Assembly (NCBI GenBank): GCA_963921795.1
Contig: OY997650.1
Coordinates: forward strand, 17,125,862-17,189,861
DNA length: 64,000 bases
Direction: 5' to 3'
Source of the DNA: Nannobrachium achirus
Taxonomy: Eukaryota; Chordata; Actinopteri; Myctophiformes; Myctophidae
Shown: piece after piece, positions 1-64,000 of the stretch
Position numbering within the stretch: the stretch's first letter is position 1
Layout of the letters: every line of letters starts with the position of its first letter
Position numbers and translations under genes: made by a program
The notes under the pieces: model-generated
What the model saw: the letters and a program-made list of their open reading frames with translations, nothing else
Databases searched by the model: none
What the model was told of the DNA's origin: nothing

Positions 1-29
1 ATGATCTGGGCCTTAGGCTAGATGCAGAA

Positions 30-517
30 TAGAGCTGGGACGTTCGCGAACGAATCGAATCTTTTGAACGGCTCTTTGAAGTGAACGTTGGGATCCGGTT
101 CGCGCAGTAGAGAGCCGTTCATTTGGGGGGAGACCCCCTCCCCCCAATTCAACATCTCCTTGCTACTCCACTGAGTACTGACTGAGTACAGTGAGTGAGT
201 GAGAGAGAGAGAGAGAACAAGTGGAGGAGCGAGTTCATTGTTGCCTGCTTGTTTCTTTTTTGGTGTTTTATGAATAACAAAAGTCAAGGTAGCTTAATTT
301 ACACACACATTTTATGAAAAGGGTAAATACTAAATTGTGATCTCAACTGTCAGCAGAGGAATGTGGTGCCACCTTGTGGATTCATGTTTAAACAAATTCT
401 TCTTAAAAATATATAAATATACAAGGAGCCAAATGAGCCAGTCTTTTGAACGGCTCTTTTCAGTGAGCCAGATCGATGGTACTGTCTCACTTCAAAGAGC
501 CATAAATCCCACCTCTA
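30..517 (+). mobile_element. hAT-like MITE, array copy 1
   Basis: The ends are TAGAGCTGGGA and TCCCACCTCTA, which are imperfect inverted repeats. They are flanked by the perfect 8-bp duplication ATGCAGAA at 22-29 and 518-525. An 8-bp duplication is typical of hAT transposons. The interior repeats GAACGGCTCTTT in both orientations and has no transposase. The GA-rich tract at 190-216 lies inside it. Confidence 0.75.
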
Positions 518-536
518 ATGCAGAATGGTTAGGCAC

Positions 537-538
<2 letters not shown>

Positions 539-619
<81 letters not shown>

Positions 620-635
620 TGTGTGTGTGCGGGTG

Positions 636-666
<31 letters not shown>

Positions 667-667
667 A
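539..667 (+). repeat. Compound (GT)n-(GCGT)n microsatellite
   Basis: About 80 bases of GT repeat pass into GTGC/GCGT repeats. The tract sits immediately 3' of the MITE target duplication and GGTTAGGCACAG. Frames through it encode poly Val-Cys and are not genes. Confidence 0.95.
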
Positions 668-711
668 TGTGAACTGAATCTAACTGATGGCTTAGTTTGG
701 TTTTCAGAAAA

Positions 712-748
712 ACTACATTTCCCAGAATGCAGCAGCTAAGATGGCTGC
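712..748 (+). promoter_or_regulatory. ZNF143/THAP11-type plus YY1-type motif pair, unit 1 module C
   Basis: ACTACATTTCCCAGAATGC (712-730) closely matches the known ACTACAATTCCCAGAATGC-type vertebrate promoter motif bound by ZNF143 and THAP11. AAGATGGCTGC (738-748) matches the YY1 start-site motif. The pair on one strand with an 7-base gap is typical of TATA-less vertebrate promoters. Promoter activity is inferred. Confidence 0.6.
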
Positions 749-1195
749 TTGTTGCAATCAGTTTGATTTGTCAGCACCTGGCCGCAACACAGCTTCTCCG
801 AGTCAGGCAATCCAAATGTTTTTGCTCTTAACCACCGAGCTCTGCTTCACTGTGTAGCTGGCTCTCGAAGGGACTCTTCCATCGAGCAGTAAGCAAAACT
901 CCACTATGTTCTCCTCTGTCGCACATTTGCTCTGTATTTTGCCACATTGCTAATGGTGGTTCTATCTGTTCCCATTGTAGGCAAATTAGGAGCTGCATCT
1001 GAGTCTTGGAAGAGAAATGGCATGTGTTAATGGAAGCAACGGCATACTGTGAAACATATGTTTCGAATGTAACCCCTGTTTGTTAAGTTCTGGAAAGAAG
1101 CATATTTTGAGTTAAAAGCCCCGGTTTTGGGAAGAACTTTATTTCATGTTTTAGGGGAACGCCCCATTGAATAAAACAACGCTTATTGCGTTTTC
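738..1195 (+). ncRNA. Predicted two-exon polyadenylated transcript, module C unit 1
   Basis: Downstream of the promoter-like pair, GCA/GTAAGC at 889 is a good splice donor and CTGTTCCCATTGTAG ending at 980 is a good acceptor. They define a 92-base intron. Exon 2 contains AATAAA at 1170-1175, followed by GTTTCCGTGTGCTGGTTTGG, a GT-rich stretch as expected after a cleavage site. The only frame from the YY1 ATG is 38 codons (741-857) and ends before the donor. All elements keep their spacing in six copies. There is no direct evidence of transcription, and a solo LTR or a relict first exon of a host gene are alternatives. Confidence 0.4.
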
Positions 1196-2152
1196 ACCTT
1201 GAGAACTGTTTCCGTGTGCTGGTTTGGGTTCAGACTTCACAATACTTAATGTTTAAAAACTTTATTTGAAGACGTTTACTACTTGAATTATTTAAAAACA
1301 TTGTGATTTAAAAGACATGCCTGAAAATGGCTAGGTTGTTAACCCTCTGTTTTGAAGGTTTACAACCTGATGACCAACTCTTCAACAAAGACACAACTAA
1401 TGAAAAAGTTGGAAAATAAAGATATTGAGTTAAAACCTTGAGGAGTTCTTTGGAACTATTTTATGTCTGTTGCATATAGTCTTTTGCATAGATGTTGTGT
1501 AGAGGTCAATTTGTGCTTTTACCAATAACTATGCCGATTAGTGTAAAATCGGCAGAGTCTCTGTCATTTATAGCGCCACCAGAAGGCCGAAAACGCATTC
1601 TTCAATATTACTCCTTCAGATTTTATCCGATAATCACACAAATGGGCACACAGTATCTCTACAGTGATGTAATCATGACGGATTTGTCCAATATCATATT
1701 CTATCTAATTGGATAACATTGAATTCCAAGGTTTGCAGGATTGCTCCTTTTTGAACAAAATGTCTCAAACGCAGCCTGCTATTTGTGTGAGATTCTGCAC
1801 GCACATTCCCACTAGGCCAAGGAACAGATGCCACCCTTCTCACATTGGCCTGTTATAGCGCCACCAGCGGGTCAATTTTTGCAAAACCCATTTTTGGAAC
1901 AAAATGCCTCAAATCCCGCATGCAGCGTCCGATTGCCGTGAAAGGCCAAAGAACACGTGGTACCCTTTTCACTTTGGCCTATTATAGAGTCACCACTAGG
2001 CCAAAAAAAAAAACACCTGACCTGCCGGAGACCTGTTCGGAAGAACACTGCTTCTAGTTTTTCTTTGATTTCTTCTTTGCTTTCCCTTGATGCCTTTTTG
2101 CTTTCCTGCTATTTATGCCTTGGCCACTTTATCGCTGCTTGCAGCTATATTT

Positions 2153-2186
2153 AGTGGCCAAGGCCACGAAGTGGCAAATGGCCACT
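2153..2186. repeat. Short palindrome in array unit 1
   Basis: AGTGGCCAAGGCC...GGCCACT, a diverged form of the longer palindromes at 8166 and 17768. Confidence 0.6.
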
Positions 2187-3313
2187 CATTGTTATTGGAC
2201 TTCATCATAACTATTATTATTATTATTCTTCCGCCACTTTTTCTCTAGCGGCTAGACCGTGCAGTCGCTTTTTACGAAACTCGGCAGTATGGCAGAGGAC
2301 TATGCCAAACGGCTAAAAGGTGAAGCTCGCAACAATCGGCCAAAGGGTGGCGCTGTAGGAAGCCTTTGAAAAATGCCAACTTTGAACAGGTGTAGCTCAT
2401 GCCCTGTTTCAGGTACAGCAATGAAACCTGTATACACTTATGCGTCTCCTCATGCCGAACAACTTGTACGCTCTGACTTTTGACCTCTGACCTTTACTTC
2501 TCCCACAATTTTGAATTATATGAAAAACAGTAAAAATGTATCTCCTCCTGGGATTTTCGCGTAATGTGCGCGAAACTTTTTTTACATGAACTTTGGACCA
2601 ATACGGTCTGAAAACTTAGGCGGATTTTCTTTAAAGCGAAACATTATTTTTTAATAATTCACTCAATGTTGCAGTTTTATGCAAATTTTTCTTCTGCCTC
2701 TAAATCATACATGCAAAGTCACACGTTCATGGCATTTGGCAAATATGTAGAGGGTTAGTCCAAATATCACTGAAAGCAATCTTACTCCAATTGGCCAAAG
2801 GGGGGCGCTATACGAAGCGTTTGAAAACTCAAACTTTAAAGGGGCATAAGTCATGCCTCGTTTCGTTTGAAGACATGCAACTTGCTTACACGCGTGCCTT
2901 GACTCAAGCGGAAGACATCTGTGTCTTTGTTAAGTAAGCTCCGCCCTTAGATTTTCCGCCAATTTGAGCAGTTTGTAAAACACTTAAACCCGCTTTTATT
3001 CCGGAACTTTTGCGTCACGTGCACAGAACTTTTTTTACATGAACTTTGGACCAATATCTAAAGATCTGTCAGATCGGATTTTTTAAACATTGAAACATGC
3101 TTTTTTAATAATTCCATCAACATTGCAAGTTTTATGCAAATTATTCTTCTGCCTCTAAAACATACATGCAAAGTAACATTTTCATGATGAACTACTGTAG
3201 AGGGTAAGTCCAAATATCACTGAAACCAAAAAGAATCATATTTGAACTGGGGACCCCCCACCCTGACGTGAGTAGGGTTTTCCCATGATCTGGGCCTTAG
3301 GCTAGATGCAGAA

Positions 3314-3804
3314 TAGAGCTGGGACGTTCGCGAACGAATCGAATCTTTTGAACGGCTCTTTGAAGTGAACGTTGGGATCCGGTTCGCGCAGTAGAGAGCC
3401 GTTCATTTGGGGGGGAGACCCCCTCCCCCCAATTCAACATCTCCTTGCTACTCCACTGAGTACTGACTGAGTACAGTGAGTGAGTGAGTGAGAGAGAGAG
3501 AACAAGTGGAGGAGCGAGTTCATTGTTGCCTGCTTGTTTTTTTTTTTTGGTGTTTTATGAATAACAAAAGTCAAGGTAGCTTAATTTACACACACATTTT
3601 ATGAAAAGGGTAAATACTAAATTGTGATCTCAACTGTCAGCAGAGGAATGTGGTGCCACCTTGTGGATTCATGTTTAAACAAATTCTTCTTAAAAATATA
3701 TAAATATACAAGGAGCCAAATGAGCCAGTCTTTTGAACGGCTCTTTTCAGTGAGCCAGATCGATGGTACTGTCTCACTTCAAAGAGCCATAAATCCCACC
3801 TCTA
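3314..3804 (+). mobile_element. hAT-like MITE, array copy 2
   Basis: Same ends and same ATGCAGAA duplication (3306-3313 and 3805-3812) as copy 1, so it was copied with the array and not inserted anew. Confidence 0.75.
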
Positions 3805-3823
3805 ATGCAGAATGGTTAGGCAC

Positions 3824-3825
<2 letters not shown>

Positions 3826-3891
<66 letters not shown>

Positions 3892-3948
3892 GTGCGTGCG
3901 TGCGTGCGTGTGTGCGTGCATGCGTGCGTGCGTGCATGCGTGCATGTG
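3826..3948 (+). repeat. Compound (GT)n-(GCGT)n microsatellite
   Basis: Same position in unit 2, with scattered GCAT interruptions in the GCGT part. Confidence 0.95.
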
Positions 3949-3988
3949 AACTGAATCTAACTGATGGCTTAGTTTGGTTTTCAGAAAA

Positions 3989-4025
3989 ACTACATTTCCC
4001 AGAATGCAGCAGCTAAGATGGCTGC
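3989..4025 (+). promoter_or_regulatory. ZNF143/YY1-type motif pair, unit 2 module C
   Basis: Same two motifs with the same spacing as in unit 1 (3989-4007 and 4015-4025). Confidence 0.6.
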
Positions 4026-4470
4026 TTGTTGCAATCAGTTTGATTTGTCAGCACCTGGCCGCAACACAGCTTCTCCGAGTCAGGCAATCCAAATGTTTTT
4101 GCTCTTAACCACCGAGCTCTGCTTCACTGTGTAGCTGGCTCTCGAAGGGACTCTTCCATCGAGCAGTAAGCAAAACTCCACTATGTTCTCCTCTGTCGCA
4201 CATTTGCTCTGTATTTTGCCACATTGCTAATGGTGGTTCTATCTGTTCCCATTGTAGGCAAATTAGGAGCTGCATCTGAGTCTTGGAAGAGAAATGGCAT
4301 GTGTTAATGGAAGCAACGGCATACTGTGAAACATATGTTTCGAATGTAACCCCTGTTTGTTAAGTTCTGGAAAGAAGCATATTTTGAGTTAAAAGCCCCG
4401 GTTTTGGGAAGAACTTTATTTCATGTTTTAGGGGAACGCCCCATTGAATAAAACAACGCTTATTGCGTTT
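4015..4470 (+). ncRNA. Predicted two-exon transcript, module C unit 2
   Basis: Donor at 4166, exon 2 from 4258 and AATAAA at 4447-4452, with the same spacings as unit 1 (151, 243 and 432 bases from the YY1 motif). Confidence 0.38.
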
Positions 4471-6904
4471 TCACCTTGAGAACTGTTTCCGTGTGCTGGT
4501 TTGGGTTCAGACTTCACAATACTTAATGTTTAAAAACTTTATTTGAAGACGTTTACTACTTGAATTATTTGAAAACATTGTGATTTAAAAGACATGCCTG
4601 AAAATGGCTAGGTTGTTAACCCTCTGTTTTGAAGGTTTACAACCTGATGACCAACTCTTCAACAAAGACAACTAATGAAAAAGTTGGAAAATAAAGATAT
4701 TGAGTTAAAACCTTGAGGAGTTCTTTGGAACTATTTTATGTCTGTTGCATATAGTCTTTTGCATACATGTTGTGTAGAGGTCAATTTGTGCTTTTACCAA
4801 TAACTATGCCGATTAGTGTAAAATCGGCAGAGTCTCTGTCACCAGAAGGCCGAAAACGCATTCTTCAATATTACTCCTTCAGATTTTATCCGATAATCAC
4901 ACAAATGGGCACACAGTATCTCTACAGTGATGTAATCATGACGGATTTGTCCAATATCATATTCTATCTAATTGGCTAACATTGAATTCCAAGGTTTGCA
5001 GGATTGCTCCTTTTTGAACAAAATGTCTCAAACGCAGCCTGCTATTTGTGTGAGATTCTGCACGCACATTCCCACTAGGCCAAGGAACAGATGCCACCCT
5101 TCTCACATTGGCCTGTTATAGCGCCACCAGCGGGTCAATTTTTGCAAAACCCATTTTTGGAACAAAATGCCTCAAATTCCGCATGCAGCGTCCGATTGCC
5201 GTGAAAGGCCAAAGAACACGTGGTACCCTTTTGACTTTGGCGTATTATAGTCACCACTAGGCCAAAAAAAAAAAACACCTGACCTGCTGGAGACCTGTTC
5301 GGAAGAACACTACTTCTAGTTTTTCTTTGATTTCTTCTTTGCTTTCCCTTGATGCTTTTTTGCTTTCCTACTTTTTCTACCTTGGCCACTTTATCGCTGC
5401 TTGCAGCTATATTTATTATTATTATTCCGCCACTTTTGCTCTAGCGGCTAGACCGTGCAGTCGCTTTTTACGAAACTCGGCAGTATGGCAGAGGACTATG
5501 CCAAACGGCTAAAACGCGAAGCTCGCAACAATCGGCCAAAGGGTGGCGCTGTAGGAAGCCTTCAAAAGTGCAAACTTTGAACTGGTGTAGCTCATGCCCT
5601 GTTTCAGGTACAGCAATGAAACCTGTATACACTTATGCGTCTCCTCATGCCAAACAACTTTTACGCTCTGACTTTTGACCTCTGACCTTTACTTCTCCCA
5701 CAATTTTGAATTATATGAAAAACAGTAAAAATGTATCTCCTCCTGGGATTTTCGCGTAATGTGCGCGAAACTTTTTTTACATGAACTTTGGACCAATACG
5801 GTCTGAGAACTTAGGCGGATTTTCTTTAAAGCGAAACATTATTTTTTAATAATTAACCGTATAATGCAGTTTCATGCAAATTATTCTTCTGCCTCTAAAT
5901 CATACATGCAAAGTGACACGTTCATGGCAGTATGGCAGAGGACTATGCCAAACGGCTAAAACGCGAAGCTCGCAACAATCGGCCAAAGGGTGGCGCTGTA
6001 GGAAGCCTTCGAAAGTGCAAACTTTGAACTGGTGTAGCTCATGCCCTGTTTCAGGTACAGCAAAGAAACCTGTATACACTTATGCGTCTCCTCATGCCGA
6101 ACAACTTTTACGCTCTGACTTTTGACCTCTGACCTTTACTTCTCCCACAATTTTGAATTATATGAAAAACAGTAAAAATGTATCTCCTCCTGGGATTTTC
6201 GCGTAATGTGCGCGAAACTTTTTTTACATGAACTTTGGACCAATACGGTCTGAAAACTTAGGCGGATTTTCTTTAAAGCGAAACATTATTTTTTAATAAT
6301 TCACTCAATGTTGCAGTTATATGCAAATTATTCTTCTGCCTCTAAATCATACATGCAAAGTGACACGTTCATGGCATTTGGCAAATATGTAGAGGATTAG
6401 TCCAAATATCACTGAAAGCAATCTTACTCCAATTGGCCAAAGGGGGGCGCTATACGAAGCGTTTGAAAACTCAAACTTTAAAGGGGCATAAGTCATGCCT
6501 CGTTTCGTTTGAAGACATGCAACTTGCTTACACGCGTGCCTTGACTCAAGCTGAAGACATCTGTGTCTTTGTTAAGTAAGCTCCGCCCTTCGATTTTCCG
6601 CCTTTTGGAGCAGTTCGTAAAACACTTAAACCCGCTTTTATTCCGGAACTTTCGCGTCACTTGCACGGAACTTTTTTTACATGAACTTTGGACCAATATC
6701 TAAAGATCTGTCAGATCGGATTTTTTAAAAATTGAAACATGCTTTTTTAATAATTCATCAATATTGCGGTTTTATGCAAATTATTCTTCTGCTTCTAAAA
6801 CATACATGCAAAGTAAAATTTTCATGATGAACTACTGTAGAGGCTTAGTCCAAACATCGCTGAAACCAATCTTACCCCAATTGGCCAAAGGGGGGCACTA
6901 TATC

Positions 6905-7974
6905 ATTTTGAAAGAAGGCGTCAAGTACATTACATGAAACATTTTCTTTTTTCTTTTCTTTTTTTTTTAAATGACAGGTCCATTATGTGTGGCTGCTGTA
7001 GTGTAGTGGTCAGTGCCTGTGCCTGGTGTACGGATGGTTGTCAGTTCAAATCCCACCTCGGGTTGAGTTGATGTTAACATCCTGGATGCCCATGGCATGT
7101 GCATATGTCAATCTCTTTAATGTTGACACGTCTGATCTAACTCCAGATCACGTTCATGTTTAAAATTAGCCCCACAACTACTGTAGATTTACATGAAACT
7201 TTTTCTTTTTTCTTTTCTTTATTTTTTTTAAATGACAGGTCCAAAATGTGTGACTGACGTAGTGTAGTGGTCAGTGCCTCTGCCTGGTATACGGATGGTT
7301 GGCAGTTCAAACCCCACGTCGGGTTGAGTTGATGTTAACATCCTGGATGCCCATGGCATGTGCATATGTCAAACTCTTTAATGTTGACACGTCTGATCTA
7401 ACTCCAGATCACGTTCATGTTTAAAATGAGCCCTTCTCTACCGGCTGTTTTTTCGGTTTTGAGTAAAAGAAAATATGATCACTCGAAAATGTCAGAAATA
7501 CATTTACTCAGAAAATATGATCACTCGAAAATGTCAGAAATACATTTACTCAGATTGATTTCACCCCAAGCCTCCAAAATATAAAAAATAAATCAATAAA
7601 ATCAAGGCACTCAGCCTACATAGAACTTTTTTTTTAAACAAACATGGTTAACAGATCCTGTGGCTGCCTAGTGTAGTGGTCAGGGCACATGCCTTTCATG
7701 CAGAAGGTCGTTGGATCGAATCCCGCTTGGGGTTTAAATTAGCATAATACCATGACATTTGGTAGACTTTACAGTTTGGTTCCTTGAACAATGTCTGATA
7801 TGGAGCCTTCCTATAAATGTCCCCCAACCCCCCTTGATGCGTATTTTAATATCCGCCATTACTAAATAATGTATTTTGCATCATAAATCCTGAAACAAGC
7901 ATTATAATACAAACTGTCATGTCTACACCTATGTTGTGATTTCCAAGGATTGCAATGATATCATGTACCTATAG
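6905..7974 (+). mobile_element. Insertion in unit 2 built of tRNA-related SINE-like copies
   Basis: This block is absent from the other units. It contains three tRNA-like heads: 6991-7062, 7251-7320 and 7661-7735. Each has an A-box-like TAGTGTAGTGGTCAG and a B-box-like segment (GTTCAAATCC, GTTCAAACCC and GATCGAATCC). The first two lie in a tandem duplication with a period near 254 bases (6934-7188 and 7189-7440). A 42-bp tandem pair follows at 7469-7510 and 7511-7552. The left edge replaces the normal subrepeat just after GGCACTATATCATTTT. Confidence 0.6.
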
Positions 7975-8165
7975 GCCTATTATAGTCACCACTAGGCCAA
8001 AAAAAACAAACAAAAAACACCTGACCTGCCGGAGACCTGTTCGGAAGAACACTGCTTCCAGTTTTTCTTTGATTTGTTCTTTGCTTTCCCTTGATGCTTT
8101 TTTGCTTTCCTGCTTTTTCTGCCTTGGCCACTTTATCGCTGCTTGCAGCTATATTTATTATTATT

Positions 8166-8205
8166 AGTGGCCAAGGGCCACGAAGTGGCCAAGCCCTTGG
8201 CCACT
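8166..8205. repeat. Palindrome in array unit 2
   Basis: AGTGGCCAAGGG (8166-8177) and CCCTTGGCCACT (8194-8205) are perfect 12-bp inverted arms with an inner GGCCACGAAGTGGCC palindrome. Confidence 0.8.
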
Positions 8206-9315
8206 TATAGATATTGGACTTCATCTCCTTCTTCCGCCACTTTTTCTCTAGCGGCTAGACCGTGCAGTCGCTTTTTACGAAACTCGGCAGTATGGCAGAG
8301 GACTATGCCAAACGGCTAAAACGCGAAGCTCGCAACAATCGGCCAAAGGGTGGCGCTGTAGGAAGCCTTTGAAAAATGCCAACTTTGAACAGGTGTAGCT
8401 CATGCCCTGTTTCAGGTACAGCAATGAAACCTGTATACACTTATGCGTCTCCTCATGCCGAACAACTTTTACGCTCTGACTTTTGACCTCTGACCTTTAC
8501 TTCTCCCACAATTTGAATTATATGAAAAACAGTCAAAATGTATCTCCTCCTGGGATTTTCGCGTAACGTGCGCGAAACTTTTTTTACATGAACTTTGGAT
8601 CAATACGGTCTGAGAAGTTAGGCGGATTTTCTTTAAAGCGAAACGTTATTTTTTAATAATTCACTCAATGTTGCAGTTATATGCAAATTATTCTTCTGCC
8701 TCTAAATCATACATGCAAAGTGACACGTTCATGGCATTTGGCAAATATGTAGAGGGTTAGTCCAAATATCACTGAAAGCAATCTTACTCCAATTGGCCAA
8801 AGGGGGGCGCTATACGAAGCGTTTGAAAACTCAAACTTTAAAGGGGCATAAGTCATGCCTCGTTTCGTTTGAAGACATGCAACTTGCTTACACGCGTGCC
8901 TTGACTCAAGCGGAAGACATCTGTGTCTTTGTTAAGTAAGCTCCGCCCTTAGATTTTCCGCCATTTTGAGCAGTTTGTAAAACACTTAAATCCGCCTTTA
9001 TTCCGGAACTTTCGCGTCACGTGCACAGAACTTTTTTTACATGAACTTTGGACCAATATCTAAAGATCTGTCAGATCGGATTTTTTAAAAATTGAAGCAT
9101 GCTTTTTTAATAATTCAATGCATATTGCAAGTATTATGCAAATTATTCTTCTGCCTCTAAAACATACATGCAAAGTAACATTTTCATGATGAACTACTGT
9201 AGAGGGTAAGTCCAAATATCACTGAAACCAAAAATAATCATATTTGAACTGGGGACCCCCCACCCTGACGTGAGTAGGGTTTTCCCATGATCTGGGCCTT
9301 AGGTTAGATGCAGAA

Positions 9316-9802
9316 TAGAGCTGGGACGTTCGCGAACGAATCTAATCTTTTGAACGGCTCTTTGAAGTGAACGTTGGGATCCGGTTTGCGCAGTAGAGAG
9401 CCGTTCATTTGGGGGGGAGACCCCCTCCCCCCAATTCAACATCTCCTTGCTACTCCACTGAGTACTGACTGAGTACAGTGAGTGAGTGAGTGAGAGAGAG
9501 AGAACAAGTGGAGGAGCGAGTTCATTGTTGCCTGCTTGTTTTTTTTGGTGTTTTATGAATAACAAAAGTCAAGGTAGCTTAATTTACACACACATTTTAT
9601 GAAAAGGGTAAATACTAAATTGTGATCTCAACTGTCAGCAGAGGAATGTGGTGCCACCTTGTGGATTCATGTTTAAACAAATTCTTCTTAAAAATATATA
9701 AATATACAAGGAGCCAAATGAGCCAGTCTTTTGAACGGCTCTTTTTAGTGAGCCAGATCGATGGTACTGTCTCACTTCAAAGAGCCATAAATCCCACCTC
9801 TA
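9316..9802 (+). mobile_element. hAT-like MITE, array copy 3
   Basis: Full-length copy with TAGAGCTGGGA and CCCACCTCTA ends and ATGCAGAA on both sides. Confidence 0.75.
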
Positions 9803-9821
9803 ATGCAGAATGGTTAGGCAC

Positions 9822-9823
<2 letters not shown>

Positions 9824-9862
<39 letters not shown>

Positions 9863-9870
9863 CGTGCGTG
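9824..9870 (+). repeat. Short GT/GC microsatellite
   Basis: Same position in unit 3 but much shorter, with a GCGCGCGC core before GTGCTCAGTGTG. Confidence 0.95.
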
Positions 9871-10543
9871 CTCAGTGTGTTTGGAAGCATGGTTGATGCT
9901 GCTGGCAAATTATTCTTCTGCCTCTAAAACATACATTCAAAGTCACATTTTAATCACACTTTGCAATAATGTAGGTTAGTGCACTGTGCACTTGTGCACT
10001 TGTAACCCACGGTTCAGCGGGAATTACAGTCATTTTATTTTATTTTTCAAATGGAATATATTCTTATTTTTCACATGCAATGTTTTGACCACGGTCCCTG
10101 AGTCGCAGCTGCCGAGCATTCGTAATCACCACACCCTGTATAAAGCCAGTCTTTTTTCAGTTTGTTCAGTAACCTCATTGGAGCTGCTGCAGGTTTGTAC
10201 ACATTTCATTTCAAGACTATTCCAATTTCTAACAGCATTACTCCATTTATATTTAACCCACACTATATTGCTTTTAGATCCACTTGACCAACTCTGATAT
10301 TGACACTGAGGCTGCGTGACTAAGACAATTGGTAACAAGTGAACATGTGGCTCGGAAATGTTTGTTTCTGGTTTTGGGATTGGAATGTAAAAAGATTCAT
10401 TTCGGTAATTATTGCTTGTAGATAAGCAGATTTGTCGACTTTATTTTGTTTTAAGCTTGTAGATCGGCTGATTAGTTGATTTTTTTTTTGTTTTCATTTT
10501 TTTGCCTGTGAACTGAATCTAATTGTTGTTGGTTTTCAGAAAA

Positions 10544-10580
10544 ACTACATTTCCCAGAATGCAGCAGCTAAGATGGTTGC
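10544..10580 (+). promoter_or_regulatory. ZNF143/YY1-type motif pair, unit 3 module B
   Basis: ACTACATTTCCCAGAATGC is intact. The second motif is AAGATGGTTGC, one base weaker than in module C. The sequence diverges from module C directly after GCTTGTTG. Confidence 0.55.
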
Positions 10581-10860
10581 TTGTTGGGCGTCGGCCGATT
10601 GAATCCATCTGAACAGTTTGAGCAAAACACTGCTGAGTTGAGGAGGCTGTGTGCTGCTCTGTTAACCTGTATGACTGTTTGCTTGTGTTTTGTATGGTCT
10701 CTTTTACCGTTTTACTGTGTTATTTTGGTTCTATGGTTTACAGTGAGAATGTGTTTTATATTGTCAGGAGTGTTTAGTTGTGGATGATTGCCTGTGTCCA
10801 CTATTGTTTGGGGTGTGGCCTCATCTCTTTCTTTAATGTAAGCATTTAACTAAAGAGATG
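10570..10860 (+). ncRNA. Predicted spliced unit, module B unit 3
   Basis: The candidate intron 10669-10743 is 75 bases long, with donor GTATGA (weaker than in the other copies) and acceptor TCTATGGTTTACAG. No AATAAA is seen nearby, so the 3' end is a guess. Confidence 0.25.
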
Positions 10861-11276
10861 TGAGTATTATTGCGACTGTTAGGTCGCAGTTACTATCGAA
10901 ACCTCCACCGGCTGTCACTCTGTCCGTGTGACATCATACTTTTGCCCTATTCATATCTCCGCTACCATTGCCCCTATCCATGCCAAACTTTGCACACACT
11001 CCTTGGCTGCCTGATTTCTCATATGGCCCTCCAGCGCCACCATGAGGCCGATTCTTGCAAAACATTTTTCAACACTGCTCCTACAGATTTTGGCCTAAAA
11101 TCACGCAAATTGGATGGCAAATCACAACCTCCAAATCAGCAGATCTGTTGACTTTATTTTGTTTTAACCTTGTAGATCGGCTGATTAGTTGATTTTTCTT
11201 TTCTTTTTTTTTATCCAGGCCCTGTTTTTTGCATGTGAACTGAATCTAACTGATGGCTTTGTTGGTTTTCAGAAAA

Positions 11277-11313
11277 ACTACATTTCCCAGAATGCAGCAG
11301 CTAAGATGGCTGC
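11277..11313 (+). promoter_or_regulatory. ZNF143/YY1-type motif pair, unit 3 module C
   Basis: Both motifs are identical to unit 1 and lie 733 bases downstream of the module B pair on the same strand. Confidence 0.6.
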
Positions 11314-11760
11314 TTGTTGCAATCAGTTTGATTTGTCAGCACCTGGCCGCAACACAGCTTCTCCGAGTCAGGCAATCCAAATGTTTTTGCTCTTAATCAC
11401 CGAGCTCTGCTTCACTGTGTAGCTGGCTCTCGAAGGGACTCTTCCATCGAGCAGTAAGCAAAACTCCACTATGTTCTCCTCTGTCGCACATTTGCTCTGT
11501 ATTTTGCCACATTGCTAATGGTGGTTCTATCTGTTCCCATTGTAGGCAAATTAGAAGCTGCATCTGAATCTTGGAAGAGAAATGGCATGTGTTAATGGAA
11601 GCAACGGCATACTGTGAAACATGTGTTTCGAATGTAACCCCTGTTTGTTAAGTTCTGGAAAGAAGCATATTTTGAGTTAAAAGCCCCGGTTTTGGGAAGA
11701 ACTTTATTTCATGTTTTAGGGGAACGCCCCATTGAATAAAACAACGCTTATTGCGTTTTC
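11303..11760 (+). ncRNA. Predicted two-exon transcript, module C unit 3
   Basis: Donor at 11454, exon 2 from 11546 and AATAAA at 11735. The 38-codon frame has one substitution (Thr to Ile) near its end. Confidence 0.38.
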
Positions 11761-12689
11761 ACCTTGAGAACTGTTTCCGTGTGCTGGTTTGGGTTCAGAC
11801 TTCACAATACTTAATGTTTAAAAACTTTATTTGAAGACGTTTACTACTTGAATTATTTGAAAACATAACCCTCTGTTTTGAAGGTTTACAACCTGATGAC
11901 CAACTCTTCAACAAAGACAACTAATGAAAAAGTTGGAAAATAAAGATATTGAGTTAAAACCTTGAGGAGTTCTTTGGAACTATTTTATGTCTGTTGCATA
12001 TAGTCTTTTGCATACATGTTGTGTAGAGGTCAATTTGTGCTTTTACCAATAACTATGCCGATTAGTGTAAAATCGGCAGAGTGTCATTTATAGCGCCACC
12101 AGAAGGCCGAAAACGCATTCTTCGATATTACTCCAGATTTTATCCGATAATCACACAAATGGGAACACAGTATCTCTACAGTGATGTAATCATGACGGAT
12201 TTGTCCAATATCATATTCTATCTAATTGGCTAACATTGTATTCCAAGGTTTGCAGGATTGCTCCTTTTTGAACAAAATGTCTCAAACGCAGCCTGCTATT
12301 TGTGTGAGATATTGCACGCACATTCCTACTAGGCCAAGGAACAGATGCCACCCTTCTCACATTGGCCTGTTATAGCGCCACCAGCGGGTACATTTTTGCA
12401 AAACCCATTTTTGGAACAAAATGCCTCAAATCCCGCATGCAGCGTCCGATTGCCGTGAAAGGCCCAAGAACACGTGGTACCCTTTTGACTTTGGCCTATT
12501 ATAGAGTCACCAGTGCCACTAGGCAAAAAAAAAAACACCTGACCTGCCGGAGACCTGTTCGGAAGAACACTGCTTCCAGTTTTTCTTTGATTTCTTCTTT
12601 GCTTTCCCTTGATGCTTTTTTGCTTTCCTGCTTTTTCTGCCTTGGCCACTTTATCGCTGCTTGCAGCTATATTTATTATTATTATTCTT

Positions 12690-14090
12690 CCGCCACTTTT
12701 GCTCTAGCGGCTAGACCGTGCAGTCGCTTTTTACGAAACTCGGCAGTATGGCAGAGGACTATGCCAAACGGCTAAAACGCGAAGCTCGCAACAATCGGCC
12801 AAAGGGTGGCGCTGTAGGAAGCCTTCGAAAGTGCAAACTTTGAACTGGTGTAGCTCATGCCCTGTTTCAGGTACAGCAATGAAACCTGTATACACTTATG
12901 CGTCTCCTCATGCCGAACAACTTTTACGCTCTGACTTTTGACCTCTGACCTTTACCTCTCCCACAATTTTGAATTCTATGAAAAACAGTAAAAATGTATC
13001 TCCTCCTGGGATTTTCGCGTAACGTGCGCGAAACTTTTTTTACATGAACTTTGGACCAATACGGTCTGAAAAGTTAGCCGGATTTTCTTTAAAGCGAAAC
13101 ATTATTTTTTAATAATTAACCGTATAATGCAGTTTCATGCAAATTATTCTTCTGCCTCTAAATCATACTGCAAAGTGACACGTTCATGGCAGTATGGCAG
13201 AGGACCATGCCAAACGGCTAAAACGCGAAGCTCGCAACAATCGGCCAAAGGGTGGCGCTGTAGGAAGCCTTCGAAAGTGCAAACTTTGAACTGGTGTAGC
13301 TCATGCCCTGTTTCAGGTACAGCAATGGAACCTGTATACACTTATGCGTCTCCTCATGCCGAACAACTTTTACGCTCTGACTTTTGACCTCTGACCTTTA
13401 CTTCTCCCACAATTTTGAATTATATGAAAAACAGTAAAAATTTATCTCCTCCTGGGATTTTCGCGTAATGTGCGCGAAACTTTTTTTACATGAACTTTGG
13501 ACCAATACGGTCTGAAAACTCAGGCGGATTTTCTTTAAAGCGAAACATTATTTTTTAATAATTCACTCAATGTTGCAGTTATATGCAAATTATTCTTCTG
13601 CCTCTAAATCATACATGCAAAGTGACACGTTCATGGCATTTGGCAAATATGTAGAGGATTAGTCCAAATATCACTGAAAGCAATCTTACTCCAATTGGCC
13701 AAAGGGGGGCGCTATACGAAGCGTTTGAAAACTCAAACTTTAAAGGGGCATAAGTCATGCCTCGTTTGGTTTGAAGACATGCAACTTGCTTACACGCGTG
13801 CCTTGACTCAAGCTGAAGACATCTGTGTCTTTGTTAAGTAAGCTCCGCCCTTCGATTTTCCGCCTTTTGGAGCAGTTCGTAAAACACTTAAACCCGCTTT
13901 TATTCCGGAACTTTCGCGTCATGTGCACGGAACTTTTTTTACATGAACTTTGGACCAATATCTAAAGATCTGTCAGATCGGATTTTTTAAACATTGAAAC
14001 ATGCTTTTTTAATAGTTCAATCAACATTGCAAGTTGTATGCAAATTATTCTTCTGCCTCTAAAACATACATGCAAAGTAACATTTTCATG
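12690..14090 (+). repeat. About 450-bp nested subrepeats (unit 3 example)
   Basis: Three consecutive blocks each run from a GGCGCT(G/A)TA motif through a CATGAACTTTGGACCAATA motif to CAAATTATTCTTCTGCC. The last motif recurs at 13138, 13585 and 14038. The first two blocks are close copies and the third is diverged, so the array has a smaller repeat nested inside each unit. Confidence 0.75.
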
Positions 14091-14217
14091 ATGAACTACC
14101 GTAGAGGGTAAGTCCAAATATCACTGAAACCAAAAAGAATCATATTTGAACTGGGGACCCCCCACCCTGACGTGAGTAGGGTTTTCCCATGATCTGGTCC
14201 TTAGGCTAGATGCAGAA

Positions 14218-14546
14218 TAGAGCTGGGACGTTCGCGAACGAATCAAATCTTTTGAACGGCTCTTTGAAGTGAACGTTGGGATCCGGTTCGCGCAGTAGAG
14301 AGCCGTTCATTTGGGGGGGAGACCCCCTCCCCCCAATTCAACATCTCCTTGCTACTCCACTGAGTACTGACTGAGTACAGTGAGTGAGTGAGAGAGAGAG
14401 AACAAGTGGAGGAGCGAGTTCATTGTTGCCTGCTTGTTTTTTTTAGGTGTTTTATGAATAACAACAGTCAAGGTAGCTTAATTTACACACACATTTTATG
14501 ATCGATGGTACTGTCTCACTTCAAATAGCCATAAATCCCACCTCTA
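14218..14546 (+). mobile_element. hAT-like MITE, array copy 4 (internally deleted)
   Basis: Both ends and both ATGCAGAA flanks remain. About 165 interior bases are missing between CACATTTTATGA and TCGATGGTACTG. The same deletion is in copy 6. Confidence 0.75.
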
Positions 14547-14565
14547 ATGCAGAATGGTTAGGCAC

Positions 14566-14692
<127 letters not shown>

Positions 14693-15319
14693 TTATTCTT
14701 CTGCCTCTAAAACATACATTCAAAGTCACATTTAAATCACACTTTGCAATAATGTAGGTTAGTGCACTGTGCACTTGTGCACTTGTAACCCACGGTTCAG
14801 CGGGAATTACAGTCATTTTATTTTATTTTTCAAATGGAATATATTCTTATTTTTCACATGCAATGTTTTGACCACGGTCCCTGAGTCACAGCTGCAGAGC
14901 ATTCGTAATCACCACACCCTGTATAAAGCCAGTCTTTTTTCAGTTTGTTCAGTAACCTCATTGGAGCTGCTGCAGGTTTGTACACATTTCATTTCAAGAC
15001 TATTCCAATTTCTAACAGCATTGCTCCATTTATATTTAACCCACACTATATTGCTTTTAGATCCACCTGACCAACTCTGATATTGACACTGAGGCTGCGT
15101 GACTAAGATAATTGGTAAGTGAACATGTGGCTCGGAAATGTTTGTTTCTGGTTTTGGGATTGGAATGTAAAAAGATTCATTTCGGTAATGTAATTATTGC
15201 TTGTAGATAAGCAGATTTGTCGACTTTATTTAGTTTTAAGCTTGTAGATCGGCTGATTAGTTGATTTTTTTAGTTTTTTTGCCTGTGAACTGAATCTTAA
15301 TTGTTTGGTTTTCAGAAAA

Positions 15320-15356
15320 ACTACATTTCCCAGAATGCAGCAGCTAAGATGGTTGC
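15320..15356 (+). promoter_or_regulatory. ZNF143/YY1-type motif pair, unit 4 module B
   Basis: Motifs at 15320-15338 and 15346-15356 (AAGATGGTTGC). Confidence 0.55.
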
Positions 15357-15630
15357 TTGTTGGGCGTCGGCCGATTGAATCCATCTGAACAGTTTGAACA
15401 AAACACTGCTGAGTTGAGTGTGTGCTGCTCTGTTAACCGGTAAGACTGTTTGTTTGTATTTTGTATGGTCTCTTTTACCGTTTTACTGTGTTATTTTGGT
15501 TCTATCGTTTACAGTGAGAATGTGTTTTATATTGTCAGGAGTGTGCAGTTGTGGATTATTGCCTGTGTCCACTATTGTTTGGGGTGTGGCCTCATCTCTT
15601 TCTTCAATGTAAGCATTTAACTAAAGAGAT
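15346..15630 (+). ncRNA. Predicted spliced unit, module B unit 4
   Basis: Donor GTAAGA at 15440 and acceptor TCTATCGTTTACAG ending at 15514. The 3' end is undefined. Confidence 0.27.
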
Positions 15631-16176
15631 GTGAGTATTATTGCGACTGTTAGGTCGCAGTTACTATCGAAACCTCCACCGGCTGTCACTCTGTCCGTGT
15701 GACATCATACTTTTGCCCTATTCATATCTCCGTTACCATTGCCCCTATCCATGCCAAACTTTGCACACACTCCTTGGCTGCCTGATTTCTCACATGGCCC
15801 TCCAGCGCCACCATGAGGCCGATTCTTGCAAAACATTTGCGAACACTGCTCCTACAGATTTTGGCCTAAAATCACGCAAATTGATTGTCAAATCACAACC
15901 TCCGTCCCTGATTTCACACATGCCCCTCTCTAGCGCCACCATCAGACAGATTTTTGCAAAACACATTTTACAACACTGCTCCTACAGATTTTGGCCTAAA
16001 ATCACGCAAATTGGATGGCAAATCACAACCTCCAAATCAGCAGATCTGTTGACTTTATTTTGTTTTAACCTTGTAGATCGGCTGATTAGTTGATTTTTCT
16101 TATTTTTTTTTATCCAGGCCCTGTTTTTTGCATGTGAACTGAATCTAACTGATGGCTTTGCTTGGTTTTCAGAAAA

Positions 16177-16213
16177 ACTACATTTCCCAGAATGCAGCAG
16201 CTAAGATGGCTGC
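16177..16213 (+). promoter_or_regulatory. ZNF143/YY1-type motif pair, unit 4 module C
   Basis: Motifs at 16177-16195 and 16203-16213, identical to unit 1. Confidence 0.6.
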
Positions 16214-16825
16214 TTGTTGCAATCAGTTTGATTTGTCAGCACCTGGCCGCAACACAGCTTCTCCGAGTCAGGCAATCCAAATGTTTTTGCTCTTAACCAC
16301 CGAGCTCTGCTTCACTGTGTAGCTGGCTCTCGAAGGGACTCTTCCATCGAGCAGTAAGCAAAACTCCACTATGTTCTCCTCTGTCGCACATTTGCTCTGT
16401 ATTTTGCCACATTGCTAATGGTGGTTCTATCTGTTCCCATTGTAGGCAAATTAGGAGCTGCATCTGAGTCTTGGAAGAGAAATGGCATGTGTTAATGGAA
16501 GCAACAGCATACTGTGAAACATATGTTTCGAATGTAACCCCTGTTTGTTAAGTTCTGGAAAGAAGCATATTTTGAGTTAAAAGCCCCGGTTTTGGGAAGA
16601 ACTTTATTTCATGTTTTAGGGGAACGCCCCATTGAATAAAACAACGCTTATTGCGTTTTCACCTTGAGAACTGTTTCCGTGTGCTGGTTTGGGTTCAGAC
16701 TTAACAATACTTAATGTTTAAAAACTTTATTTGAAGACGTGTTAAAAGCCCCGGTTTTGGGAAGAACTTTATTTCATGTTTTAGGGGAACGCCCCATTGA
16801 ATAAAACAACGCTTATTGCGTTTTC
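16203..16825 (+). ncRNA. Predicted two-exon transcript with doubled polyA region, module C unit 4
   Basis: Donor at 16354, exon 2 from 16446 and AATAAA at 16635. A 165-bp tandem duplication repeats the 3' part of exon 2, so a second AATAAA lies at 16800. Confidence 0.38.
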
Positions 16826-17767
16826 ACCTTGAGAACTGTTTCCGTGTGCTGGTTTGGGTTCAGACTTAATGTTTAAAAACTTTATTTGAAGACGTTTACT
16901 ACTTGAATTATTTGAAAACATTGTGATTTAAAAGACATGCCTGAAAATGGCTAGGTTGTTAACCCTCTGTTTTGAAGGTTTACAACCTGATGACCAACTC
17001 TTCAACAAAGACAACTAATGAAAAAGTTGGAAAATAAAGATATTGAGTTAAAACCTTGAGGAGTTCTTTGGAACTATTTTATGTCTGTTGCATATAGTCT
17101 TTTGCATACATGTTGTGTAGAGGTCAATTTGTGCTTTCACCAATAACTATGCCGATTAGTGTAAAATCGGCAGAGTCTCTGTCATTTATAGCGCCACCAG
17201 AAGGCCGAAAACGCATTCTTCGATATTACTCCTTCAGATTTTATCCGATAATCACACAAATGGGCACACAGTATCTCTACAGTGATGTAATCATGACGGA
17301 TTTGTCCAATATCATATTCTATCTAATTGGCTAACATTGAATTCCAAGGTTTGCAGGATTGCTCCTTTTTGAACAAAATGTCTCAAACGCAGCCTGCTAT
17401 TTGTGTGAGATTTTGCACGCACATTCCCACTAGGCCAAGGAACAGATGCCACCCTTCTCACATTGGCCTGTTATAGCGCCACCAGCGGGTCAATTTTTGC
17501 AAAACCCATTTTTGGAACAAAATGCCTCAAATCCCGCATGCAGCGTCCGATTGCCGTGAAAGGCCAAAGAACACGTGGTACCCTTTTGACTTTGGCCTAT
17601 TATAGTCACCACTAGGCCAAAAAAAAAACACCTGACCTGCCGGAGACCTGTTCGGAAGAACACTGCTTCCAGTTTTTCTTTGATTTCTTCTTTGCTTTCC
17701 CTTGATGCCTTTTTGCTTTCCTGCTATTTATGCCTTGGCCACTTTATCGCTGCTTGCAGCTATATTT

Positions 17768-17807
17768 AGTGGCCAAGGGCCACGAAGTGGCCAAGCCCTT
17801 GGCCACT
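17768..17807. repeat. Palindrome in array unit 4
   Basis: Same palindrome as at 8166, followed by the same TTATAGATATTGGACTTC. Units 3, 5 and 6 lack it. Confidence 0.8.
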
Positions 17808-18918
17808 TATAGATATTGGACTTCATCTCCTTCTTCCGCCACTTTTTCTCTAGCGGCTAGACCGTGCAGTCGCTTTTTACAAAACTCGGCAGTATGGCAG
17901 AGGACTATGCCAAACGGCTAAAACGCGAAGCTCGCAACAATCGGCCAAAGGGTGGCGCTGTAGGAAGCCTTTGAAAAATGCCAACTTTGAACAGGTGTAG
18001 CTCATGCCCTGTTTCAGGTACAGCAATGAAACCTGTATACACTTATGCGTCTCCTCATGCCGAACAACTTTTACGCTCTGACTTTTGACCTCTGACCTTT
18101 ACTTCTCCCACAATTTTGAATTATATGAAAAACAGTCAAAATGTATCTCCTCCTGGGATTTTCGCGTAACGTGCGCGAAACTTTTTTTACATGAACTTTG
18201 GACCAATACGGTCTGAGAAGTTAGGCGGATTTTCTTTAAAGCGAAACGTTATTTTTTAATAATTCACTCAATGTTGCAGTTATATGCAAATTATTCTTCT
18301 GCCTCTAAATCATACATGCAAAGTGACACGTTCATGGCATTTGGCAAATATGTAGAGGGTTAGTCCAAATATCACTGAAAGCAATCTTACTCCAATTGGC
18401 CAAAGGGGGGCGCTATATGAAGCGTTTGAAAACTCAAACTTTAAAGGGGCATAAGTCATGCCTCGTTTCGTTTGAAGACATGCAACTTGCTTACACGCGT
18501 GCCTTGACTCAAGCGGAAGACATCTGTGTCTTTGTTAAGTAAGCTCCGCCCTTAGATTTTCCGCCATTTTGAGCAGTTTGTAAAACACTTAAACCCGCCT
18601 TTATTCCGGAACTTTCGCGTCACGTGCACGGAACTTTTTTTACATGAACTTTGGACCAATATCTAAAGATCTGTCAGATCGGATTTTTTAAAAATTGAAG
18701 CATGCTTTTTTAATAATTCAATGCATATTGCAAGTATTATGCAAATTATTCTTCTGCCTCTAAAACATACATGCAAAGTAACATTTTCATGATGAACTAC
18801 TGTAGAGGGTAAGTCCAAATATCACTGAAACCAAAAATAATCATATTTGAACTGGGGACCCCCCACCCTGACGTGAGTAGGGTTTTCCCATGATCTGGGC
18901 CTTAGGTTAGATGCAGAA

Positions 18919-19400
18919 TAGAGCTGGGACGTTCGCGAACGAATCGAATCTTTTGAACGGCTCTTTGAAGTGAACGTTGGGATCCGGTTTGCGCAGTAGA
19001 GAGCCGTTCATTTGGGGGGGAGACCCCTCCCCCCAATTCAACATCTCCTTGCTACTCCACTGAGTACTGACTGAGTACAGTGAGTGAGTGAGAGAGAGAG
19101 AACAAGTGGAGGAGCGAGTTCATTGTTGCCTGCTTGTTTTTTTTGGTGTTTTATGAATAACAAAAGTCAAGGTAGCTTAATTTACACACACATTTTATGA
19201 AAAGGGTAAATACTAAATTGTGATCTCAACTGTCAGCAGAGGAATGTGGTGCCACCTTGTGGATTCATGTTTAAACAAATTCTTCTTAAAAATATATAAA
19301 TATACAAGGAGCCAAATGAGCCAGTCTTTTGAACGGCTCTTTTTAGTGAGCCAGATCGATGGTACTGTCTCACTTCAAAGAGCCATAAATCCCACCTCTA
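18919..19400 (+). mobile_element. hAT-like MITE, array copy 5
   Basis: Full-length copy with ATGCAGAA flanks, closest to copy 3. Confidence 0.75.
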
Positions 19401-19419
19401 ATGCAGAATGGTTAGGCAC

Positions 19420-19535
<116 letters not shown>

Positions 19536-20202
19536 TCAGTGTGTTTGGAAGCATGGTTGATGCTGCTGGCAAATTATTCTTCTGCCTCTAAAACATACAT
19601 TCAAAGTCACATTTTAATCACACTTTGCAATAATGTAGGTTAGTGCACTGTGCATTTGTGCACTTGTAACCCATGGTTCAGCGGGAATTACAGTCATTTT
19701 ATTTTATTTTTCAAATGGAATATATTCTTATTTTTCACATGCAATGTTTTGACCACGGTCCCTGAGTCGCAGCTGCCGAGCATTCGTAATCACCACACCC
19801 TGTATAAAGCCAGTCTTTTTTCAGTTTGTTCAGTAACCTCATTGGAGCTGCTGCAGGTTTGTACACATTTCATTTCAAGACTATTCCAATTTCTAACAGC
19901 ATTACTCCATTTATATTTAACCCACACTATATTGCTTTTAGATCCACCTGACCAACTCTGATATTGACACTGAGGCTGCGTGACTAAGACAATTGGTAAG
20001 TGAACATGTGGCTCGGAAATGTTTGTTTCTGGTTTTGGGATTGGAATGTAAAAAGATTCATTTCGGTAATTATTGCTTGTAGATAAGCAGATTTGTCGAC
20101 TTTATTTTGTTTTAAGCTTGTAGATCGGCTGATTAGTTGATTTTTTTTTTGTTTTCGTTTTTTTGCCTGTGAACTGAATCTAATTGTTTGGTTTTCAGAA
20201 AA

Positions 20203-20239
20203 ACTACATTTCCCAGAATGCAGCAGCTAAGATGGTTGC
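20203..20239 (+). promoter_or_regulatory. ZNF143/YY1-type motif pair, unit 5 module B
   Basis: Motifs at 20203-20221 and 20229-20239 (AAGATGGTTGC). Confidence 0.55.
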
Positions 20240-20520
20240 TTGTTGGGCGTCGGCCGATTGAATCCATCTGAACAGTTTGAGCAAAACACTGCTGAGTTGA
20301 GGAGGCTGTGTGCTGCTCTGTTAACCTGTAAGACTGTTTGCTTGTGTTTTGTATGGTCTCTTTTACCGTTTTACTGTGTTATTTTGGTTCTATGGTTTAC
20401 AGTGAGAATGTGTTTTATATTGTCAGGAGTGTTTAGTTGTGGATGATTGCCTGTGTCCACTATTGTTTGGGGTGTGGCCTCATCTCTTTCTTTAATGTAA
20501 GCATTTAACTAAAGAGATGT
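20229..20520 (+). ncRNA. Predicted spliced unit, module B unit 5
   Basis: Donor GTAAGA at 20328 and acceptor TTTACAG ending at 20402. The 3' end is undefined. Confidence 0.27.
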
Positions 20521-20934
20521 GAGTATTATTGCGACTGTTAGGTCGCAGTTACTATCGAAACCTCCACCGGCTGTCACTCTGTCCGTGTGACATCATACTT
20601 TTGCCCTATTCATATCTCCGCTACCATTGCCCCTATCCATGCCAAACTTTGCACACACTCCTTGGCTGCCTGATTTCTCATATGGCCCTCCAGCGCCACC
20701 ATGAGGCCGATTCTTGCAAAACATTTTTCAACACTGCTCCTACAGATTTTGGCCTAAAATCACGCAAATTGGATGGCAAATCACAACCTCCAAATCAGCA
20801 GATCTGTTGACTTTATTTTGTTTTAACCTTGTAGATCGGCTGATTAGTTGATTTTTCTTTTCTTTTTTTTATCCAGGCCCTGTTTTTTGCATGTGAACTG
20901 AATCTAACTGATGGCTTTGTTGGTTTTCAGAAAA

Positions 20935-20971
20935 ACTACATTTCCCAGAATGCAGCAGCTAAGATGGCTGC
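20935..20971 (+). promoter_or_regulatory. ZNF143/YY1-type motif pair, unit 5 module C
   Basis: Motifs at 20935-20953 and 20961-20971. Confidence 0.6.
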
Positions 20972-21420
20972 TTGTTGCAATCAGTTTGATTTGTCAGCAC
21001 CTGGCCGCAACACAGCTTCTCCGAGTCAGGCAATCCAAATGTTTTTGCTCTTAACCACCGAGCTCTGCTTCACTGTGTAGCTGGCTCTCGAAGGGACTCT
21101 TCCATCGAGCAGTAAGCAAAACTCCACTATGTTCTCCTCTGTCGCACATTTGCTCTGTATTTTGCCACATTGCTAATGGTGGTTCTATCTGTTCCCATTG
21201 TAGGCAAATTAGGAGCTGCATCTGAATCTTGGAAGAGAAATGGCATGTGTTAATGGAAGCAACGGCATACTGTGAAACATGTGTTTCGAATGTAACCCCT
21301 GTTTGTTAAGTTCTGGAAAGAAGCATATTTTGAGTTAAAAGCCCCGGTTTTGGGAAGAACTTTATTTCATGTTTTAGGGGAACGCCCCATTGAATAAAAC
21401 AACGCTTATTGCGTTTTCAC
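20961..21420 (+). ncRNA. Predicted two-exon transcript, module C unit 5
   Basis: Donor at 21112, exon 2 from 21204 and AATAAA at 21393, with unchanged spacing. Confidence 0.38.
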
Positions 21421-23861
21421 CTTGAGAACTGTTTCCGTGTGCTGGTTTGGGTTCAGACTTCACAATACTTAATGTTTAAAAACTTTATTTGAAGACGTTT
21501 ACTACTTGAAAACATAACCCTCTGTTTTGAAGGTTTACAACCTGATGACCAACTCTTCAACAAAGACAACTAATGAAAAAGTTGGAAAATAAAGATATTG
21601 AGTTAAAACCTTGAGGAGTTCTTTGGAACTATTTTATGTCTGTTGCATATAGTCTTTTGCATACATGTTGTGTAGAGGTCAATTTGTGCTTTTACCAATA
21701 ACTATGCCGATTAGTGTAAAATCGGCAGAGTGTCATTTATAGCGCCACCAGAAGGCCGAAAACGCATTCTTCGATATTACTCCTTCAGATTTTATCCAAT
21801 AATCACACAAATGGGCACACAGTATCTCTACAGTGATGTAATCATGACGGATTTGTCCAATATCATATTCTATCTAATTGGCTAACATTGTATTCCAAGG
21901 TTTGCAGGATTGCTCCTTTTTGAACAAAATGTCTCAAACGCAGCCTGCTATTTGTGTGAGATATTGCACGCACATTCCTACTAGGCCAAGGAACAGATGC
22001 CACCCTTCTCACATTGGCCTGTTATAGCGCCACCAGCGGGTACATTTTTGCAAAACCCATTTTTGGAACAAAATGCCTCAAATCCCGCATGCAGCGTCCG
22101 ATTGCCGTGAAAGGCCCAAGAACACGTGGTACCCTTTTGACTTTGGCCTATTATAGAGTCACCACTAGGCAAAAAAAAACACCTGACCTGCCGGAGACCT
22201 GTTCGGAAGAACACTGCTTCCAGTTTTTCTTTGATTTCTTCTTTGCTTTCCCTTGATGCTTTTTTGCTTTCCTGCTTTTTCTGCCTTGGCCACTTTATCG
22301 CTGCTTGCAGCTATATTTATTATTATTATTCTTCCGCCACTTTTGCTCTAGCGGCTAGACCGTGCAGTCGCTTTTTACGAAACTCTGCAGTATGGCAGAG
22401 GACTATGCCAAACGGCTAAAACGCGAAGCTCGCAACAATCGGCCAAAGGGTGGCGCTGTAGGAAGCCTTCGAAAGTGCAAACTTTGAACTGGTGTAGCTC
22501 ATGCCCTGTTTCAGGTACAGCAATGAAACCTGTATACACTTATGCGTCTCCTCATGCCGAACAACTTTTACGCTCTGACTTTTGACCTCTGACCTTTACC
22601 TCTCCCACAATTTTGAATTCTATGAAAAACAGTAAAAATGTATCTCCTCCTGGGATTTTCGCGTAACGTGCGCGAAACTTTTTGTACATGAACTTTGGAC
22701 CAATACGGTCTGAAAAGTTAGCCGGATTTTCTTTAAAGCGAAACATTATTTTTTAATAATTAACCGTATAATGCAGTTTCATGCAAATTATTCTTCTGCC
22801 TCTAAATCATACTGCAAAGTGACACGTTCATGGCAGTATGGCAGAGGACCATGCCAAACGGCTAAAACGCGAAGCTCGCAACAATCGGCCAAAGGGTGGC
22901 GCTGTAGGAAGCCTTCGAAAGTGCAAACTTTGAACTGGTGTAGCTCATGCCCTGTTTCAGGTACAGCAATGGAACCTGTATACACTTATGCGTCTCCTCA
23001 TGCCGAACAACTTTTACGCTCTGACTTTTGACCTCTGACCTTTACTTCTCCCACAATTTTGAATTATATGAAAAACAGTAAAAATGTATCTCCTCCTGGG
23101 ATTTTCGCGTAATGTGCGCGAAACTTTTTTTACATGAACTTTGGACCAATACGGTCTGAAAACTTAGGCGGATTTTCTTTAAAGCGAAACATTATTTTTT
23201 AATAATTCACTCAATGTTGCAGTTATATGCAAATTATTCTTCTGCCTCTAAATCATACATGCAAAGTGACACATTCATGGCATTTGGCAAATATGTAGAG
23301 GATTAGTCCAAATATCACTGAAAGCAATCTTACTCCAATTGGCCAAAGGGGGGCGCTATACGAAGCGTTTGAAAACTCAAACTTTAAAGGGGCATAAGTC
23401 ATGCCTCGTTTCGTTTGAAGACATGCAACTTGCTTACACGCGTGCCTTGACTCAAGCTGAAGACATCTGTGTCTTTGTTAAGTAAGCTCCGCCCTTCGAT
23501 TTTCCGCCTTTTGGAGCAGTTCGTAAAACACTTAAACCCGCTTTTATTCCGGAACTTTCGCGTCATGTGCACGGAACTTTTTTTACATGAACTTTGGACC
23601 AATATCTAAAGATCTGTCAGATCGGATTTTTTAAACATTGAAACATGCTTTTTTAATAGTTCAATCAACATTGCAAGTTGTATGCAAATTATTCTTCTGC
23701 CTCTAAAACATACATGCAAAGTAACATTTTCATGATGAACTACCGTAGAGGGTAAGTCCAAATATCACTGAAACCAAAAAGAATCATATTTGAACTGGGG
23801 ACCCCCCACCCTGACGTGAGTAGGGTTTTCCCATGATCTGGTCCTTAGGCTAGATGCAGAA

Positions 23862-24190
23862 TAGAGCTGGGACGTTCGCGAACGAATCAAATCTTTTGAA
23901 CGGCTCTTTGAAGTGAACGTTGGGATCCGGTTCGCGCAGTAGAGAGCCGTTCATTTGGGGGGGAGACCCCCTCCCCCCAATTCAACATCTCCTTGCTACT
24001 CCACTGAGTACTGACTGAGTACAGTGAGTGAGTGAGAGAGAGAGAACAAGTGGAGGAGCGAGTTCATTGTTGCCTGCTTGTTTTTTTTAGGTGTTTTATG
24101 AATAACAAAAGTCAAGGTAGCTTAATTTACACACACATTTTATGATCGATGGTACTGTCTCACTTCAAATAGCCATAAATCCCACCTCTA
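23862..24190 (+). mobile_element. hAT-like MITE, array copy 6 (internally deleted)
   Basis: Carries the same internal deletion as copy 4, with both flanking ATGCAGAA copies present. Confidence 0.75.
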
Positions 24191-24209
24191 ATGCAGAATG
24201 GTTAGGCAC

Positions 24210-24337
<128 letters not shown>

Positions 24338-24728
24338 TATTCTTCTGCCTCTAAAACATACATTCAAAGTCACATTTAAATCACACTTTGCAATAATGTA
24401 GGTTAGTGCACTGTGCACTTGTGCACTTGTAACCCACGGTTCAGCAGGAATTACAGTCATTTTATTTTATTTTTCAAATGGAATATATTCTTATTTTTCG
24501 CATGCAATGTTTTGACCACGGTCCCTGAGTCACAGCTGCAGAGCATTCGTAATCACCACACCCTGTATAAAGCCAGTCTTTTTTCAGTTTGTTCAGTAAC
24601 CTCATTGGAGCTGCTGCAGGTTTGTACACATTTCATTTCAAGACTATTCCAATTTCTAACAGCATTACTCCACTCCATTTAGTTTTTTTGCCTGTGAACT
24701 GAATCTTAATTGTTTGGTTTTCAGAAAA

Positions 24729-24765
24729 ACTACATTTCCCAGAATGCAGCAGCTAAGATGGTTGC
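24729..24765 (+). promoter_or_regulatory. ZNF143/YY1-type motif pair, unit 6 module B
   Basis: Motifs at 24729-24747 and 24755-24765. Confidence 0.55.
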
Positions 24766-25040
24766 TTGTTGGGCGTCGGCCGATTGAATCCATCTGAACA
24801 GTTTGAACAAAACACTGCTGAGTTGAGTGTGTGCTGCTCTGTTAACCGGTAAGACTGTTTGCTTGTATTTTGTATGGTCTCTTTTACCGTTTTACTGTGT
24901 TATTTTGGTTCTATCGTTTACAGTGAGAATGTGTTTTATATTGTCAGGAGTGTGCAGTTGTGGATTATTGCCTGTGTCCACTATTGTTTGGGGTGTGGCC
25001 TCATCTCTTTCTTCAATGTAAGCATTTAACTAAAGAGATG
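24755..25040 (+). ncRNA. Predicted spliced unit, module B unit 6
   Basis: Donor GTAAGA at 24849 and acceptor TTTACAG ending at 24923. The 3' end is undefined. Confidence 0.27.
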
Positions 25041-25585
25041 TGAGTATTATTGCGACTGTTAGGTCGCAGTTACTATCGAAACCTCCACCGGCTGTCACTC
25101 TGTCCGTGTGACATCATACTTTTGCCCTATTCATATCTCCGTTACCATTGCCCCTATCCATGCCAAACTTTGCACACACTCCTTGGCTGCCTGATTTCTC
25201 ACATGGCCCTCCAGCGCCACCATGAGGCCGATTCTTGCAAAACATTTGCGAACACTGCTCCTACAGATTTTGGCCTAAAATCACACAAATTGATTGTCAA
25301 ATCACAACCTCCGTCCCTGATTTCACACATGCCCCTCTCTAGCGCCACCATCAGACAGATTTTTGCAAAACACATTTTACAACACTGCTCCTACAGATTT
25401 TGGCCTAAAATCACGCAAATTGGATGGCAAATCACAACCTCCAAATCAGCAGATCTGTTGACTTTATTTTGTTTTAACCTTGTAGATCGGCTGATTAGTT
25501 GATTTTTCTTATTTTTTTTATCCAGGCCCTGTTTTTTGCATGTGAACTGAATCTAACTGATGGCTTTGCTTGGTTTTCAGAAAAA

Positions 25586-25622
25586 ACTACATTTCCCAGA
25601 ATGCAGCAGCTAAGATGGCTGC
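25586..25622 (+). promoter_or_regulatory. ZNF143/YY1-type motif pair, unit 6 module C
   Basis: Motifs at 25586-25604 and 25612-25622. Confidence 0.6.
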
Positions 25623-26235
25623 TTGTTGCAATCAGTTTGATTTGTCAGCACCTGGCCGCAACACAGCTTCTCCGAGTCAGGCAATCCAAATGTTTTTGCT
25701 CTTAACCACCGAGCTCTGCTTCACTGTGTAGCTGGCTCTCGAAGGGACTCTTCCATCGAGCAGTAAGCAAAACTCCACTATGTTCTCCTCTGTCGCACAT
25801 TTGCTCTGTATTTTGCCACATTGCTAATGGTGGTTCTATCTGTTCCCATTGTAGGCAAATTAGGAGCTGCATCTGAGTCTTGGAAGAGAAATGGCATGTG
25901 TTAATGGAAGCAACAGCATACTGTGAAACATATGTTTCGAATGTAACCCCTGTTTGTTAAGTTCTGGAAAGAAGCATATTTTGAGTTAAAAGCCCCGGTT
26001 TTGGGAAGAACTTTATTTCATGTTTTAGGGGAACACCCCATTGAATAAAACAACGCTTATTGCGTTTTCACCTTGAGAACTGTTTCCGTGTGCTGGTTTG
26101 GGTTCAGACTTAACAATACTTAATGTTTAAAAACTTTATTTGAAGACGTGTTAAAAGCCCCGGTTTTGTGAAGAACTTTATTTCATGTTTTAGGGGAACG
26201 CCCCATTGAATAAAACAACGCTTATTGCGTTTTCA
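25612..26235 (+). ncRNA. Predicted two-exon transcript with doubled polyA region, module C unit 6
   Basis: Donor at 25763, exon 2 from 25855, AATAAA at 26044 and a second AATAAA at 26209 from the same 165-bp duplication seen in unit 4. Confidence 0.38.
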
Positions 26236-27177
26236 CCTTGAGAACTGTTTCCGTGTGCTGGTTTGGGTTCAGACTTCACAATACTTAATGTTTAAAAACT
26301 TTATTTGAAGACGTTTACTACTTGAATTATTTGAAAACATTGTGATTTAAAAGACATGCCTGAAAATGGCTAGGTTGTTAACCCTCTGTTTTGAAGGTTT
26401 ACAACCTGATGACCAACTCTTCAACAAAGACAACTAATGAAAAAGTTGGAAAATAAAGATTGAGTTAAAACCTTGAGGAGTTCTTTGGAACTATTTTATG
26501 TCTGTTGCATATAGTCTTTTGCATACATGTTGTGTAGAGGTCAATTTGTGCTTTCACCAATAACTATGCCGATTAGTGTAAAATCGGCAGAGTCTCTGTC
26601 ATTTATAGCGCCACCAGAAGGCCGAAAATGCATTCTTCGATATTACTCCTTCAGATTTTATCCGATAATCACACAAATGTGCACACAGTATCTCTACAGT
26701 GATGTAATCATGACGGATTTGTCCAATATCATATTCTATCTAATTGGCTAACATTGAATTCCAAGGTTTGCAGGATTGCTCCTTTTTGAACAAAATGTCT
26801 CAAACGCAGCCTGCTATTTGTGTGAGATTTTGCATGCACATTCCCACTAGGCCAAGGAACAGATGCCACCCTTCTCACATTGGCCTGTTATAGCGCCACC
26901 AGCGGGTCAATTTTTGCAAAACCCATTTTTGGAACAAAATGCCTCAAATCCCGCATGCAGCGTCCGATTGCCGTGAAAGGCCAAAGAACACGTGGTACCC
27001 TTTTGACTTTGGCCTATTATAGTCACCACTAGGCCAAAAAAAAAAACACCTGACCTGCCGGAGACCTGTTCGGAAGAACACTGCTTCCAGTTTTTCTTTG
27101 ATTTCTTCTTTGCTTTCCCTTGATGCCTTTTTGCTTTCCTGCTATTTATGCCTTGGCCACTTTATTGCTGCTTGCAG

Positions 27178-27837
27178 CTATATTTTGCTCTGCTTTTGGG
27201 TTGCTTCTCTCCAATGTGTCAGGTAGCTTTCTTTCTGCTGTTTTATAATTTGGTTTAGTCCAGTGAATTGTCTGTCTGGTGGCTCTGCTTGTGTTTGTGT
27301 ACAGAGTTCCCGGACCAGTTGGCTGAGGGGGCATCTCTCTAGGGTTTCTCTGTGTGTGAGTGCCTTGTTATGAAGTGCATCTGGGTCACTTTCTTTTAAG
27401 TGGTTATAAAATTTGAATGCTCTCTTTTTTATTTTGATTATGAGAGGGTATCGTCCTAATTCTGCCCTGCATGCATTATTTGGTGTTTTCCGCTGAATTC
27501 TGAGAATTGATTTGCAGAATTCTGTGTGCAGGGTCTCTATTTGATGTTTGTCCCATTTTTCAAGGTCTTGGTTTGCGGCTGGTCCCCAGATCTCGCAACC
27601 ATAGAGGGAAATTGGTTCTATCACAGAGTCCAGTATTTTTAGCCAGGTTTTTATTGGGATGTCTATTTTGATGTTCCTTTTGATGGCATAGAAAGCCCTT
27701 CTTGCCTTGTCTCTCAGGTCTTTTACAGCTTGGTTGAAGTTTCCTGTGCTGCTGATGTTTAGGCCAAGGTAGGTGTAGTTTTTTGTTTGTTCTAATGGGA
27801 TTGTATTTAGAAAGAATTGCTGGTTTTGGCGGCTGGA
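27178..27837 (-). pseudogene. Non-LTR retrotransposon ORF2 C-terminal fragment
   Basis: The minus strand holds one open frame of about 220 codons with features of the region downstream of reverse transcriptase in LINEs: YLGLNISSTGNF, then KARRAFYAIKRNIK, then YGCEIWGP and RKTPNNACRAELGRYPL. It lacks the catalytic RT motifs and has no poly-A tail, so it is truncated at both ends. It meets array unit 6 at 27178-27182 and unique sequence at about 27838. The clade is not certain. It is not the same family as the L2 at 34139. Confidence 0.7.
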
Positions 27838-28544
27838 TCACTCAGGTTAATGTATTTAATCATGATGTGCAACTATTAGCTCAACATGAGGTTTCAGCCG
27901 GCTGAGGAATCTACCACCCCATTGCTATGAATCTTATGTGCGTATCAAGACAGCCTCCATGTGGACCGAGTATTTAAAAGACAAAAAGGCGTGCATGCGT
28001 GTGTGTGTCACAAAGCAACAGTGGCCCACGGCAACACAGCGGCATGATGCTTACACTTATCTCTTCCTTAAAAGTCACCATTTCTAAAGCTCAGATTTCA
28101 GACAGAAATATCACAATGGAACAAAACTATACTGATTCCGTTCCCACTTGGTTGAACTCTTTTATTTGTATTCACCAGACAAACAGGCAGCTGCCAACCG
28201 TCCCCAGGCATCTGCAAGCATGCATGGACATTCATATTATTCACTTTTGTAAATCACAGATGACTCCATAGCCTTGGTACTGACAAAGGCTGGGCATGCA
28301 CACTGTATGAGTCAAATTTCCCTCTAGTCTATGTGAGCACTCAGGTTGTGCTTGATGATCAGACCATACAGCATGAGCACATAAATTGTGAGTTTTGGCT
28401 TGACAACACAGGCCATTCACCCCTACAGCGTTTGTAATAAAATCACACAGGGTATGCCAGGCTTTAACCCGTTAAGGTTAAATTCTACAAATGCCTTCTA
28501 AATTAAATCAGTAGTTCTCACACCTTCAAGATTTTTCAAACATG
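27838..28544. other. Unique sequence, no gene seen
   Basis: AT-rich non-repetitive sequence with only short unsupported frames. A TTAACCCGTTAAGGTT stretch near 28470 resembles flanks of other hairpin copies. Confidence 0.5.
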
Positions 28545-28601
28545 TTAAAAAATAGCAGATGTACAAGTTCGCTGCGAACTTGTAGATCTGCTATTTTTTA
28601 A
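28545..28601. repeat. Dispersed hairpin element, copy H1
   Basis: 57 bases with 28-bp arms (TTAAAAAATAGCAGATGTAC... and its reverse complement) and one mismatch around a single central base. The inner part is GTTCGC/GCGAAC in place of the commoner GCTCACA. Confidence 0.85.
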
Positions 28602-29129
28602 TAGCCAACGCAAGAATCTACGGATGCTTTCCCGGTTTTAATGGGTTTTAAGAAAGCAAATCCCCTAGCTGCTACCGCATGACAAATTATTTAGGATGGT
28701 CCACTCATGGTACACAGGCTCAAGCATAAACAATTCATTATAGTACTGGGATTAATGAAACAACGTGACTGTAAACAATGGTTGGCTGGATGGTTTATAA
28801 GTATTTGAGAATTCGAGAGTCAATAAGTCTAGAGTTTCAGCTAATGCAGACTGCACTGAAGCAAATGTGTGTAATATCTTCCAGGTACCTCAGTGATGGG
28901 CTTGTTATTGTAAAGAAATATTTACACATTGTACTGTAGACATTCACATTAAGCTGAGAGGAAACAACGGTGCTACTTTTTTATCTTGCTCTGTCAAAGC
29001 CGCCTTTCGTTATTTCCAAAAGGTGTGAATTATGACAGAACTGTGTCATGAAATCAGAACAAAATGTAATGCATGTGGTACTTCACTACTCCGTGCACGG
29101 ATATACCACAGTGAATACATGTATTACAC
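28602..29129. other. Unique sequence, no gene seen
   Basis: No frame, repeat or RNA gene is supported here. Confidence 0.45.
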
Positions 29130-29591
29130 CATACATGGGCAACTGGCCACATGCGGCCCCCACCTTCACTTAATGCGGCTTGCAGGTTAATACCGGAATA
29201 CTGATATATTACTGATTTCAGCTGTTACAATTCCAAACATGACCTGCTTTAATTCCGTCAGTCAATATTAGTAGCTTAATGACTAGTATAGTAGTATTAA
29301 AATGTATTTTTCTTTATGTCCAATTTATTTGTATTTAGGTTCATAAAGTTAACATGACTATATAACTAAATGCATTTGAAATTAGATAAAAATGTTACAT
29401 TTCAGGATAAAGATTATTCAGAATTACAATTCAAAAGAAGCAAAAATAGCCGATCTACGATCTGCTATTTTTGCTTCTTTTGTATGAGATACTAGAATGA
29501 CAAAGTAGGACGTAGCAATATGTAATGTGGCCCTCTGGAGTGAAGGTGGAAATATAGTGACCCTCCCCATCGTCAAAGTTGCCCACCCCTG
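29130..29591. mobile_element. hAT-like element, CAGGGGTGGGCAAC family
   Basis: The right end reads AGTTGCCCACCCCTG and the left end is a diverged CATACATGGGCAAC, an inverted pair. Flanks TATTACAC (29122-29129) and TATTAAAG (29592-29599) agree at 6 of 8 positions. The interior carries hairpin H2 and no transposase. Confidence 0.55.
29432..29482. repeat. Dispersed hairpin element, copy H2, long matched arms
   Basis: The arms start CAAAAGAAGCAAAAATAGC and end GCTATTTTTGCTTCTTTTG. The outer CAAAAGAAGC part is private to this locus. One mismatch over 24 bp and a 3-base loop. Confidence 0.85.
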
Positions 29592-30184
29592 TATTAAAGT
29601 GTGGTGTCTACAAATCACTTTTTTATATTGGACTGTTTAGCAAACAGCTAGCAGCAGCACCTTGCTGTTCAGTTTCGACCTCCCAGGGTCTTCATTAGAG
29701 CGTGACTGAAAACAACCAATCGAACCCCCTTGCTTCCACAGAGATGTTCCTTGAATCGTGAGTCACAGGGGCTGCTAGGAAAGGAAACAAAACCACCCCC
29801 GACTTGACTGACCCGGTGAAAGGAGTCACTCATCTTGAAATAGGCGAGAAAAGAAAGCTTGGATTCCCCATGGGGTGGTCTCACGCTGGGTGGATAAATA
29901 ACAGTCAACACTGTGCTTCCTGTATCCATTCACTGTTATAGGCGCCCCCGACTGGCATGCTGAGGGCAGATTTATTGAGGAAGTGGAACAGGGCTGACAG
30001 GAGTTCAAGGAGGCTTCAAACGCTCAATAGTCACTGTCTTGCAAGGATGACCAGCACAATTCAAACTGCAGAAAAGCTGCTCAGAGTCTGATTCGGTTGC
30101 GGTGAAAGTGGGCCGCAGTGATACGAAGGATGTCGATGCTGACTTCAATTTCCTAAGTGTCAACAATAATGATTTCTCTACCTT
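29592..30184. other. Unique sequence, no gene seen
   Basis: Short overlapping minus-strand frames (29669-30008) show no recognisable domain and no splice or start context. Confidence 0.45.
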
Positions 30185-30186
30185 TA

Positions 30187-30551
30187 GGGATGGGACGATA
30201 TGAAAATTTCATATCACGATTATTGTGACAAAAGAAATCGCGATTTACGATATTATAGCGATAATCAAAACCCATTATCCTGGGGTGGAATGTTTGCCAA
30301 AAAATAGCAGATCTACGTAGAGACATTTGATAGAGTGAAAAAAAGACTGTATCAAGTAGCCTACGTATATTTATATTTTACCAATTAAAGAGGGTTTAAG
30401 TGGTACCGGATATGCAGCTCGGCAAATGAAAGGTGAATTGATCCCAGTGCATGACGGAGGACGATATCACGATAAATTAAATCTCCACGATACGATTATC
30501 GCTAGAGTTTTTTATCACGATAAACGATAATATCGCTTATCGTCCCATCCC
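30187..30551. mobile_element. TA-flanked MITE, GGGATGGGACGAT family, copy 1
   Basis: Inverted ends GGGATGGGACGATA and ATCGTCCCATCCC are flanked by TA on both sides, as expected for Tc1/mariner-like insertions. The interior is rich in GCGATA/CACGAT repeats. It holds half of a hairpin (30296-30320). Confidence 0.7.
30296..30320. repeat. Dispersed hairpin element, copy H3 (left arm only)
   Basis: GCCAAAAAATAGCAGATCTA is present but the right arm is lost. The matching place in the sister MITE (40155) has both arms. Confidence 0.7.
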
Positions 30552-30553
30552 TA

Positions 30554-31199
30554 CTCTCCATACAGATGTTAATGGCAAGGAAGGACACACTGCGACTGAA
30601 AGCACTTCCTGTATCTATTTCAAAGAAATGACCTCCACGCAGCATACGGATACAATGCCTTATTTCAGTGGATGTCAAGATGATGGAACGTCCTTTTTAC
30701 TCCAACTCACAAATGGGAGGAGAGCTCTCCACAATCTACTGTGTGCACGTAGAGTAACGGGCAGTTTCAATTACCATATAGCGTGCTCCATCTGCTCCGC
30801 TGTTAACATTACCTAGCTGCCACTATACAGCACACACCGCAGAGCCTGAGTGCATGCTAATTCAGGTCATTTCAGGGGTTAAGTGGTGCTCACTGAAAAC
30901 CAGTGGAAAGGAGGGAGGAAGGAAGAGTTGGTAGAAAGAAAAGGAAATTCAAGGATTCAAGATGTTATTCGTTCTCATATACACAGTACAAAAGTACACC
31001 AGAGTAAAACTCTTGGGTTTCGGTTCATCAATATTGTAGCAACTCTAACAAAAGAAAGAAGTAAAGACAACAACAACAACAACAAAGTAGTTTGGTAAAG
31101 AAAGGAGTAAAGGTGAAAAGTGCCACAGCAACAAATCATGGCGTCAGCCCCACAGATCTCAAACTGGTACGTATATAAATTCATAAATGAATTGTTCAC
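30554..31199. other. Mostly unique sequence with a short (CAA)n tract
   Basis: A CAACAACAACAAC tract lies at about 31068-31084. No gene is supported. Confidence 0.45.
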
Positions 31200-31202
31200 A
31201 GA

Positions 31203-31204
31203 CT

Positions 31205-31235
<31 letters not shown>
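31203..31235 (+). repeat. (ACAG)n microsatellite
   Basis: About seven copies of GACA in tandem. Confidence 0.9.
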
Positions 31236-31800
31236 TTGCAGGTACTGTAAATACTAGACATGCCATGTCTTGGCCATATGGCCAGTGATGTATATCGGAC
31301 CAGTTACCCATAAACGGAGACTCCTGGTACCCTATATGGAGATCCATTTACTGTATATGGGTATGCTGTGAGAGCCCAAACATGCTTACTTACTCAGTTA
31401 TTCGTTATGTGAAAGACCTATGATGTCTATGACATCTGACATCATACATAAAATCCCTTTTATGCCCATACATGGAGATCCCTGTCTGTAGAACCTGCCA
31501 CACAGATATGGGCTGTCTTGGCCATATATGGATTCTGTTAGTGTGGTATGTGGCCTCTATACTGTATAGGCATTCCCATATGAAGTCCTGTTGGATATGG
31601 GCTTAATATTGATGACATCAGGGAACTCCATATATGGGCATAAAAGGGATTCTGTTTGTGTGGTTCCCCTGACATCACAGTGAAGTCCGAGCATGATGTC
31701 TGAGCGGACACCCATTCTGTTAGAGTGGTTCGCCTGACATCACAGTGATGTCAGAGCGGCAAACCCCTAGACCGTACAAAAGTGTACACGTCCAGACGGA
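31236..31800. repeat. Degenerate CCATATATGG-rich repeat region
   Basis: Variants of CCATATATGG(G) recur at about 31274, 31330, 31464, 31520 and 31630, with related text GACATCACAGTGA near 31672 and 31737. An inverted pair with 25-bp arms (one mismatch) lies at 31452-31476 and 31627-31651. It may be a decayed tandem or MITE family. Confidence 0.5.
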
Positions 31801-32190
31801 GTCAGCATGTGCCGTTTCACATACTAAACTGCGACCTTCGGTTGCAATTATCCTATTTATTTAGTCATGTTTTTTTTACCTTTACTCTTATCTGTAGTAC
31901 CCATGTTTCAACCCGCTGCTATGACAACTGAAAACTATCCATGGGGTGAGTAATCGATAGAGAAAATGTTCATTTCGGGGGTGAACTATCCCTTTAAACG
32001 TGGTGTGAGTGAAATTGATCTTCCGTGGCAGGAGAAGGGAGTGCTCGCACCATGGTGACATCTTGCCTGCTCAGGGCAGGAGGCTGCTGACACACCAGGT
32101 GGATGTGCTGAATAGGCTTCCGACAGCCACTATGGGTGATTGGCTTCAACGGGGAGCTGATATTGGCATAGAGCCCATGTCAAGGGGCCA

Positions 32191-32192
<2 letters not shown>

Positions 32193-32250
<58 letters not shown>

Positions 32251-32281
32251 GTGCGTGTGTGCGTGTGTGTGTGTGTGTGTG
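32193..32281 (+). repeat. (GT)n microsatellite
   Basis: About 89 bases of GT with GTGCGTGT interruptions. Confidence 0.95.
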
Positions 32282-33139
32282 GTGTCCTAACCCCTCTAAT
32301 TAAGTGGCCTGCAGTCACAATGCGCCTCCCACCTGCCAGGATGATTCACGCCGCTCAATAACCGACAAGCAAAACGGACAATTTACACCAGGTCATAGTT
32401 AAGACAGATAGCATCTCGTGAATCAGGATATCAGTCTTTTAATCGTCTGTCATCTCGTCTGCAACTTCCAGTTTCACTACCAGCAGCAAATGGCTATGAC
32501 TGACTGACTGACTGCACAGCGATGTTTAAAGGCTGCTAGGTGAAGGCAGCTTAGCCCGAGATAAGCGTGTTTGGAGCGACAGTTCTACAGCATTGCCTCC
32601 TGGGATGTGTGGGGGGCGGCGGTGGCAGTGGGGTGGCAATCAGTGGGGGCACGGAGCTGTCACTCAATTGGTCTCGCTCTGACAAAATGCCTTGAGCGAG
32701 CTAAGGTAGCAGACCGCCAAGCCTGCCAGGCAGTGGCCAGGCTACTATTGATGTAATCAATGTTTCCCCACTTTCCCACTGAAAGTTCAATCTTATTTAA
32801 CAAACTGAGGGCTGGAAGTAACTGACTTCACTTGCAATGTTTGATTTGGAAGAGGAGGTTATTAACTGATAATTGTCACCACTGTAATTATCATTTGACT
32901 CAAACTCTTTTGTCGTTTTGGTATTTGTTTTTATTTGCGGAAGTGTATATTTGAGCGGCGGTCAGCCCCTCCTCTGAGTAGCTATGTCCGTGGCTATGTG
33001 GCTGGCTGGCTTTGTCCGTATCATGGGAAATACCTCTGCTGACCACACACACATACACAGCCTCCACTGCTCAGTTCACACAGGTGTGATTTGTTTTTTG
33101 TAAGAGTTTCTTTTCAAATGGATTGTTATTTGAGGTGCT
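32282..33139. other. Unique sequence, no gene seen
   Basis: It contains GACTGACTGACTGAC at 32498 and a GC-richer patch near 32600. The 61-codon frame at 32571 has no recognisable domain. Confidence 0.45.
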
Positions 33140-33290
33140 TTGACCACCTAAACCTCAGCGTCTGTATTCTGGGGAAAACTTAGCAGAAAATGGCAGATTT
33201 ACAAGTATGAGCAGCATGTACTGTAGATCTGCCGTTTTCAGCAAAGATATTTGTAATGTAGAGCGAAAATAGAAAAGACACTAGTATAGA
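33140..33290. mobile_element. Diverged fragment of the CAGGGGTCTTCAAC hAT-like family
   Basis: GCGTCTGTATTCTGG...AACTTAGC aligns with GCGTCCATATTCTGAGAACT in the copies at 54918 and 61007. No ends remain. Confidence 0.45.
33183..33242. repeat. Dispersed hairpin element, copy H4 (diverged)
   Basis: GCAGAAAATGGCAGATTTAC pairs imperfectly with GTAGATCTGCCGTTTTCAGC around a loop containing GTATGAGCAGCATG. Confidence 0.7.
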
Positions 33291-33378
33291 GCCCTGAGAG
33301 ACTCCGGGCAACCAAGTATGAGGTTTAAGTGGTCGACTGTGTGCTCTCCCTCATGCCTTTTGGCACACGGAGAGCTCT

Positions 33379-33404
33379 GGGGGGGGGGGGGGGGGGGGGG
33401 GGGG
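33379..33404 (+). repeat. Poly(G) tract of 26 bases
   Basis: An uninterrupted G run after GAGAGCTCT and before TTACGTACGTCAC. It could form a G-quadruplex. The length may be unreliable in sequencing. Confidence 0.9.
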
Positions 33405-33900
33405 TTACGTACGTCACAGTGAAATGAATGCCTGCTGCATGGATGATATTTTCAAATGTCAAAGAAAAACCTAACCTTTTATTTGGGTTCATGTATTGTG
33501 GGTTTTACCCAGATGCCAAAGGTGTAACATTAAAACGATCGATTTAATAACAATGACTTCAAACAATCTTCAAACTGTCTACGTCAAACAATGACTGCCT
33601 TTTTAAGGTCTGTGACGTCTGTGCATGCTTGCTGCGAGAACATCACAGTATCATGTTCCGTTTAACATTTGACATTAATATCACAATCCAAACCATAATG
33701 TTAACTAGATGTAACATTTCGGAGCACAGCATAACGTTTTGTGAAGGCATATGAAGAACTAAGATGCAGGATGTCAGAAACATGGAACCCTTTTACAGCA
33801 AGGGTTCATATTTTAGATAGTGATTAGAGAAAAGAAAAGATGTGTTAAAATGTTTTCATTTCTTTCTTTCTATCGTTTTAGTGAATTTAACAATTTAGAT
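33405..33900. other. Unique AT-rich sequence, no gene seen
   Basis: No frame or repeat is supported. Confidence 0.45.
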
Positions 33901-33904
33901 TTGC

Positions 33905-34090
33905 ATGCATGCCCCCAGGTTGGGCAGGCTAAATATGTGTTTTTAGACACAATAAGCTCATTCCCAAGATGCACCACAATCTTTCATGGGCAGATGTGAC
34001 TTATGGGGGCTGGTGTAATTAGTAATAAAGAAATTGACTGCAAATTGTGTCTAAAAAGACATATTTAGCCACTTGTACACATGCCCCCAC
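33905..34090. mobile_element. MITE-like inverted repeat element
   Basis: Arms 33927-33953 and 34044-34070 are inverted copies of 27 bp with one mismatch (GGCTAAATATGTGTTTTTAG and its complement). Weaker pairing extends to ATGCCCCCA at both outer ends. It sits about 20 bases before the L2 element. Confidence 0.6.
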
Positions 34091-34138
34091 CCACTGAAAT
34101 CAAAATACTAAAATCGCTAAAACAATAGAATGAAGTAA

Positions 34139-34699
34139 ATGACATCGCTCTGTGATATCTCTCCACTATACCCCCGTACGCTCACGTCATCCCCCCTCTC
34201 CCCTCCAACTACGCTTCTGGTCGGAGATTCTATCATTAAACACATCCGCTTAAATAACACAATAACGCAATGTTTTCCTGGGGCAACCACAGCAGATCTC
34301 CACGAAAAAATATCCGAAGTCCTGGTTTCCCTCCCCCCCTCTGTCACAAGCATCATCCTCCATGTAGGCACCAACGATCGTCACTCAGAACTCTCACGAA
34401 AACACTTTACGCAACTCTTCAACATCCTCGGCAAAAGTGGATAGTCCATATACATCTCTGGCCCACTGGCCACGCTGCGGCGTGGCGACGTCCACTCCAG
34501 TCGGCTACTGGCGTTGGATCACTGGTTACAATCGGCATGCCATCTCCACAACATCCGATATATCCACAACTTCCATCTCTTCTGGGAACGTCCATCTTTT
34601 TTTGTTGTTGATGGGCTCCATCCGAGTAAACTTGGATGCCAAGCCCTGACAAATAATCTCCGACGCTCCATAGCATCACGGACGATATTAAAACGCTGA
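34139..34699 (+). pseudogene. L2 ORF1, SGNH/GDSL esterase-like, one nonsense codon
   Basis: Known ORF1 proteins of vertebrate L2/CR1 elements carry an esterase-like domain. Here LLVGDSIIKHI contains the expected catalytic Ser (codon 31 from 34139), HVGTND is the block with Gly-Asn, and DGLHPSKLG (from 34610) carries the catalytic Asp and His. A TAG at 34442-34444 interrupts the frame between NILGKSG and SIYISGPL, and no base shift is needed to continue. The frame ends at TGA 34697-34699. The true N-terminus is missing because of 5' truncation. Confidence 0.75.
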
Positions 34700-35020
34700 C
34701 TGTTTTCCTCCACAGCTGTCCAGACCAAAACAGCTGATTACACTCCCACACCAGCCACTTCCGGTCATCGCTACAACTCCCCCTGGTGGTCGGGAGGGTC
34801 TCCTCCTTCTACCAGGTCCAAATCTCAGTCTACAAATTCCACTCTAAATAATATAATTCCTGTTGCTCAACCAATCACTATTTTTAATATAAACACTATA
34901 ATTAGACCTAGAAAACAAAGGCTGCTATCAGCCCCTGGTATCCACTCCAGCTACTCCAATCTCTGCACGCTAAGAAGTGACACCCCACCACCAGAGTCAC
35001 CCATCACTGCACCTGTTGTA

Positions 35021-37801
35021 ATGTGCTTGTTAAATGTTAGAGCTCTTACAAATAAATCTTTTATTTGTAGGGATCTTATTGTTTCTACTAAATCAGACAT
35101 TTTTATGATAACAGAATCATGGCTGGGCCCAGGTGATGTGCCAACTCTCCTAGAGACCTGCCCGCCGGAATTTTCCTATTTTAATCATCCTAGATTAGGT
35201 CATGCTGGTGGTCTGGCAATGATTTACAGAAACAATTTTAAATGTTCCCCTGTTGATTTCGGCAGCTTTTCCACATTTGAGATTTTTTCCATTGTATTTA
35301 ATTTTAAGACCCCTATTTTAATTGTTTTAATCTACAGACCTCCAAAACGGGTCTCTGGTTTTTTAGATGAGTTTTCAGAACTTTTATCAATTATAATGGC
35401 CCAGCATGAGCGCGTTATCCTGGCTGGTGACTACAATATTCATGTCTGCTGTCCCTCTTCTGTTTTTGCTACTGATTTCACAATACTCTATAAATCATTT
35501 AATCTGATACAGCATGTAAATGGTCCCACTCACAAATTGGGACACACCCTTGATTTAGTGCTCTCACATGGTGTCCTGTTGGATAACTTGAGCATTTTAG
35601 AGTTCCCTTCCTCTGACCACAAAGCGGTGCTCTTCCATACCATGCTCCCTCCTCCAGCTCCCATCCCACGAACATTCTCCCGCTCTCGGACTTTCACCTC
35701 AAATTCCAGTCATCATTTCCGGCAGGCTTTCCAAGTTACCCCATCTGACTCCACTATGCTCTCCTCACTGTCAGTTGATAATCTAGTTGATGATTTTAAC
35801 AGTGCCTGTTTATATATTCTTGACTCAATTGCACCTTTTAAAATTAAATATGCTAAGCCGAAAGTCATGCTCTGGTTAAATGACCAGACCAGGGAAATCA
35901 AAAGAAAATGCCGAAAAGCTGAAAGGAAATGGAAGAAAGACAGGCTCACCTCTTCCTATGACCTTCTCAGGGAACTGATGTCAAACTATCAGTCTGCAGT
36001 TAAGGACGCCAGAACTAGCTATTTCTCAAAACTCATTGCCTCACATTCCAACAATTCCAGAGTTCTGTTCAAAGCCATTGACTCCGTAATTAATCCACCA
36101 CCCACCCAGCCTCTGGAGGCCTCCCCTGAAAAGTGTGAGGAGTTCCTTCTTCATTTTATTAACAAGGTTGAAGGAATACGACAACAACTTCCCCCAGTTC
36201 CCAGAGCACATGACTACGGTTCACCACTACCCTCTCACCTCACCTCATTCAAACAAATTTCACTGGTTACATTAATGGACACAATAACGCACATGAAATC
36301 CTCTTCATGTTTATTAGACACTATCCCCACCACATTTCTTAAAGAGGTTTTAGAGACTGTTGGCCCATCCATTTTATCAATTTTAAACTGCTCCTTGTCC
36401 ACTGGTGTTTTCCCCTCTAGCCTCAAAAGTGCCATGGTACAACCCTTACTGAAAAAAACATCTCTGGATCCCCTTGTTTTAAACCACTTCAGACCCATCT
36501 CAAAACTTTCATTTTTATCAAAAATTTTAGAGAAAGTTGTTTCCAATCAGTTGATTGCTTTTATGAATTTTAACAGTGTTTTTGAAAAATTTCAATCTGG
36601 TTTCCGCAGCCTCCACAGCACTGAGACGGCCCTGTTAAAGGTCACTAATGACCTACTCCTGGCAGCGGATAATGGGGACTGCTCAGTGCTATTTCTCCTG
36701 GATCTCAGCTCCGCTTTCGACACGGTCGACCACCCCATTTTAATTGAGAGGCTAGAGCACTGGGTGGGGATCAAGGATGCGGCCCTGGATTGGCTTAGCT
36801 CCTATCTCACAGGCCGGAGTTTCTCGGTGGTAATTGGGGAGGCCTCCTCCACTAAGGCCCCTTTTACATGCGGGGTCCCACAGGGCTCTATCCTAGGTCC
36901 CCTGTTATTCTCCATTTATATGCTTCCGATTGGAAACATTATTCGCTCCCATGCCATAAACTTTCATTGCTATGCAGACGATACACAGTTTTACATTCCG
37001 TTAACTTCTGGTCCAGGATCCATGTCACACCTTCTCACCTGTCTCGCCGACATCAAATACTGGATGTCCCAAAATTTCCTTCAGCTAAATGAAACAAAAT
37101 CTGAAATCATTTTATTCGGTCCCCCCAGCTCAACCATCGCCCTCCACTCACAACTTGGTCCCCTCTCCTCAAATGTCACAACTGCAGCCCGTAACCTGGG
37201 TGTCATTTTTGACTCAGACCTCTCATTCAATAAACATGTCACAACCGTAGTCCAATCCTGCTATTTTCAGTTGAGGAACATTTCAAAAATCAAATCATTC
37301 CTGTCAACCACCGATTTAGAAAAGGTCATACATGCACTCATATCATCACGTCTTGATTATTGTAATTCCCTCTATTCCGGCATAAGCAAGAAAAACATAT
37401 CCCGCCTGCAAATGATTCAAAACTCAGCAGCTAGATTACTCACCAATACAAGAAAACGAGATCATATCACTCCCATACTGGCTGCTCTGCACTGGCTACC
37501 GGTGAGCTTCAGGTGCGATTTTAAAATTTTGCTCATAACATATAAAGCCCTGCATGACCTGGCCCCCTCCTACATACGGGATATGCTGCCCCCTCGCGAA
37601 TCAGGGCGCATCCTCAGGTCTTCGGACAAGGGCCTGTTAAAAAGACTTAATACTAACATGGTAACCCGGGGCGATCGTGCTTTCGCCGCTCGGGCACCTA
37701 GGTTATGGAATGAACTGCCAGTGGAGCTACGGTTAGCACCATCCCTGCCTAGGTTCAAGTCATTATTAAAAACGTACCTTTACACCAAGTGTTTCTTATA
37801 A
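35021..37801 (+). CDS. L2 LINE ORF2: APE endonuclease and reverse transcriptase
   Basis: 926 codons from the first ATG with no interior stop. The protein nicks target DNA and copies the element RNA at the break. The N-terminal endonuclease shows NVRALTNKS (from residue 5), TESW with the Glu (residue 32), IYRPP (104-108), GDYNIH (136-141), HTLDLV (175-180) and SSDHK with the Asp-His pair (197-201). The reverse transcriptase shows FRPIS (490-494), LLDLSSAFDTVDH (559-571), GVPQGSILGPLLF (618-630) and the catalytic YADD (651-654, bases 36971-36982). The C-terminal part ends LPRFKSLLKTYLYTKCFL. The frame is open upstream to 34700, directly after the ORF1 stop, so the real start may lie earlier. 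It is not a host gene. Confidence 0.9.
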   Translation: MCLLNVRALTNKSFICRDLIVSTKSDIFMITESWLGPGDVPTLLETCPPEFSYFNHPRLGHAGGLAMIYRNNFKCSPVDFGSFSTFEIFSIVFNFKTPILIVLIYRPPKRVSGFLDEFSELLSIIMAQHERVILAGDYNIHVCCPSSVFATDFTILYKSFNLIQHVNGPTHKLGHTLDLVLSHGVLLDNLSILEFPSSDHKAVLFHTMLPPPAPIPRTFSRSRTFTSNSSHHFRQAFQVTPSDSTMLSSLSVDNLVDDFNSACLYILDSIAPFKIKYAKPKVMLWLNDQTREIKRKCRKAERKWKKDRLTSSYDLLRELMSNYQSAVKDARTSYFSKLIASHSNNSRVLFKAIDSVINPPPTQPLEASPEKCEEFLLHFINKVEGIRQQLPPVPRAHDYGSPLPSHLTSFKQISLVTLMDTITHMKSSSCLLDTIPTTFLKEVLETVGPSILSILNCSLSTGVFPSSLKSAMVQPLLKKTSLDPLVLNHFRPISKLSFLSKILEKVVSNQLIAFMNFNSVFEKFQSGFRSLHSTETALLKVTNDLLLAADNGDCSVLFLLDLSSAFDTVDHPILIERLEHWVGIKDAALDWLSSYLTGRSFSVVIGEASSTKAPFTCGVPQGSILGPLLFSIYMLPIGNIIRSHAINFHCYADDTQFYIPLTSGPGSMSHLLTCLADIKYWMSQNFLQLNETKSEIILFGPPSSTIALHSQLGPLSSNVTTAARNLGVIFDSDLSFNKHVTTVVQSCYFQLRNISKIKSFLSTTDLEKVIHALISSRLDYCNSLYSGISKKNISRLQMIQNSAARLLTNTRKRDHITPILAALHWLPVSFRCDFKILLITYKALHDLAPSYIRDMLPPRESGRILRSSDKGLLKRLNTNMVTRGDRAFAARAPRLWNELPVELRLAPSLPRFKSLLKTYLYTKCFL

Positions 37802-37983
37802 CCGTGTAAAGAAGAGGTTTTGTACACTGTATTTTTTGATTGTGTATCATAAGTGTTCTATGCTTTGTTGTGTTTTCTGTGTTTTTTTGCTGTATGTTGT
37901 TGTTTTTAATCATGTTCTGTGAAGCACTTTGTAACGCTGTTTGGAAAAGTGCTATACAAACAAAAATAAAAATTCATTATCAT

Positions 37984-38168
37984 ATCACAAGCTCACACAC
38001 CAGAAACGGACATCTCCATATATGGGCACAATAGGGACACAGACAGATGGGTATTAAACAACTCCATGACTCAGACATATTGGTTGGATCGACAGGACTA
38101 CATGGGTGTGAGGGCCGCATTGCTGCCCAAACTCTAGATGTGAGGGCTGTGTAGCATTTGGCCCGACC
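37984..38168. other. Short unique stretch after the L2 tail
   Basis: Contains CTCCATATATGGGC, the motif also seen in 31236-31800. No gene. Confidence 0.4.
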
Positions 38169-38176
38169 TTCTAGAA

Positions 38177-38621
38177 CAGGGGTCTTCAACGTTTTCAGGC
38201 CAAAGACCCCTTAGAGAGAGAGAGATGAAGCAAGGACTCCCATAACTTTTTCATAGATTCCATATAGTTTCATTGTTTGACAACACCATCATCAGTGTAT
38301 TTTGGATTCATGTCAATTTGTGTTTTCAGATATTTAACCACTTGAACCGTCAATAATTAATGAACTTGACCTTTCACTCTGTACTTAGTCTGCTCTTCTT
38401 CCCCTCTACACCAAACCTCTTTGCCGAAAATAGCCGATCTACAATCTGAGCTTGTAGATCTGCTCTTTTTGGCTAAAGTTCTCAGAATATGGACACTAGG
38501 GTTCAAGTGCATGCATATAAAAAAGGAGAAAAGGGTGTCTATCACACAAAGATTTGGAGGACCCCCTGTAGTAACTCTGAGGACCACCCAGGGGTCTCGG
38601 ACCCCCTGTTGAAGACCCCTG
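38177..38621. mobile_element. hAT-like MITE, CAGGGGTCTTCAAC family, copy a
   Basis: Both ends read CAGGGGTCTTCAAC inward. Flanks TTCTAGAA (38169-38176) and CTCTAGAA (38622-38629) match at 7 of 8 and fit the hAT target consensus. There is no transposase. Hairpin H5 lies inside. Confidence 0.8.
38423..38473. repeat. Dispersed hairpin element, copy H5
   Basis: GCCGAAAATAGCCGATCTAC and GTAGATCTGCTCTTTTTGGC pair around a short AATCTGAGCTT centre. It lies inside hAT-like copy a. Confidence 0.8.
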
Positions 38622-38629
38622 CTCTAGAA

Positions 38630-39151
38630 CAGTATACGTGTCAAATAATTCCTAAAATGTGTAGTAGAAGTGTAAAGTATTAAAGAAATTAATGAATATT
38701 CAAGTAAAGTAAAATGACAGTACTTAATGGATACTTGGATACTTTCCACCACTGCAGATAAGACAAACAAACAGCTGTAGCTCATGGCGTTAAGAGATTT
38801 AAAGACAATGTCATAATCCTTCAGGGATCAGGAATCTGCCACGTTCGTTGAAAGACGTGCACAGGCGAAATAAAGCCCAGAGGGCTGGTACGAGCATGTG
38901 GGACCTACACAGAGAGGCCGAAGCTGGGGGGAAAAGTGTAAATGTATGAAAAATGTGTAATTTGCTTGGCAGTAGTAAGCTTCTTTAGTCATATTTTGCC
39001 ATTAATTATGAATACTAAGATGATGTAATTTTCATGAGCCGTTCCGTATTAATCACCATCCCAGTGATTCGCTTCGGGCAGAGAGTGTTGGGTGTGGAGG
39101 GGGAGGGGTGTCAAGAACGCACAGATGCTGCCGGATTGTTCAACTGGCAAT
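38630..39151. other. Unique sequence, no gene seen
   Basis: A TACTTAATGGATACTTGGAT stretch resembles parts of the CAGTGGTG MITE family. The remainder is unremarkable. Confidence 0.4.
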
Positions 39152-39159
39152 ACGAGGAC

Positions 39160-39691
39160 CAGGGGCGTCAATTGGGTATGGCAGGGGTATGCAGCTGCCA
39201 TACCCTGGGTCCAGGGGGGGAAATAAAAGTTACTTTGTTTTAAATATAAATCCATGAATGTCTCTTTGTCTAGCTGTGCTGGTAATTATGTTGTTAAAAA
39301 CAGTAAAATAACTACAAATACAAAATTTAACAAAATGGTTACGTTAACAAGGTATTATAATTCTCCACACTTTTATTCTCCCCATCTTGACAAAATGGTA
39401 TATTCCCAGGTTCCATAGGTGAGCTGCACAGGTGCAATGCATTATTGTTAATTGTGGCACGTTTACTAACATGCCAAGTTTAGCTGCACTTGAACAACCG
39501 TTCCAGGCTGCCATATCCAGCCCAAGAAACCATAGAAACAAGGGAAAACAATAAAATGTACTTCTTAAAATGAATTCATCATGCCTGTTGGGTATGGCAA
39601 CATGACTGGTGTCTTGCACGCGCGTGAAGGCGAGCGTGCAAGACACCAGTCATGTTGCCATACCTTAGCTTTTTCTGAACTGACGCCACTG
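39160..39691. mobile_element. hAT-like element with CAGGGGCGTCA ends
   Basis: Left end CAGGGGCGTCA and right end TGACGCCACTG. Flanks ACGAGGAC and AAGAAGAC agree at 6 of 8. It carries the strong hairpin at 39591-39664. No transposase frame is seen. Confidence 0.6.
39591..39664. repeat. Perfect 31-bp inverted repeat with 12-base loop
   Basis: Arms 39591-39621 (GGTATGGCAACATGACTGGT...) and 39634-39664 are exact reverse complements. The loop is GCGTGAAGGCGA. An RNA copy would fold like a small-RNA precursor. Confidence 0.95.
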
Positions 39692-39699
39692 AAGAAGAC

Positions 39700-40043
39700 C
39701 CGAGGTTTAGATTGCTCTGGCATGATTAACCGCGAACAGATGCTTGGTGCTCGGACGGCCTGACTTTGTGTAATTAAAACAGCATCATGTCTAGTTTGGG
39801 ATGACTACAGCCAACAACTAGGTTAAGGTATTCATAGTACAGCTATTTCTATTCATAGTGCAGACACTACTAAAGTGTGGTAGCACCGATTTGCTAATGA
39901 TCAGATAAAATTGGACAAAAGCAAGAACCCTAACATAAAAAAGAAAAAAGAAACAAAAGGTCCTATTACTTAAAAAAGGTTATTGGACCATTATTACTGC
40001 TGGAAAGATGATGAAGTTGCATCTCTAACAATTGCAAAGAAAC
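39700..40043. other. Unique AT-rich sequence, no gene seen
   Basis: No feature is supported. Confidence 0.4.
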
Positions 40044-40045
40044 TA

Positions 40046-40352
40046 GGGATGGGACGATATGAAAATTTCATATCACGATTATTGCGACAAAAGAAATCGC
40101 GACTTACAATATTATTGCGATAATCAAAATCCATTATCCTGGGGCAGAACATTTGCCAAAAAATAGCTGATCTACTTGTAGATCGGCTATTTTTGACAGC
40201 AAAGGCATTTGATAGAGAGTGAAAAAAAGACTGTATTACAGTAAGTACGTACGTATATAAGTACCTTTTAGAATTATAGAGGGTTTAAGTGGTAGCGGAT
40301 ATGCAGTTCTGCAAATAAAAGGTGAACCCAACACCGCTTATCGTCCCATCCC
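40046..40352. mobile_element. TA-flanked MITE, GGGATGGGACGAT family, copy 2
   Basis: Ends GGGATGGGACGAT and CGTCCCATCC with TA on both sides. It aligns with the copy at 30187 but has lost part of its right half. It carries a complete hairpin (H6). Confidence 0.7.
40155..40200. repeat. Dispersed hairpin element, copy H6 (short form)
   Basis: GCCAAAAAATAGCTGATCTA pairs with TAGATCGGCTATTTTTGACA-GC. The AAGCTCACA middle part is missing. Confidence 0.8.
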
Positions 40353-40354
40353 TA

Positions 40355-40899
40355 AAAGAAACCCCTATAAAATAAATAATATTAACATGGTTCTCAAGGA
40401 AATGGATTAAACTGCCTTCGGCAGTCTTTATTGCAATACCACTCAGGACTAGAGATCAGCCAAGCACTGATACATTCCTATCCAAGTCAAGGGACGCCAT
40501 TGAGACAACTCGTGCTTCGTGCTTACTTTTCTCTGGGGTCCCCAAAGAGGCCACGCTGTATCTAAATGGGGGAGAGAATCATGTCATAATCAATACACTA
40601 GGCTGGTGATACTGTCACACTGCTATCTGAAAGGGATGTATTGACCTGGGACGGGATGGTTTCAGCACTGTGGAGGAGCCAAAGTGCTATCCTAAAGGAG
40701 AGGGCGGGGGGGCAACTCAATACCAGTGATGTCTGTGGAGCTGGAAGTGCACACACACTTGATCTGCAGCACAACCTAATACCACCAGAGCAGCGGGAGA
40801 CTGTTTGCGGTGCAGAGTGTTCCAGAGTGCACCAACCTGGATACGATAGCTGAACATGAAAACATTCCCGGCTAGCTATTTTATTACTTATTTTACTCA
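40355..40899. other. Unique sequence, no gene seen
   Basis: The frames at 40598-40900 and 40641-40853 overlap on opposite strands and have no recognisable domain. Confidence 0.4.
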
Positions 40900-41195
40900 T
40901 CCTATTAAAAACCCATTTAGGCCTAGGATTATTGAATGCTTTAACTATTGAAAAATAGCAGATCTACAAGCTCACAGCCGCGATGTGAGCTTGTAGATCC
41001 GCTATTTTTGAAAAAGTCGTGAAAATGTGTGCAAAACTTTGAATATTATGTATTTTTATAGCGAACGTTTGTAACTCAAATTTTGCCTCTGGGGGGTTCC
41101 TGGAACTAAATATTTTGAGATGGGGGTCCGTGGCCAAATAAATATCATTTTGGGGTCCTTCACATGAAAAGGTTTGCGAACCACTGACATAGTAG
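40900..41195. mobile_element. hAT-like fragment with hairpin H7
   Basis: TGCTTTAACTATTG before the hairpin and GTCGTGAAAATGTGTGCAAA after it match the interiors of the elements at 46313 and 53021. The right part (GGGGTCCTTCACATGAAAAG...CACTGACATAG) matches 53840-53875 and the inverse of 47112-47150. Confidence 0.5.
40951..41009. repeat. Dispersed hairpin element, copy H7
   Basis: Arms AAAAATAGCAGATCTACAAG(CTCACA) and the complement, 26 bp with one mismatch, loop GCCGCGA. Confidence 0.9.
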
Positions 41196-41285
41196 TCTCT
41201 CAAGAACAGACTAACTGAGCTCCAGTTAAGTGAAAAGGACCTTTTCTTTGACGATGGCTAGCCAGATTGCTGACATAGAAACATA

Positions 41286-44197
41286 CACTCTAAGAAAGAA
41301 TTCTGTGACCGAGTAAATAGCACTATTAGAAAAAGTTATATTTACTCAATAAAATCACTGAATATCATGTATGTGATTGTTTGAGTAGGTCACACCAAAC
41401 ACAATGAGTAAAAATCCAACTGTTCTTTTTGAGTTAGATGTACATATATTATTTGAGTTAATTTCATGAGAATAAATTAGTATTTGACCAACTGATTTTA
41501 TTCATGAATTATACTCAATTTGTTTTGGTAATTTTCCTTCATAATATTTGAGTATGGAGTACTTATATGGATCAATTTAAAAAGACCCTTAATTATTATT
41601 CATTCCAACTTAATAATCTTTCATCTCTCACAACAACTTAAACAATTGAGTAGATATGACTAAGATTCAAAATTGTACACAAGGGTTCATGGGAAAGTTC
41701 TACTGGAACATTCTGTCAACAAACAGCAGCAGCACACATCTTCTTCAACAAGAAACCTGGAGAGTGTTTGCAAATATTGGTAAGTAGATTTACTGTATCT
41801 TTGTGCATATAGGCTACACAAATGTATTGGGTATAACTTATGTTCTTTACAAAGGTTTGCAGCTAGTTAAGGTTACAGTGAGAGGAATGTGCAAGCCCTC
41901 TAGTCATTGTGACTTTTTGCATTTATTACAAGCTATGCACAGCTGCATACAATGGTGTGTACAATGAAGATAAAATGCACAGGTATAGGCCTACATTATT
42001 ATCTACATGTCTTCTTTTTTACTCTCTTCCCCTCATCTCTGTCTTCCAGGTTAGTGCAAAGTTCAGGATGATCACCACACTGAATCTTGAGCCAAAATGT
42101 ATGGCAATGTTGGACTTCTATACCCCCAAACTACTGTCCATGTTCCAGTCCAAGAAGGGCAGTTTGGGCACAAATGAGTATTGTACTTCAGGTATGAAAC
42201 TTTCATTTACTCTAACTGCTTTAATTATATTTCACCTGGCTAATGACAATAATTACTATATTAATTTATGCTAAACTCGTCTTTATCCCCTGCAACTCTC
42301 TCTCTCCTGATTATTCATTTCTAAATGTATGTCTTAATAGCTACTAAGGACAGTCTCCCAGCTTCCGTTGCTAAAACTGGGTTGTGGAAACAATTGTATT
42401 GCCAAAGTTTATGTTAGTTATGAAAGTGCAGTCATACTTTTTCTTTATTGTTCAAATAATTATTTTTCTATTCTGCAGAGAGGAATCCCCAATCAACGAA
42501 CACGAGAGGTCATCATCCGATGTCTCATCGACCATCTGGAAGAAGATAGTGTCAAGATCAAGGACTTTCAAGTTAGTAAAATAAATGTTTTGACGTTTTA
42601 ATGTCATCGTGGATGAGACCATCACATGCAAAGGAACAGCATAGTGATGTCCAGAGAATGAGGTTGTGACATTGGCTGAATGGCTGTTGCATCCGTTGCA
42701 TGTCTGGTCCAACTGATTCAAGATTATGCCCAGGGCTGCATGTGTGGAGACAGCTAGGATTGCTCAATGTGTGTCTGTGTGTCTTGTAACATTTAGCCTG
42801 AAAGTGAGCTCTAAACAATTATCTTCACAATGTGTGCAGGAAGGAAGCTGCTGGTGCACCTGTCAGAGTAGAAGAGAAGTTGACAGAGGAGGTGATGATG
42901 AAGATGAAGATCTACCTGCTGCAGAACCAAGAGGACTCAATGAATGAACCTACTGATGTAGGTATTGTGATTAAGGGCATCACTGCCCTCAACAATCTTG
43001 GGGGTCTGCTGCTATCTGTTGGGACTGTTCTATGCCTTTAATCTGAGATACCCCAAGAACCTCAGATATGGTCTTGAGATGTTCCAAAAAGTACTAGTTG
43101 AGTTGGATCCTGGACACCTTTCAGCCAAAGTTCAGAGACTGAAAAAATGTCTGCTTGCCGACTACTGTTCAGCAAGATGCTCTCAGAAAGTGGGTATAAC
43201 CTACTGAAAGTGGATTTATTGTCAAAACAGCATTTTTGCAATGGTATTTGTTGCTGATAGTAATTAGTTAATGTAAAGTGTTTGTTTCTGGTGCTTTCGA
43301 GTCATAATGCAAACAGGTCAGTTTAGCATATAGACATTACACGTGTGCATAGTCAATATGTTTAAATGTTGAGCTACTGTAAATGCTTATTTATTATTTC
43401 ATATTCCAAGTTGTGATTTTCTTTCATGCCAAATGGCCTCTGACTGTCTTTAATGTATTTTGTGGTTATGACTTACTGTTCATTTGATGGGCTCATTGTT
43501 CTTATGGTGCATAATGTTTGACAGACTGCTTACTTACAGTATGCACATTCAATTAGAGGTACTTATATACAGTATTGTGAACACACACTGCTCTTTAGTT
43601 AACAGAATTTTAAAAGTGTCAGGGATACCCCTTTCCTGATCATTATCTTTAAACATATTGTTTTTGCAGGCATTGTTGCATGTCATTTACATACTAAAGT
43701 ATGTTGAATGTTCATACTTGATGTGGTGTTACACTGGTCAAAATTAGTTGATTAAAAACATAATTATCTGCATAATTATTTCATGTGTATTCATTTGACA
43801 TCATGTACTCCTGGAGTAAAAGGTTAAGTAAATGAAAGGGGTAAATGGTACTATATGAATTAAATCAATAAAAGTAAATGAATAAAGTAAATGTGACATA
43901 TTTGTTTTGTTAAATCATACTCTAATATTCAATTAGATCTACTTAATATTTCAATGTATTTACTTGTAGTCTTTTGTGGCATTGACTGAATAATTTAATT
44001 ATATCTACTCAATTTCTTTAGGTCATTGTACTCAATTTTAGTTGTTAATAAGTACGTAAAAGTTTTGGTTACTTTTACTCAAATTAATTGAGTATCATCT
44101 ACCTGATTTCATAACAGTAATATTTACTCAATATTTTTGAGTGTAAAAATGTTTCACCAATAAAATTGAGTAGAGCCTAGTTTTTGTTTTTAGAGTG
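41286..44197. mobile_element. CACTA-like (EnSpm-type) element carrying a SAMD3-like gene piece
   Basis: Ends CACTCTAAGAAA and TTTTTAGAGTG are inverted and flanked by TA on both sides. Copies of ACTCAAT/ATTGAGT crowd the terminal 300-400 bases on each side, as is usual for subterminal repeats of CACTA elements. No transposase is seen. The interior (41760-43207) looks like spliced, captured gene sequence. Superfamily assignment rests on the end sequence only. Confidence 0.55.
42050..43207 (+). pseudogene. SAMD3-like gene fragment, multi-exon, frameshifted
   Basis: Candidate exons: 42050-42191 (after GTCTTCCAG, before GTATGA), 42479-42571 (after TTCTGCAG, before GTTAGT) and from about 42840 or 42844 (after TGTGTGCAG). 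A likely leader exon ends at the GTAAGT donor at 41780. Translations include [34 protein letters not shown] and [20 protein letters not shown]. These resemble the C-terminal part of fish proteins named sterile alpha motif domain-containing 3-like (from memory of the family). A one-base frame change near 43015-43022 splits the last exon, and no SAM domain is visible, so this copy is likely non-functional. Confidence 0.55.
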
Positions 44198-46304
44198 TAG
44201 GGTTTTTCCAAAAACCTTCCAAAAGACACTTATAGAATCTCAGGTAAAAATCCAAATTTTCGTGATTTTTCAAAAATAGCAGATCTACAAGCTTGCAGCG
44301 CGGCACTCGGTGCCGCACTGTGAGCTTGTATATCTACTATTTTTCAATAGTTAAAGCATAAAATAATGATACACAATGTGTACCCATTCTAAATGGGTTA
44401 AATATGGAGCCTTGCATCCAAATGAGCGGAGCCTATGTCATTAAAATGAAAGAGAGCATTGAAATAATGTTGTTGGTGTCACCATATGTAGTGTTTCAAG
44501 TTTTCACATCATAAATTGATAGCGCTTGCAATGCTTCGCTACTGTACTGTATATTATACTGTATCTGGTGATACTTCATACAGAGCTCAATCATTCATAC
44601 GCTCAATAATACGCAAATACACATAACTTCAATGCCTGATTATTCTGGTGTCTTATGCCTACAGTATGTGATAATAGTGCTTAATCATTTGAACTGTATC
44701 CTGCCTCAGGTGAACAAATCCCACACTAGCTAGAAACAACGTCTTCTCTTAAATATTAGGCACTTCAGAGAAGTTTCTCTGTATTATATTTAAAACATTG
44801 AATTAGAGCTCAAAAACACCCTTTATTATATTCTGCACAGCTCAAAGGCTTCTACGTTTGATGGATTATAGTGTTACGCAGGTGAATTTCACCTCAGTAA
44901 TTGGAAAAGCTGGCATGAGGCCCAACATACAGAAGAATAACTATATCAGCGCGGATATTGACAAACTGTGTTTTATATGAATAACTTTCATCCAATCAAA
45001 ATAGAATACGACTGGAATATATTAAAGATTTATTTTGTTGATACAAAACAGCTTAACAATTTTGCTGCCATTTTAAACATAGCTGTACTAAGCAGCTGCC
45101 AAATTGTCCTTACCTTTTAACGTGGGCACGCGCACGCATCGTGCACGATCTGTGCGCGACTCATCTAGTAGACGTGTAGACTTGGTGACAGCTTTCGAAT
45201 AAAAAAACCCCCATTGAAATAGACATATCCGTTGCGAGACTGTATCCCTGCTTATCCGCCAGTGTTTACATGAAAAAACATTAGAGACAGTCAGCTGTGC
45301 GCTATGGTAACACGTGGGCACGTTCGCGCACATAACAGACGATATGTGCACGGATCATATGCCAGGCGGGTAGAGGAATCAAACAGCTACCAAATAAAAA
45401 AAAAGTGTGGAAAACAGACCATTCTATGGCCCTGCAGTCAGCTCACTTGTTTACAATGAAAAGCTATGCGAACGGAGCTGCGATTGGACGTCAGACCGGA
45501 TATGGAAACCTAGATCCGGTCCAAACAGGAAATACGACCGGATACAGTTAGGGGGCGGGCCTAAAGTCTCCTAAGCGGCTATATACAGCGACCATACTTT
45601 AAATCGTTTCATAATGATTAAAGCTAATTAAATCTTCAGGCTCCTCTGGCATCGCAGAGAGGTACAGCGGGAAATCTTCGGTTTCGACGGGGATCGCAGG
45701 AAATGAGTTAACAACAACTCACTTTTGTAGTGTCCAAGTTGCAATCTCAGAAACCCCACATTACTGATCTTCTTTTTTGAAGATTCCCATTGAATACAAA
45801 CCAATCTGATCATATATACTGTATGTTTATCAATTATTACACAACACAGTTTCTTTTAGATTTGCTGACAGGATACCATTTCATTAAATAGTATACATGG
45901 CAAGTATGCAGCATGCTTGGTGGGTTTTGCGGGCTGTGGCTCGTGGCATTAACGTTGAATCTGAAGAACAGAGGGCCTTGCAAAAAAGCATACGCAGTGT
46001 CATTTCCGCATCTTTAAGGATGACATCAGGAGAGGTACCACAGGCTTTGTGCATGTGACACCGGATATACATGTGTGACATTAGATCCGGTGAAAATAGG
46101 ATCACGGCAAAGACAGGCCAATAAAAAGAAAAGCTCTTTGCTTTATGGCAAGCGGTTTCTCCCACATGACTGTTGAATATTTCATGGCAGTAGTAAGCCA
46201 TGATAGGCTGTGTAGTTGAAGACATACTACTGGAAAACACTGGGGGGTCTCTGAAGACTGCGCTTCACATCACTCCCTGTAAACCCAAGACAATTTTGCT
46301 GGTG
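44198..46304. other. Mixed sequence: hairpin H8 with hAT-like flanks, then unique sequence
   Basis: From 44205 to about 44400 the sequence resembles the interior of the 46313/53021 family. The rest, including CpG-rich patches at 45120-45170 and 45470-45580 (ATCCGGTC repeats), shows no supported gene. Minus-strand frames at 45088-45351 and 45884-46240 have no recognisable domain. Confidence 0.45.
44272..44344. repeat. Dispersed hairpin element, copy H8 (long form)
   Basis: AAAAATAGCAGATCTACAAG...GCGCGGCAC, centre TCG, then GTGCCGC...GAGCTTGTATATCTACTATT. The GGCAC/GTGCC part marks the long 73-bp form. Confidence 0.9.
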
Positions 46305-46384
46305 ACCACCACCAGGGGTGCCGCACCACATTCTGGGCCCTGGGTACAAGGATTCACTTCAATTATTTGGTGCTTTAACTATTG

Positions 46385-46455
46385 AAAAATAGCAGATATA
46401 CAAGCTCACAGCGCGGCACCGAGTGCCGCACTGCGAGCTTGTAGATCTGCTATCT
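46385..46455. repeat. Dispersed hairpin element, copy H9 (long form)
   Basis: Long form with GCGCGGCACCGAGTGCCGC at its centre. It lies in hAT-like element 46313-47449. Confidence 0.9.
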
Positions 46456-46483
46456 ATACTATAATTTTGCGAATGTCTGTCTG

Positions 46484-46520
46484 TCTGAGTGAGTGAGTGA
46501 GTGAGTGAGTGTCTGTCTGT
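46484..46520 (+). repeat. (GAGT)n microsatellite
   Basis: About seven GAGT repeats flanked by GTCTGTCTGTCTG on both sides. Confidence 0.85.
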
Positions 46521-46737
46521 CTGAAACAGCGTTTCTCCTCAGTGGCTGGAGCAATTGATCTGAAATCGCATCACCATAAGCATATGAACACACCTGACAT
46601 AACTGTGAAGCCCGTTTGTCACTTTCACAAATCGTATGCTGTATATTAGCATTTTTATGCTGTATCTACTATCTATTCTGCATCTAGCATGAGGCGCATC
46701 TATTCTGCATCTAGCTTGAGGCAAAATGCTTAACCAG

Positions 46738-46740
<3 letters not shown>

Positions 46741-46785
<45 letters not shown>

Positions 46786-46844
46786 GCAGGCGGGTGTGTG
46801 TGCAGGCGGGTGGGCGGGCGGGCTGGGGGGGGGGGGGGGGGGGG
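46741..46844 (+). repeat. (TG)n tract, GGCGG-rich linker and poly(G)
   Basis: (TG)n to 46782, then GCAGGCGGGTG-type repeats, then a run of 20 G at 46825-46844. Confidence 0.9.
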
Positions 46845-47285
46845 ACAGTATCTCTGTAGCCATTAAACGAAACGGGTTTCTTACATTGATGCTCCTACAT
46901 CATGCAAGCACCAGTTAAAGTTACTTTCCATCCCTCATATACTGTGTGCACAGTGTACATCCCATAACCCACACACTGCACATCATTTTGGAGCTCATAT
47001 CTTTGAACGGGTAAGAGCTAGTTTTTTTTAAATCTTGAAAATGTGTTTAAGTCTTTGAATATTTCAAATCCTTCTACGTTTCTTTTTTTTTGAAAAACCT
47101 ATGTTTCTATGTCAGTGGTGCTCAAACTTTGTCAAGGACCCCCAAAATTATATGTATTTGGCCACAGATCCCCATCTCAAAATATTTAGTTCCAGGGACT
47201 CCCCAGAAGCAAAATTTGAGTTACAAATGTTCGCTTAAAAAAGACATAACATTCAAAGATTTGCACAAATTTTCACGACTTTTTC

Positions 47286-47358
47286 AAAAATAGCAGATCC
47301 ACAAGCTTGCAGCGCGGCACTTGGTGCTGCTCTGTGAGCTTGTAGATCTGCTATTTTT
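47286..47358. repeat. Dispersed hairpin element, copy H10 (long form)
   Basis: AAAAATAGCAGATCCACAAG...GCGCGGCACTTGGTGCTGC...TTGTAGATCTGCTATTTTT. Second hairpin of hAT-like element 46313-47449. Confidence 0.9.
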
Positions 47359-47753
47359 TAATAGCTAAAGTATATAAAATAATTAAGGGCCCTCCACCTT
47401 GGGCCCTAGTAACTCAGTCCCACTCCTCCCCTCCCTTGTGACGCCCCTGACCACCACCACCACCATTCATTTTCACGAGGACTCTGGGCCAACGCACTGC
47501 TCGTGAACCACTATCCTGAGGCCTGGCTCTTCTTTGATCTCTATTGATGAGATTCTCATTTCAGTGGTGGAAAAATTACTCAAATGTTTTACGTTGTATG
47601 TTTTAAGTATCAATATAGAAATACTGTCACAAGTAAAAAAAATTACTTGAGTAAAAGTACAAAAGTATTGGTATCAACATGTACTTAAAGAAGTACCAAA
47701 AGTAAAAGTACTCGTTATGCAGAATTTCAAGTTTTCAAACGTATTAAAAATAT

Positions 47754-47809
47754 TTTGAAAATAGCAGATCTACAGCCGATCTACAGCTTGTAGATTGGCT
47801 CATTTCAAA
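47754..47809. repeat. Dispersed hairpin element, copy H11
   Basis: TTTGAAAATAGCAGATCTAC and GTAGATTGGCTCATTTCAAA pair. The outer TTTGAAA/TTTCAAA part is matched. Confidence 0.75.
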
Positions 47810-47899
47810 TGACAAAAATGCATTTAGGGCTTTAGTGGTTAATGCATGTTTCTAATAATAATAATCAAATTCTACAAAGTAACTAGTAAAGTAATAAAG

Positions 47900-48116
47900 T
47901 TTTTTTTTTTTTTTTAAATGATTTTTTGGGGCTTTTATGCCTTTATTGGATAGGACAGTAGACTGACAGGAAATGGGGGGAGAGACGGGGAGTGACATGC
48001 GGCAAAGGTCGTCCGGATCGGGAATCGAACTGGCGACGCCGTCAGGCATCAATGCCGACGTGGCAATGCCTACAGTATGTGGTATGCGCCTGGACCAGTA
48101 GGCCAGCGGGCGCCCC
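47900..48116 (-). mobile_element. tRNA-derived SINE, full length
   Basis: On the minus strand it starts GGGGCGCCCGCTGGCCTACT, has a B box (GTTCGATTCCC, complement of 48017-48027), a conserved body (CCGCATGTCACTCCCC) and the tail TCCAATAAAGGCATAAAAGC followed by an A run. This body and tail are common to many fish SINEs. It is nested in the MITE at 47562. Confidence 0.75.
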
Positions 48117-48429
48117 AAGTAACTACGTTTTGTAGTGGAGTAGAAGTAGAAGTATTGGTAAATTGGAAATACTCAAGTAAAGTACAAATAACTCAAAAAA
48201 ACTATACTTAAGTACAGTACTCAAGTAAATGTTCTTAGTTACTTTACACCACTGCTTGAGCCTGGCTCTTCTTTGATCTCTATTGATGAGACTCTCGCTA
48301 CAAGATAGGTGGCAGTGGGGGGGGGGGGGCTCACATGTTCTTCTGAACTTGTGATTAGCACCAGAGGGAGGATGCTCTGCACGTGCCTGACACTGCTCCG
48401 AACCGGCAGAAGATGCAGTGGCTCTAGTC

Positions 48430-48682
48430 CAGGGGTCTTCAACGTCTTCAGGCAAAGGACCCCCCCCCCCCTTAAAATTAGCTGAGAGAGAGAGATAGAG
48501 ATGAAGCAGGGACCCCCAGATTCCATATAGTTTCATCGTTTGACAGCACACAATCATCAGTGTGGCTAAGGTTCTCAGAATATGGACGTTAGGGTTCAAG
48601 TGGTTAATATAAAAAAGTTTCTATCACACAAAGATTTGAAGGACCCCCTGTAGTAACTCTGAGAACCCCCTAGGGGTCTTTG
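48430..48682. mobile_element. hAT-like MITE, CAGGGGTCTTCAAC family, copy b (no hairpin)
   Basis: Left end CAGGGGTCTTCAACGTCTTC. Flanks CTCTAGTC (48422-48429) and CTCTGGTC (48683-48690) match at 7 of 8. The right end is shortened. GTGTGGCTAAGGTTCTCAG occupies the place where other copies have the hairpin. Confidence 0.7.
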
Positions 48683-48690
48683 CTCTGGTC

Positions 48691-50054
48691 TTCTGGAGCT
48701 AACTAACCAGTCTCCAGTAAGGCGACATCTCACAATAAGGATTTAAAGCAGTTACGTAAACAAACGATTATGCAGCCGTCATATTCAGCCTCAAAGGCTC
48801 GAGCGGTCTTCGGATTGCTCCATGTACATTTAAACACTGAGATTTGCATGTCAATAACACGCTCCAGAGATATAATGTGACAAATAAAAAGTGCAAAAAT
48901 TGCTGATCTACAAGCTCATAATGCATTGCACGGCTACAAATTGTGAACTTGTAGATCTGCTCTTTCTGCAATCTTTGGAGAATCTTTGAATTGGGATGCT
49001 AGTCTAGGTTGATAGTGGTTAAAAAACGTGCCAACGTGTTTACTTAATTGAAGCCAGGACTTAGGGCGATGTTAGTTCACAATGAAGACTAACTTTGTAA
49101 TCCTACTGTGGAATCCAGGATGAACAGCTTCTTGACATAAGCAAGAACACATTGATTGCATTGATAGTCAAGGGAAAAGGAGATAAAAGTGTACACAAGA
49201 ACTGAACTGACTTGGTGTAGGGTTTATCGAGTTTAAACAGCGGATCAAAAGAGACCCCTGGGTTTTTAGAACATTTGTGGATATGGCAAAATGTGGGATC
49301 TAGGGTGCACAGTATGTACGGTACAGTAGAGGCTCTGAACGTCTAACGCAGCTTAATTGAACGCTCACTAAATAGAAGCTCCCATGAATACTCATGAGCG
49401 CTACAGGGCCCTTCATCTTCTGCATGCAAGGATAGGCATATAGGGGGGCCCACGGCCCAAGTGCGGCACACAGGGAGACAATGGACTCTATACACAGCAA
49501 CCATACTGGAAAGAAATTGGGAGAATTACTAATGAAGGCTCTGTTCCGTTCTTGTCTTGTGAGTCAGGGTGCTGATATTCTGCATGTTGGCTCAGTTGAT
49601 GTGCTTTGGCACGCAAAATACAATAATCTAAAGCGTCAATTTAATACTATGCATTGCTCAAAGCACAACACAAGGACATTAGCATGAGTGACTTTTGGAT
49701 CAACACTAATTGATTTGATTGGTGATTGAACCTCCATGTATGTTTGTTCATTTGTAAATCTTATTGTGGTATAATAATTAATTACAACAATAACACTAAT
49801 AAATCAAACTTAAAGTGCTTTTTCTTTTTTTGCATTTGAAGATAGTGTGGGTGTTTTTTTTTTCTTTTTCAGTGTGTTGGACCCTCGTTTAGTCGTCTCC
49901 TACGCATCTGTCGCCTTTGTGGGTGTGCTAGAGACTTGGTTTTTATACTAAAAGTGCAAATGGTTTAATTAAACAGAACAAATAGATCAAATGAGAGAAC
50001 AGAAACAATGGTGGAATTCCTCTGTCGATCTCTATCAGTTTTCCTGTCTGTCTC
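48691..50054. other. Mostly unique sequence with hairpin H12
   Basis: No gene is supported. Short frames at 48768-48971, 49300-49500 and 49481-49687 have no recognisable domain. Confidence 0.45.
48892..48970. repeat. Dispersed hairpin element, copy H12
   Basis: GCAAAAATTGCTGATCTACA... pairs with ...TGTAGATCTGCTCTTTCTGC. The centre ATAATGCATTGCACGGCTAC is unlike other copies. No flanking transposon was recognised. Confidence 0.75.
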
Positions 50055-50150
50055 TCTTAACCCATTCAGAACGGGTACACATTATTGCGTATCATTATTT
50101 TATGCTTTAACTATTGCGAGCTTGTAGATCTGCTATAAATTGAAAAATGT
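50055..50150. repeat. Half hairpin H13 with family flank
   Basis: TTATGCTTTAACTATTG then GCGAGCTTGTAGATCTGCTA (50116-50135). Only the right arm is present. The AACCCATT...GGGTACACATTAT flank matches the inverse of 44375-44400. Confidence 0.65.
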
Positions 50151-51037
50151 CAGTAATTTCTTTGTATATTTAAGTTATGTGCAACTTCAAAGCCTAAAAG
50201 CCAAACAGAAATGTAATTGTCAACGAGTCTGGGGGTTTTATACATAATGAACCAACGAAAAGTATTAACAAGAGCTTGTGTGTAAATATTAACTACACGT
50301 CATGCGTTTTTCCATTTCCTGAAAAGTAATGCTTTTGGACAAGGTTTCTACCCGAGAGCAACGAATGACATTTGAAAACACCCAGTGAGGCATGTGATTC
50401 ATGTCTTTCCCTCCCTGCGACCCTGTTACTAGAGTTGCCAATCACATCAGACTGTGCTTAGACTGCTGGTGTACTGCATGTAAGAAGATCAATAGAGGGC
50501 ACAGATCAGAGATGTGTGCATCCATCACAAAACTTGTATTGGGTATCTCAGCATCGGCAAATTGATTTTTCTTCTTACCTACGCCGTCAGGCCGATCATT
50601 TTAGCATTCGCATCCTGACTGATTATATTCCTCAGACAGGATCTGTTTTTGCACAAGAAGCATTTATGTCTTCCGTAGTGCCATCTATCCATCGATCATT
50701 TTTAATCACACACCTTTTGTATGTTGGACTTTTTATATTTGATTTGACTGTGCCTTCTTGTTATTTCAATTGTTCCGTTTTCCTTTCTTCCCTATTCTCT
50801 ATTTTCCTATATATATACTGTATATATATATATATATATATTCACCAACTCTTCCTGTATCTGCAATGCTGAGAAAGAAATGATTTCACCCACTCTTTTA
50901 CACCGATAATGTGATAATAAAGTTGATTCTGAGACTCAAATGGACAGGGAAATCGGGCTGGTAATCATGTTTCCCCATGTCTAATCATGTGTGCAGGTCA
51001 CACTCTAGAGATTTATCCACACATCTGCCCCTTTTCA
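50151..51037. other. Unique sequence with a (TA)n tract and a diverged duplicate
   Basis: 50250-50370 (AAAGTATTAACAAGA...TTTCCTGAAAAGTAA) resembles 56272-56400. A (TA)n tract is at 50809-50842. The 118-codon frame at 50516 is hydrophobic but AT-driven and unsupported. Confidence 0.45.
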
Positions 51038-51045
51038 TTTCACAC

Positions 51046-51394
51046 CAGGGGTCTTCAACAGGGGTTCCGGGACCCCTAGGGGGTCCTCAGAGTTACTACA
51101 GGGGGGCTCTCAACGCCTCGCAGCGCGAGGCGTTGAGAGCTTGTAGATCGTCTATTTTTGGCAAATAGGTTGGGTGTGGAGGTAGAAAAAAAGAGGACAG
51201 AGTGAAAGGTCAAGTTAACTAAAAACAAAAATCCAACATAGACTGATGACAGCGCTGTCAAACATGTCTATGAATCTCTATCGATGAATATCTGCATCAC
51301 GCATTTATGCAATACCGGTATGTAGTGGGGGTCCCTGCTTCATCTCTCTCTCTCAACTAAGGGGTCCTTGGCCTGAAAACGTTGAAGACCCCTG
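51046..51394. mobile_element. hAT-like MITE, CAGGGGTCTTCAAC family, copy c
   Basis: Both inverted ends are intact. Flanks TTTCACAC (51038-51045) and TTTTACAC (51395-51402) match at 7 of 8. It is opposite in orientation to copy a. Confidence 0.8.
51106..51162. repeat. Hairpin H14: right arm of dispersed element plus a new palindrome
   Basis: GCTCTCAACGCCTCGC and GCGAGGCGTTGAGAGC (51106-51140) form a perfect 16-bp inverted repeat, followed by TTGTAGATCGTCTATTTTTGGC. The left AAATAGCAGATCTAC arm is gone. Confidence 0.75.
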
Positions 51395-51402
51395 TTTTAC
51401 AC

Positions 51403-52115
51403 CATTACCGTTTCACAAACTTTGCAATTAAGTCTTCTCGAATCCATGTTGTTTTTACACATCCGCCCCTCTCAACCCCTATCCGTCAGACTTAATATTA
51501 GCTTAGCACTATGTCAGATTAAAAAGCAGGGTCTGTAACTTTTCTTTAAAGTACCCTTAAAAATAACATTATACATTATATCATCTGGTACTGTCTAGCT
51601 TTTTCAAGAAGCCAACTATTAAAGTTTTGCCTTCAAGCTGGTGCCAAATGACTGCTGGCAGAGTGTTGTGCATTGTCAGCAGAACAGTCCATATGACTAA
51701 CAGCAATACATGCACAGTCTGCCAGTTTCATTCAAGCATGCAGCACAAACTAAAGTATACAGATTTATCCATGACAATGACATTCACGTGTCTGAGCATA
51801 TGCATTCAAACATCCAGCTGTAAATTTCAATAAGGCATGAAGCTGCACAAACCGCATAGTAAATCTTCACAATCAAGGAGCTGCACTGCTGAGTAGGGAA
51901 AGGGAGATGGTTAAATTGGACCTCTACACTGCGATGGCACTATAGGTCGCCGTGGGCGACTGTCAAGCTGTCAAGATGCTGAGAGCGTGCGATGGAAGAG
52001 AGAGGGAACACACTTTAGAAGTTAATTCAGCACCACAGCATGGGAGACCCTCACACAACGTTATGCACACTATAGCGTCCCAAAAAATCTGAAAACTTCT
52101 GAGGTTGCCATGGCA

Positions 52116-52116
<1 letters not shown>
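51403..52116. other. Unique sequence, no gene seen
   Basis: No supported feature. Confidence 0.4.

Positions 52117-52199
<83 letters not shown>
52117..52199 (+). repeat. (GT)n microsatellite
   Basis: About 83 bases of uninterrupted GT, followed by TTGTTGTGCC. Confidence 0.95.
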
Positions 52200-52200
<1 letters not shown>

Positions 52201-52469
52201 GTTGTGCCGTGTCACAATGCTGCCACAGCATCTACAAGACCATGTATACAGTCTACTTCTCTAACCGAGGTCCGGTATCACATGCATAGAATGATTTTAG
52301 TCAAAAATATATATGGGATATTGGGAATGCACCCTTGCTAAAATTATTAAAACATATAAAAACTATGATCAGCTAAGCTGGTGAACATCAACTCCAGGCT
52401 GACAGATTAGTGTCACTGTCAACGATCAACTCCAACGAACAAAAGGGGTATATATAGGGTAAAAAATAT

Positions 52470-52700
52470 ACATATGTGACGGAGAGAGTACATTGGTGCC
52501 GTGACCCGGATTCGGGCTTCCCCGTAGGAGGAGGTCAAAGGGGGGTGAGTGTGACGGAGAGAGTCGCAGCCCCAGGATTGAAGCCTCAAAAGTCTAGTAT
52601 CTCCCCCGGACTTTGGTCTAGTGGTTAAGATATTGGACTTTCGCGTGGGAGACCTGGGTTCAAAGCCGGGTGGGGAGGTTCGGATCACCTCCGTTACACA
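52470..52700 (+). mobile_element. tRNA-like (SINE-type) sequence
   Basis: 52602-52676 has an A-box-like GGTCTAGTGGTTAAG and a B-box-like GGGTTCAAAGCC, with UCCCC/GGGGA able to pair at the ends. The anticodon and T-loop are irregular, so it is more likely a tRNA-derived SINE head than a tRNA gene. Upstream, GTGACGGAGAGAGT occurs twice (52477 and 52550). Confidence 0.5.
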
Positions 52701-53012
52701 TAAATGTGCATAGATTAATAAATGTGATTCATGGTATTTGTAGTATGCTAAACTGTCCATCCAGACACAAAGAGACCTTTCTTGCCTGCATCATGTCATG
52801 CCTGGTCAGTTTCAGTGTTAAGTTATGACTGTAAACACAGCGATCGCCGATGGGTTCAGTGGACAATAATATCCTAGCCTGGCGCCCCTATAGGGTCATC
52901 ATAACAACCTCGGGAAGAAGCCTTATGAAACCAGGCCAACTGCTACAACGCCACTGAGGCTAATATTATGGAAGGGCTTTATCATTATCGTCACCACTGG
53001 CCATCACCATCA
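52701..53012. other. Unique sequence, no gene seen
   Basis: No supported feature. Confidence 0.4.
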
Positions 53013-53115
53013 TTGCTACTCAGGGGCGTCACAAGGGTGGGAAAAGTGGGATTGGGCCCTAGTAACTAGGGCCCAAGGTGGAGGGGGCCTTAATTATTTT
53101 ATACTTTAGCTATTG

Positions 53116-53188
53116 AAAAATAGCAGATATACAAGTTCACAGCATGGGACAGAGTGCCACACTGCAAGCTTGTAGATCTGCCATTTTT
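53116..53188. repeat. Dispersed hairpin element, copy H15 (long form, diverged)
   Basis: AAAAATAGCAGATATACAAG... pairs with ...GCTTGTAGATCTGCCATTTT. The centre GGGACAGAGTGCC has decayed pairing. Confidence 0.85.
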
Positions 53189-53232
53189 GAAAAGTCGTGA
53201 AAATGTGTGCAAATCTTCGAATATATGTACTT

Positions 53233-53740
53233 TTAAAGCCATACTGTGTAAGTTGCCCAACTAGTGGTCATTAGCCCTATAGCAAACCGCGGTCGCGTCC
53301 GCGTCTTTCGTCCGTTTTTCGTACCTTCAGACCCCCGCGTCTGCCTCCACCTCGCTGAGATCTATCTTTTAAGGGGTCCCTTGTTCCTGTGCGTTCAGTA
53401 ATTCCAGAGATACGGACTCCTTCACCCTGCCTGGTAGGCGAAATTACCTAGAGAAGGGATGGTACAAACGGGCGACAACAAATATGGCTGCCATAGCGAC
53501 CCCACTTCAAGATGCGCTGTGATTGGCCGGCAGTTGTATAACCCTCGCTGTGATTGGCCGGTAGTGTGATGACGCAATTTTGGCGCGAGATCCGGTCCAC
53601 GGCAAGGATCTCAGTTTACATATAGAGAAGGCTTTACAGGCTGAAATTCACGGCGCGGATCTTCTAAAACTTTTGTGATTTAATAGTTAGGAGAATTTTA
53701 AGATTTGTTTTATAAAAAAAGTTACATAGTACAACTTTAA
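53233..53740. mobile_element. TTAA-flanked MITE nested in the hAT-like element
   Basis: Inverted ends TTAAAGCCATACTGTGTAAG and TTACATAGTACAACTTTAA with TTAA at both extremes, as for piggyBac-type insertions. The interior is CpG-rich. No transposase. Confidence 0.55.
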
Positions 53741-53941
53741 GTGAACATTTGTAACTAAAATCTTGCTTCTGGGGGGTCCCTGAACTCAATATTTTGAGAT
53801 GGGGGTCGGCGGCCAAATACATATCATTTTGGGGGTCCTTCACATGAAAAGGTTTGAGCACTACTGACATAGAAACATACTTTTTCTCAAAAACATTAGA
53901 AGGATTTGAAATAGACTTGCACACATTTTCACTATTTTCCC

Positions 53942-53997
53942 AAAATAGCAGATCTACAAGCTCACAGCGCGGCTGTGAGCTTGTATATCAGCTATTC
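53942..53997. repeat. Dispersed hairpin element, copy H16
   Basis: AAAATAGCAGATCTACAAGC...GCGCGGC centre...GTGAGCTTGTATATCAGC. Second hairpin of the 53021-54121 element. Confidence 0.85.
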
Positions 53998-54516
53998 TTC
54001 AATAGTTAAAGCACAAAATAATGCATAATAATGCATTCCCAGTTCCCCCTATGAAGAACATTCATGGGGGGCCTGCAGTGATCCTTGTACCCAGGGACCA
54101 GAATTTGGCGCGACACCCCTGTTGCTAGTACATCTGTGTCCCTGCATACCCCTTTCTCCCACTGGATCCACACAACCACAGGGCCTTGACACGTTCTGGT
54201 AGCGAAATGGATCTTGCTCCAGGGTTAAAGTGCCACATTAACCTTTCGACAGGCCACAGAGTGATGCATCAGGGAGCTATATTGAGTGGAGCGGGGCAGA
54301 GGTGGTGGGAGGAAAGGGTTTCGGAAGAGTGACGGGAGGAAGTGGATGAAGCATGCCGTGGTAAACTGCTTGTGGTGGAAAGGCACTTACGTAAGTAACT
54401 AGGGCATTCACCAAATATTCAAATATCAAAGTCACAATTCGACGTTGTTCACCGAAGTCGAATATTCCCTTATTTGCATTTTTTTATTGTTTTCTCTTTA
54501 AAAATGCTCTATACCA

Positions 54517-54634
54517 GGGGTTCTCAAAACCTTTTAGGCCGTGACCCCCAAAATAAACATATTTGAACTGGGGACCCCCACCTTGACAAGCACTTCGAAT
54601 TGCAGGTATTACATTTAATGTGACTCGGTTCCGC
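54517..54634. mobile_element. Nested hAT-like end, CAGGGGTTCTCAAA family
   Basis: Starts CAGGGGTTCTCAAAACCTTT. Its interior ATTTGAACTGGGGACCCCC also occurs at the end of every array unit (for example 3240-3262). The right end is not found. Confidence 0.55.
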
Positions 54635-54702
54635 AGGCGAACATTGTGAAAATAGCAGATCTATGTGAGCATGTAGATCGTCTATTTTCACAATGTTCGC
54701 CT
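54635..54702. repeat. Dispersed hairpin element, copy H17, long locus-specific arms
   Basis: Arms AGGCGAACATTGTGAAAATA(G) and CTATTTTCACAATGTTCGCC(T) are perfect inverted copies, continuing inward with two mismatches. The AGGCGAACATTGTG part occurs in no other copy. Confidence 0.9.
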
Positions 54703-54852
54703 CTTGCTTACTTAATATTTGACAGTTTGGCCAGTCCTGTCGAATATTCGACTATTCGAATACTTTGAGGTTGAATAATTCAAATACTAAAAATCACTAT
54801 TCGTGAATGCCCTGTAAGTAACCACACAAGCCCATTTCAGAAATAGTGAATG

Positions 54853-54900
54853 TAGCCGATCTAACTAAGGTCACGACGATGTTGTGCTTGTAGATCAGCT
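54853..54900. repeat. Dispersed hairpin element, copy H18 (diverged)
   Basis: TAGCCGATCTAACTAAGG... pairs weakly with ...GTGCTTGTAGATCAGCT. Just right of the 54400-54814 element. Confidence 0.55.
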
Positions 54901-54917
54901 GTTTATGCTGTTTAAAG

Positions 54918-55323
54918 CAAGGGTATTCAACAGGGGGTCCGGGACCCCTAGGGGGTCCTCAGAGTTACTACAGGGGGTCCTCCAAATCTTTGAGTGATTT
55001 TTTTATATTAACCACTTGAATCCTAGCGTCCATATTCTGAGAACTTTAGCCAAAAATAGCAGATCTACAAGCTCACAACGCCTCAAGGACGTTTGGTGTA
55101 GCGGGGAAAAAGAGCAGACTAAGTACGGAGTGAAGGGTCAAGTTCATTAAGTATTGATGGTTCAAGTGGTTAAATATCTGAAAATACAAATTTAAATGAT
55201 TCCAAAATACACTGATGATTGTGCTGTCAAAAGATGGAATATATTAACAGGTTGTGGGAGTCCCTGCTTCATCTCTCTATATCAACTAAGGGATCCTTGG
55301 CTTGAAAACGTTGAAGGACCCTG
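54918..55323. mobile_element. hAT-like MITE, CAGGGGTCTTCAAC family, copy d
   Basis: Diverged left end CAAGGGTATTCAACAGGGG and right end CGTTGAAGGACCCTG. Flanks GTTTAAAG and GTTTACGC agree at 5 of 8. Contains half hairpin H19. Confidence 0.65.
55050..55088. repeat. Dispersed hairpin element, copy H19 (left arm only)
   Basis: CCAAAAATAGCAGATCTACA then AGCTCACAACGCCTCAAG. The right arm is deleted and the hAT-like body resumes with GTTTGGTGTAG. Confidence 0.8.
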
Positions 55324-55732
55324 GTTTACGCTGTTAAAAAGAAATATTCTGAAAACTTTCGCCTATAATGACATGGCCAAAAAAGCCAGGACGCGAGGTT
55401 GAAAGTTGTTAGAAGCAGATACATAATCAAATGTGGTTCTGTGTGATACCAACATTTTGAAGACGTATTTTAAGAGTGAGGAAATGGATGCAGTGGCCTA
55501 GTTATCTCTCCTCAGTAGCTCTGTTTTGGGGCAACGGTAGGACACTTTGTGTTCTGGCCCAGATACACCTGACTTCTATTAGCCCTCGCAAGTATTTAGG
55601 ACAAGCCCTCCTGTTGTATATCGTCACTGTCAGGCAGAAACCTTGTATCTCCATATTCCAACTTTTAATGTTTTTTTTTTATATTGATGCCCTACTTCAT
55701 TGAGCAAGAGTGCAGAGCAAAAGTAGTGGAAA
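55324..55732. other. Unique sequence, no gene seen
   Basis: The 75-codon frame at 55476 has no recognisable domain. Confidence 0.4.
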
Positions 55733-55810
55733 CAGCCGATCTATAAGCAATTAAGCATACAATGTGTTGTGACTCGTGATGCAATGCTTTGTGAGCTTGT
55801 AGATCAGCCA
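55733..55810. repeat. Dispersed hairpin element, copy H20 (diverged, enlarged centre)
   Basis: CAGCCGATCTATAAGCAA at the left and GTGAGCTTGTAGATCAGCC at the right, with a 40-base centre containing GCATACAATG and its near complement. Confidence 0.6.
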
Positions 55811-57982
55811 CATTTTAGCCATTTTAGAAAAAAGAGAAAGTGGTTAAGTGTGTCCGTCTATGAGTTTTCTAAATACTGAATCCAGCAAGCAGGGTCAGGT
55901 ACTGGACCAATCAGTGACGTCTCGATTGGGGCCAGATCAAGTCAAACCATGACTAGTCAGATCTGGCCTAGAATATCACCTGATTTCAACAAACATAAAT
56001 CCTGCCCACGGAAACGGACGCCCTGGATTAATCAGAGAGGGTCCGATCGAGGCCAGATAAATATCACAACTAGGCAGATATGTCCCAGAATATAACCTTG
56101 CATGCTCATATTTCAACTAACATTACAAACAATAACAATAGTTCTATAGTCCATATGACGTTCTGGTAATGACGTCAAGATCATCCCCATATGGGCTGTG
56201 ATCTGGCCAAGTTCTGAACGTCACCGGAGTCACCGGAGGATGTTATCATGACGTCATTTGGCTTGCAGGGAACCAATGGAAAGTATTAACAAGACTCAAG
56301 CTTGTGACTAAATACATAACTACATCCATTGGAACACAGACTCTTTTTCGTATTTCCTGAAAAGTTACAGTTTTGGACATAAAAGTTCACTGCCCGACAG
56401 CAACATCATATGGGTTTGCTTTTCGCCATGTACTTTAATTTAGCCCGACTGAAAACGCCAACATGATTACTAGCTTCTGCCTGCCAGTCTTGACCTTTAA
56501 TCAAAACAACTGAAACCTTTGGCCACCTGCACGATGCCGCTGTCATTTTACACCCCTATGATCCGAGTAGTGAAGGTGGTTGATGGTTTGCTGTGCGCTC
56601 CCTGGGGGAACAATGGGCAGCTGGAAAGGTGGAGCCACTGTCAGCTTTGATGGTGTCACAGATCATATCAGAGGCCATTCAGTGAGTATTTCAAGAATGA
56701 GAGTCTGCGTGCGTGCGCGTGTCCGGGCAGTCGGGCACGTGCCACCGCAGCAAGTGTGACAAGCCTTCCGGCACCACAAATGAGCTCAGTTGTACCAGAG
56801 CGGTTGCGTGGTGGCGGGTGGTATATGATATTCAGACATCAAAGGGCCAGGCCAAATGACGCCCATCCTGTCCTGGTGTGGTGAACAAAGTCACCTTCCT
56901 TTGACCTAATTCTTAGAGATACTAATAGCCTCTAGACAATATTCAATCTTGGGCAGGCCATAAAAAGTGAATTCACATCATGACATTTAGTTGGCAAACC
57001 TTTAAACCTTCCGTTGTGTCACGACTTATCTCGGATTAAAGACCATTATAGTAAACTAATAATAATGGGATTTTATCAACTACTTTAAATAGCCTATTAA
57101 GTATAGTATAAAAGGGCAACTCATATATGTAGTTGTCACATACCCAACCTTCATTTTCCATGGGTGATTGGAATGAAACCGAGAGAGTGATAAAGCTTGT
57201 GCTGATTGGATAGCTGTGGTCCCTGGGGATTACACTGCAACTGACCAATCAGCATAAATAAATTGCCACCGCGGGCTGAACTGCCAACACGAGTGACCTT
57301 AATGCTTAAGGATCTCATCATGTCAAACCGTAAACACAGTTGCAGGCAACTCTCCCCAACACTGTAGGAAAATCCCAGGGGGACTTAGAATAATAGACTG
57401 TAGTGTACCATTCCTTAGTAGTTCCTTGTTGAGAGTAATGCTTATCACAAAGTGTTGATAAAATGCTGTGAATAAATATGAAAAAAAGGCTAGGACTTAA
57501 AATATCTTGGTGCCTGCCCTGGAGACTGGACTCCTAAAAAAGGATAGATATGTGGGTTTGTGTGGGTTTGTGTGAAAATGCCTTAAGGCGTCCAATTCAT
57601 CTCAATACGACTTAAAGAAATATTGTCTTGAGACTTCTGAGACTTCCGGGAGAGACAGACAGAGACAAAGAGAGGGACAGAGACGATACAAAAAGAGAGG
57701 AGCAGAGAGATCTTTCATCCCCAACAGAAAACCTTCCCTGTCATACATAGCAGCAGCATTGATGATGAACCTTCACTCCAGAAGGATAAGGTCATGTCTC
57801 AGGTCTTCCTCCATGAACAGTAAGAGGAGCCACTTCCACCTGCGTTATAGTGAAATACAACTGCATTCTGACAAGTGTCACCCTGCCTGCGTTCGATTGG
57901 CTGAAAGCAGCCCAACCCACTAGTCTCTTTGAGCAGCAGTACAACAATATTTACTATTCTGCCCCCCTGGTTTACAACTTCT
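55811..57982. other. Unique sequence, no gene seen
   Basis: Contains a diverged tandem pair (55910-55992 and 56029-56118, both with GGCCAGAT...CAGAATAT-like text) and a block at 56272-56400 related to 50250-50370. Purine-rich GAGAGACAGACAGAGAC lies near 57651. Small frames lack support. Confidence 0.45.
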
Positions 57983-57990
57983 AACGGCGC

Positions 57991-58496
57991 CAGTGTTGCC
58001 AGATGTGCGATAATTATCGTATTTGTACGATAATTTGACCCTCTGTACGATGTACGATCAATAATTCCAAAAATGCCCAAATGTACGATAATTTCGGCAT
58101 ATCACCAAAAAGAGCGTGAATTTGCTATTTTCCCTGGCTGCTGATCTGGGATCTGGTTTGGCGTCTCAAAATAAGCCAGGAAATCAGTCAATCTGACCCT
58201 AGATCTGTACTTGGAGGCATTAAAAACACCGGTTGCATCTTTCCAGGCCAGTTTCAGGCTTTTATTTGTGTAAGCTCCAGGAAGTTGCCTGCCTCCACGC
58301 AGCATATCTGATGTGTTTTTGTCACGCAGGAGTCTCAAACAAGGTCGTTTCTTATACTAAAGACATCTTTTTTGGTGAAATTACGTTTTTACACAAGTGA
58401 TTTCTCTTTTTTTGCTGTGTACGATAGTTTCATGTCAAATACGATAATTCTGAGCCTCCGGTACGATAATTCAACATTTCCCATCTGGCAACACTG
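57991..58496. mobile_element. hAT-like element, CAGTGTTGCCAGATG family
   Basis: Inverted ends CAGTGTTGCCAGATG and CATCTGGCAACACTG. Flanks AACGGCGC (57983-57990) and AACGGTGC (58497-58504) match at 7 of 8. GTACGATAATT is repeated in both arms (58015-58090 and 58420-58470). A 78-codon minus-strand frame (58102-58338) may be a remnant of a coding parent, but no transposase motif is recognised. Confidence 0.75.
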
Positions 58497-58605
58497 AACG
58501 GTGCTGAGTCGGCTCATGCAACCTTTGCCAACTTTGATCACCAGTGCGGTGCCCCGCCCGGGCCCTCAGTGCTACACACAGATTCCGAGACTGAATACTC
58601 AAAGT

Positions 58606-58870
58606 GGCTGTGTTTACATGCACAACATTTATTAATTCAGAATGAACTCATCCCGAATAAGGATTCATACCCAAACGTTAACATGGAACCTGAATAAAAG
58701 TATTAATGTATTCCAAAGAGGAGAGCATTCGGAATGAAGCGTTTATATGGCAAATGTATCCCGGTTCAAACGGCATATACCACCCCTCCAAACCCGAATG
58801 AAAGTTCATTCAGGTCATACCAGAATAGCCATTCCAAGCCGTTTACTCCAGCATTTCTATTCTGAGTGAG
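58606..58870. mobile_element. Probable MITE, TGTTTACATGCAC family
   Basis: TGTTTACATGCACAACATTT and repeated ATTC-GAAT text (GAATGAACTCATCCCGAATA) resemble a common fish MITE. The right end is not resolved, so this is tentative. Confidence 0.35.
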
Positions 58871-59600
58871 CAGTCATTCTGAATGGAAGTGGAATTTAAC
58901 GTAGCCAGTCTGAGGATCCTATGATAATACTTGGAGGCCAGTCTATGATGTCAGTATTATGGAATCTCCATATATGGGGAGTTGCGGGTTTACAAAGATA
59001 TTTTTGGAGAAGCGCCGATCTAACTGACATCCCATGCAGGCACCACACTCCTTTGGGTTCTCTGTGATCAATGCACAGAGTTTGAAGTTGATCCGTTCCA
59101 ATGGGTATTGCATAACCGAGGGGAGTGTGTTCCCAATGGGCATTGCCCTCGTTCATACCAAATCAAAACTAACTTTATTCTTTTACTTAACCTTTATGGA
59201 GAGTCTCGTCATTGATCTATTGTACGAGAGCACCCTGTGTAGTTATAAATAACATTTAAAACAGCCGCAGTTGACCAAAGTTAAATGCACAAAGAAATAC
59301 GGCAGAAGCAAAGGCAAATAAGAATATTATGCCAGTTAATCTCAAAGGCAAAACAGTAAAGGAGTAACAGCGACAGATAAGCAGCAGTACACTGTAAGTG
59401 AAGGTCAGGTTAAGTGGAAAAATATATAAGTAAGTGACTTTGAGTACTCAGAAAAGCCTTCGTGCCACTCTCATCTAGAGATCAGCCGTTGCAGCAGTGA
59501 TCTGATATGGCTATATGGAGATCTGTATCTGTCAGTCCTTGGCTGCACACTGTCAGAGAAACATAAACATGTCCCTAGTGCGAAGATGGTTTTGGTGGCC
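58871..59600. other. Unique sequence, no gene seen
   Basis: Overlapping frames on both strands at 58896-59252 have no recognisable domain. A CTCCATATATGGGGAG palindrome lies at 58967-58982. Confidence 0.4.
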
Positions 59601-59605
59601 ATTTG

Positions 59606-59715
59606 TCCATGTGCCCACCTCTCCATTTGCCCACATGTCCCTAGTGCCCAGATGCCTACCTCTCCAAGTGGGCACATGTCCCTCATGCCCAGTTGTCCAG
59701 GTGCCCATCTGTTTT
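59606..59715 (+). repeat. GTGCCCA-type minisatellite, locus 1
   Basis: Irregular repeats of about 17-19 bases built on GTGCCCA(C/G)(C/A)TCTCCA/GTCC. A related block lies at 62982-63116. Confidence 0.7.
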
Positions 59716-59888
59716 ATAGACCCACATTTGTATATCTATCCATCTAATAGACCCACGTTTGTCTATAAAAATGGAGGTTATATAACATGGACGGGTGCTT
59801 TACAAGAATGCTTTTCTGAACATACAGTATATGTTTCCAGGAGCGATTTAAAGGATGGGTAGGGGCAGGCTAAGGGATATGCAATTAT

Positions 59889-60430
<542 letters not shown>

Positions 60431-60456
60431 TATATAGAATATATATATATATATTA

Positions 60457-60880
60457 GGGATGGTCCGATCAGGTTTTTTGGAACCGATCACCGAGCACCG
60501 ATCACAAAAGTTTGATCACCCGATACCGATCAATCACCGATCCAATCAAGTTATTATTTATATATTATTTATATTTTCTAAATGTTAATGTTTTAACATT
60601 AATTAATTAATTCACTCACATTCACATTTATATATTTGCCTTATAGTTATTTACCAGCATTACTATGTATTTATTATCATAGCAGTAACTAATTATTCCT
60701 TCAGCACTGTGGAAATCAATACCCCAAAATGGCCTCAAGTGGGCATACTGAACGGCTGGTTGATCGGATGCACCGATCATCGGATCGGTGAATTTACCTT
60801 TTGATCTAAACCACCGATTATCGCCGATCACGCTTTGATCGGCCCGATCCGATCCATTGCCGATTGATCGGTAACATCTC
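60457..60880. mobile_element. TA-flanked MITE with CCGATCA-rich ends
   Basis: Left end GGGATGGTCCGATCAGG and right end TTGATCGGTAACATCTC are imperfect inverted repeats flanked by TA, inside (AT)n tracts. The interior is dense in CCGATCA/TGATCGG. Confidence 0.65.
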
Positions 60881-61006
60881 TAATATATATATATATATAT
60901 ATATACACACGATATGTATACTATACACACAAACACATACTAATCCTATGTCAAGGAGAAAGTTTACCGCGCTGCCAAAACACAAATTAAAATCATACTT
61001 CTACTA

Positions 61007-61427
61007 CAGGGGTCTTCAACAGGGGGCCCAGGACCCCTAGGGGGTCCTTAGAGTTACTACAGGGGGTCCTCCAAATGTTTGTGTGATAGAAACTTTTTTT
61101 CTTTTTCTATATTAAACACTTGAACCCAGTGTCTATATTCTGAGAACTTAAGCCAAAAATAGCAGATCTACAAGCTCACAAGCTTGTAAATCCGCTATTT
61201 TCGGCAAAGAGGTTTTGTGTAGATGGGAAAAAGAGCAGAGTGATAGGTCAAGTTTATTAAGTATGACGGTTCAAGTGGTTACATATCTGGAAACACAATT
61301 TTAAATGAACCCAAAATACACTGTTGATTGTGCTGTCACTATATTGTATCTATGGGTTGTGGGGGGTCCCTGCTTCATCTCTCTCTCGATTAAGGGGTCC
61401 TTGGCCTGAAAACGTTGAAGACCCCTG
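61007..61427. mobile_element. hAT-like MITE, CAGGGGTCTTCAAC family, copy e
   Basis: Intact inverted ends. Flanks TTCTACTA (60999-61006) and TTCTACTG (61428-61435) match at 7 of 8. Carries complete hairpin H21. Confidence 0.85.
61152..61205. repeat. Dispersed hairpin element, copy H21
   Basis: GCCAAAAATAGCAGATCTAC(AAGCT) and (AGCTT)GTAAATCCGCTATTTTCGGC with a CACA-type centre. Confidence 0.9.
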
Positions 61428-61435
61428 TTCTACTG

Positions 61436-61792
61436 AGAGTGCAGTGTTTGATTTACTGCATGCGTCTGTTATGAAACCAAAACGATGAATTGTACAGTAA
61501 GGGTTTGTACGTGGCAGACAGTGAAGCACAGTGTGTTCCGATCCCTGAGAGAGTGGAGGATCATGAGATATACTGCCACACAAAAACCCAAAAGAGAGCA
61601 GGTGTGAGAGCATGCCCACTGGGTTTATGACAACCTTCTGGGCCCACATCAATTGCATTCCATGTGTCCTAATCCTTTCCTCCCAGCAAGGGGCAGCGCA
61701 CTAGGCTTGGGCAGCACCTTCTTTTTCATACCTTCCTGACATTTCACCCAGACAGGCTATACGTGTGACGGTATCTGTATCTTTGTAAAAAT
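61436..61792. other. Unique sequence, no gene seen
   Basis: A 102-codon minus-strand frame (61350-61658) overlaps the MITE end and has no recognisable domain. Confidence 0.4.
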
Positions 61793-62132
61793 CAGTGGTG
61801 GAAGAAGTACTTGAGTAAAGTAGTAGTACCATAATGTAGAAATATTCTGAGTTTCATGAGTAAAAGTCCTGTATTCAATATTTTACTTGAGTAAAAGTAC
61901 AATGTCCAATTTCAGAACTGAACTTTTTTCAAAAATAGCACATCTACAAGCTTACGTTTCGAGCCTGTAGATCTGCCGTTTTTACAAATAACTTGTTGTA
62001 ACTTACGTTTTCAAATAATGGTAGTGGAGTAAAAAGTACAATATTTGAGATGTAATGGAGTAGAAGTATTGAAAAATGGAAATACTCAAGTAAAAGTACC
62101 TCAAATTTTTAGTTAGTTACTGTTCACAACTG
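61793..62132. mobile_element. MITE of the CAGTGGTG family, copy 2
   Basis: Ends CAGTGGTGGAAGAAGTACTT and GTTACTGTTCACAACTG with ACTTGAGTAAAAGTAC text inside. Flanks GTAAAAAT and ATGAAAAT agree at 6 of 8. Carries hairpin H22. Confidence 0.7.
61931..61983. repeat. Dispersed hairpin element, copy H22
   Basis: AAAAATAGCACATCTACAAG(CTTA) pairs with CCTGTAGATCTGCCGTTTTT. Both CAGTGGTG copies carry a hairpin at a similar inner position. Confidence 0.85.
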
Positions 62133-62294
62133 ATGAAAATAAAGCTGGGCTAAAAGCTGATCTACTGGTGACATACGTCATTATAGCATATATGATGTCG
62201 TTGAGACTCAAGCCTGCAATGTTGCGTGTCTAATATTCAATTAGCCTTCTTAACAGTTGCTTGGTTATTTATGGCGGGAGTTCGACGTTCCATT

Positions 62295-62440
62295 TGTTCG
62301 ACGCAGGTAAATGTTAACCTGGTGAAATGCTAACCTGCCGATGCTGGTGAATGCTAACTTGGTGAATGTTAACCACTATGCCTAAACCTAACCCACACCT
62401 CAGTAAAACTATGCCTAAACCTAACCCTAACCCTTAGTCG
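62295..62440 (+). repeat. TGGTGAATGCTAAC repeats and telomere-like tract
   Basis: Three or four degenerate copies of CTGGTGAA(A)TG(C)TAAC are followed by ATGCCTAAACCTAACC twice and CCTAACCCTAACCC (about 62420-62433). Confidence 0.6.
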
Positions 62441-62789
62441 AAATAATGACATGTAGAAATAGCGAGAATTGCCCATTTATGGCCAAATAGAATAATTAAC
62501 AGAGAGTATCTATAAACATCAATCTTCCATAGATTCATACCTTGCTGGGGGACATGATGACACTTGCTGTGGTGGATAGTACTACGGACACATCAGTGAG
62601 AGGAGGAACAGAAATTATGAGTGGTGCTATGGTCAGTGACAGACTGGCAGTTGAATAAAATCATGTGGCTATAACTGCTTCATCAGAAGAAATGTCTTCT
62701 CAAGATAAAGTTAAGGCCTGTCCATACTTTGACCAAAATATAATATAGGATATAAAATATCCTATAGCCTATGGGGGCCTATGGGGGGG

Positions 62790-63258
62790 GCCTCCCTATG
62801 TTCCCCAGGTTCTATGTTCCCCACTTCCCCCAAAACGTTTCTATGTTCTCCACCTACCCTCCACCAAAAAAGGTTCTATGTTCCCCAGAATCCCCACCCA
62901 AAAAAAGGTATATGTTCCCAACTCAAATGCAGGAAATGGTGGGACATCTGGCCACTAAGAACATGTGTGCAATCCTAATTTAGGTGCCCACTCGTCCAGT
63001 TGTCCAGGTGCTCCTAGTGCCCAGATGTCTCCACCCCTAAGTGCCTACTTTTCCAAGTACCCACTCATCCAGATGCCCAGTCATAACACAAATATGGTGC
63101 CCAGGTGTCCCTAGTTCCCCCCTGACCCACTAGTATTCGTCATTTCTCCCCATTATGTTCCGTTGTGTGTGTTTAGAGTTATGTTTCCTGCATTTTTGGA
63201 TGAGCGGGGAACATAGAACCTTTTTTGGGTAAGCGGGGAACATAGAACCTGGGGAACC
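62790..63258. mobile_element. Element with repetitive inverted ends (GGTTCTATGTTCCCC)
   Basis: CCCCAGGTTCTATGTTCCCC (62803-62822) is inverted exactly at 63235-63254. CCAAAAAAGGTTCTATGTTC (from 62863) is inverted at 63208-63228, and GCAGGAAA flanks the inner edges. The space between the arms is the GTGCCCA minisatellite. No coding sequence. Confidence 0.6.
62982..63116 (+). repeat. GTGCCCA-type minisatellite, locus 2
   Basis: Repeats such as GTGCCCACTCGTCCAGTTG and AGTGCCCAGATGTCTCC, related to 59606-59715. Confidence 0.65.
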
Positions 63259-64000
63259 CACCTACGGTACTACCTTGATACCGCCCAAGCTTATGACAAA
63301 CACATAACCGCACACAAACAGAATAACACGCATGCACAAGCACGTGTCGTGCGCACACACACAGACACACACGCAAGCAAGCAAGCGACCTTTCCTCTCC
63401 GTTTTCATCTCAGCACCCAGCTGAGTTGATCTCCTTGATGACACCTTTGCTCTGACACAAGCACTGCTACAACTGTCATCTTCCCAGCATTACCTGAAGC
63501 AAACAAGGTTACACAGATTGGAGAGGCACACTAAAAGTGTATTCCAGACAGTGTCGACTGCCTTTCAGAGGGGCTGTACTCTACACAGATCAGCTAAAGG
63601 GATTTGTTCCAAACAATGAGGCGCTAACTGACTGCAAAATGATTTGTAATTCAAAAATGCAACCAAAAGTAAATACATTTAAAACGAAATATTCATTTTG
63701 AGAGACTGCAGTACAGTTGGAAGTCATTTGTTGAAAACAAGCAAACAAAACATTGCATCATATTAAATAATGAACTTATACATTTGTTTCCATGAGAAAT
63801 TGTACATTTGAGAACAGGAAAACACTCCATAATGGTAGCGCTCCACAACTTAAACTGCAACCTCCCTCGGGGATCGGATGACACGGCACTATGACCACGA
63901 TATTATCACCCACATATTGCATTACTTGTATGGGTGCTTACGGTAGTCCTCAGTGGAGGGAAGCCAGTAGCTGCAGGCAGACGTAGAGCTCAGTTGAATA
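63259..64000. other. Unique sequence to window end, no gene seen
   Basis: A degenerate CA-rich patch at 63340-63390 and otherwise unremarkable sequence. Confidence 0.4.

What the first reader, a model, noticed from the sequence alone, without database searches (positions are those of the whole stretch)
28545..61983. A dispersed hairpin family spread over several unrelated transposons
About twenty copies of a 45-80 bp inverted repeat with core AAATAGCAGATCTACAAGCT (and its complement) occur in 33 kb. They lie in CAGGGGTCTTCAAC hAT-like MITEs (38423, 51106, 55050, 61152), the CAGGGGCGTC family (46385, 47286, 53116, 53942), TA-flanked MITEs (30296, 40155), CAGTGGTG MITEs (47754, 61931), another hAT-like element (29432), and places with no element I recognise (28545, 48892, 55733). 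None lies in the array at 1-27182. A module shared among unrelated MITEs is unusual. It could be a mobile hairpin, a sequence exchanged by recombination, or a source of small RNAs. I do not recognise it as a named family.
Basis: partly seen in the sequence, partly recalled or inferred. Interest (0 to 1): 0.75.

Follow-up and report, generated by a model that had tools for sequence, protein, structure and literature searches.

The report
Hugely abundant shared hairpin in fish transposons
A short, near-perfect DNA palindrome sits inside many otherwise unrelated small transposons of what looks like a fish genome, apparently in hundreds of thousands of copies; its middle is nearly the same everywhere while the DNA on either side differs, as if it moves or is captured as a unit.

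Summary
The 20-nt core occurs 33 times (≤3 mismatches) in the window, none in 100 shuffles, and 153,323 times exactly in the 1.66-Gb genome, control 0. The common full unit is a 69-bp near-palindrome. In the window, 16 of 22 sites fall into two flank lineages: b (8) and g1 (8), the latter a TTAA-bounded MITE nested in hAT MITEs. Genome-wide the module is not one ancestral family: 133 distinct hairpins gave 23 flank clusters, and 17 representatives have background flank identity (0.27) while their 20-nt arms match at 16.4 of 20 between families. The core ends sharply. Just outside it, families carry their own inverted 7-9 bp (72/119 matches against 38.3 when arms are re-paired), some strongly, some hardly. 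Core arms are no more alike within a copy than between copies, so pairing is not maintained. Best reading: a non-autonomous palindromic mini-element that entered many MITEs and was multiplied with them, formally like coral CMITEs (interior conserved, ends variable). Transposase, target-site duplication and pre-insertion site were not found.

The parts
28545..28601 (.). hairpin copy, lineage b on one flank, inside a TTAA-ended element about 28464-28651
   Evidence: (right flank 0/500 shuffles; left flank 40/500)
29429..29485 (.). hairpin copy, flank family e (hAT-like host ending about 29590, by eye); outer 12 nt of the arms match 12/12
30300..30316 (+). left half of a hairpin (other arm lost), d host, lineage g1
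   Evidence: host 92% identical to the one at 40040; flank match itself weak (7/300)
   Evidence: both flanks align to g1 arms, 0/300 shuffles each
38420..38476 (.). hairpin copy inside g1 MITE 38334-38509
40156..40200 (.). hairpin copy in d host, lineage g1
   Evidence: long arm 0/300; short arm 1/300
40948..41012 (.). hairpin copy, lineage b (left end of a composite, TTAA at 40905)
44269..44345 (.). hairpin copy, lineage b (right end, TTAA at 44398-44401)
46382..46457 (.). hairpin copy, lineage b, in hAT host 46313-47449
47283..47361 (.). hairpin copy, lineage b, same host
47757..47806 (.). hairpin copy, flank family c; TTAA at 47744 and 47839
   Evidence: weak match to g1 short arm (3/300)
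48886..48976 (.). hairpin copy, g1-like on one flank, TTAA about 48830 and 49019
   Evidence: (right flank 0/300, left flank no match)
50119..50138 (-). right half of a hairpin, lineage b, TTAACCC at 50057
51106..51158 (-). right arm plus centre, left arm missing, g1 in hAT host 51046-51394
53113..53191 (.). hairpin copy, lineage b, in hAT host 53021-54121
53938..54002 (.). hairpin copy, lineage b, same host
54635..54702 (.). hairpin copy, flank family g, outer arms 15/15 inverted match, in hAT host 54400-54814
54858..54907 (.). decayed hairpin copy, unassigned
55049..55080 (+). left half of a hairpin in g1 MITE 55008-55173 (TTAA at both ends)
55728..55815 (.). hairpin copy, one flank of family h, the other ending in AGTGGTTAA
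61150..61205 (.). hairpin copy in g1 MITE 61112-61282 (TTAA at one end, TTAC at the other) inside hAT host 61007-61427
61925..61985 (.). hairpin copy, family c, in hAT host 61793-62132 (6/8 duplication)
38177..38621 (.). hAT MITE CAGGGGTCTTCAAC carrying g1; duplication 7/8
46313..47449 (.). hAT element CAGGGGYG carrying two lineage-b hairpins; duplication ACCACCAC 8/8
40044..40354 (.). hAT element TAGGGATGGGACG carrying g1; duplication AAAGAAAC 8/8
54400..54814 (.). hAT element TAGGGCATTCAC carrying family g; duplication TAAGTAAC 8/8

Best explanation
The hairpin is a non-autonomous palindromic mini-element. Two conserved arms of about 21 bp (AAATAGCNGATCTACAAGCTC) lie in inverted orientation around a variable centre; the commonest core is 69 bp, and most flank families add their own short inverted tips. 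It entered a number of unrelated sequences, among them hAT MITEs and a TTAA-bounded MITE (g1), whose own transposition then multiplied it to an estimated order of 300,000 copies. Shown: the sequence, its abundance, the sharp outer border, unrelated flanks, family-specific inverted tips, nesting in hAT hosts, and copies of host families that lack all or part of it. Inferred: that it moves as a unit by transposition, that the inverted tips are its terminal repeats, that hairpin-less copies are later losses, and which enzyme moves it (unknown).
For: Abundance: 153,323 exact 20-mers, control 0; 42 paired hairpins in 200 kb fetched at one fixed position on each of C1-C20. Unrelated flanks: 133 distinct hairpins in 23 flank clusters; 17 hand-picked representatives have flank identity 0.268 while core arms match 16.4/20 between families. 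Sharp border: majority base 0.85-1.0 at 21 of 22 core positions (0.68 at position 7), 0.91 at -1, 0.68 at -2, at most 0.56 from -3 outward. Family-specific inverted tips: outward 3-9, 72/119 matches against 38.3 after re-pairing, reached in 0 of 20,000 permutations. Hosts with their own duplications: of 11 tested, 8/8 in three, 7/8 in four, 6/8 in one, 2-3/8 in three. Within g1 family a the core changes like the rest (core 84/90, flanks 345/363, p 0.6), but between g1 families it is more alike than the flanks (83/90 against 264/346, p 0.0006); the second test used the six arms of 33188, 40161, 30302 and 48897 that align with g1 and left out 48897L, which does not.
Against: No target-site duplication: the longest direct repeats near the core are no longer than in re-paired arms (3.8 against 3.7, 18 representatives), and TA on both sides at the same place occurs in 4 of 18 (L052, L084, L031, L039). 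No pre-insertion site: of 41 reported matches to an i-family joined site, 4 span it without a full hairpin, with four different junctions; the other 37 match one flank only, and the 6 of them that I read hold the hairpin. One h-family copy lacks the hairpin but keeps tip bases, another keeps half of it. The two large lineages have fixed flanks, so most copies reflect host amplification, not independent insertions. Inverted tips are uneven: three of 17 representatives (L126, L049_2501, L043_2799) match at 2 of 9 and m at 4 of 9; 8 of 18 have an uninterrupted run of 0-2.
Confidence: 0.5

Rival explanations
1. The palindrome is a cis-acting transposase site of a TTAA (piggyBac-like) MITE superfamily, kept because elements without it do not move; it often lies 25-67 bp from a TTAACC-type end, as palindromic repeats lie near piggyBac ends.
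For: TTAA-bounded elements at 55008-55173 and about 48830-49022. Outward GGTTAA in 7 of 39 window flanks against 1.44 expected; in the larger set one of three such motifs in 43 of 266 flanks against 9.5 expected from the 200 kb, 33 of the 43 at 25-67 nt, in g1 (14 of 27 copies), the b/i/o cluster (16 of 57), c (3 of 9) and five singles. piggyBac ends carry 19-bp palindromes, bound by cysteine-rich domains (PMC11707139, passages read); coral CMITEs share a conserved 75-bp interior with variable TIRs (PMC2872659: abstract, passages and section 15 read).
Against: Clusters e (8 copies), k (7), j (3), h (3), m, p and q (2 each) have no such motif within 90 nt, although 55730, placed in h by one flank, has it on the other. 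The terminal CC[C/T]T motif is not met (CCAC, CCCA, CCCG). I made no search for a transposase.
Confidence: 0.2
2. The element inserts into the centre of pre-existing short palindromes (hairpin loops), so the family-specific inverted arms are target DNA, as with a single-strand (REPIN/HUH-like) mechanism.
For: Inverted arms abut the core, differ between families and fade after about 9-15 bp; no direct target duplication.
Against: No pre-insertion palindrome was found; similar tips recur in different flank families (TCACTA in h and o; TCACAA in j, g and one arm of t), which suggests they belong to the element; some families have hardly any inverted tip.
Confidence: 0.13
3. Filler capture: when MITEs were born by abortive gap repair, the abundant hairpin was joined in between the two ends.
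For: The module is internal in the hAT hosts; no duplications at its borders. That MITE interiors are often filler is recalled.
Against: Needs the same borders again and again and does not explain family-specific inverted tips.
Confidence: 0.12
4. One ancestral family whose flanks merely diverged.
For: In the window 16 of 22 sites reduce to lineages b and g1.
Against: Flanks at background identity between 17 representatives while core arms keep 16.4/20; within g1 family a the core is not slower than its flanks.
Confidence: 0.04
5. A small-RNA or structured-RNA gene family kept for its hairpin.
For: Strong predicted folds, -18.8 to -50.5 kcal/mol for the 18 window hairpins.
Against: No clear covariation; arms not more alike within than between copies; no Rfam match at gathering score.
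Confidence: 0.03

Closest known systems
Coral CMITEs (Acropora; PMC2872659)
   Same: Tiny MITEs whose interior (75 bp there, 69 bp here) is more conserved between families than the ends; TTAA duplications there and TTAA-bounded carriers here; nesting that makes new elements.
   Different: Here the interior is a near-perfect palindrome, carriers are hAT as well as TTAA elements, and the copy number is far larger; no TTAA duplication flanks the core itself.
Bacterial REPINs (PMC3116915, abstract read)
   Same: Inverted doublets of a conserved motif with intervening spacer, predicted to form hairpins, dispersed as a unit.
   Different: Bacterial, linked to RAYT transposases; no such enzyme was looked for here; many copies here lie inside other transposons.
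piggyBac / piggyBat transposon ends (PMC11707139, passages read)
   Same: Palindromic sites near transposon ends recognised by transposase.
   Different: Those are 19 bp or imperfect; here two 21-bp arms with a centre, also outside TTAA elements; terminal CC[C/T]T not met.
Teleost Angel elements (recalled only)
   Same: High-copy fold-back MITEs in fish.

Membership tests
piggyBac/TTAA MITE (the g1 carrier) | TTAA at both ends | tested here: met
   Both ends at 55008-55173 and about 48830-49022; 61112 TTAA with TTAC at the other end; 38334 TTAA with the other end decayed; in the d host and at 33188 the ends are degenerate. Three of 27 g1-cluster copies show the end motif on both sides within 90 nt, 14 on at least one.
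piggyBac/TTAA MITE (the g1 carrier) | terminal CC[C/T]T motif | tested here: not met
   ends read CCAC (g1) and CCCA or CCCG (b, 28545); motif as given in PMC2872659
piggyBac/TTAA MITE (the g1 carrier) | empty site with a single TTAA | not tested
   the genome search for it was sent three times and not answered; a redesigned query did not complete either
hAT (the outer hosts) | 8-bp target duplication with CAG/TAG-type ends (recalled as hAT hallmarks) | tested here: met
   8/8 in 3, 7/8 in 4, 6/8 in 1 and 2-3/8 in 3 of 11 hosts
CMITE-like MITE (the hairpin itself) | interior more conserved between families than the ends | tested here: met
CMITE-like MITE (the hairpin itself) | target-site duplication flanking the unit | tested here: not met
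   no direct repeat above re-paired controls; TA/TA in 4 of 18 representatives
REPIN | associated RAYT transposase | not tested
   no search for an HUH/RAYT gene was made
structured RNA | compensatory base changes | tested here: not met
   paired cells 191/500, pairs changed on both sides 128/500, covariation score 53/500 shuffles as high

The most novel reading that the evidence does not exclude
A vertebrate palindromic element that spreads as a folded hairpin and inserts at, or copies, short inverted repeats, so that insertions are framed by their own inverted tips rather than by a target duplication: a nuclear analogue of REPINs that uses other transposons as vehicles.
Probability: 0.13. 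Interest if true: 0.85.

Novelty: new variant of a known kind. Interest (0 to 1): 0.6.

Why it matters
If true, a 70-bp DNA module makes up about 1-2% of a 1.66-Gb genome (rough extrapolation from 42 hairpins per 200 kb) by riding unrelated transposons. It would make directly testable why some MITEs keep their interior and change their ends, a question left open for coral CMITEs (PMC2872659), and whether an internal palindrome helps elements amplify. It also warns that repeat annotation by internal similarity could merge unrelated families.

Tried and rejected
One ancestral family: rejected for the whole set, true for parts. Arm correction within copies (template switching): not supported for the core, arms as different within as between copies; it stays possible for the outer tips. 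RNA gene: not supported. Direct target duplication of the hairpin: none above controls in 18 representatives; in the first 65 hairpins a 5-nt direct repeat at the core edge (9 copies against 1.5 expected) and TA on both sides (4 copies at one offset) were seen, the former as I read it TTCAA of lineage b, so these rest on few families. Relatives in other collections: 19 viral-collection contigs with one 16-mer each, unpaired, no chance control made; 0 for paired-arm patterns in viral and prokaryote-genome collections. Literature: seven searches; two 14-letter pieces of the core occur in no held paper. Repeat libraries such as Repbase or Dfam could not be consulted, so the repeat may already bear a name there. 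Chance: excluded.
Full report
CHECK. The core AAATAGCAGATCTACAAGCT occurs 33 times in the window with up to 3 mismatches, 0 in 100 shuffles; three of these lie in the array. Between 28545 and 61983 I count 22 sites, 18 with both arms in inverted orientation (54858 with a poor left arm) and 4 with one arm.

SCALE. The genome search answered two requests. One search places the window at C13:17125862-17189861 of a 1,658,514,493-base genome and counts 76,592 + 76,731 exact core matches against 0 for the reversed control. In twenty 10-kb stretches (one per contig C1-C20, all at 5.0 Mb, so systematic rather than random) I found 42 paired hairpins and 26 further single arms with at most 3 mismatches. 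Scaled up this is of the order of 350,000 hairpins; it is rough, as arms with up to 4 mismatches varied from 0 to 18 per stretch. That the host is a fish is my inference from repeat types, from no call.

ANATOMY. The commonest core is 69 bp (62 of 133 distinct hairpins have exactly this length). Two arms of about 21 bp are well conserved; the centre differs between lineages and is often shorter. The outer border is sharp: in 17 flank-family representatives the majority base is at 0.85-1.0 for 21 of 22 core positions (0.68 at position 7), 0.91 just outside, 0.68 next, and at most 0.56 beyond.

FLANKS IN THE WINDOW. Lineage g1: the flanks, hairpin excluded, of 33188 (both sides 0/300 shuffles), 40161 (0/300 and 1/300) and 48897 (one side 0/300, the other not) align with arms that I made from the CAGGGGTCTTCAAC copies 38428, 55054 and 61157 (51139 also matches); 30302 matches weakly (7/300) but shares the d host. 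They sit in a MITE with ends TTAACCACTTGAACC, for example 55008-55173 with TTAA at both ends. Lineage b: 40953, 44274, 46387, 47288, 50119, 53118, 53943 and, on one flank, 28545. So 16 of 22 sites are two lineages. The other six are family c (47759, 61933), e (29444), g (54650), h (55730) and one unassigned (54886). Weak matches to g1 of 61933L (2/300) and 47759R (3/300) were not counted.

FLANKS IN THE GENOME. With 80 short loci around listed core matches of C1 and the earlier loci I had 141 hairpins, 133 distinct with 90-nt flanks. Single-linkage clustering at score 36 (shuffled flanks: 99.97th percentile 34.8, but one of 3,000 reached 60) gave 23 flank clusters, sizes 57, 27, 9, 8, 7, 3, 3, 2, 2, 2 and 13 singles. 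The largest joins b with i, o and others, as I think by low-complexity links, and some singles look like diverged members of larger families (33188, 48897, 28550, L033_5019), so I speak of about 15-18 families and chose 17 or 18 representatives by hand. The C1 loci were picked by an exact core match, which favours well-kept cores; 15 of the first 60 showed no second arm within reach and gave no pair. Between representatives the flanks are at background (0.268, ungapped), the core arms at 16.4/20.

TIPS. Outward positions 3-9 match between the two arms of one family in 72 of 119 cases against 38.3 (sd 5.5) when arms are re-paired across families; positions 10-15 in 37/102 against 26.8 (p 0.026); 16-60 at background. 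Uninterrupted inverted runs from the core edge are 15 (g), 10 (h), 7 (i, k), 6 (o, j), 5 (g1, e, c), 3 (v), and 0-2 in the other 8 of 18. In the first 65 hairpins, not weighted by family, positions 2-5 and 7-8 match far above re-paired arms and position 6 does not. Inside the core the arms of one copy are no more alike than arms of different copies (window: permutation p 0.84; 126 copies: 17.58 against 17.52 of 20), and paired cells do not exceed shuffles. The core is thus kept as sequence, not as a pair.

HOSTS AND NESTING. Of 11 hAT-type hosts tested in the window, three have 8/8, four 7/8, one 6/8 and three (a48, c47, d30) 2-3/8 matching duplications. The TTAA MITE lies inside hAT hosts, and the five a-host copies of the window keep at least part of it, so I take it that host and passenger multiplied together. 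Within family a, core and flanks diverged alike (84/90 against 345/363); between g1 families the core is more alike than the flanks (83/90 against 264/346 aligned positions, gaps not counted, Fisher p 0.0006; 48897L left out because it does not align).

EMPTY SITES. In the loci held, one copy of family h lacks the hairpin (L042:8332-8440), leaving tip bases between two TA, and one (L038:6083-6217) keeps half of it. For family i, 41 matches were reported for a joined single-TA query (40 of 114 first-look candidates scored). Four span the site (L048-L051): two keep part of the hairpin or of a tip, two keep a single TA with small extra letters; the other 37 match one flank only, and the 6 that I read hold the hairpin. 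By eye the flanks of the four look as young as those of filled copies, so I read them as losses, but precise loss and the original state cannot be told apart for two of them. No clear pre-insertion site was found; the queries for the h host, the a host and a TAGTGA pattern did not complete.

MECHANISM. Because flanks are unrelated while the core is shared with exact borders, the core must have been joined to many sequences: by transposition (preferred), by insertion into small palindromes, or as filler at the birth of MITEs. The inverted tips speak for terminal repeats of the unit or for palindromic targets. TTAACC-type ends lie near the core more often than expected (43 of 266 flanks against 9.5), mostly at 25-67 nt (33 of 43), in g1, b, c and five singles; together with piggyBac biology (PMC11707139, passages read) this makes a transposase-site role possible for those families. 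Clusters e, k, j, h, m, p and q have none within 90 nt.

COMPARISON. The best formal match is the coral CMITE group (PMC2872659: abstract, passages and section 15 read), where a 75-bp interior is more conserved than the TIRs and the reason is unknown. REPINs (PMC3116915, abstract read) are similar in build. I found no report of this repeat in seven literature searches; repeat libraries could not be consulted.

Noticed in passing
34700-37801 (+): A 1033-residue open frame with reverse transcriptase (RVT_1, 1e-34) and endonuclease domains: a LINE with an uninterrupted frame.
   Followed up: partly
10414-10473, 11130-11190, 15199-15258, 16030-16090, 20075-20134, 20790-20850, 25440-25500: Diverged core half-sites repeated with the array units; possibly an old hairpin relic.
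   Followed up: partly
47519-47560 and 48256-48300: A direct repeat of about 40 bp borders the c-type hAT element instead of an 8-bp duplication (seen by eye; 2/8).
   Followed up: no
41289-44199: An element of about 2.9 kb with TACACTCTAA ends lies inside the lineage-b composite between the hairpins at 40953 and 44274 (by eye).
   Followed up: no
53241-53739: Another TTAA-bordered insertion (AGCCATACTGTGTAAGTT ends) splits the b copy at 53118 (by eye).
   Followed up: no
39591-39664: A separate fold-back with 34-nt arms, 97% complementary, without the core, in a CAGGGGCGTC-type stretch (by eye).
   Followed up: no
L037:6942 and L037:9513: Two hairpins of family j in mirror orientation 2.5 kb apart with matching flanks, suggesting an element with long inverted ends.
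   Followed up: no
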